Positions 1 to 31,243 of a DNA stretch of 31,243 nt are shown in pieces. The notes below the pieces were generated by a model that saw nothing but the letters and a program-made list of their open reading frames with translations, was not told the DNA's origin and searched no databases. This DNA is from a virus. The DNA lies in the IMG/VR virus record IMGVR_UViG_3300020179_000111, positions 1-31,243 of that record; one strand, given 5' to 3'. Both the position numbers and the translations under genes were made by a program. Positions within the stretch are counted from its first letter, which is position 1. Every line of letters begins with the position of its first letter.

Positions 1-1791
1 GAATTGTTGTGCCAACGCATAAGGAACATTGAACGATGGCTTTGAGTTAGCCCAATCGACTATGTGTGTTTTTTGATTTTGGGGCCATGTTGAAGAATTG
101 CTGTTTGCCATTTCCGTGAGGGTCATCGAAGAAAGGCCTGTGGTTCTACTTGCCAAATTTCCTCTCTTGGCAGCCGCGACATCAACATCTCTCGTTTCCA
201 TGTCGACTGGCGTATCCCTATTTCCGGTCAGCAGAAGATTTACTTCTTCATCACTAAAGCCAAGTTCTTTTAATTTGTTGACCGTATTTTGTAGTGTTTC
301 TTTTCTCCTGTCGGCCTGTCTTATTGGTTTACCCTTTTCATCTCTTCTAATCATTCCGTCACCGCGCGTCATTGTATTTTCGGTGCTCGATGACAAACCG
401 CCATCTATTTCTTTTTCGTTTCTCTCGATTGCTCTATTTACTATTTGGCGCGCTCGTTCCTTACTCACACCCAAATCGTCGGCTATGTCCTGAAGCGTCC
501 CCCCATTTTTGCGAATTTCAAGAACCCTTCTGTCTCTATCATCAAGGGGTTTTTTACGGACAGTATTTCCGATTCTTTTATCCGGTTGACCCTTGGCCGT
601 CAATCGAATTGGTTTAATATCTTCTCTTGGCGGCTGTGGGTCGGAATTCAACCATGCTTCTCCCCAAATCAAGGCTGGATGTAATTGCAGGGCTGACATT
701 GTTAATTTATCTGCGGTGAATGCGTCGATTGATGCATCTGGCTCATACATCGCATCAATAACATCCCTGCCAACACCAAGAACGCGGGCTTGCTCATTTC
801 TGTCTTTGCGGAGTCGCAATCGGTCGTAGTTGAGTAGTTCTCTGGCCTTGAGGGGTCCTCCTTTTTGAATCTTGTCCTTTGTCATCCAGCGACGATTATC
901 TACTGGGGAAGCCCAGATTGGCGGCTCTTCCGGTGTTTTACTAGCAAGACCACTTGTGGGCGAACTTGGGGTTGGCATCTCCCTCCAGGTTCCGTCAAAA
1001 ATGAATCCATCGCCGTCCATATCTCTTCGCTCCAGCGGATTAAGCACGCCCTCAATTTTTGCAACAGACCTTCTCATTCGTCTGCTTAGCGAACCCGGCG
1101 CAACCGCTCGTCCAATGAGTTTTCCAATTCCTTTTGTTTCAGTAAGTTCCTCTGTAAGGGATTTTTTTCTCATGCCCCTCTTTCGTTTTTCGTTGCCAAG
1201 TTCTCGTCGAATTATGGTTCTAATAACTCTTCTTTGTGCCTCTTGCTGATTTCTTCTACCAAGAAAAGTTGTTCCGGCAACTCGCGCATAATCTGAATTG
1301 TTTGTGCACGGCATCCATACTGTTCTTCCGGTTGCAGACGGCATTCTCCTAACACCTATGCACCCAAGCATTCTTGAACGTTTTCTTGCTGATTCAATAT
1401 CTGCAAAAACGTCGGGGTCATTGTCTCTGGGCGATATGCCAGGAATATAGGCCTTGACACCACCTGAATAAATTGTTGTATTTATTGGTGCTGAAACAAT
1501 TCCGCCACCATCAAGTGTTGCAAATCCACCAAGCGGCTTTGTTTCTCTTAAATTTTCCCATCCACTTCTTTTTTTCCTGCCCTTGGCTTTGCGTTTTTTG
1601 TATCGTTCATTCATTTCCTCAAATGATGTCTTTTTTTGGGGTTCTGAATCTTCAGAAAGTCTTTGCAATTCTTCATGGGTTTCGCACGGCATCCATTTTC
1701 CATCCGGCATTTTGTGTGCGCCAGAACAGCCAATCCACTGAGCGACGCGAAGCGCAAACACTTTCGAATTGGTATCTTGCTCAGTCGCCAT
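1..1791 (-). CDS. Large head-module polyprotein with two HTH domains (C-terminus outside window)
   Basis: This is an open frame of 597 codons from ATG at 1791 to the left window edge, so the protein is incomplete. The N-terminus holds two copies of a Cys motif of the form GCxGxxxMP...WMPC (about residues 12-30 and 131-152). A basic Ile-Gly-Arg-rich stretch and a DMDGDGFIFDGTWREMP module follow at about 235-275. Next come hexapeptides GLASKT (281), GLSSST (465), NLASRT (~545) and GLSSMT (~552). Between the first two lie an HTH-like region (about 325-381, containing ADKLTMSALQLHPALIWGEAW) and a sigma-70 region-4-like HTH (about 431-455, LQDIADDLGVSKERARQI). The gene follows the 131-residue gene by 8 bases and ends the same polycistron. 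The N-terminal modules are shared with neighbouring head-module proteins, so a virion location is inferred. The DNA-binding role rests on motif resemblance only. Confidence 0.8.
   Translation of the reverse strand, partial: MATEQDTNSKVFALRVAQWIGCSGAHKMPDGKWMPCETHEELQRLSEDSEPQKKTSFEEMNERYKKRKAKGRKKRSGWENLRETKPLGGFATLDGGGIVSAPINTTIYSGGVKAYIPGISPRDNDPDVFADIESARKRSRMLGCIGVRRMPSATGRTVWMPCTNNSDYARVAGTTFLGRRNQQEAQRRVIRTIIRRELGNEKRKRGMRKKSLTEELTETKGIGKLIGRAVAPGSLSRRMRRSVAKIEGVLNPLERRDMDGDGFIFDGTWREMPTPSSPTSGLASKTPEEPPIWASPVDNRRWMTKDKIQKGGPLKARELLNYDRLRLRKDRNEQARVLGVGRDVIDAMYEPDASIDAFTADKLTMSALQLHPALIWGEAWLNSDPQPPREDIKPIRLTAKGQPDKRIGNTVRKKPLDDRDRRVLEIRKNGGTLQDIADDLGVSKERARQIVNRAIERNEKEIDGGLSSSTENTMTRGDGMIRRDEKGKPIRQADRRKETLQNTVNKLKELGFSDEEVNLLLTGNRDTPVDMETRDVDVAAAKRGNLASRTTGLSSMTLTEMANSNSSTWPQNQKTHIVDWANSKPSFNVPYALAQQF
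974..1053 (-). repeat. Diverged third copy of the DGDG module
   Basis: The segment aligns without gaps to the 80-base repeat but differs at many bases. It still encodes the same kind of peptide (VLNPLERRDMDGDGFIFDG, then TWREMP). The peptide has therefore been kept while the DNA diverged. Confidence 0.8.
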
Positions 1792-1799
1792 TGGCGCAC

Positions 1800-2195
1800 C
1801 TATTTCATCTTATTGAACTTAAGAGCCTTTATGCGCTCACCCGGAAAGCGCTTTTGATAAAGACGTGCTTCGTCCAGGTCTTCTTTAAACTCATCAAAAA
1901 CGCCCTTGTAACACTTTTCAATAACTGACGGGTCGACATCATAATAATCGACGCCCTTTGTCTCCTCATTCATGGACAATATTGAATCGCGCACCGCTTG
2001 TTGAAGTTGCAAGCCTCGCTCAGTCAAATTTGGAAATCCCCAAATTGGATTAATGCCATCATAATCCATATCATCTTTTCCATCATCAATTTCCGAAAAT
2101 GGCGGATAATCAATCAATTGATTAAGTTCCTTTTCCATTTCTTCCATTGTTTTTTCGGCTTTCAAATAAGCCGTATAGTCACGTTGTTTTTTCAT
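1800..2195 (-). CDS. Small acidic protein of unknown function (131 aa)
   Basis: I do not recognise this protein. It starts with ATG at 2195 behind a GAGG-type ribosome binding site, 7 bases after the stop of the 2404-residue giant, and ends 8 bases before the left-edge polyprotein. It is rich in Glu, Asp and Lys and probably helical at both ends, with a charged Lys/Glu N-terminus. An Asp-rich stretch, DDGKDDMDYDG, sits near residue 40. There is no signal peptide, membrane segment or Cys motif, and no GLxSxT hexapeptide. Its position between two large head-module genes suggests a structural, chaperone or assembly role, but nothing in the sequence proves it. Confidence 0.7.
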   Translation of the reverse strand: MKKQRDYTAYLKAEKTMEEMEKELNQLIDYPPFSEIDDGKDDMDYDGINPIWGFPNLTERGLQLQQAVRDSILSMNEETKGVDYYDVDPSVIEKCYKGVFDEFKEDLDEARLYQKRFPGERIKALKFNKMK

Positions 2196-2202
2196 ACTTG
2201 CC

Positions 2203-5200
2203 TCATCCGTACCGTTTGATTATGTCGTCCCTGCGAGCAATCAGAGTATCAGCAAGAACTTTTGCTCGAGCAGGGTCGCCAACAATCGCTGAAACAGTTT
2301 TTCTAATTTGGTCATCTGTAATCGCGCCAAGTCTTTGCGTCTGTTTCTTGAGTTCACCTTTATCCATATTTGTGAAATCAACGTTGCCGCTCTTTTGTAG
2401 TGATGTCATTTCTCCGACTGAATTGCCGAATCCCATGCTTCCACCACTTCCCTTTTTCTGACCTTGGGCCCGGTAGTCAAGTGAACCACCAACGTCGAGA
2501 CGAACTGCTCGACCATTGTTGTCTATCTTTATATTGTCATTTAGTGGGGCGTCCCAATTGGCAAGCCATGCGTCCACAACGAAGTGCGACCTTGCTGCCT
2601 GTTTATCAGACGGAGTACTTGGCATTCTTGTTTGCACCATCCTGGAAAGCATCACTGGCTGTCCGTTATTGGTGCCCATCTGCAAATCGGCAACTGGTGC
2701 TCCGGCAAGTTCGTACAATTTTCCAGCCAGCACCTCTGTTTCCATTCGCTCCGTGGCTTCAGCAACACTCTCTGAATTCTTTTTGAGTTTTGTGTAGTAC
2801 TTTGTGCCGTTCGGGTCTGTCAACATCGTCGCCGGATTTGAGCCGACTGTCGGAGGATTCGACTTCGTCCAACTATCTGTGTTTACTGCAGATTTGCTAA
2901 TTGGCGTCGCTGGTGTTTGTGTCGGTGGCTTTGGCGCTTCCGTGTCTGATGGTGAGCCAGCATCTCCGCCATCAGAACCAGGGCGACGTGTTGATACGCG
3001 CCTTCTGCGCCCGCCAATCAAAACCCGTTTCCGCTCCTCTATCGGGCTACCCTCGCGACTTCTGTCGGGCCTTGTTCTCCATGAGCGCCAGACGCTTCCA
3101 ACTGGTGCTCCCCCTTCTGTTTTGGCCATATTTTCCGCTTCTTCGCTAGTCATTGGACGCTGGAAGGCGGCCACGTTGGCCCTGTTGTGCAGCAGGAATG
3201 GATTGCTAACTCCACTGCCATCGTTTGTGTCAATTCCGTCCACACCAATCAGCGGAGCAAAATAGCCAACGTCTTTCTGTCTGGTAAAACGAGACAGGTA
3301 ATCGAACGCTCTGAGTATTTCTTTCTTTTCTTTGTTCGTTGCGTCAGATGATGGAGCCTTGTCGAGTTCTTCAAGTCTCTCAACGAGTTGTCTAACTATT
3401 TGACCGCTTCTTGATGTTTCTCCTTCAAGACCTGGCAAAGCCTTCCTATATGTCTCGGCAAGTTCTCCCGGGGTAAGAGCATCTGCCGCGTCTCGTCCAC
3501 CAAGTGCCTTCGTTGCATCAACGGCACGACTTGTTAGGTCACGCATCTTGTCGCGTTCTCTAGTGAGTTCGCCTACGGTTACGACATCTGCGCTTGGTGG
3601 TACCAGGACAAGCATCGTATGTCGCTGGTCGCCTGAGCCTCGGTATCCAGACCAGTGCTGGCCCGGGAATGCAAAATACTCACCGACGCCGAATGCGCGC
3701 GAACCTTGACCAGGTATAAATCTTGCTTCGCTTTCATCACTCAAGAATTGTTCGACATAGGCCTCGCTCAGAACATCTTGCGAACCCGTTCCTCTAATTA
3801 TCGGCTGCCAGCCAGCAGCCACAAGGCGCCGCACCTCATCCTCGGTTACGAGAACTGGCTCACCCGAATATCCGCTGTTTACCCAAACGTCAGCAAGCAC
3901 CTGGTCAAATACTTTGTCTTCTGAACTTCTTGCCTTTGTAAGGTCGTCATCAAGTTTTGCAAGAACAGAAACGTAACGCGGAGTCACATTTACCTTGCCG
4001 TCATTGTCTATGAGAATTGGGGACAATGACGCTTTCTTCTTGCTCATGTCGCGAGACAATTCGTCTGCATCTCTTGATTTTCTAAACTTTGACAGCATCG
4101 TTCTTTTTAGTGCGCGTGCGCGCAGGCGAGCACGCTTCATCTCTAGTTCTGGGTCGCCAACATTTATAATGCGACCTTTTCTAAATGAACCAGTCCGTCT
4201 TAGTGCGCGTTGTCTTGCTTTTGCCGCTCTCTTTTCGTTAACCCTAAGCAGGCGACGACCAATCGATAGTTTCTTCGCCTTACCAAGGTCTTCATCGGTC
4301 AATTCATCAACCGTTTTTGCTTTGTCCATTCCCCCGGCTTGTTTGGCTATTGAAGAATCGCCCATCTTGAACTTGCCAGTAGCACCTGTTCCAACATTCT
4401 TGTGAATCGCTGCTCTTGTTCCGGTGTGGAAATGTTCAAGATTAGAGAAATTGTCATCCTCTTCCATGTTAAGAATTGTCAAAAGGTCGTCAAGGTCGCG
4501 TGCGGCGCGCGAATAGGCCTCGGTCATAATCGGCTGACCGTTTTTATCTGTCTTAACCGTGCCGTCTTCGTTAAGTTTGTACTTTTTAATTTTCCCCTTA
4601 CGAACTGCGTCGTCAAGAACAACCAACATGTCCTGAATGTCGTCTTTTGTCAGTGGGTCATCGGCTGGGCGCCCCTTGTAAGTCCCACCACCTTCGCCAC
4701 GTGCTCGCTTTTTGACGGCGCGAATAGTTTCCTTGTCGCTTCCTTGCTGGGCAGCCGTCCACCATGATTTAAATACTTTTGTTTTTAGCCTGTCAGAAAG
4801 CACCTTTTTCTGTGCCGCTATCGCATCTTTTGCTTTTGCTTTTTGTTCGTCATTCATCGACTCCCATAGAACTCCATCTCCCTCGCCCTTGGTTTTCCCA
4901 AAATTATCCAACATATCGATGATGAGTCGAGTTCTCCGCTTCTTTTTGGGCGTGTCTGGGTCTCCCGCTTTTGGAGCATCACTCCTAACGTCGGGAGTTT
5001 CTGTCGTTGAGGCAAGGCCACGTGGCCGTGATGCTCTTTCGGTTGTTGCAACAGACATTCTTTGTGTAAGTGACTGTTTAATTGGTCGTCGTGTTGATTT
5101 GCCGGTGGTTCTAGAAGCAAGTGAAGCGTTTTCAATTTGCTTTTCCATGTCCATTATGCCGACTCTGTCGTCTTCGTCTAAGCCCTTTTCTGGACTTCTG

Positions 5201-8200
5201 GCAATCCGGAGGGCATTCAGTGCTTTCTGTTTTTCATCAGGTGTTAACTTTTCACCGCGTCGCACTTTCATTATTGCTTGAATTGCGTCATCTGTATCAC
5301 TGCCATCAGTGCTTGACTTCAAGCCGCCGGACTGGATTAATTTTTCCATATCCATGACCCCGATTCGCTCATCCTCGTCGAGGTCTTTGTCTCTTGTTAG
5401 TTTTAGTGCGTTAAGGGCTTTTTTCTTTTCGTCATCAGAAAGTTTTTCGCCGCGCTTCAATTTCATAATTGCCTCAACAGCATCATCAATATCGCTGCCA
5501 GTGTCGGTTGAGGATTTTAGACCGCCGATAATTGAGTTTTCCAAATCAATTAATTCAATTCTTTCGTCCTCGTCTAAACCCTTGCTTGGGTCACGAAGAA
5601 GCCTGAGAGCATTAATGGCTTTTTGTTTCTCATCAGGGTTAAGTTTTTCTCCGCGCTTAAGTTTGGTGATTGCATTAATCGCATCTTCCGTATCGCTATT
5701 GTCGGTCGTTGAGCGAAGGCCGCCACCGCGTCTTTCACCGCGTCTTTTCTTTTCGAGTTCTCTATATGAGTCTCGTAGTCTTTCTTGCAGGTTATCCGAA
5801 ATGGTTGACGCAAAGATAATGGAACTATCGTCGCCCTCTTTATACACTTGCCAAGTTCTGTCTCCGGCTGAATAATCTCCAAAATAATTGGGTTCTCTTG
5901 TTTTGCTAAGTTCGATTTTGTACCCGCGTTTCCTAAGTACGCGCTTTATATCTTTTAGATATTCGTCATTGCCCGACCGCCACCATGGCGAAATAGACCC
6001 TGGCGTCGCAAACGGACGATTATTGAGTTCATCGAATAAATGAATAAGAGTCTTTAACTGGTCGTCGGTTAGTGAATCAAAATCAACATCACTAAGGTCA
6101 GGACCCAATGGGGCATCCTTTACGCCAGGAACTTCTAAATATGCTGGTTTCCACGAGGTTAATTTTGGTGTTTTGTCAGTCGTCGAGCGAAGGCCGCGGA
6201 TTTCATTTTTGTCGATTTTTTTAAGCCCGGAAAGGGCGCTATCAAAGTTGGGAACTTTTGAACCCGACAATATTTCTTTTAGGCGTGCAACGTCTTTGTC
6301 CAGTTCTCTTGCCCGCTTGCCCGCCTCTTCTCGTTCTTCTCTACTTCCAACCCCAAAGCCGCCACCACCAGGTAGACCCATGCGACCCGTTCTGGAGGAA
6401 AAGCCAGTAGTGTCTTCTCTTCTTTCTCGTCTGGCAACCTCACGCTGTGTACGACGACGGTATTCTGCTTCGGAAACATTGCTTGGGCGATTTGCTTCTC
6501 TTTCTTCTGGCGTCATATCCGTCATGTCAATTTTTTCGGGGACGAAGTCTTTTTCGTATTTTCTGTCCTCTTCTCTATCTAGGGCATTCAGTACGCCCTT
6601 AAGGAAGTTTGCTTTGTTGTCGGCTTCCGCTCCATCTTCCAGGGCAAAATCCTGTTGCATGTCCCTGACCATTGCATACACATACGGCTCATCGACATTT
6701 TGTGCCGCCCACCTTCGGGCAACATCATCAATATCGTCATCATATTCCCAATCTGGGTCGTCAAATCCTTCAAGTTGACCAAGGAGGTCATTAACCTTGT
6801 CGGTGGCTGCCTTCCGCATTTCTTTGTCCGAGAGTCGGTCTCTTGACGTAGAAGAACCAAGGCCACGAGTGCTGTCAAGTCTGTTAACAAATCGTTTGGC
6901 ATCTTCTAGGGAATCGAAAGTTTCTGGATAATCCATGTCCTTCCAATTTGGTTCACCGTCAAATGATGGAAGAGACTGTTCAGACCTAACCCCAAACTCC
7001 CCATCATCGTCTTGGTCAATGAAGTAACGGTGGTTATCGTTCCCGTCAAATTCCCACGAACGACCATCGCTATTTGCTGACCAGCCATCTCTGCTTCTTG
7101 TTGTAGAGGCAAGCCCGCCATCTTTTGGTGGGCCCTTCTTGATGTCATTTATGAGGTCGCTGAGTCGTCCGTCGCCATCGAAGTCGTCGTTATTTTTTGC
7201 AACATCCTTTAAGGACTCAAGCAAAGAAGCACGTTCCTTATCGGACAAAGGTTTGCCAGATTCAAGTTTCTTTAGCGCATTAACAAACTGTGGCTCATTT
7301 GTTCCCTCTGCTGCTTGCTGTAGGTCGTTAATTAGTCCTTGGTACTTGTCGGTTTGCGATTTTGGTCCACTACGGGTCATGTCCTTGACTTCATTTATCA
7401 AGTCCCTTAAGCGGTCATCGCCATCGAAGTCGTCATTATTTTTTGCAATATCTTCGAGAGTTGGAATAATGTCTTTTGCTTCTTCGGGAGAAAGACTAAT
7501 TCCCTTTTTAACCTTATTGAGACTTCTTTCCAGGTCTGGCTCGTTTGCGCCTTCCGCGGCCCCAAGAATATCGTCTATAACTGAGCCAAGTCGAGCCTTT
7601 CTACCTCTTCCCTCTTGGTAACGAACACGCGCGCGAGGGTCATTAGCAAATTTTCCAAGCCCAAACGCTATTGCTGCTTCAAGAGCATTTGCCCTGCTTG
7701 TTTTAGGGCTCTTTGGGTCGTACGACGCAATCACGTCGGTTGCGTCCATGTCTTTTCCGGAGTTAACACCACTAATAAATTCGGAAAGTTTTGCGAGTGA
7801 TGCCGCGTCATAGCGAGCACCAGAGCGAGTTCCAATATCCAGTGCTGTGCCTTCTACCAGTTTCTTGATAACTGCGTCAGGATTCTTTTTGAATTCGTCT
7901 CCCAAAATTGATGTTCTAAGTTTTGCGGAGACCGATGAAATCAAGTCGCCCCATTCATCGCGATTATTGCCCGGCCAAATTTTCTCAAATGCCGATTGAA
8001 AATCTCGAGTTGGGTCAAGTGGCACTCCCGGGCTCTCAAGGTCTTGCATGATGTCAATTGCCTCACCAAGGGTTAACTTTGATGAAGATTTGAGGCCGCT
8101 GTTTTTATTTCTGTCGACCAGTGAGGTTCTGCTGACAATTTTTGGTTTATTAACCGGCTTTTTATTGCGCAATTTACCAATCGGATTACTCGGTAATTTG

Positions 8201-9417
8201 TTTTGCTCTCTTTCGAGTTCTCTAATTAGGTCGTCTGGTTTGTCATCGAAGCCTGCTTTGCGCGCACGCTCATAGATAACGTCTTTAAATAGTTCAGTTC
8301 TGCCATCCCTGTATGTAACAGTTAAATCACCGTTTTGGGGATTGTAGGTTATTTCTCTCGCCAAACTTGAATTCTTGGGGTCCATTCGCATGAGGCGCGC
8401 CGTTGCGGTTCGTGGTGGCCCACCCGGACCATCGGGGGCTGCCTGAGTCGCAGAACGAAGACCCTGTGCTCTCCTGAATGCGCCCTGAATGGTGTCTCTA
8501 TTTTTTCTGATTGCATCAACGGACGGCTTTTTGGCATCCGGCAAAAATCTTGTGGGGTCCGGCATTTCTCGCCACGTACCATCAAAAATCATTCCGTCGC
8601 CGTCGAGGTCGCGACGCTTTCGAGGGTCAAGTACCCCTTCAATAACACGCGAGGCCAGTCGACGCATTTTTCCGCCAGAACGCCGGTTTGGTATTGCGCC
8701 ACGCACCGCTCTGCCAATTGAGTAGCCGAGTCTTCCCTTAACAAAAACGTCGACAATTTCTTTGGTTGTTTTACCAACGTGGTCGCGTTTTACTAAAACT
8801 AGATTTTGGTCAGCAAGAATTTGTTTATTGACGACCTTTGTTATTTGTTCTCCGAACTGGCGCTCTATTCCACGAGACATTTTTGAACGAATGTCGTGTC
8901 TTTCTGCCAACTGAGACGCCCTATTGGGCTTGATATTAAATTGCTTGGTCCTGTTGTTAAAAGCCAACTCATTTACGCGAACCCTAAATGCTATTTCACT
9001 TTTGGCTACTGTTTGCTTAAAGTTTTTGACTTTATAGTTAAGGGACACTCGTTTTTGCCATGGCTGACTAGGGAGTCGGTGACTCGTTATCGCAGGAAAT
9101 CGAGAAGCGTTCGCGAATCTCTGAGAGTCAACCAAAACATGACTATTGTTTGATTTTGTCAGACCACTAGCAACCGCCACAACGTCTTTAGTGTCGACAA
9201 TAATTTTTTGAAATAGTTCTTCTGGAAGATTTTTAAACTCACCAACAGAAACATCAATTGGCAGGTCAGTGAGACCCGCCGTATTTTGATTGGCCCACTT
9301 TGACCACTCAATCCCTTTATCGCTCCATCCGTAATAGGTGTTAACACCAGCATTCTTAACGACAATGCCAAAATAAACGCCCCTTGCAACGTTCCTGAGC
9401 ACGGCATATTGTTTCAT
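2203..9417 (-). CDS. Giant mosaic virion polyprotein (2404 aa) with KTSC-like, ART-like and kinase-fold domains
   Basis: The start is ATG at 9417, directly after the stop of the 682-residue gene. Order along the protein: an unassigned N-terminus (1-230); an IGRA basic stretch and the RRDLDGDGMIFDGTWREMP module (260-286); a KTSC-like domain (about 341-403); five copies of a helical repeat with acidic loops (two at about 610-765, three at about 1239-1432); a basic helical stretch (about 1720-1790); an ADP-ribosyltransferase-like region (about 1860-1960, with IIRGTG and GSRAFGVGEYFAF); and a C-terminal kinase-fold domain (about 2190-2404). In the last, Lys in TKYYTKL, DAWLANWDAPLNDN and RLDVGGSL resemble the catalytic residues of HipA and type II PI4-kinase folds. 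Eleven GLxSxT-type hexapeptides start at residues 319, 441, 768, 852, 1005, 1075, 1233, 1299, 1365, 1432 and 1467. Domain names come from motif resemblance. A structural or packaged role is inferred from position behind portal and protease. Confidence 0.85.
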   Translation of the reverse strand: MKQYAVLRNVARGVYFGIVVKNAGVNTYYGWSDKGIEWSKWANQNTAGLTDLPIDVSVGEFKNLPEELFQKIIVDTKDVVAVASGLTKSNNSHVLVDSQRFANASRFPAITSHRLPSQPWQKRVSLNYKVKNFKQTVAKSEIAFRVRVNELAFNNRTKQFNIKPNRASQLAERHDIRSKMSRGIERQFGEQITKVVNKQILADQNLVLVKRDHVGKTTKEIVDVFVKGRLGYSIGRAVRGAIPNRRSGGKMRRLASRVIEGVLDPRKRRDLDGDGMIFDGTWREMPDPTRFLPDAKKPSVDAIRKNRDTIQGAFRRAQGLRSATQAAPDGPGGPPRTATARLMRMDPKNSSLAREITYNPQNGDLTVTYRDGRTELFKDVIYERARKAGFDDKPDDLIRELEREQNKLPSNPIGKLRNKKPVNKPKIVSRTSLVDRNKNSGLKSSSKLTLGEAIDIMQDLESPGVPLDPTRDFQSAFEKIWPGNNRDEWGDLISSVSAKLRTSILGDEFKKNPDAVIKKLVEGTALDIGTRSGARYDAASLAKLSEFISGVNSGKDMDATDVIASYDPKSPKTSRANALEAAIAFGLGKFANDPRARVRYQEGRGRKARLGSVIDDILGAAEGANEPDLERSLNKVKKGISLSPEEAKDIIPTLEDIAKNNDDFDGDDRLRDLINEVKDMTRSGPKSQTDKYQGLINDLQQAAEGTNEPQFVNALKKLESGKPLSDKERASLLESLKDVAKNNDDFDGDGRLSDLINDIKKGPPKDGGLASTTRSRDGWSANSDGRSWEFDGNDNHRYFIDQDDDGEFGVRSEQSLPSFDGEPNWKDMDYPETFDSLEDAKRFVNRLDSTRGLGSSTSRDRLSDKEMRKAATDKVNDLLGQLEGFDDPDWEYDDDIDDVARRWAAQNVDEPYVYAMVRDMQQDFALEDGAEADNKANFLKGVLNALDREEDRKYEKDFVPEKIDMTDMTPEEREANRPSNVSEAEYRRRTQREVARRERREDTTGFSSRTGRMGLPGGGGFGVGSREEREEAGKRARELDKDVARLKEILSGSKVPNFDSALSGLKKIDKNEIRGLRSTTDKTPKLTSWKPAYLEVPGVKDAPLGPDLSDVDFDSLTDDQLKTLIHLFDELNNRPFATPGSISPWWRSGNDEYLKDIKRVLRKRGYKIELSKTREPNYFGDYSAGDRTWQVYKEGDDSSIIFASTISDNLQERLRDSYRELEKKRRGERRGGGLRSTTDNSDTEDAINAITKLKRGEKLNPDEKQKAINALRLLRDPSKGLDEDERIELIDLENSIIGGLKSSTDTGSDIDDAVEAIMKLKRGEKLSDDEKKKALNALKLTRDKDLDEDERIGVMDMEKLIQSGGLKSSTDGSDTDDAIQAIMKVRRGEKLTPDEKQKALNALRIARSPEKGLDEDDRVGIMDMEKQIENASLASRTTGKSTRRPIKQSLTQRMSVATTERASRPRGLASTTETPDVRSDAPKAGDPDTPKKKRRTRLIIDMLDNFGKTKGEGDGVLWESMNDEQKAKAKDAIAAQKKVLSDRLKTKVFKSWWTAAQQGSDKETIRAVKKRARGEGGGTYKGRPADDPLTKDDIQDMLVVLDDAVRKGKIKKYKLNEDGTVKTDKNGQPIMTEAYSRAARDLDDLLTILNMEEDDNFSNLEHFHTGTRAAIHKNVGTGATGKFKMGDSSIAKQAGGMDKAKTVDELTDEDLGKAKKLSIGRRLLRVNEKRAAKARQRALRRTGSFRKGRIINVGDPELEMKRARLRARALKRTMLSKFRKSRDADELSRDMSKKKASLSPILIDNDGKVNVTPRYVSVLAKLDDDLTKARSSEDKVFDQVLADVWVNSGYSGEPVLVTEDEVRRLVAAGWQPIIRGTGSQDVLSEAYVEQFLSDESEARFIPGQGSRAFGVGEYFAFPGQHWSGYRGSGDQRHTMLVLVPPSADVVTVGELTRERDKMRDLTSRAVDATKALGGRDAADALTPGELAETYRKALPGLEGETSRSGQIVRQLVERLEELDKAPSSDATNKEKKEILRAFDYLSRFTRQKDVGYFAPLIGVDGIDTNDGSGVSNPFLLHNRANVAAFQRPMTSEEAENMAKTEGGAPVGSVWRSWRTRPDRSREGSPIEERKRVLIGGRRRRVSTRRPGSDGGDAGSPSDTEAPKPPTQTPATPISKSAVNTDSWTKSNPPTVGSNPATMLTDPNGTKYYTKLKKNSESVAEATERMETEVLAGKLYELAGAPVADLQMGTNNGQPVMLSRMVQTRMPSTPSDKQAARSHFVVDAWLANWDAPLNDNIKIDNNGRAVRLDVGGSLDYRAQGQKKGSGGSMGFGNSVGEMTSLQKSGNVDFTNMDKGELKKQTQRLGAITDDQIRKTVSAIVGDPARAKVLADTLIARRDDIIKRYG
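5107..5703 (-). repeat. Three tandem ~66-residue repeats in the 2404-aa giant
   Basis: Each unit has a DAI.AI.KLKRGEKL helix, a DEK.KALNAL helix, an acidic loop such as GLDEDER, and a last helix ending in a hexapeptide (GLKSST, GLKSST, SLASRT). The DNA copies have diverged, so the duplication is old or the protein is under selection. Confidence 0.9.
7099..7590 (-). repeat. Two related ~75-residue repeats in the 2404-aa giant
   Basis: Two units share AAEG.NEP, a KL/KV..G..LS helix and KNNDDFDGD.RL.DLIN. The first ends in SGPKSQT, which looks like a decayed hexapeptide, and the second in GLASTT. The pattern matches the three tandem units nearer the C-terminus, so five copies exist in all. Confidence 0.85.
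8561..8640 (-). repeat. 80-base exact repeat, copy in the 2404-aa giant
   Basis: This copy is identical to 25266-25345 and encodes residues 260-286 of the 2404-residue protein. Flanking bases diverge at once on both sides. It could be a substrate for homologous recombination between the two genes, 16.7 kb apart. Confidence 0.9.
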
Positions 9418-11466
9418 TTATTTACCAGACACTATTTCGTTAAACAATTCATTTTGGGAAACCAACAAGTTCAGCCTTTGGGAAAACATTTTTTCAATGA
9501 TATTGAGGTGAATCTTTTCGCCGGCTGAGAGTTTGCCGTCATTGTAAAGTTTTGACTTGAAATTTGTAAAATTAAACTCTCTGGCGCGTTGAATAAGTGT
9601 AGCAATAAATTGAATCACCTGGCGCCGCTGTGCTTCCCTGAGTTCTTCAAAGTATTTTCTATACAATTGAGAATTCGTTGGAGATAGCAAATCCTTGAGA
9701 GCGGCTTCGGTCCTATCTCTGATTGATATTTCTGACAAATTAACCAAGCCAGCACCGTCATTGGTCATGGGAACAAGTTTTGTTCTACCTTTGGAATCTG
9801 CAATTTCTACGGAGCCAGGATTTCTATTTTGTACATCGCTTAACAGGTCAGAAATCATTAATCGAGTCACTTCTTGCCATGGCGCACTCCTGAACATGGC
9901 ATCTTCTTTTATCTTTCCACCCTTGACTGCAGTCTCCGCACCTTCAACCAAATACTTTCGAGAGTCGCCTTGACCAACAAACGTAATACTGGGTGATTCA
10001 ATCCCAAAATGCTGTTGCAATTCTGACGCAAATCTTTGAGCAACCGCCTCAAATTTTGCTGGCTTGGTCTTTTCCATGTACTTATCGCCATTTGGCATCG
10101 TAAGCATAAATCGCGAATCGGAAATTCTGTCTCGCTTGATTTCGTTGACTTTTGCCAAGGCCTGCTGCAGCACTTCTGGGGAAATCTGAGACAGAGAACC
10201 ACCTCGAGCAATATGTGCGACCGCGTCGGCAGTGCTTGTTATTTTGCCGCCAATTGCAGCAGCCGACTGTGGTTGTGGACTGGTTTCTGGTGCATCATCT
10301 TCAGTTGATGCTTTTGGAGCACGTTTTCTGAACGACATGCTTGCCCACTTCTGGCGACCATCTTTTCCTATTTCGTTTGGATTTTTAATGCCGACAAAGT
10401 TTTCCGAATATCCGATTCCTTCACCAGTTTCGGTGGCCACCATTTTTAAGCGAGCCGCTGGGTCTTTTGTATTATCAGAATCAATCGCGGCGTTTACAGT
10501 TCTGCCAAGTTTCCTGCGCTCGCCAACAGTAAGCGGTCTTCTTTTTTCTAGTGTTAATTCAGAACCACCAGGAAGAACATACTTTAAACTTTGGATTCCA
10601 GTATTTGACAGAAGCCCAAGTTCGTCCTTGCCAATAACATCAGGACTGGAAACACTCATAAGGTATGTGGCCCCCTCCATGTCCCTATTGTCTGGAATCG
10701 TCCTCAAAACCGATGGTGGAACGACGGGTTCAAGAACAAATCCGTCACGTCGAACCATGCGCGAAGTCGATTTATCCACGGCGCCAAGTGGTTTGACAAG
10801 TTTCTTAATTTCTATTCTTGCTTTCGCTGGATTAGAAATGGTAACTTTTGGAATTTGTGGAGCCCTGCTTATTGCATTGCCATCAATTGATTCACCAGCC
10901 CCAAGTACGGTTCCAGTTACATTCGAGTTGGGTGCTTCTCTTTCTAGGGCTCTCCTGATGAGGGAAATTGCGGCACCAAGTGGACCGGGAATCGCAAATA
11001 GTTTTTGTCCGCAAGTTGAGAATCTATTGTCCGTAAAACGACCGCCGTATTGATATCCCTCCGGACACCTCGTATATCCATCCCCGCCCCTTCTAATGTT
11101 TGGAATCCCAGGTATTCCTGGAGTTAAAAGCCTCGTCACCGATGAACGAATAGGACTCCTAATTACACTAAGGTTTCCTGGGGTAAGCATGGAGCCAGCC
11201 GCCTGAACGGCCTGTAGTGCTGGATTGTTTGACGCAAATGCCCCAATCCTTTTGAATTCAAAATCTCTTCCTCGACCACAACGCTTAATTAATGCCTTAT
11301 AAGAAATCAATTCTTGACGCATGGCGCCAAAACTTTTCATTATCTTTGTTGGTGCGTTTCCGCTGTGCACAAATACGACTCGAACCTTTTTTATTTCTGT
11401 GTCTGGACAACACAAACTTTTTGTAGAGATTGGTCGTATTTCGGAAATGAGCAATTTATTTTGCAT
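9418..11466 (-). CDS. Head-module protein with possible C-terminal kinase-like fold (682 aa)
   Basis: The gene starts one base after the preceding stop and ends directly before the next ATG, so it is translationally linked on both sides. The N-terminal 60 residues contain a Cys-Cys pair. At about 133-157 is a Cys motif, RCPEGYQYGGRFTDNRFSTC, also present in the 2981-residue giant (RCPPG...FTD...C), and both copies are followed by an amphipathic helix. The C-terminal half (about 445-600) may be a distant kinase-like fold. MPNGDKYMEK could supply the ATP-binding Lys, SDVQNRNPGS the catalytic Asp/Asn, and VPMTNDGAGL the metal-binding Asp. This parallels the C-terminal domain of the next gene product. 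No clear GLxSxT hexapeptide is present; GLLSNT near residue 290 is only a partial match. Function is unknown; a virion component is inferred from context. Confidence 0.8.
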   Translation of the reverse strand: MQNKLLISEIRPISTKSLCCPDTEIKKVRVVFVHSGNAPTKIMKSFGAMRQELISYKALIKRCGRGRDFEFKRIGAFASNNPALQAVQAAGSMLTPGNLSVIRSPIRSSVTRLLTPGIPGIPNIRRGGDGYTRCPEGYQYGGRFTDNRFSTCGQKLFAIPGPLGAAISLIRRALEREAPNSNVTGTVLGAGESIDGNAISRAPQIPKVTISNPAKARIEIKKLVKPLGAVDKSTSRMVRRDGFVLEPVVPPSVLRTIPDNRDMEGATYLMSVSSPDVIGKDELGLLSNTGIQSLKYVLPGGSELTLEKRRPLTVGERRKLGRTVNAAIDSDNTKDPAARLKMVATETGEGIGYSENFVGIKNPNEIGKDGRQKWASMSFRKRAPKASTEDDAPETSPQPQSAAAIGGKITSTADAVAHIARGGSLSQISPEVLQQALAKVNEIKRDRISDSRFMLTMPNGDKYMEKTKPAKFEAVAQRFASELQQHFGIESPSITFVGQGDSRKYLVEGAETAVKGGKIKEDAMFRSAPWQEVTRLMISDLLSDVQNRNPGSVEIADSKGRTKLVPMTNDGAGLVNLSEISIRDRTEAALKDLLSPTNSQLYRKYFEELREAQRRQVIQFIATLIQRAREFNFTNFKSKLYNDGKLSAGEKIHLNIIEKMFSQRLNLLVSQNELFNEIVSGK

Positions 11467-11467
11467 A

Positions 11468-12130
11468 TCAACTACAACACTTCATTCCAACATACTCTGC
11501 ATAAACCGGCATGCCAGCAGCATCCTCGCCCTCGATTTCCCAATTGTCATCGTTGCGCAAATATTTAACAAATTCCTGTTCTGCATCCATAAATTCCATT
11601 AGAACCTTTTCGGCATACGATAAGTCACCGGCGGTCAAAAGATTCACCTCTTCTGACTTTACTCTCCATATGTCCTCCGAAAAAAATTCATCCTTGTTTT
11701 CAATTATCTCATCACTTTTACCCAAAGCCCTGCTATTTCCGACGTTCCTAGCCAATCTGCCGGGCACTCTTCTTATTGCTCGGCCGAGGCGTTCGTTGAA
11801 TTGAGAATTGGTCCAATTTCTCTTTTTGAGTTTTCCCTTGCAGTTTTTCATTCCGGGATGATGACACCCCTCATTTGGCCACAATCCTGTTGTTTCGTGA
11901 TGCAACCATGCGCAAATATTGTTGAGTGGGTATAGTTCTGGATGGTCAGCCAAAATGACCCTACAGCGCCTGAAACCACCAGGCTTACGCATGATTGGGC
12001 GCCAATATCGAAGAAGTCTCTCTAGGTTTCCTCTCCGTGGGCCGTACCCGCGCAGAATATCGCCAGTGATTCTCTCTTGAGGGAGGTCAAAAATGACGTC
12101 CTGTGGTGCCTTGAAGTTGAGTTCATCCAT
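11468..12130 (-). CDS. Basic Cys/His-containing protein of unknown function (220 aa)
   Basis: I place the start at ATG 12130 (MDELNFKAPQD), which has GAAGGAAA at a suitable distance and overlaps the previous gene by 8 bases. A longer version from 12184 would overlap by 62 bases and begin with a low-complexity Lys/Glu stretch. The middle holds CRVILADHPELYPLNNICAW, then HHETTGLW and CHHPGMKNC, a Cys/His cluster that could bind a metal. A basic LGRAIRRVPGRLARNVG follows, like the IGRA stretches that precede the shared module in the large proteins. The C-terminus is acidic and ends in a Cys-Cys pair. It belongs to no family I recognise. The shared basic stretch hints at a common partner in the head. 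Confidence 0.7.
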   Translation of the reverse strand: MDELNFKAPQDVIFDLPQERITGDILRGYGPRRGNLERLLRYWRPIMRKPGGFRRCRVILADHPELYPLNNICAWLHHETTGLWPNEGCHHPGMKNCKGKLKKRNWTNSQFNERLGRAIRRVPGRLARNVGNSRALGKSDEIIENKDEFFSEDIWRVKSEEVNLLTAGDLSYAEKVLMEFMDAEQEFVKYLRNDDNWEIEGEDAAGMPVYAEYVGMKCCS

Positions 12131-12587
12131 TCTTGGATTTCCTTCTTCTTTTTCCTTTTTTAAATTTTCGTTCTGGTGAATCAATCCAATTTGAAATCAT
12201 CTTTTGCGACCACTGGCCAGTATTTTTCGCCAATCTAAAATCCATTGCCCTGTTCTCATAATCAAGAGATTTTGGAACACGACGCAGAATGTCCTTGTTC
12301 ACCACGGACCCATCCAAAAGTTCATCATGAATGGGCAGCGATTTGCCTACAAAAACAGAATACCAGTGAACGCTGCTGTTCGATAGATGTCCATTCCAAA
12401 GGTAATCATGGAATTTCGTTCCCGAAATCCTATGCATGCCTGGATTATTGTCAACGTATTCCCAAAAATTTGTAACTCGTGCATCCCCGACTATGTTTTT
12501 TACAATGCAATCGGTTTGTTCGTCGCGCGCATCAACGACAAAATAAACTCTGTCATTACCAGATTTTCCGACAAGTATTGATTTCAT
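12123..12587 (-). CDS. Unknown small protein (154 aa) coupled to the 2981-aa giant
   Basis: The start codon overlaps the stop of the upstream giant (ATGA), which points to translational coupling. The first 100 residues look like a mixed alpha/beta domain rich in aromatic residues (DRVYFVVDARDEQTD, FWEYVDNN, VHWYSVFVGK). The C-terminus is very basic (FKKGKRRRKSK) and may be disordered or touch nucleic acid. There is no Cys cluster, membrane segment or GLxSxT hexapeptide. I do not recognise the family. Gene order suggests an accessory head or assembly protein. Confidence 0.7.
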   Translation of the reverse strand: MKSILVGKSGNDRVYFVVDARDEQTDCIVKNIVGDARVTNFWEYVDNNPGMHRISGTKFHDYLWNGHLSNSSVHWYSVFVGKSLPIHDELLDGSVVNKDILRRVPKSLDYENRAMDFRLAKNTGQWSQKMISNWIDSPERKFKKGKRRRKSKNG

Positions 12588-15500
12588 TTTGATACGGACT
12601 CTTTATCATCTTTTTTGTTGCGATTAATTCTTCGCGCGCGCCTACGGCCAATTTTAGCAGATTTTGCATTTTCGGCTATTAATGGCAGAAATGCATAAAG
12701 AACCACCAGCGGGTCGAAGTCTTCCAGATTTGTGGCTTCCTCGGGATTCGCTGATTTTACAGCCGGTCCCAATTTTTGAATAAGGGGCGAAATAACGCTT
12801 CTGCTTCCTTTCGCTGGTTGCATCAGGACACCAGTGACATTTACTGCTTCTGTTTCCTCTCCGCTTAAATTTCGCACCTTTTTTCTAGACGCTGCCGTCG
12901 TTCTGATGTCTGGGGCTCTGGCAAACAAAAACCATGCAGCGAATGCCTCAGCCAATGCTTCTGTTGCTTTGGTTGCTGCGTAACGACTTGGTTGCAGTTC
13001 TGCTTCGATTTGCCTAGTTCTGCTTCCAGATTCGTAAAGGTCTTCAATGTCGCCACCCCTGAACAACTTTTTGGTGATTCTTTTCATTTTTTCTGCTCTC
13101 GTTTCATTGGGGGGGCCGTCATCAAAAATGGACACAAACATAGACTTAAGCACTGAGGGGAGTTCCATTGTTGATTTGCTTTTATCACGTACTGCGAAAT
13201 CAAGCAGGTGTCCAAACTCATGCACCGTTGTTGCGTAGGCAAGCCTTGCCCCAACCGTGTTCACTAATTCCTCGTATTTGGCCTCATCATAATTTCGGTC
13301 AGCGGAAACGGACCGCCTCCACGGCGGCAAATTGTCGGGCATGTCGGCGCTCGGCTCCAAGAACGAATCATCAAATGCGGGTAAACCAAGTTGCGCCATA
13401 ACGGTTGGAAGTGCACCGCCAGGAACACTTATTGCATTTGCCGTGCGGCCAGGGCCATCGGTCACCTGAACTCGTTGGTGGCCCCTAAACCTTGGGCCCC
13501 AGTCTCTTTGCACGAGTCTCCTGGCTCCGTCAGTAAGTTCATGAATATTTATATCAATTCGCGTCCTTGCTTTGTCACCATCCCTAAATCTCTGTGACCT
13601 AAACAATTTTGGCCGTGGGCCAAATGTGCCGAGAACTTCAGTTGGCATAAATAAATCACTTCTGCCTTCTGCCCCACCGTCTGTAATATTTATGGAAAAA
13701 TTATTGTCTTTAAGCAATTGCTGCAGACCTGGAGTATTCAGAAGCATGTCATCAAATGCTTGCATGGCTGCGTAACCAGCGGCGTGTCGAGCAGTTGACT
13801 TCATGTCCCCCTTTTTATTCTTGAAGATGCTCTTTGACACCTCAACATCTATTCCATATTTCTTCTTAAAGTATCTCTGTGCTTGTCTGCGCGATGAACC
13901 AAATTTTTTCTTCAGTGTGTCAGGTTTTGCAACAACGGGAATGCCGAGCGAATCTCTTCCGTTTGGTAGTTCCTGCGGCCCTTGGTCCAATTTTTGACCA
14001 AGGGTTCTGCCAGAAGGTTTTGGTGGAAAATCAAAGTCTTGAGAACTTCTGGATGTTGACGATGCAAGCCCACCAGATTTTTGTTTCTGTACGTAGTCTG
14101 CTTTGGCAGTATCAAAGGCGGTTATATCTTTGTCAAATCTTTCCTGTTGTTTGGTTACGTAATTTGTCCTATTGGTTTCATCCAAAACGTCTGTTGACCA
14201 TTTATTTTTTATTGCCCCCTCTATTAGTTTTCTCATTGATTCAGCAGTCGCTTCTGCATCTGCGTCAGCGGTATGATGTTTGTCGCCAAGTTCGACCTGT
14301 AGGTATTTCGTAATGTCGGCAAGACTATTTGACGGAACATTCTTGCCAAGTTTTTTGTTGAATTTAAAAGGCCCATCAGGTTTTTCATCGGAGTATCTCG
14401 GCAACACCATTGATGCCATGTCTTTAAGGTCAATCCAGCCAGCCACGCTGAAATCGATTCCGTGCTTTTTGAGTGCGTCTTCCAAAACGTCTTTGTCAAA
14501 AGCGGCATTTTGCACTCCCATCATCGCATTGGGTCCAATAAATTCGGCAAGTCGTCTATGGGCTTCAGCAACAGATGGCTTGTTCTGTAGAAACTCATCT
14601 GTAACAAGATTGCCGTCGTAGTCCTTAAGATTGTCCCTCGACCATTGCTCCCAATCACTACGAGGAATTCCTGGATTTACATAGGTTTCAAATCTCTTTG
14701 TAACTTTTCCGTTCTTTACTTTTACAGCACCAATTTGTGTAACTTCTCCGTTGCCGGTAGAGAAATTAAATTCATCGAATTTGAGCCCTGTTGTTTCGTA
14801 GTCAAGGTAGGTTACTTCCACATCGTCGTAGCGCTTTTTGAAGTCCTCCCAATCTTTGGCTCCTTCAAAGATTTTATTCATGTCTCCAAGTATTGGACCA
14901 TATGATGGCTTTCTTGGGTATTGGGGTTTTTCGTTTTTGGTGTCCGTTGACGATTTTAGACCTGTCGTTCTGGATGCAAGTCCACGACTTTTTGGTGCTG
15001 GAATACGTGCAAATTCGTCTCCCGGTTCCATCGTTGTCAATTCCGCTGCTTCTCTCGGCTTCATGTAACCAAAATCAATATTGCCGACTCCCCCAACGTG
15101 CGCGCTGTCGCGAAGTATCTGCAAAACTTCCCGAGCGTATGCTGGATTGGAATCAGTTCGTTTTGCAACTGGCTTTGGTGCGATACCAAATTCCCATGTC
15201 CATTGATTGGCTAGAACGATTATTTCTGATATTGGTGCGTCCACGACAACAACATTCATGTAGTGGTTGTTTCCCAATATTCCGTCCATCGCATCCAAAC
15301 CCAACTGTGCAGCCCATCTATGATGACCATCAATCACGTACCCATCTCGCGAAACAAATATTGGCTTTTTACCAGGATTCCATTTTTTGGTTTCATCATA
15401 TTTTCCAGTTGCTTTATCAAACTTTCCACGAATTGCGCCACTCAACATGGTGGCAACTTTGTGTCCCTGCATATCTCTCTGTGTGGCTTTTAGTTTTTCT

Positions 15501-18500
15501 GATTGAACTTGCCTTGGTTCCGATACACGGAGACCGGCATTTTTCAAGAAAGCAACGAAACTGTCTGTTCCATCAACTTCTGTTTCTGGTTGTTCTCCTC
15601 TGGCTATTCTCTCAGCATTTTGTCTTTCAAGCCATTCTGCAGCCGTAGTTCCTGGAAGGGCGTCGCCAATTGATTGGGGCATCAAATATCTCGGCATTCC
15701 CTTATTTCCAAGGCAAAATGCGCTCGTACCTTTAACCGTTACTTGACACAAGTCAAATACAAAGTTTTTTAGTTTGTCTTCGGATATTTCTCCATTGTGA
15801 TACATCTGCTCCAAAGTTTGAACAAGTCTTGCAAAATCATCAATCAATGTATGCGCGCCTTCCATGTCGGGCATATCAACATCGTGACCGTCAAGAACGG
15901 CCAATACAGCCTCTTCGACCGTATTAACTTTCACCAATAATCTTTTTTCTTCTGGCGCTATTGGTTGATTTGTCTTTTTTTGTGCCATTTCATTCATGTA
16001 TCTTTGCCAGTCTTCGTCAGTAATTTTCGACGAGACGTTGAGGTCAGGGGTCCACAGGACTACACCATCTGCAGTTTCCGAAACTGTTCCCCTCTTTGGT
16101 GTTTGGGTTGAGGACGCGAGGCCACCCCGTGGGGATTCTGGCCTTAATCTTCTTAATTCATCGTCGACCATGGAGATAAAGTTTTTATCATTTACTGAAC
16201 TTGTGCCGAAGCCTGATTCGTTATTTGGGTGGTCAAACAGGGGCGTGCCGTTACCCTTCTCCGCCCTAATTTTCCTGTATCTCAACAATGCTTCATACGG
16301 TGTTGTCTTTTCATCCATAATTACATCTTTGGGCGAAACATCTACCCATTGCCCGGAGGAAATCTGCCTATCAACCCACTTTGCTGTCATTGCAGCGTTG
16401 AATGGTTCAACATCGTCAAGACTTAGTTCTCTTGAATCAATGATTACATCGATTCCGTATTTTTCGAACAACTCATCGCGTTGACGCGCCGCCGCAATTA
16501 GGTTTGTAAAACTTGCTTGGGGATTTGTTCCAAGCATGCTCATTTTTCCCTGTCGCCACATGTGCTCACCGCGCAAACCAAAAGGTTCGGAAACAATAGA
16601 TTCAACATCAGAAAGTTCAAAACTTCCAACTGTCAAGGACTCCACATATCGCTTTCGGCCATTGCTGCCTGCGCTAGCCACGGTATCTCTTCTTCCCGTT
16701 CGGGTTTCAAAAAGAACGGCCAATGGGTCAAAAAACATCGAGGCCAAACGCCCGTCTTCAGATAGTTTGGAAAGCCGCGCGCCCGGCTCAACCACATCGC
16801 TACCACTCGTGCTTACGTCACTTACCGAATCACCATTGATTGCGAGAGTTCGTTCTGCAACTTCAGGTCTCAAAACAATTGAATTGGCGCCATATTGACT
16901 ATCGTTTTTCCATGTTTGTTTGCGAGTTCCAGTATGTGCTGCTTGCTTCCCCTCTTTACCAATCGACGGTGCGTCGTGCTGTATTTCAATATCCTCGCCA
17001 TACAGTTCCCTTAGTCGTCGAGCCCTTGTTTCGCCTGGTAAGGTTTGCAACGTCATTGCCGAGGATGGCCTCAACGACGTTGTTTCGGAATCGGTATCGC
17101 CAGAGAAGTTCAACAATTGCGATTCTGCTGCGCGCCTTATTGCAGGAACATCAAATCCGGTTACTTGGCCGCCTTGAGTTTCTCTACCTTGATGGACGGT
17201 TTCATATCTGCCAGAAGTAATGAGGTCTACCGGACTTCTCATCAATACTGTCGCCCTTTTATCAAATGGGCTCTCAAATTTGCCCATTGCTTCTTCAATT
17301 GCTGCATCGTATTGTTCTGGCGTCATTGCGCCGACTTCTTTTATGAAATCATCTATTTGACCAACAAGTTGTTTATCGCCCCTAACATCTGCTATTTCCC
17401 GTAAAACCTCCAACCTATGACCGAATGTGTCATCTCCAGGCATTTGTCTCAGTATTTCAAGGTCAGACAATGTTGCGTTTTCCGCAAGTCTGCGCAAAAT
17501 CTGTTTATTTTCGGCACTCATAGACGTTTGGATTGCCCTCTTCACTGCCGTCATCGCTTCTGGTCTCAGTCTGTCGGCTTTTGCTTGTTCAATCAGTTTT
17601 GGGACAATCTCTCTTTCTTGCCTGTCCACGTCTACGCCAATATCACTGGCCTTTGCAAGAATGTCAATTGTTTTTTGATTAGCGCGATTGCTTCTGTTTT
17701 GTGAATTAATTTGATTTACGGTGCTTGAGCGCAACCCTGTGCTCGCCGGCATAGCCCTATCTGGATTAAATTCTCGAGGAATTTTTTCAAGTTCGTAAAT
17801 CAATTTATCGGGTTTATTTTCGGCGCCTGCGTCTCTTACTCTCCCATAGGAGACATTTTCAAATTCTCGAGATGTTCCATTTCTGTACGACACCTTAAGC
17901 GTTCGCGTTTGTGGGTCGTATTCTATCTTGTTTGCAAGTTTTGAATTTCTCGGGTCAACCTCCATGGCAACTGCCGCCTGTGTTCTGCCAACCCTTGCTA
18001 CTTCCTGACGTCGTTCAATTCTATTTTCGGCCCGCTTAGCAACAATGCGTTGACCAAGTGGACGTGATTCACTTGACCCAAGTGAGTGTAAAACCTGTCT
18101 TAGTTCGTTTAATTGTTCATCGGTTGTTTTTTGTGAAGTAATACGACCAAGCGCAACTCCATCATTTGTTCTTCCGAATATCTCTACTTCTCCTGGCGGC
18201 AAAATAAGAGAACCAACCTCACCACGCTGAGTGCCCGGAGTGTAGTCAGGAAGTCCGGTTGAACCTTCTGGAACGAGCAACATAATTCTTTGTGCGTCAC
18301 TATTTCCGTTTGGTCCAATATCTTCTGCGGAATGCACAATCGCCGTAAAATGTTTTCCGACAGTTAGTGTTGTGCCAATTTGTTCATCCGGAAGACCAAG
18401 ACTCATGGGCGGTAATTGAATTTCGGCGACCATGTCAGTTGGAACATCAGAGGAATCAATCAGGTCCATAAATGGAATGAATTGATTTTCGACGGCATTT

Positions 18501-21500
18501 ACAATTTCGTCTGGGCGAGACCTAAGCGCACGATTCCAGTCTGTCGGGTCAGATGTATTCCACAACGAACCGCGCCAATTGCCATCAACAAGTTTGCGTT
18601 GCTGTTCAGTGGCGGCGTCCAATACAACTTCTCGCATCATATTGTTTGCCCGAGAAACATCAGAACGTGACCTCATTCCGTCCAGTGTCTCTATTAATCG
18701 TCTTGCAAGTTCCTTATCGGAGTCTGGGGAACTATCCACTACCTCAACCCCCTCCATGCCAGCAATTCCAGGTATGTCGCCAAAACGTTCTGTTGCTTTA
18801 CGGTTTCTTCTTCTCTCTCGAGCCTTTTTGCCCGTAAGCGTGTCCTTTATTCCTTGACGTATTTCGTTCTTAAAATCTCTAATTACTGGCTTTGGGTCTG
18901 GATTTACGGCGCCGAAATTATCATCAATATCCGAACCGTGACGAAGCGGACCAAGAAAGGCCTCAATCTCTGGCGTCATATCAATAAGACCAGCATCAAC
19001 GCCGGTAGATATTTCTGCCTGCATTTCAGCAATCGTTAAAGAAGCGTTTCTTTTGTAGGCAGCCTGCGTTACTTGCAACAAATTTAAATCACCGCGATTG
19101 TATATTTCCGCTACTTCTGAGAACACGCTTACAGCCGCCTCAAATTCTGGGCTTTCGGGGTCCATCCTTTCCATCTTTGCCCTTAATTCAGAAAGTGGTA
19201 AATACAAGTCGTCAGTGCTTTGCATTAGATTTGAAAGAAACGGCGCTCTATGCGCCGCTTCCCAGTAATGCTTCATGGCATACCTTCCACCCATATTCTT
19301 GCCGAGAAGAACCTGCATTACTTCTGGCATGTTCGACATGGCAGTGGAAAGCCATTCCGGATTACTGATTATTGATGCATAGTCCCAATCTCTGCCCAAA
19401 AGGCTGAACATTTGTCCTCCGCCGAGCAAATTTTCTGCCAAAATCATCATGTCTTCGTTTGACATTGAATCCGCCAACCCAGGAATCGTTCGCAAATAAT
19501 TTTGAATCAACATCAATTGACGACCGTGTGTCATCTCGTGATTCATGATGTACATGCCTTGGCCGACCTGTCCAGCGTTTTTCGCATGCCAAAATTGCTG
19601 AAATCCCGTTCCTGATTCTGTTGCGTTTTGCAAGTCCTCTATTGTTTCAAGGTCATTGAGATATGCATCTCTTGCCCGTGTTCGTCCAGCAGCATCAATG
19701 GAAGAACTTATTGCTTGAAGTTTTGCAACTTCCGTGCCGACCATACCATCTGGTTCAAACAGGGTGAATTCACTCTTGCTTATCCCCATTTCTGCTTCTG
19801 TGTTCATTATTGTCCGCAGTGGGTTTATCATCATCTTGTATCCGCCGCGTTCATCCGTAAAGCAAACGGCATCGTTGGCGCCCAAATCTCGAGTGTCCGG
19901 GAATCCAATCGAAAGTTCCCTGAAGCCGTCTGTCAGTTTTGGATTATCTTTTCTTTGTTTGATAAGACCTATCAAAAGACCCGCTTCTTGTTGTCTCATT
20001 TTGTCCCATTTTGTTTGAGCCTCAAAGACAATCTTAAACATATCGGCGTCACGACCGAACACTTCTTCGGCAGTTCTTCCCCCACTCATGACTTCCATGA
20101 GTTTTTGTTTCATCAAGTTTGGATTGCCTGCAAACTTGGTGTTTATTATTGAAGCAAGTTGCTCATTGGTGAGCCCGAATTTTTGCGGGTCGCTAAACAA
20201 ATAGTCAAGTACTACATCTATTTGTCTTGCCCTATGTTCAGCCATTGCTACGTCCATTGAGCCCGCGCCAAATTTGCTGCCAAAATATGCCTTAAAATTT
20301 GCTCTCCAGCCGCCATGCTCTGGAAGATTGAGTAGGTGTAATACTTTTGCCAAACCCATTTGCACTGATTGTGGGTCTGTTGGGTCTATGTCGACACCAA
20401 GTTCTGTTGCAAAATCCAAAACGCCCTGAATGTCGGAGCGCTGCTTGTCTCGAACCTTTTGGCGCCTGACAGCAGTTTGGGTGAGTTTTTTAATTTTTTC
20501 CGGACTCAATTCCGGGTACGTTTTACGAATCATGTCCTCAAACACTTCTTCGTATCTTTCCGGTGGTATTGGCGTTGCCCTTGCGGCTAATTCAGCAACG
20601 TCTCTATCAAAATCCGGCGATGGTGGTACGTCGACAGTAATCGGTCTTCCGTCTGGCCCCAATAACTCACCCCTCGGACCTGGTACCGTTCGCGTTCTGC
20701 TGGCCAACCCGCCACGAACGCGTCGAGCCGCGCCCCCAGGCACACCGACAACATTTCCATCTTCGTCCCTCATTACGGATATTGCGCCATCAATGCTGGA
20801 AATTTCTTCCAATATGCTTGCGCTCGCCCGCTTTGCTATTTCAACGATGGCGCGTCCGATTGCTGGCGTAAAATCAAAACAGTTACTGCCGACTTCATCC
20901 GTAAACTGATTTGCTGCCGGAACACCCGGGGGACACCTCATCCTTCCGTCCGGGTCAAGAATTATTCCTACCGCTCGCGCTGCTGCCTGACCGATATTTC
21001 CGCCGACTCGACCAATAGATTGACCAAGAGCCTTGACCTCTATCTGTCCAGTTCTCTTGTTCTTCTTTGCTGGCCTAGCGATGATTTTGGGTTGATTTTT
21101 TCGTGACGCAAGGTATTTCCTAACCTCTTCGTTGTATTTGTCTGGAGCCACAACTTTGGGTATGTCAAGCCACCCAACGTTTGCAACATCACCCATTTGC
21201 CCATCAAGATTCCATCGAGGCTTTGTTTCAAAATACTGATTCGGCTTTTTGGTCGCCTTGGGGTCGTAGCAATAAATGCCCAGACGCCGGAATTTTAATT
21301 CCTTTTGACGTTTGGCTTTATTATCTGCCGCCGCGTTTCTTGCCGAACCGCCGCCGCGCCCTTTACCCATTGCAGCCTTGACTGCGTAGTCGGCGGAAAA
21401 TGGATAGACACTCAGCAACTGACGAACTTCGACAAAGTCGTTAATTCGTTCCCTAATTGATTTTTCGATGACTGGCGCGAATCGTCCGCTCGTGATGGTA

Positions 21501-21529
21501 CGAGATACGACTACTTTACGCTCCTGCAT
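12584..21529 (-). CDS. Giant mosaic virion polyprotein (2981 aa): two metallopeptidases, ART-like, ParB/Srx-like and DnaQ-like exonuclease domains
   Basis: I chose ATG at 21529 because AGGAAAAGG lies 8 bases upstream; GTG at 21538 would add three residues and lacks spacing. Order: a basic N-terminus; an RCPPG...FTD...C motif (about 195-220); zinc metallopeptidase-like HEMTH (664-668); an ADP-ribosyltransferase-like region (about 960-1130, ending LILPPGEVEIFGRT); a KTSC-like domain (about 1188-1250); a helical and unassigned region (1270-1800); a ParB/sulfiredoxin-like domain with VIDGHHRWAA (about 2065); a DEDDh exonuclease domain (about 2230-2440: YLDYETTGL, NAAFDKDVLE, HTADADAEATAE); and a C-terminal zincin with HEFGH (2770-2774) and a likely third-ligand Glu in TEALAEAFAAWF. 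GLxSxT hexapeptides start at 274, 1265, 1803, 2183, 2190 and 2487, so the ParB-like, exonuclease and C-terminal peptidase parts are each bracketed. The metallopeptidase/ParB-like combination is known from phage head-morphogenesis fusions. A packaged multi-enzyme precursor is inferred. Confidence 0.87.
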   Translation of the reverse strand: MQERKVVVSRTITSGRFAPVIEKSIRERINDFVEVRQLLSVYPFSADYAVKAAMGKGRGGGSARNAAADNKAKRQKELKFRRLGIYCYDPKATKKPNQYFETKPRWNLDGQMGDVANVGWLDIPKVVAPDKYNEEVRKYLASRKNQPKIIARPAKKNKRTGQIEVKALGQSIGRVGGNIGQAAARAVGIILDPDGRMRCPPGVPAANQFTDEVGSNCFDFTPAIGRAIVEIAKRASASILEEISSIDGAISVMRDEDGNVVGVPGGAARRVRGGLASRTRTVPGPRGELLGPDGRPITVDVPPSPDFDRDVAELAARATPIPPERYEEVFEDMIRKTYPELSPEKIKKLTQTAVRRQKVRDKQRSDIQGVLDFATELGVDIDPTDPQSVQMGLAKVLHLLNLPEHGGWRANFKAYFGSKFGAGSMDVAMAEHRARQIDVVLDYLFSDPQKFGLTNEQLASIINTKFAGNPNLMKQKLMEVMSGGRTAEEVFGRDADMFKIVFEAQTKWDKMRQQEAGLLIGLIKQRKDNPKLTDGFRELSIGFPDTRDLGANDAVCFTDERGGYKMMINPLRTIMNTEAEMGISKSEFTLFEPDGMVGTEVAKLQAISSSIDAAGRTRARDAYLNDLETIEDLQNATESGTGFQQFWHAKNAGQVGQGMYIMNHEMTHGRQLMLIQNYLRTIPGLADSMSNEDMMILAENLLGGGQMFSLLGRDWDYASIISNPEWLSTAMSNMPEVMQVLLGKNMGGRYAMKHYWEAAHRAPFLSNLMQSTDDLYLPLSELRAKMERMDPESPEFEAAVSVFSEVAEIYNRGDLNLLQVTQAAYKRNASLTIAEMQAEISTGVDAGLIDMTPEIEAFLGPLRHGSDIDDNFGAVNPDPKPVIRDFKNEIRQGIKDTLTGKKARERRRNRKATERFGDIPGIAGMEGVEVVDSSPDSDKELARRLIETLDGMRSRSDVSRANNMMREVVLDAATEQQRKLVDGNWRGSLWNTSDPTDWNRALRSRPDEIVNAVENQFIPFMDLIDSSDVPTDMVAEIQLPPMSLGLPDEQIGTTLTVGKHFTAIVHSAEDIGPNGNSDAQRIMLLVPEGSTGLPDYTPGTQRGEVGSLILPPGEVEIFGRTNDGVALGRITSQKTTDEQLNELRQVLHSLGSSESRPLGQRIVAKRAENRIERRQEVARVGRTQAAVAMEVDPRNSKLANKIEYDPQTRTLKVSYRNGTSREFENVSYGRVRDAGAENKPDKLIYELEKIPREFNPDRAMPASTGLRSSTVNQINSQNRSNRANQKTIDILAKASDIGVDVDRQEREIVPKLIEQAKADRLRPEAMTAVKRAIQTSMSAENKQILRRLAENATLSDLEILRQMPGDDTFGHRLEVLREIADVRGDKQLVGQIDDFIKEVGAMTPEQYDAAIEEAMGKFESPFDKRATVLMRSPVDLITSGRYETVHQGRETQGGQVTGFDVPAIRRAAESQLLNFSGDTDSETTSLRPSSAMTLQTLPGETRARRLRELYGEDIEIQHDAPSIGKEGKQAAHTGTRKQTWKNDSQYGANSIVLRPEVAERTLAINGDSVSDVSTSGSDVVEPGARLSKLSEDGRLASMFFDPLAVLFETRTGRRDTVASAGSNGRKRYVESLTVGSFELSDVESIVSEPFGLRGEHMWRQGKMSMLGTNPQASFTNLIAAARQRDELFEKYGIDVIIDSRELSLDDVEPFNAAMTAKWVDRQISSGQWVDVSPKDVIMDEKTTPYEALLRYRKIRAEKGNGTPLFDHPNNESGFGTSSVNDKNFISMVDDELRRLRPESPRGGLASSTQTPKRGTVSETADGVVLWTPDLNVSSKITDEDWQRYMNEMAQKKTNQPIAPEEKRLLVKVNTVEEAVLAVLDGHDVDMPDMEGAHTLIDDFARLVQTLEQMYHNGEISEDKLKNFVFDLCQVTVKGTSAFCLGNKGMPRYLMPQSIGDALPGTTAAEWLERQNAERIARGEQPETEVDGTDSFVAFLKNAGLRVSEPRQVQSEKLKATQRDMQGHKVATMLSGAIRGKFDKATGKYDETKKWNPGKKPIFVSRDGYVIDGHHRWAAQLGLDAMDGILGNNHYMNVVVVDAPISEIIVLANQWTWEFGIAPKPVAKRTDSNPAYAREVLQILRDSAHVGGVGNIDFGYMKPREAAELTTMEPGDEFARIPAPKSRGLASRTTGLKSSTDTKNEKPQYPRKPSYGPILGDMNKIFEGAKDWEDFKKRYDDVEVTYLDYETTGLKFDEFNFSTGNGEVTQIGAVKVKNGKVTKRFETYVNPGIPRSDWEQWSRDNLKDYDGNLVTDEFLQNKPSVAEAHRRLAEFIGPNAMMGVQNAAFDKDVLEDALKKHGIDFSVAGWIDLKDMASMVLPRYSDEKPDGPFKFNKKLGKNVPSNSLADITKYLQVELGDKHHTADADAEATAESMRKLIEGAIKNKWSTDVLDETNRTNYVTKQQERFDKDITAFDTAKADYVQKQKSGGLASSTSRSSQDFDFPPKPSGRTLGQKLDQGPQELPNGRDSLGIPVVAKPDTLKKKFGSSRRQAQRYFKKKYGIDVEVSKSIFKNKKGDMKSTARHAAGYAAMQAFDDMLLNTPGLQQLLKDNNFSINITDGGAEGRSDLFMPTEVLGTFGPRPKLFRSQRFRDGDKARTRIDINIHELTDGARRLVQRDWGPRFRGHQRVQVTDGPGRTANAISVPGGALPTVMAQLGLPAFDDSFLEPSADMPDNLPPWRRSVSADRNYDEAKYEELVNTVGARLAYATTVHEFGHLLDFAVRDKSKSTMELPSVLKSMFVSIFDDGPPNETRAEKMKRITKKLFRGGDIEDLYESGSRTRQIEAELQPSRYAATKATEALAEAFAAWFLFARAPDIRTTAASRKKVRNLSGEETEAVNVTGVLMQPAKGSRSVISPLIQKLGPAVKSANPEEATNLEDFDPLVVLYAFLPLIAENAKSAKIGRRRARRINRNKKDDKESVSK

Positions 21530-21555
21530 GGCAGGCACCTTTTCCTAGTCGATTA

Positions 21556-22917
21556 TTACGACTCTGGTGTGTTTTTTTGTTCCTCAACCTCTGCATTGAG
21601 TAACTCAAATTCCAACAGTTGAGACATAAAATTGTCGTCAATGGTTTTGTCATCTGCTGTTTCGGACGACTTCGAGCCAACGACCCACGTTGCCGGAATC
21701 ATTGATTCGGCGCCGAGGGCCTTTGCGCGCTTCATGATGTGGCGCTTTGCTGCCGACTTGTCTTTTGCGCGACCAAAAGCCTGAATTGCATTTGACAGGT
21801 CTTCCTTGCTTGCAATCGGGTATGAGCCGTCTGGGAGCGCAGAGCCCTCTTCGGCCATGCGCTCACGTTGCTCTGGTGAAAATGCGCGCTTTAGCGCAAC
21901 CTCTGCAGCCTCGGCCTCAATTGCTTCCGCATCCTCTTCTTCGTATTTGTCGAATCCAAGAACTTCGCCATCGAGAGAGACGAAAACATCGTACGATTTA
22001 CCATCGAGACCATCAATTTCAACTGCATAAGCGTCGTAGCCCTCGAATACATCTGGTTCGACAGCAACGACGTGGCCCTGAATTGACTTGGTTGCAATTT
22101 CTGCAGCGTCATTAAAATCAATCAGCATCATCTCGTCGACGAGTGATTTTTGTTCAAATGCGTTATTGTCCAACTTGTGCCATCCAAGAACTTCGGCACT
22201 GGTTCCGTCAATGAAAACCTCGATTGGGCGACCGTCTTTGGCTTCAACGTCAATAACGAACATGTCGGCCTCTGCAGAATATCCTGAATCAAGGACCTTG
22301 CCGTCAAACATGTCCTCGGCGATTCCCTCTACATGAAGAAGTCCTGGCATTCCTTTTTCGGCCATGCAACCACCAACACAGTCGTCGCACACTGGCTGAC
22401 CACCCGGATAGACCTTTCTGTCGATTGCGCATAGATAGCCGCGCGCACCGACATCTGCGGATTTGTATCCCATTGTGGACAGACGTCTTGATTTCATCTC
22501 TTCCATTTCGTCAGCGGGCTCTTCCTCTTCTTCCTCTTCATCTTCGTCTTCTGCTACTGCCTCATCGTCTTCTGCCGCTGCCTCATCGTCTTCGTCGTCT
22601 TCGTCGTCTTCGTCCTCCTCGTCGTCGTCTTCTTCTTCGTCTTCCATGGCGGCCTTCATCTTCATTGGCTTTTTCTTATAGCCCTTTTCTACCTCTTCTT
22701 CGTCTTCACCTTCGGCATCAACCACTTCCTGCTGGTCATCCATTTCCTCGTCGTCAGCCATCGGCATAGCCTTCATTTGAACAGGCATGGCGCCACATTT
22801 TGCGCACACTTTCGCACCAGGCGCGTAACCACAACCTTCAGCATTAACACCTTTTGCACACTTGAGTACCGAGCCGTCGCTGTCCAACTTAACAACCGCG
22901 TTCTTGTCGTAATCCAT
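21556..22917 (-). CDS. Acidic Cys-rich head-assembly protein, possible scaffold (453 aa)
   Basis: ATG at 22917 follows AAGGAG at good spacing. Residues 19-40 form a zinc-ribbon-like cluster (KCAKG..CGY..GAKVCAKCGA). An Asp/Glu tract covers about 55-140. A second Cys cluster lies at about 160-188 (YLCAIDRKVYPGG, VCDDCVGGC). Two similar beta-rich segments follow (about 194-250 and 277-330), resembling PepSY-type repeats. Residues 346-410 carry a phage-type C-terminal domain with LPDGSYPI and RHIMKRAKALG. The gene lies just after the protease, where scaffolds are commonly found, and its long acidic tract and coiled C-terminus fit such a role, but no scaffold family is clearly recognised. It has its own region upstream, separated from the protease gene by a terminator, so it may be expressed at a different level. 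Confidence 0.8.
   Translation of the reverse strand: MDYDKNAVVKLDSDGSVLKCAKGVNAEGCGYAPGAKVCAKCGAMPVQMKAMPMADDEEMDDQQEVVDAEGEDEEEVEKGYKKKPMKMKAAMEDEEEDDDEEDEDDEDDEDDEAAAEDDEAVAEDEDEEEEEEEPADEMEEMKSRRLSTMGYKSADVGARGYLCAIDRKVYPGGQPVCDDCVGGCMAEKGMPGLLHVEGIAEDMFDGKVLDSGYSAEADMFVIDVEAKDGRPIEVFIDGTSAEVLGWHKLDNNAFEQKSLVDEMMLIDFNDAAEIATKSIQGHVVAVEPDVFEGYDAYAVEIDGLDGKSYDVFVSLDGEVLGFDKYEEEDAEAIEAEAAEVALKRAFSPEQRERMAEEGSALPDGSYPIASKEDLSNAIQAFGRAKDKSAAKRHIMKRAKALGAESMIPATWVVGSKSSETADDKTIDDNFMSQLLEFELLNAEVEEQKNTPES
22520..22660 (-). repeat. Low-complexity GAA/GAC triplet tract coding for Asp/Glu
   Basis: Short TCT, TCG and TCC triplet repeats on the + strand encode the Asp/Glu tract of the acidic protein on the - strand. 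The apparent poly-Ser frame on the + strand is a shadow of it. Slippage here could vary the tract length between relatives. Confidence 0.8.
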
Positions 22918-22989
22918 TGTGATGGCTCCTTGTTATCTCGAGACGACAATAGCACGCGCCGTGCCGACCCGTTGTATTAAGAATCGTTT

Positions 22990-23030
22990 CAAAAAATTAT
23001 ACTTCACGGAGTTAGCCCGCCGTGAAGTAA
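22990..23030 (-). terminator. Intrinsic terminator after the protease gene
   Basis: Read on the - strand, TACTTCACGG (23029-23020) pairs perfectly with CCGTGAAGTA (23009-23000) around a 10-base loop. The hairpin is followed by TAATTTTTTG at 22999-22990. A 10 bp GC-containing stem with a T run is a classic rho-independent terminator. It lies 24 bases past the stop codon of the protease fusion. It should stop or attenuate portal-protease transcription, so the genes to its left may need read-through or a promoter of their own. The 70 bases between it and the acidic gene could hold one, but I find no clear -35/-10 pair. Confidence 0.75.
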
Positions 23031-23053
23031 TTGCAATTTTGCCCTTCTTCGCT

Positions 23054-26000
23054 TTACTTATCTGCCGGCATGGAACTTTTGTCAACAAACGTTGACATAG
23101 CCGCAGAAGCAACTTTTTCAAGCAATTCTGCAAAAATTTCCCCACGAGTTCCAACACCACCATCCTTCCCGGCAGTTTTTTGTCTGTCGATTACGGCCAT
23201 CACCGCATCAAGAATTTTGTCTGCTTCGTCCGCGGTAATTTTTATTGAGCCAACGTTTGTTCTTTTTGACCCTGCTGTAAATGCTCCTGCTTCGTATTTC
23301 TTTATTTTTTCTTGAAGTATTGTCAGGCCCTTTTTGGTTGAGTCAGAATCTGCACTTCTAATCTCCTTCGACAGAGAATCGTCTATTTTTCTCCACCAAG
23401 TGGATTCATTGGTTATCTCTGTTCTGGGTGCCTTTTCTGTTGAAGAGGCAAGCCCCCGAGCCTGTTTTTTGCGTCTATTTGACTTTTGGAATGCCCTGGC
23501 TTTGGCTGTGCTACTTTCCAAACCAGAAATACTGTCGAGTGCGGTTTCTTCATCAAATTCCGTCAAATCCCCTGTTCCGTCGTCTCCATATATTTCATCT
23601 ATGTTGGCGCCAGCAGATATGTCGTCATCATCGTCGTCTAAGCCATATCTTTCGGCGCGTCTCCCTCGACGTCTCAATTCTTCTCCTGCTTCAGTCGAAA
23701 ATCCTCCACCACCAGCGCTTTCTACATTTTCTGCATCCAATTCGTCTTCGGAATCCCTGGCCCTTCCCTGACCGCGTTCAAGATTTTGATTGACGCGATA
23801 CATGAACTCTAGAAGTTCTTTCTCCTTCTTGGTCATTTTTCTAGTTTGTCTCACTTCTTTTATTGGGTCGTATTCCACAAGCGATTCGGCAAGTTCCGCT
23901 AGTCCGTTGTCCAATTCTTCGATTGCATCTTTAAAGTTTTGTGGTGTCGGCTCAACCCCATCTTCCGGATAGACAGTTGAAACAATCTTGTCAGCAATAT
24001 CTCTTACGGCGTTACCAAACTCTTCGTCAACACCATTCATTTTGGAACCCAAACTCACCGTTTCTGCCCACGCCTTAATTTCTCTTTCTTCGGTGCGCAA
24101 TTTTGTTGGTGGTGTTTTTGGCGCTGTGGGTTTCGGCTTTGGCTTTGGCGTGTCTTGAGTACTTGGTTCGGGCTCTGTTGGTTTTATGGCCCTAACCTTC
24201 TTTGCCTCATCTCTTTCTCTATCTTCATCTTTTCGCATCGTTTGTTCAATCAGATAATCATCCAAACTTCTGATTGACTTTTGCCATCGCGAACTCCTAT
24301 TCAATGTTTCAAGTTTTTTTCTATTGTCGCCGAACCAGGCCAACTGCTCGTCTACATCCATTTCCTTCCAATTTTTAGGAAATATTTCCGCCTTGATATA
24401 GGGTTCAAGCAAATCTACTTTCTCGCCATCAATCTTCTTTTCGTAGACAATCTCTGGCGGATTTCCCCGTACTTCAAATGGGGAGTGTTGTATTCCTTTA
24501 CCATCTTTATCACGTGGCCATGGAGTTCCGACTTCCTTACCTCGGGCTGCGCTGACTTTGCCACCACGAGTGTCAACACCACGCTGAAGTCTTTGTTTGG
24601 CCTTCTCTGAATCTGACCGTATTTTCCTAATTCTCTCCCCTCGTTGTGTGAGTCGCCCAATCGGACTGTCTTGTTCGTCCAGTTCTCTGTCGCGCGCCTC
24701 ACCCTGTTCCAAGGTGAGTGTGTTTTTCGTTTGTTTATTTGTTCTAAAATATTCGCCCTTTTCAATAAGTTCGTTTAGAACTTCAAATGGCGTTCTTCCT
24801 TTTTCCATTTTTCTTTCTTTTTGTTGATGTTTACCGCTTTTTTCAAGGCCATCTTTGACTTGTGGCCACGCCGCACGCAACTCTTCCAACATTTTTTCGT
24901 CGATATCAGGCAAATGGTCTTGCGTTTGCTTTGGTCTTGTTAAACCAGTTGGTGCCCCAAACTCATTTACTTCTGGTGTAAGTTCCGTATATCGCTTGGC
25001 TTCCTTTATCGCTTTGGCAATTCTTCTGACTATGTGGTCATCTGGCAACGACGCGCCATCTTCTTTCAAAAAATCTTCAAACATTCTTTCAATTTTTGGT
25101 TTTGTTTTTCTTGGGATTAAGAAGGGAACGATTGTTCGCCCCTTCCTTTGTGCCGTTATGTACCAGGGTTCGCCGCCCTGCCATTTGGGTTTTTTGGGTG
25201 GAGTGTTGTCCGCGGGGGGGTTTGTTTCAGACCTCAGTCCCTGTGTGGCAAATCTTGTTGGGTCTGGCATTTCTCGCCACGTACCATCAAAAATCATTCC
25301 GTCGCCGTCGAGGTCGCGACGCTTTCGAGGGTCAAGTACCCCTTCGATTCTGGCTAGCGCGGCCCTGCCGCGCCTAACTTTTCCCCCACCACCGATGCCC
25401 CTACCGATTCTTCCAAGCAATGACTTGGTTGCGTTTTCCACCGCCTCATAAGCATCTCCAATTAGAGGAGAGGAAATAACGATGCCGTCCTCCGTCACGT
25501 ACGATTCAATCCTGTGATAATCAAACACCGGGTCAAGCGCCTGCTTCGTGGAAAAAGCGTCTTCAGGTGAGCAAGGGATTACCCAAACGTCAACGTCATG
25601 AGACTTTGTGTCCAGAAGTTCATTAAGGGAAGTTGTTATATCAAGTAATTTTTGCGTGATTTCATTATGTTCAGCAGCACTAACCTTGCTGAGGAAAATT
25701 GACTCAAGACTTTCCTCTTCAGACTTGGACGAATCAAAAAACCCGCTTTGAATTCCTGAGTTGCCATATCTCACTGGAATAATCGGACCCTCTGGTCTAC
25801 TCGGTTTTTGTGCCACGCCAGGAAAATTTGGAATTCTTGGCGTTGCTTGTTGACCTGGGGTTGGTCGACCAGAACTCGGCATGCCCGCCATTGGTCTATT
25901 GATGAGCATTGGCGTTACAATTTTTTCTGGTTTACCAAACATGTATTGTTCGCCATCAAAGTAATAACCAAGACGAAACATTCCCTTACCTGGTTTTAGG

Positions 26001-26701
26001 AAAGTTACAGAACTTTCCGTTGCTTTCATTATCTTCACTGGTCCATTTGTTCTTGCGGCTAATTCGTTTTGTAGTGCAATAAGTTTGTCGCCATTGATTG
26101 GTTGAGCAACGCCTTGAAGAAATGGGTCCGATGGTTGTTTTGGTTTTTCTTCAAGAATCATCACCCCTACAGCCGGCATTTCATGATTTTTTTCATCACT
26201 CTTTACCGATATTGTTCCAGTCAACTGATTGGCCCCATGCAAAACAGGACTCAACTCGTAAAGTTCAACTTCACGTAGAACGTTTGCCTGTTTGCTGTTG
26301 TCATAGATGGCATCAAGAGTCTTGTAGCCAATAGACCATTCCTGCTCTTCTCCAAAAAAGGCAACGTTAGTAAATGCCTCTCGGCCCTTTTCTGAATTTA
26401 AATTGAACTGCACCTTGGCATATAGTCCACCAATCCCAGCAATTTTCATCTTTTGCGGAAGCCGTGGGTCATTTGGGGGAACTTCGTAGATTTCGAGAAC
26501 CTTACCAATTGGGTCATTCCAATTGTGACCCCACACGACGCGTGGCTTTCTTCTCATCAAACTTTTGGCAAAGGCACCCGTAACCACAATGTCGCCGACA
26601 CTGTCCTTATTGCCTATCCCGGCCACAAAACATTCGACAATTCCCTGCGCTTCATCAATGTTGAACTGACCAGAATTGGATTTAAAAAGAATGTCTTGCA
26701 T
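23054..26701 (-). CDS. HK97-type prohead protease with giant C-terminal extension (1215 aa)
   Basis: Residues 1-165 are an S78-type prohead maturation protease. His59 in VVWGHNW and Ser123 in EWSIGY are the likely catalytic pair, and the conserved ELYELSPVLHGAN segment follows at about 147-158. Such proteases normally have about 200 residues; this one continues for about 1050 more. The extension has a Pro-rich linker, a small domain (about 340-430), an IGR-rich basic stretch, the RRDLDGDGMIFDGTWREMP module (453-479), long charged helical regions, and an acidic patch near 1030. Hexapeptides are GLRSET (488), GLESST (1060) and GLASST (1083). ATG at 26701 has AAAGGA upstream. The gene sits between portal and scaffold-like gene as expected. 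The family assignment of the N-terminus is firm. That this enzyme cuts the hexapeptides, including its own, is inference. Confidence 0.9.
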   Translation of the reverse strand: MQDILFKSNSGQFNIDEAQGIVECFVAGIGNKDSVGDIVVTGAFAKSLMRRKPRVVWGHNWNDPIGKVLEIYEVPPNDPRLPQKMKIAGIGGLYAKVQFNLNSEKGREAFTNVAFFGEEQEWSIGYKTLDAIYDNSKQANVLREVELYELSPVLHGANQLTGTISVKSDEKNHEMPAVGVMILEEKPKQPSDPFLQGVAQPINGDKLIALQNELAARTNGPVKIMKATESSVTFLKPGKGMFRLGYYFDGEQYMFGKPEKIVTPMLINRPMAGMPSSGRPTPGQQATPRIPNFPGVAQKPSRPEGPIIPVRYGNSGIQSGFFDSSKSEEESLESIFLSKVSAAEHNEITQKLLDITTSLNELLDTKSHDVDVWVIPCSPEDAFSTKQALDPVFDYHRIESYVTEDGIVISSPLIGDAYEAVENATKSLLGRIGRGIGGGGKVRRGRAALARIEGVLDPRKRRDLDGDGMIFDGTWREMPDPTRFATQGLRSETNPPADNTPPKKPKWQGGEPWYITAQRKGRTIVPFLIPRKTKPKIERMFEDFLKEDGASLPDDHIVRRIAKAIKEAKRYTELTPEVNEFGAPTGLTRPKQTQDHLPDIDEKMLEELRAAWPQVKDGLEKSGKHQQKERKMEKGRTPFEVLNELIEKGEYFRTNKQTKNTLTLEQGEARDRELDEQDSPIGRLTQRGERIRKIRSDSEKAKQRLQRGVDTRGGKVSAARGKEVGTPWPRDKDGKGIQHSPFEVRGNPPEIVYEKKIDGEKVDLLEPYIKAEIFPKNWKEMDVDEQLAWFGDNRKKLETLNRSSRWQKSIRSLDDYLIEQTMRKDEDRERDEAKKVRAIKPTEPEPSTQDTPKPKPKPTAPKTPPTKLRTEEREIKAWAETVSLGSKMNGVDEEFGNAVRDIADKIVSTVYPEDGVEPTPQNFKDAIEELDNGLAELAESLVEYDPIKEVRQTRKMTKKEKELLEFMYRVNQNLERGQGRARDSEDELDAENVESAGGGGFSTEAGEELRRRGRRAERYGLDDDDDDISAGANIDEIYGDDGTGDLTEFDEETALDSISGLESSTAKARAFQKSNRRKKQARGLASSTEKAPRTEITNESTWWRKIDDSLSKEIRSADSDSTKKGLTILQEKIKKYEAGAFTAGSKRTNVGSIKITADEADKILDAVMAVIDRQKTAGKDGGVGTRGEIFAELLEKVASAAMSTFVDKSSMPADK
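25266..25345 (-). repeat. 80-base exact repeat, copy in the protease fusion
   Basis: These 80 bases are identical to 8561-8640 in the same orientation, while bases on both sides differ. They encode protease-fusion residues 453-479, the DLDGDG module. Identity even at third codon positions implies recent duplication or gene conversion. Confidence 0.9.
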
Positions 26702-26759
26702 CTTGATTCCTTTGCGCCCTAGTAATAATAAGCGAAAATTACGTTTGTTGATTGGAAGT

Positions 26760-26790
26760 ATTTCTGTAATCCCTGACTAAATACAGAAAT
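26760..26790 (-). other. Stem-loop at the end of the portal gene
   Basis: ATTTCTGTA (26760-26768) and TACAGAAAT (26782-26790) form a perfect 9 bp stem around a 13-base loop, touching the portal stop codon. No T run follows on the - strand, so it is not a standard terminator. It may stabilise or process the mRNA between portal and protease. The rest of the 88-base gap to the protease start shows nothing beyond that gene's ribosome binding site. Confidence 0.45.
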
Positions 26791-28823
26791 TAGTTAGCGA
26801 ATGTCCACGCCCTACGTGCCTCGGCAAGAGAAATTTCATTAACGGTTTTAGCGAGGATGTTAGAGAAAATACCAACGCAACTAGACCTAAAGTGGGCGTT
26901 CCTTTGCTCTTCGTCTTTGATAGAAAGACTTGAGCCATACGAGAATTCCAGTGCAGCAAATGTTGATGCGTTGACTTGTTTGAATCTTTCGATTTGCGCG
27001 TCTAGGTGGGCGAGAGTATCCGAAGGGTCAAGGGATTTTGTAGAAATATCCAAGCCGTCTGCGATTATTGTAGATAGAACAGGGCGAATATCTTCGTCGA
27101 CCTGCCTATCCCATGTTTCGCTGTTGAAGACAGATTCAACAATGAAACTCCCACTTGATATCGCCTTCCTTGCTCTTGCGCCACCAATTTTTTCTAGCGT
27201 TACCCTTTGTTGACGCTCAACAACTCTTTCAAATGCTCGATTAAGGATTGATGTCCAACGTTGCAGTGAAACACTGTCTTCCTTAGTTTCAATGACTTCA
27301 AAAGAATCGACCGATGCTTGCTGTGCCGGTTGAACTGCTGCATTCTGCATCCCTTGTGGGGGTGGCGGCATTTCGGGTAGTGAGCCGCCAGGTGGGACAC
27401 CCTGCTGTGCAAGTGAGCCAGCCATGGTGTTCGGGTCTAACGGACTTGGAATATTGCCCTGTGCGTCTGGCATTCCTGGGGGCTGTTGTGCGTTTGGGTC
27501 TCCAGGCATACCTGGCATACCTGGCATACCTGGCATACCTGGTGCGCCAGGCATTCCTGGCATTGCGCCTTGCGGTTGTTGCTCCATCTTCTTTTCCGTG
27601 TTCGCAATCGGTGTCAAGTTTGGATTCATCAACAGGGAGTCCGCAAGGTCGCTCTCCACCTTCTTGCGGCTTGTTGCGTCACGGTATTCGTTTGTGCTAA
27701 TTAATCCCATTTGCACTTCTTCCATAAAATAACGAGAGCGTTCCTGTTTGTACAAAATAAGAACTGGAACGCTTGAGACATCAAAGTCCACATAGTTAAC
27801 TTCATCAAGTTCGTCAAATGCGCGAGCAAGCAAATCCAGGTGGGGGAGCATTGTCTCATTCCAAAAGACTCGGTGCTCTTCTGCGGCGTTGCTAAATGTT
27901 CTACCAGAGGCATTTCCAATTACTGATTCCGGAACACCAAATGCAGCAAGAATTTCCTCTTTTTGTATCTGGCGCATCTGAACATATGCAGCATCTCGTG
28001 GATTTGCCGAAGTGTCGACATAATCAACACCATCATCTGACGAAATCACAGTTGTCACACCAGCGCGACCAACATTTCCCCTGAATCTATTTCTCAATTC
28101 GTCTTTGTCGTCGTCGTCGATTTCTCCCTTTACGACCAAAATCCCACCAGGCCTGCCGTCATTAATTAGATAGTTCCTGTTGTAAACCTTTGCCAAGTTC
28201 TCTATTTCTATTGCTATGCCAGCAGACTCCATGGGTGTCAACGAAAGGTATGGGTCGAGTGGATGTGGTCGACGAATCCAAAGAACGTCGTCTTTTTTTA
28301 AAATCATTTTCTCGCCAGTGGGCATATAAACTTCATAACCAGAAACAAATGTTTTTGGGTCGGGAATCGGCGCCGTAAATTGTGGAGGAAGCAAACTCAA
28401 TCCAATCAGTCTTCCGTCTCTTCCTTTAATCTTTTCGATAAAAGCACCGCGAGAACTCATTAACAACTGTGATGACAACCTGTACCTAAATATGAATGCG
28501 TTTTCCGCATCGTTGGATTTTGTGTTGAATATCTCAATTAGTGGAGAGCGCAGCGCCCTTCTGCCGGTAAGAACTTGCCCATCCCTTGAATTATCTTTTC
28601 TTAGGATTACCGAAAGACGAGCCTGATTCCCAGCAATGGCATCCACGCATCTTTGCACCCAAGTTATTTTCTGAAAACCCTCTCGATATGCACGCTCTAT
28701 GTCCCACATGTCGTGGTAGGCGCGCCCGGCGTAACTGGGATTCGTTGATATGGGGGCGCCGGGCCCCAGCGCCTTAATCGAGGCGTTCCCGAGCGATTTG
28801 TTTTTAGACGAGTTCCAAGCCAT
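26790..28823 (-). CDS. HK97-type portal protein (677 aa)
   Basis: The portal forms the dodecameric ring at the head vertex through which DNA is packaged and ejected. The core (about 30-400) matches the HK97-type family: WVQRCVDAIAGN near the N-terminus, GLSLLPPQFTAPIPD, the DDVLWIRRPHPLDPY segment, and ILAAFGVPESVIGNASGRTFSNAAEEHRVFW near 300. Residues 419-441 are a collagen-like MPG tract, then a Pro/Gln-rich linker, then a helical C-terminal domain of about 165 residues not found in ordinary portals of roughly 400-500 residues. ATG at 28823 is 7 bases past the previous stop and has no strong ribosome binding site, so translational coupling is likely. The next gene is the prohead protease, the usual order. 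Confidence 0.93.
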   Translation of the reverse strand: MAWNSSKNKSLGNASIKALGPGAPISTNPSYAGRAYHDMWDIERAYREGFQKITWVQRCVDAIAGNQARLSVILRKDNSRDGQVLTGRRALRSPLIEIFNTKSNDAENAFIFRYRLSSQLLMSSRGAFIEKIKGRDGRLIGLSLLPPQFTAPIPDPKTFVSGYEVYMPTGEKMILKKDDVLWIRRPHPLDPYLSLTPMESAGIAIEIENLAKVYNRNYLINDGRPGGILVVKGEIDDDDKDELRNRFRGNVGRAGVTTVISSDDGVDYVDTSANPRDAAYVQMRQIQKEEILAAFGVPESVIGNASGRTFSNAAEEHRVFWNETMLPHLDLLARAFDELDEVNYVDFDVSSVPVLILYKQERSRYFMEEVQMGLISTNEYRDATSRKKVESDLADSLLMNPNLTPIANTEKKMEQQPQGAMPGMPGAPGMPGMPGMPGMPGDPNAQQPPGMPDAQGNIPSPLDPNTMAGSLAQQGVPPGGSLPEMPPPPQGMQNAAVQPAQQASVDSFEVIETKEDSVSLQRWTSILNRAFERVVERQQRVTLEKIGGARARKAISSGSFIVESVFNSETWDRQVDEDIRPVLSTIIADGLDISTKSLDPSDTLAHLDAQIERFKQVNASTFAALEFSYGSSLSIKDEEQRNAHFRSSCVGIFSNILAKTVNEISLAEARRAWTFAN
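27501..27567 (-). repeat. 9-base tandem repeat coding for Met-Pro-Gly
   Basis: Repeats of about 9 bases (CATACCTGG type on the + strand) encode GMPGMPGAPG-like sequence in the portal linker. It is probably a flexible or collagen-like segment whose length may vary by slippage. Confidence 0.85.
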
Positions 28824-28830
28824 TTTTCAA

Positions 28831-29010
28831 CTACTCAGCGCCCAATAGATATCCGAATACTCCACAGGTAACTCCCGCAACAATAAAACCGACAGGCGGC
28901 GCTATGAGAAAGCCTCCTATTGCAGTAAATAGTATAAATGACGCCATCAATATATTTGCGAAGGTTGGTCTGTTGGCTCTGGTTCGCAGAAAATTAAACA
29001 CCTTACTCAT
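28831..29010 (-). CDS. Small membrane protein with two transmembrane segments (59 aa)
   Basis: The frame runs from ATG at 29010 to TAG at 28831, with GGGGA just upstream of the start. After a basic N-terminus (MSKVFNFLRTRANRP) come two hydrophobic segments at about 20-37 and 39-56 joined by a short Pro-containing turn, so it should be a membrane hairpin with a cytoplasmic N-terminus by the positive-inside rule. It lies 7 bases before the portal gene and heads the - strand operon, divergent from terL. Small membrane proteins are known near portal and terminase genes in actinophages, but their role is unclear. It might act in lysis timing, ejection or exclusion; none of this is shown here. Confidence 0.75.
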   Translation of the reverse strand: MSKVFNFLRTRANRPTFANILMASFILFTAIGGFLIAPPVGFIVAGVTCGVFGYLLGAE

Positions 29011-29046
29011 GTCCCCAAACTAGCGCATGTCGTGGTCTACGATTGA
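29011..29046. promoter_or_regulatory. Divergent intergenic gap between membrane-protein gene and terL
   Basis: These 36 bases separate two divergent start codons. I see no convincing -35/-10 pair for either direction. If promoters are not here, they must overlap the coding sequences, or terL mRNA may be leaderless. Confidence 0.35.
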
Positions 29047-30357
29047 ATGGTGACTAAAGATTGGAACAAAGTCCTTGAATATCTAGAACCCAAAGCACCG
29101 TCTTTTTGTCCTGAAAAGCCGTCAATAAATCAAAGAGTTTTTTTAAGAACATACTCAATCGAGGCCTTGTTTGGTGGTGCTGCTGGCGGGGGAAAATCCT
29201 CAGCGCTATTGATGGCAGCCCTTCAATATGTTGATGTTCCTGGATATTCAGCGATTTTGTTTAGAAGAACTTTCGCTGACCTGTCTCTTCCCGGTGCCTT
29301 AATGGACAGATTCAGGTCTTGGGTAGGTCAATACGATGACGTTCACTGGAATAACAATAGTTTTGTCGCAACGTTTCCATCTGGGGCACGAGTTTCGTTC
29401 GGTTACCTAAATAACACAAATGACTATTTGCGATATAAGGGTTCAGAATTTCAATTCATCGGGATGGATGAAGTTACAGAAATTAGAGAGTCTGATTATC
29501 GGTATTTGTTTTCCCGACTTCGTCGCCCTGCTAGCGGTCCGTTGTCTGCTGTTCCGCTACGAATGAGATGTGCTTCCAACCCGGCCCCCAACTGGGTGAG
29601 ACAAAGATTTATTGTCGAAGGAAAAGAAAAGAATAGGATTTTCGTTCCATCTCGTCTTACTGATAATCCAGGAATCGACGCCGATTCGTATCGGCAGGCG
29701 CTTTCGGCTCTTGACCCAATTGAACGCCGCCGACTCGAAGAGGGCGACTGGTGGTCCACGACCCTTGGGACTATGTTCGATAGAACATCAGTCATTATAA
29801 TAGACAATGACGAAATACCAACCACCACGTCATCTGCTCGAGTCGTTCGGTTCTGGGACCTAGCGGCAACCGAACCGAGCCAGTCCACCCCCGACCCAGA
29901 CTGGACCGTAGGAACCCTAATGATGTTCGACCAGGGGATTGCGCATGTACTGGATGTCAAGAAAAAGCGGGTTAAGGCCGACAAAGTCGAGCAATTCATA
30001 GCCCAAACCGCCTATGAGGACGGCGTTACCGTGCCAATCAGAATGGAGCAGGAACCGGGGTCTTCGGGTAAAGCCATTATCGACCAATTTGCCAGATATG
30101 TCCTTCCGGGCTTTGATTTTGGGGCAATTCGGTCCACTGGGGACAAAATAACCAGGGCTAGGCCATTTGCAGCCGCCCTTGCCAACGGCAACGTAAAAGT
30201 CGTCAGGGGTGCCTGGATTGGCGATTGGCTGGATGAATTATCGGCTTTTCCTGAATCGGCCCCCCACGACGACCAGGTCGACTCGGCTACGGGGGCCTTC
30301 AATTATTTGACTGGTTTGGGGTTGCCACAGAGGAGAAAAGTCAGTATCGTGGTGTGA
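29047..30357 (+). CDS. terL: Terminase large subunit (436 aa)
   Basis: This is the motor and nuclease that drives DNA into the prohead and cuts the concatemer. The ATPase domain has Walker A GGAAGGGKSS (Lys50) and Walker B FQFIGMDE (Asp141, Glu142). The RNase H-like nuclease has Asp271 in RFWDLAATE, Glu334/336 in MEQEPGSSGKA and Asp408/409/412 in HDDQVDS. Every motif is intact. At 436 residues it is somewhat short for the family. An in-frame TGA directly precedes ATG 29047, so no longer N-terminus is possible; GTG at 29050 is an alternative. There is no clear ribosome binding site. The gene is divergent from the portal operon with only 36 bases between starts, so its promoter must lie there or inside the 59-residue gene. 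No small terminase subunit is recognised here. Confidence 0.95.
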   Translation: MVTKDWNKVLEYLEPKAPSFCPEKPSINQRVFLRTYSIEALFGGAAGGGKSSALLMAALQYVDVPGYSAILFRRTFADLSLPGALMDRFRSWVGQYDDVHWNNNSFVATFPSGARVSFGYLNNTNDYLRYKGSEFQFIGMDEVTEIRESDYRYLFSRLRRPASGPLSAVPLRMRCASNPAPNWVRQRFIVEGKEKNRIFVPSRLTDNPGIDADSYRQALSALDPIERRRLEEGDWWSTTLGTMFDRTSVIIIDNDEIPTTTSSARVVRFWDLAATEPSQSTPDPDWTVGTLMMFDQGIAHVLDVKKKRVKADKVEQFIAQTAYEDGVTVPIRMEQEPGSSGKAIIDQFARYVLPGFDFGAIRSTGDKITRARPFAAALANGNVKVVRGAWIGDWLDELSAFPESAPHDDQVDSATGAFNYLTGLGLPQRRKVSIVV

Positions 30358-30385
30358 GTTAGTTACACACTATTAGGAGATACTG

Positions 30386-30892
30386 ATGACACTGGATACT
30401 TCTGTCTTTGACAAATGGCGCAAGGACATTATGGAAATTGATGCCCTGCTGGATGAATACATCCGCACAACACCAGACATTGCAGAAGCGGGCGAGATGC
30501 TCGTGCAATTGAACATGGTCAAACGTGATATGGGAATCATCTACGACTCATTTGCTGGCAAGGTCGGCATGCTCATGGGCAACCGTGGTCTTGTTGAAAC
30601 ACAGTCTGGCGCTTCCATTGAAAAGAAGAGCGCAACAGACCGCAAGAAATGGGACCACAGCAAACTTGCAACACGAGTAGCCGAACGCCTGAATGAAATG
30701 TCGGTTGACATGGACACTGGTGAGCGCACTATGACGGCAACCCAAATGGTTGAAAAACTGCTTGATTATGCTGCCGTTTCATACTGGCGCGTTGGCAAGT
30801 TGGGAGAACTGGGTATCAACCCTGACCTATATTGTGAACAAGGCGAACACAAAACAAACGTCATCGTCCGATTGGGGGACAAAAACAAATGA
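30386..30892 (+). CDS. Unknown protein upstream of a Rad52-like recombinase (168 aa)
   Basis: ATG at 30386 has AGGAG at ideal spacing, 28 bases after terL. The N-terminal half is helical and charged (KWRKDIMEIDALLDEYIRT), and the C-terminal half has VEKLLDYAAVSYWRVGKLGE and a short basic end. There is no enzyme motif I recognise. Its stop overlaps the start of the Rad52-like gene (ATGA), so the two products are probably made together, and a helper role in recombination or replication is a reasonable inference. A nuclease-inhibitor or single-strand-binding partner is possible but unsupported by motif. Confidence 0.75.
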   Translation: MTLDTSVFDKWRKDIMEIDALLDEYIRTTPDIAEAGEMLVQLNMVKRDMGIIYDSFAGKVGMLMGNRGLVETQSGASIEKKSATDRKKWDHSKLATRVAERLNEMSVDMDTGERTMTATQMVEKLLDYAAVSYWRVGKLGELGINPDLYCEQGEHKTNVIVRLGDKNK

Positions 30893-31243
30893 GCGATATT
30901 TACAATCGTCTATCTGAACCATTTCCGCAGGAGATGGAAAAGGTAATCAACAAGGGCGGGGTCAATCTGACCTATATCCCTGTTAGTGAAGTTATCAACC
31001 GCTTAAACAAGGTACTTGGTGTTGACAAGTGGTCGATGACCATTCAGAGTTGCCACCGTGACCCCAATGACCCTGAATTTGTGATAGCGCATGTTCGCAT
31101 TGAGTATTTTCTCACTGAATTCAGCACGATTACTCGTGATGGAATCGGTGGACAGAAAATCAAGCGCACCAAGTCGGGTGCGATTCTAGATTTGGGCGAC
31201 GAATTTAAGGGCGCCATTTCTGATGCCGTGAAGAAGGCCGCAC
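30889..31243 (+). CDS. Rad52/22-like single-strand annealing protein (partial, right edge)
   Basis: Only the first 118 codons are present. The sequence has the Rad52-family pattern: an early LSEPFP, GGVNLTYIPVSEVINRLNKVLG, a Trp-containing strand (DKWSMTIQS), and LGDEFKGAISDAVKKAA matching the conserved DAvKkAa region. Proteins of this type anneal complementary single strands during phage recombination and replication. The start overlaps the stop of the preceding gene (ATGA). It runs with terL, so packaging and recombination genes share a direction opposite to the head genes. Confidence 0.85.
   Translation, partial: MSDIYNRLSEPFPQEMEKVINKGGVNLTYIPVSEVINRLNKVLGVDKWSMTIQSCHRDPNDPEFVIAHVRIEYFLTEFSTITRDGIGGQKIKRTKSGAILDLGDEFKGAISDAVKKAA

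Follow-up and report, generated by a model that had tools for sequence, protein, structure and literature searches.

The window analysed here, a whole linear IMG/VR record of viral DNA (31,243 bases), carries on its minus strand a head operon that encodes portal, a protease fusion (F), an acidic protein, a giant protein (A), small proteins, a 682-aa protein, a second giant (B) and a left-edge protein (C), with TerL encoded on the plus strand. All coordinates given below refer to features on the minus strand. F (23057..26701; 1215 aa) is an S78 prohead protease fusion (Pfam PF04586, E 5e-10; PHROG 80, E 1e-25), the S78 domain of which (26189..26644) adjoins the portal and capsid genes, the capsid gene being seen in relatives. 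A (12587..21535; 2983 aa) harbours KTSC and RNase_T exonuclease domains together with two HExxH motifs, namely HEMTH (zincin-like motif 1, HExxHxxQ; 19526..19540), which marks a candidate protease, and HEFGH (zincin-like motif 2; 13208..13222), which was not found in the relative G005. B (2206..9417; 2404 aa) contains a KTSC domain and three tandem repeats of ~66 aa; the KTSC matches in both A and B score below the curated cut-off. C (1..1791; 597 aa) is incomplete at the left end of the record and contains DUF3721 and sigma70 region 4, with full-length orthologues terminating in a Zeta_toxin-type kinase. In the manner of polyvalent proteins, long polypeptides encoded among the virion genes thus bring together a number of unrelated domains.

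A hexapeptide repeated across four head-operon proteins

The four giants share the hexapeptide GLxSxT, of which 20 strict copies are present (3 in F, 6 in A, 8 in B and 3 in C) against a chance expectation of 0.16 on average and 3 at most in 2000 local residue shuffles. In a search of all four-position patterns it was by far the top repeat, with a score of 64 compared to 10–15 for shuffled sequence. When looser matches found by reading through the sequence are included (GLKSSS, GFSSRT and SLASRT in B; NLASRT in C), B rises to 11, C to 4 and the total to about 24, reproducing the counts of 3, 6, 11 and at least 4 given in the original prediction, and the outermost copies begin at 121 and end at 25240 as it had stated.

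In F, a tag module (LDPRKRRDLDGDGMIFDGTWREMPDPTRF; 25250..25336) lies just before the first motif, GLRSET (25223..25240), which is followed by GLESST (23507..23524) and GLASST (23438..23455). This tag module recurs in B (DLDGDGMIFDGTWREMPD; 8545..8631), in C (967..1044) and in an extra giant of the relative G001. The first site of A is GLASRT (20693..20710); further copies are GLRSST at the right border of the KTSC domain (17720..17737), GLASST (16106..16123), GLASRT (14966..14983) in tandem with GLKSST at the left border of the exonuclease domain (14945..14962), and GLASST at the right border of the latter (14054..14071). B begins its series with GLRSAT (8446..8463) and continues with the loose GLKSSS (8080..8097), GLASTT (7099..7116), GLGSST (6847..6864), the loose GFSSRT (6388..6405) and GLRSTT (6178..6195). 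A motif then heads each of its tandem repeats (GLRSTT, 5704..5721; GLKSST, 5506..5523; GLKSST, 5308..5325), and the loose SLASRT (5107..5124) and GLASTT (5002..5019) complete the set. C carries GLASKT as its first site (934..951), GLSSST (382..399) and the loose NLASRT (142..159) in tandem with GLSSMT (121..138). The longer peptide LASRTTG is present in A, B and C, in agreement with the claim that it occurs in three proteins.

Synonymous codon identity among the copies at the G, L, S and T positions (0.247) is that of random choice (0.237 ± 0.023), and both serine codon blocks are used. Selection hence acts on the peptide, as had been proposed, and the repeat is one of protein, not of DNA. The residues flanking the motif are linker-like, enriched in Pro, Arg, Ser and Thr and depleted in Val, Leu and Tyr. 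As also predicted, GLxSxT is absent from portal, the acidic protein, the 131-, 154- and 238-aa proteins and TerL. The 682-aa protein has a single GLLSNT, rejected here as a chance match: this peptide stays constant in lineages that use other repeated peptides, and the protein is thus no member of the motif set.

Relatives use lineage-specific peptides

Relatives, uncultured tailed phages that make up a large family, were taken from ~550 stretches with this S78 domain, obtained from viral contig scans, of which the best were retrieved. GLxSxT is often missing even where the S78 domain is 85–94% identical, and most relatives have a repeated peptide of their own, found de novo with scores mostly of 17–70 (10–15 for shuffles). 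We refer to these peptides as dialects: LRSSG in G002 and G006, RGARSxS in G004, RLxSGR in G005, GLxSxR in G008 and G009, GFxSxT in G011, GFASRG in L051, GLSSG in G013 and G014, and ITGKM in G016, while long protease fusions carry KLSSG, RLSSG or RFSSG ([LF]SSG) in up to about 20 copies per protein. Most dialects have a common core of hydrophobic-x-Ser, with lineage-specific adjacent residues. The de novo search returned no clear repeated peptide in L030, L080, L122, L240 and L241, and none was found in the large proteins of the cultured relatives GMA6, DalanDe and Cantare. A host search in genome contigs gave three marine MAG contigs only, uninformative on the host.

Within a genome all giants use a single dialect, even where one of them is encoded at a distance from the head operon. 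The extra giant of G001 (80806–90900), 22 kb beyond the capsid gene, has 7 copies. In that genome 25 of 29 copies fall in five giants; among the other four are the constant GLLSNT of the 682-aa protein and two tape measure copies in low-complexity sequence. The tape measure copies in G001 and G002 were taken as chance matches, lying in low-complexity or conserved stretches. G011 and G013 each have 2 dialect copies in large ORFs outside the head operon. The patterns were picked per genome after the de novo repeats had been seen, which biases copy counts upwards; the tests of position sharing and of domain borders described below are less exposed to this bias, since they set the copies against an equal number of random positions.

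Dialects occupy orthologous positions

Across A, B and C of nine genomes, 94 of 115 motif copies lie at shared alignment positions, where about 33 would be expected by chance. By protein the figures are 45/57 for B (chance mean 17), 28/28 for C (12) and 21/30 for A (4), values never reached in 1000 trials. At these orthologous sites the flanks are conserved and the core is switched. For example, the F site before PRTEITxESTWW (23438..23455) reads GLASST in the window and GLRSGG, GARSTSG, TLRSSG, RLASGR or GLRSDR in other lineages, and the B site at 5002..5019 is present in 9/9 aligned genomes representing five dialects. The original prediction had named loss of the hexapeptide with retention of the domains as an outcome that would count against it. 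Such loss does occur in relatives, yet another repeated peptide occupies the same place, which strengthens the case that these are sites.

GLxSxT, RGARSxS and RLxSGR each form one clade on a tree based on TerL, portal, S78 and the acidic protein, with six changes for seven motif states. As dialect follows clade at orthologous positions, the sites changed together, once per clade, and have since been retained as the linkers diverged. The same confounding of motif class with clade means that covariation is unable to name the factor that reads the sites.

Motif copies lie at domain borders

Homology between non-orthologous giants tends to end near a motif, with 45 of 135 homology ends lying within 25 residues of a copy (chance 21.3 ± 5.2; never reached in 5000 trials), an association that is statistical, some borders being without a copy. 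The placement at domain borders that had been read from the window alone is thus upheld, and where non-orthologous giants have a domain in common, the motif at its borders is in the local dialect. For example, the exonuclease domain of A (residues 2207–2484) is flanked by GLKSST and GLASST, and its homologue in the L179 protease fusion (3147–3420) by MSSG and LSSG, the dialect of that lineage. KTSC domains in A, B, L167 and L179 likewise have a motif at one or both borders. In another example, B ends naturally at a point that is an internal border in L072 and L073, where a motif follows 15 residues further on. Lastly, in an AlphaFold model of the full-length C of G003 (mean pLDDT 60), all four motifs (291, 460, 538 and 614) fall in segments of pLDDT <50 between ordered parts, such segments making up about a quarter of residues 264–868.

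Taken together, the uniformity of dialect within genomes, the orthologous positions, the motif-bordered domains and the low-confidence linkers indicate, at the level of sequence and predicted structure, separator sites of the cleavage type that would be read by a trans-acting factor differing between clades.

Candidate readers of the sites

The original prediction had assigned the sites to the S78 protease of the same operon. S78 is encoded in all these operons and is fused to a motif-bearing protein, and precedents exist for such a role. In SPN3US, phiKZ and 201phi2-1 the prohead protease matures both head and ejection proteins, at AxE sites in SPN3US (PMC10052503), and internal head proteins are cut by prohead proteases in SPN3US and P1 (PMC10052503, PMC12810830). 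If the S78 protease of F cut the hexapeptides as the phiKZ and SPN3US enzymes cut ejection proteins at AxE, however, its specificity should have shifted with the dialect, and the comparison of relatives argues otherwise. None of the 37 variable columns of the S78 domain (180 columns in all) separates the GLxSxT clade from the others, although the sample is small and determinants elsewhere in F are possible. The lineage peptide is absent from the capsid protein, which is the standard S78 substrate, in 11/11 relatives checked, and the presumed capsid cleavage region, ETRSIGEAF, is identical across genomes of three dialects. The S78 protein of G016 (789 aa) also has no copy of its motif. With the capsid protease keeping its own sequence and its capsid site, S78 is an unlikely source of the changed specificity, and it is unlikely to set the dialect alone as judged from these alignments. 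It could still recognise the shared hydrophobic-x-Ser core, which could be a minimal S78 site. Overall we regard cutting by S78 as improbable, and the search of related phages, which bore out the repeated peptide at shared positions, did not bear out its link to this protease.

The HExxH protein in the N-terminal third of A (about residues 285–900) is a better candidate reader than S78. The H, E, H and Q of the motif are invariant in 9 genomes, and a counterpart is found at the equivalent place in giant A of nearly all lineages checked. This protein evolves fast, with 41 of 535 variable columns specific to the clade, but such columns are similarly abundant in portal (20/225) and the HExxH protein is therefore not singled out by the data. 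In the structural model the motif lies within a long helix. The region gave no PDB fold match at E <0.001, the best VIA-align hit (Z 5.0) being an unrelated helical protein, and the term 'zincin-like' is accordingly used by motif alone.

Alternative roles for the peptides

We also considered a role in docking or cargo loading, in which the peptides, placed in flexible linkers, would tether the giants to shell, scaffold or portal much as cargo-loading peptides do in encapsulins. A short repeated peptide within low-confidence linkers would suit this role, and HK97-type shells are described as binding short cargo peptides in encapsulins (PMC8346489). The capsid protein, however, lacks any column that sets the GLxSxT clade apart and so does not co-vary with the peptide; up to 18–20 copies per protein also seems excessive for docking. 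Moreover, separation is the better fit for domains that have moved with a copy at each border, and for the natural C-terminus that stands in place of a site, leaving docking with a small probability, below that of S78.

Cutting by a host protease after injection, with dialects that track the host lineage, draws on the fact that no phage protease demonstrably follows the dialect. Nevertheless, the capsid proteins of G001 and G002 are 96% identical and their dialects differ, which would call for abrupt differences between host proteases; we consider this very improbable. Finally, the chance that a repeated DNA element or coincidence yields the peptide is negligible, the former being refuted by random synonymous codons that include both serine blocks, and the latter having to contend with 0.16 expected copies and the association with domain borders.

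Discussion

The explanation that we favour, and hold to be probable, is that the hexapeptides serve as processing sites between the domains of these giants, which are probably packaged in the head, and that the sites are cut in trans by a protease whose specificity has changed between clades. Cleavage, packaging and the identity of the protease are here inferred. What the original prediction had called processing sites in virion polyproteins thus stands as far as polyprotein-type sites at domain borders are concerned, and falls with respect to S78 as their reader. Each giant is laid out as an N-terminal region, usually a DGDGxIxDGT tag module, a first site, and then effector-type domains split by further sites; in F the S78 domain makes up the N-terminal region before the first site. 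We postulate that a trans-acting protease, most likely phage-encoded, cuts the sites during head assembly or after injection and thereby frees the effector domains for injection. A shift of protease specificity between clades, followed by all sites of a genome, would leave one dialect per lineage. A broader version, which we offer more tentatively and as rather doubtful, is a family-wide system resembling the polyproteins of RNA viruses, in which effector cassettes sit between lineage-private separator peptides, a dedicated non-capsid protease cuts them, and the borders of moved cassettes are rewritten in the dialect of the recipient.

RNA-virus polyproteins have a species-specific cleavage consensus, as with potyvirus NIa-Pro and its sites. 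The likeness lies in a single repeated site sequence at domain borders that varies with lineage; the difference is that the present system belongs to a tailed phage with dsDNA, in which separate genes encode the various giants and the protease is a candidate.

SPN3US, phiKZ and 201phi2-1 offer another parallel, with a phage-encoded head protease that cuts numerous internal head proteins at one short motif. There, however, the motif is common to capsid and ejection proteins and nearly all cuts remove N-terminal propeptides, whereas here the capsid protein is without the motif, copies lie at borders along the giants and the sequence varies with lineage. The arrangement of N-terminal region and tag ahead of the first site does resemble that of the propeptides cut off the N-termini of head proteins in SPN3US and P1 (PMC10052503, PMC12810830). 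The giants also recall the polyvalent proteins of phages and conjugative elements, including P1 DarA and DdrB (Iyer et al. 2017, PMC5512222). These too are multi-domain, very long and encoded alongside virion genes, and metallopeptidase domains have been proposed as their processing enzymes; neither a repeated separator peptide nor a lineage dialect was found in the passages of that account consulted here. Bendigovirus and related Gordonia and Brevibacterium phages (GMA6, DalanDe, Cantare) have a homologous S78 protease (38–44% identity), and the 1633-aa protease fusion of DalanDe resembles F, but no such repeated peptide was found in the large proteins of these phages. We found no described phage system of this form in the open-licence literature.

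Should cutting at the sites hold, it would mean that dsDNA phages make true polyproteins and process them by private codes, which would explain how very long head-operon proteins hold many independent effectors and swap them. The dialect code provides a direct way to locate domain borders in unannotated phage giants and to excise testable domains. From one close relative to another some 15–30 sites have switched in concert, a clean example in nature of co-evolution between sites and reader, and the protease, once found, would amount to a series of related enzymes, each specific for a different short sequence.

Relatives of the protease and the giant proteins

The protease of this phage family was also found on three contigs filed as Gammaproteobacteria or Phycisphaerae MAGs (L240, L241 and L242), and these contigs probably represent phage DNA that was binned together with marine MAGs. 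The fused capsid maturation protease of Gordonia phage DalanDe (1633 aa; L220 11608-16509) is arranged in the opposite order to the protease fusion of the window, its C-terminal third holding the S78 domain, and it contains no repeated peptide. The left-edge protein is available at full length in the related genome G003 (L216 5732-8335), where a Zeta_toxin-type kinase forms its C-terminal part and is joined in the same chain by DUF3721 repeats and a helix-turn-helix of sigma70 region 4.

A common module before the first separator

A DxDGDGxIxDGTxxExP module, which looks like a calcium-binding loop, immediately precedes the first separator in the protease fusion (window 25250-25336), the 2404-aa giant (8545-8631) and the left-edge protein (967-1044). 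It does so too in a 3365-aa giant that the relative G001 encodes outside the head operon (L209 806-10900, equivalent to G001:80806-90900); this giant also contains seven separator copies in G001's own dialect and two HExxH motifs. The 682-aa protein (window 9421-11466) contains a Cys-bearing segment, GYTRCPEGYQYGGRFTDNRFSTCG, and a similar segment occupies the position in the 2983-aa giant where the DGDG tag would stand. The DxDGDGxIxDGTxxExP module is likely to be a targeting tag common to the proteins that carry it.

Follow-up and report, generated by a model that had tools for sequence, protein, structure and literature searches.

The 2,981-residue protein P0001, encoded in a 31-kb IMG/VR fragment (the window, i.e., the whole stretch of 31,243 nucleotides that was analysed), is on balance probably a polyprotein that is packaged in the virion, injected, and cut at recurring hexapeptides; this is the best explanation of the data taken as a whole. 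On this reading, tailed phages may produce a polyprotein that is cut into its parts, as some RNA viruses do. P0001 would be one of several polyproteins made from a head-gene cluster of a tailed phage. Its conserved N-terminal module would serve assembly into the head; next come a permanent HExxH peptidase and then changing enzyme modules separated by the peptide x-L-x-S-x-x. A phage peptidase would read and cut these hexapeptides during assembly or after entry, and the freed modules (an exonuclease, a ParB-like domain, a second zincin, and the module termed F3) would act separately on presumed targets early in infection. The cutter is probably HExxH domain 1 of P0001 itself, with the S78 head protease as the second candidate.

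The gene lies on the minus strand, from the ATG at 21529 to the stop codon at 12584-12586 (coding 12587..21529), which confirms on that strand the single stop-free frame of 2,981 residues in the original prediction; the plus strand across the same span has many stops. A GTG nine bases upstream of the ATG, at 21538, is a possible alternative start, and residue numbers run from this GTG, so that the ATG is residue 4. The other minus-strand genes encode the portal protein (26790..28823), a 1,215-aa polypeptide (P0003, 23054..26701), an acidic protein, three smaller products, a second giant polypeptide of 2,404 aa (P0002, 2203..9417), and a protein of 597 aa that continues beyond the window edge (P0008, 1..1791). 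The terminase large subunit is on the plus strand (29047..30357). P0003 begins with an HK97-type S78 head-maturation protease domain (26186-26644; Pfam PF04586, 40.1 bits against a cut-off of 21; PHROG_80, 1e-25), and GLRSET, GLESST, and GLASST follow downstream. P0001 lies among virion genes: portal, S78 protease, and terminase within the window and, in relatives, a capsid gene downstream. The idea of a packaged effector kit fits this position among portal, protease, and capsid genes, as well as known precedents; we infer packaging and injection from gene position and precedents only. The best annotated relatives of the terminase and the protease are from phages of Gordonia, Brevibacterium, and other Actinobacteria (~40% identity), which points to an actinobacterial host.

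The hexapeptide takes the form GLxSxT in the window, where 20 copies occur in four giant polypeptides, one of them bearing the head-maturation protease. There are six copies in P0001 and 8, 3, and 3 in its three neighbours, versus means of 0.06, 0.07, 0.02, and 0.02 in shuffled sequences; the maximum for P0001 was 2 in 2,000 shuffles. P0002 has 10 hexapeptides (8 of them strict GLxSxT), and in P0008 a sigma-70 region 4 domain lies between hexapeptides. The copies in P0001, all read on the minus strand, are GLASRT (20693..20710, residues 277-282), GLRSST (17720..17737, residues 1268-1273), GLASST (16106..16123, residues 1806-1811), the double GLASRT-T-GLKSST (14945..14983, residues 2186-2198), and a further GLASST (14054..14071, residues 2490-2495). 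In the AlphaFold model of residues 506-1700, the copy at 1268 falls in an extended region of low confidence (1255-1327) that links folded domains. GLxSxT was not found in the portal or terminase of the window. A lone GLLSNT in a 682-aa protein keeps its position in the majority of relatives and seems to belong to a fold.

The N-terminal module, F1 (20711..21529, minus strand, as are all modules below), contains RCPPGVPAANQFTDxxxSNCF and is presumed to be an assembly or targeting module. It was found in 278 IMG/VR contigs and in 0 of the 84,980 prokaryote genomes searched. The fragment that follows contains three domains. HExxH domain 1, the candidate separase (19208..19840, residues 567-777), has its HEMTH motif at 19526-19540 (residues 667-671). 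None of the 14 aligned homologues departs from the H, E, and H, an HExxH occupies the same position in all but one of 17 distant loci (in the remaining one, L277, the frame is unreadable), and every relative with a readable frame keeps this domain. A Pfam search of this region gave no useful match. In the fold search with the model of residues 506-1700, neither this domain nor F3 received a fold assignment, because matches to the ART domain filled the list; this is not evidence of a new fold. Both of the predicted HExxH peptidase-like domains have conserved motifs, but a zincin fold is established for the second only. The predicted ART-like region (18119..18760, residues 927-1140) does have an ART fold (Z 13.9 over 162 residues at 2.9 A to an ART-ARH effector; Z 13.8 to C3 exoenzymes), but in the alignment the canonical catalytic residues of R-S-E type do not appear conserved: it shows no conserved Glu upstream of LPPG and no conserved STS-like motif. 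Its activity is therefore doubtful, and the domain may be inactive. The KTSC-like module (17756..17998, residues 1181-1261) has a weak match to Pfam PF13619 (19.1 bits, below the gathering cut-off of 25), yet it turns up at 11 places.

F3 (16124..17431, residues 1370-1805) is a seventh, alpha/beta module, absent from the original list of domains. Residues R1563 and E1633 are invariant, and some relatives have two copies. Searches of F3 against Pfam and, by profile, against PDB sequences gave no useful match, and its alignment is too variable for a motif-based search of viral contigs. The ParB/Srx-like domain is supported by its fold, which covers residues 2000-2123 (15170..15541) and has middling matches to the ParB N-domain (Z 6.4 over 88 residues) and to sulfiredoxin (Z 5.3), and by the DGHH of its DGHHRW motif, which is invariant in 21 of 21 relatives; there was no profile match to this module in Pfam or PDB sequences. 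The DEDDh exonuclease of DnaQ/PolC type (14171..14818, residues 2241-2456) was confirmed by Pfam RNase_T (E=2e-13 at 2245-2433; 51.7 bits, cut-off 24), PHROG_192 (2e-22), PolC profiles (1e-13), and the PDB PolC exonuclease (1e-6); its motifs DYE (DxE) and HHTADAD (HxxxxD) are invariant in alignment A3. HExxH domain 2 (12755..13927, residues 2538-2928; HEFGH at 13208-13222, residues 2773-2777) has a motif conserved among relatives and an M34/PPEP-type zincin fold (M34-type zincins, Z 11.8 over 192 residues; PPEP-1, Z 9.0), whereas its comparison with Pfam reached 0.16 only. The model of residues 1806-2984 is weak (pLDDT 55), and only the ParB core and the second zincin were taken from it. It renders the exonuclease poorly, even though this domain is firmly identified by sequence. 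Foldseek alone found no significant match for this model, and the ParB and zincin folds were ranked by a second aligner.

The claim that most domains are bracketed by hexapeptides holds in part: F3, ParB, the exonuclease, and the second zincin each occupy a fragment of their own, but the first zincin, ART, and KTSC share one (277-1267), and their junctions are continuous, without a hexapeptide. That the modules are independent, not one continuous domain, is supported by their separate folds, by the position of the 1268 hexapeptide in a low-confidence linker, and by shuffling between proteins and phages.

Relatives were fetched with a DNA pattern for a tag common to three polypeptides (DLDGDGMIFDGT) and then as larger contig pieces; the contigs are fragments and include near-duplicates (G001/G005, G007/G030, and G053/G044). 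In an unbiased de novo k-mer count, run genome by genome, an L-x-S hexapeptide was the most or nearly the most enriched word in most genomes examined, and likewise in the protease giants of distant relatives. The enriched word has the form x-L-x-S-x-x, differs by lineage, and is nearly uniform within each relative, so that the class-by-genome table, with patterns written after the enriched words were seen, is nearly diagonal, with one form per genome. The classes are GLxSxT (the window, G015, G028, G021, and G023), [ST]LRSxG (G004, G022, and G034), GLxSxR (G005, G006, G010, and G001), RLASGR (G026), SL[SA]SG[AE] (G007, G030, and G031), and [KR]LSSG[RKA] (G008, G003, and G002); more distant relatives have GARSxS, GMRSxR, GFSSxT, and GFxSxG, and one fetched genome, G033, has no clear hexapeptide class. 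In orthologues, the position of the hexapeptide is kept and its form is local. Directly after the N-terminal module, for example, the window has GLASRT, and relatives have GLASTT, SLRSTG, GLASSR, or SLSSGA; G008 and G003 have no hexapeptide there. The protease polypeptide has three matching sites, at 488, 1060, and 1083 in the window and at 494, 1072, and 1099 in the GARSxS lineage. The original prediction had missed that the hexapeptides are lineage-specific and that they also occur in the head-protease polypeptide. The shared tag, DGDGMIFDGT, had no match among cultured phages, and cultured phages gave only single-domain matches to P0001. Given that F1 occurs in viral contigs and that the search of prokaryote genomes found no copy of it, the separator system seems to be widespread yet confined to uncultured phages.

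Profile searches revealed modules of P0001 in other orders or in other proteins, with borders at hexapeptides. G015 has F3 and ParB in exchanged order and lacks the exonuclease; G021 has a second F3 in place of the exonuclease; in G007, the exonuclease is found hexapeptide to hexapeptide inside a different giant of 2,583 aa; and in the protease giants of G007 and G008, KTSC stands alone between hexapeptides. Among 21 module blocks, a hexapeptide was within 25 aa (<=25 aa) of both ends in 62%, versus 2.5% for random placement; several blocks are close relatives, so these are not 21 independent cases, the count also takes in hexapeptides located at query-module ends, and the class patterns were those written after inspection of the enriched words. 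The clearest case is an exonuclease module that is 94% identical in L160 and has RLASGR borders there and GLKSST/GLASST borders here. A point against cutting is that, in L156 and L178, a cassette is placed inside the ART-fold domain, where excision would split that domain.

The concerted change of ~10-20 hexapeptide copies per genome calls for a trans-acting reader. By analogy with prohead-protease substrates (PMC10052503) and with the processing by zincins that Iyer et al. suggested for polyvalent proteins (PMC5512222), cleavage by a phage peptidase would be the natural reading of the hexapeptides. Neither candidate reader, S78 or HExxH domain 1, was missing from any relative in which it could be sought. 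It is possible, although we think it rather unlikely, that all hexapeptides are instead cut by the S78 protease with which P0003 begins; it would act in trans in the prohead, much as proteases of the T4 and phiKZ types process ejection proteins. All 15 distant relatives that were checked have S78, always within a long open frame of 1,242-4,315 aa; wherever this frame was read, hexapeptides lie on the same polypeptide; the cleavage site of HK97 gp5 precedes SLGSDA (K|SLGSDA), which matches x-L-x-S-x-x (PMC5701804); and prohead proteases process ejection proteins in SPN3US (PMC10052503). On the other hand, phages with differing hexapeptides (GLxSxT, GARSxS, [ST]LRSxG, and RLASGR) have S78 domains of 92-96% identity, and the capsid proteins, its natural substrate, lack the hexapeptide of their lineage. 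The capsid protein was considered as proof of S78 cutting at the hexapeptide and was rejected: no class-specific site was found in it, only the candidate K[SAT]Lx[NG]GRNG, the same across classes. Across 190 genome pairs, identity in HExxH domain 1 distinguished same-class from different-class pairs with an AUC of 0.999; the N-terminal module reached 0.988 and S78 0.925. When identity in S78 (92-94%) and in the N-terminal module (60-63%) was matched, pairs of the same class shared 49-50% identity in HExxH domain 1 and pairs of different classes 25-28%. Neighbouring segments (ART and 300-540) have a similar, less clean identity step between classes; the step is therefore not specific to HExxH domain 1, and the comparison leans towards this domain without deciding the matter.

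There are two further explanations. The hexapeptides could be uncut spacers or docking peptides in a protein that works whole, like the virion RNA polymerase of N4; interdomain linkers are often short and repeated, and the N4 polymerase is packaged unprocessed despite its own peptidase domain (PMC5512222). We consider this improbable, as flexible linkers need neither a fixed G-L-x-S-x-T nor concerted change across a genome, and the same hexapeptide recurs in the protease polypeptide. Since module borders coincide with hexapeptides, they might also be DNA-level recombination sites that aid cassette shuffling. However, in the 22 hexapeptide copies of the window, Gly is encoded by 4 different codons, Leu by 5, Ser by 6, and Thr by 4, near the overall usage of their genes, and no DNA repeat is conserved; this mixture of codons at the fixed residues (G, L, S, and T) indicates that selection acts on the peptide, at the protein level. 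This codon diversity led us to reject recombination repeats in the main, and we give them hardly any credence.

A multi-enzyme chain had been expected to be exceptional, which is too strong: Iyer et al. (2017, PMC5512222) describe polyvalent proteins in phages, where they have 2 to 15 domains, and in conjugative elements, and P0001 is such a protein. It combines disparate domains (exonuclease, ParB/Srx, ART, and zincin folds), linkage to virion genes, and an HExxH zincin; unrelated enzyme domains in one chain, zincin, ART, and ParB-like domains, and virion-gene linkage are common to both. Iyer et al. suggested that the zincins process the polyvalent proteins that carry them, and likewise we propose such self-processing for P0001. 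The difference is a lineage-specific separator that delimits modules, occurs in several polypeptides including that of the head protease, and stays at the border when modules move; no mention of this was found in the parts of PMC5512222 that were consulted. The DdrB/DarA operon proteins of phage P1, as covered there, are packaged in the head, proteolytically processed, and resemble P0001 in their ParB and peptidase domains, but they have one processing event and no repeated separator, and belong to a different phage group. In the giant phage SPN3US, gp245 also recognizes a short consensus (A-x-E sites) and cuts several virion proteins, some at several sites (PMC10052503); however, ejection proteins of giant phages lose N-terminal propeptides, whereas P0001 has whole enzyme modules between its candidate sites, and the consensus differs. 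HK97 gp4/gp5 maturation shares with the present phage an S78 protease, an HK97-like capsid protein, and a gp5 site that fits x-L-x-S, but HK97 has neither a giant fused protease nor polyproteins. A literature search, with most subscription papers outside it, found none on phage polyproteins with head proteases; provisionally, then, the new part is the separator system, with one peptide per lineage, present in several polypeptides and kept at borders as modules move.

A fixed separator would give a precise and testable answer to a puzzle of polyvalent proteins, namely how differently targeted domains part after delivery in a single chain. It also offers a rule by which giant phage proteins that lack annotation could be divided into their true modules, and it supplies candidate site-specific peptidases with varied specificities that can be read from genomes. 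As a tentative generalization, which we hold somewhat less likely than not, a large group of uncultured tailed phages would make its early effectors as polyproteins, with modules separated by a phage-specific 'barcode' peptide that co-evolves with an embedded separase (HExxH domain 1). A foreign module would be usable only with the local barcode, and other phage groups would use other barcodes around the same modules. The ParB module of P0001 also occurs in phages of a quite different kind, beside or between copies of the separator HDQxxHGxWA.

A conserved tag, VLDPxxRRDxDGDGMIFDGTWREMP, stands directly ahead of the first hexapeptide, the repeated x-L-x-S-x-x peptide between modules, in three of the polypeptides: P0003, which contains the S78 head-maturation protease (residue 463, window about 25290-25315), the 2,404-aa giant P0002 (residue 270, window about 8575-8610), and P0008, which runs off the window (about residue 253, window about 1005-1035). 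The tag is EF-hand-like and is perhaps a head-targeting or metal-binding element; a search for it in cultured phages gave no match. Other phages have a different repeated inter-module separator, (G)xHDQxxHGxWAxG (loci L007, L003, L045, L041, L106, and others), and many of the proteins that bear it also contain the DxDGDGxxxDG tag. Among the modules that this separator adjoins or flanks on both sides is the ParB module seen in the multi-enzyme polypeptide P0001.

P0008 (window 1-1791) also contains a sigma-70 region 4 domain with hexapeptides on either side, possibly a packaged transcription factor. In P0002, each of the three units of a tandem repeat (about 66 aa per unit; residues 1233-1437, window about 5107-5721) opens with a hexapeptide (GLRSTT, GLKSST, and GLKSST), and SLASRT comes next. 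The C-terminal domain of P0002 is kinase-like (residues 2179-2404, window 2206-2883) and is homologous to parts of T5-like phage proteins named ADP-ribosyltransferase, as well as to Gordonia phage proteins.

Among related genomes, the lineage's own hexapeptide is present mid-protein in three tape-measure-like proteins: GLASST in G015 (27527-32446), SLASGA in G007 (92600-97543), and GLFSAR/GLGSLR/GLQSAR in G010 (20843-25495). At two loci, L156 and L178, an entire cassette interrupts the ART-fold domain, inserted immediately ahead of the LLxPG strand; the L178 cassette is flanked by GLRSSS on each side. Open frames containing the S78 protease reach 4,315 aa (G050), 4,109 aa (G049), and 3,967 aa (G048) in these relatives.

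Elsewhere in the window, portal protein P0005 has a collagen-like PGMPGAPGMPG repeat within its C-terminal part (residues about 415-460, window about 27440-27580), and a Rad52/22-like annealing protein (window 30889-31242; Pfam 4e-10) is truncated by the window end. The right part of the window is nearly identical in a second contig, IMGVR_UViG_3300021092_000446 (loci L002 and L011).
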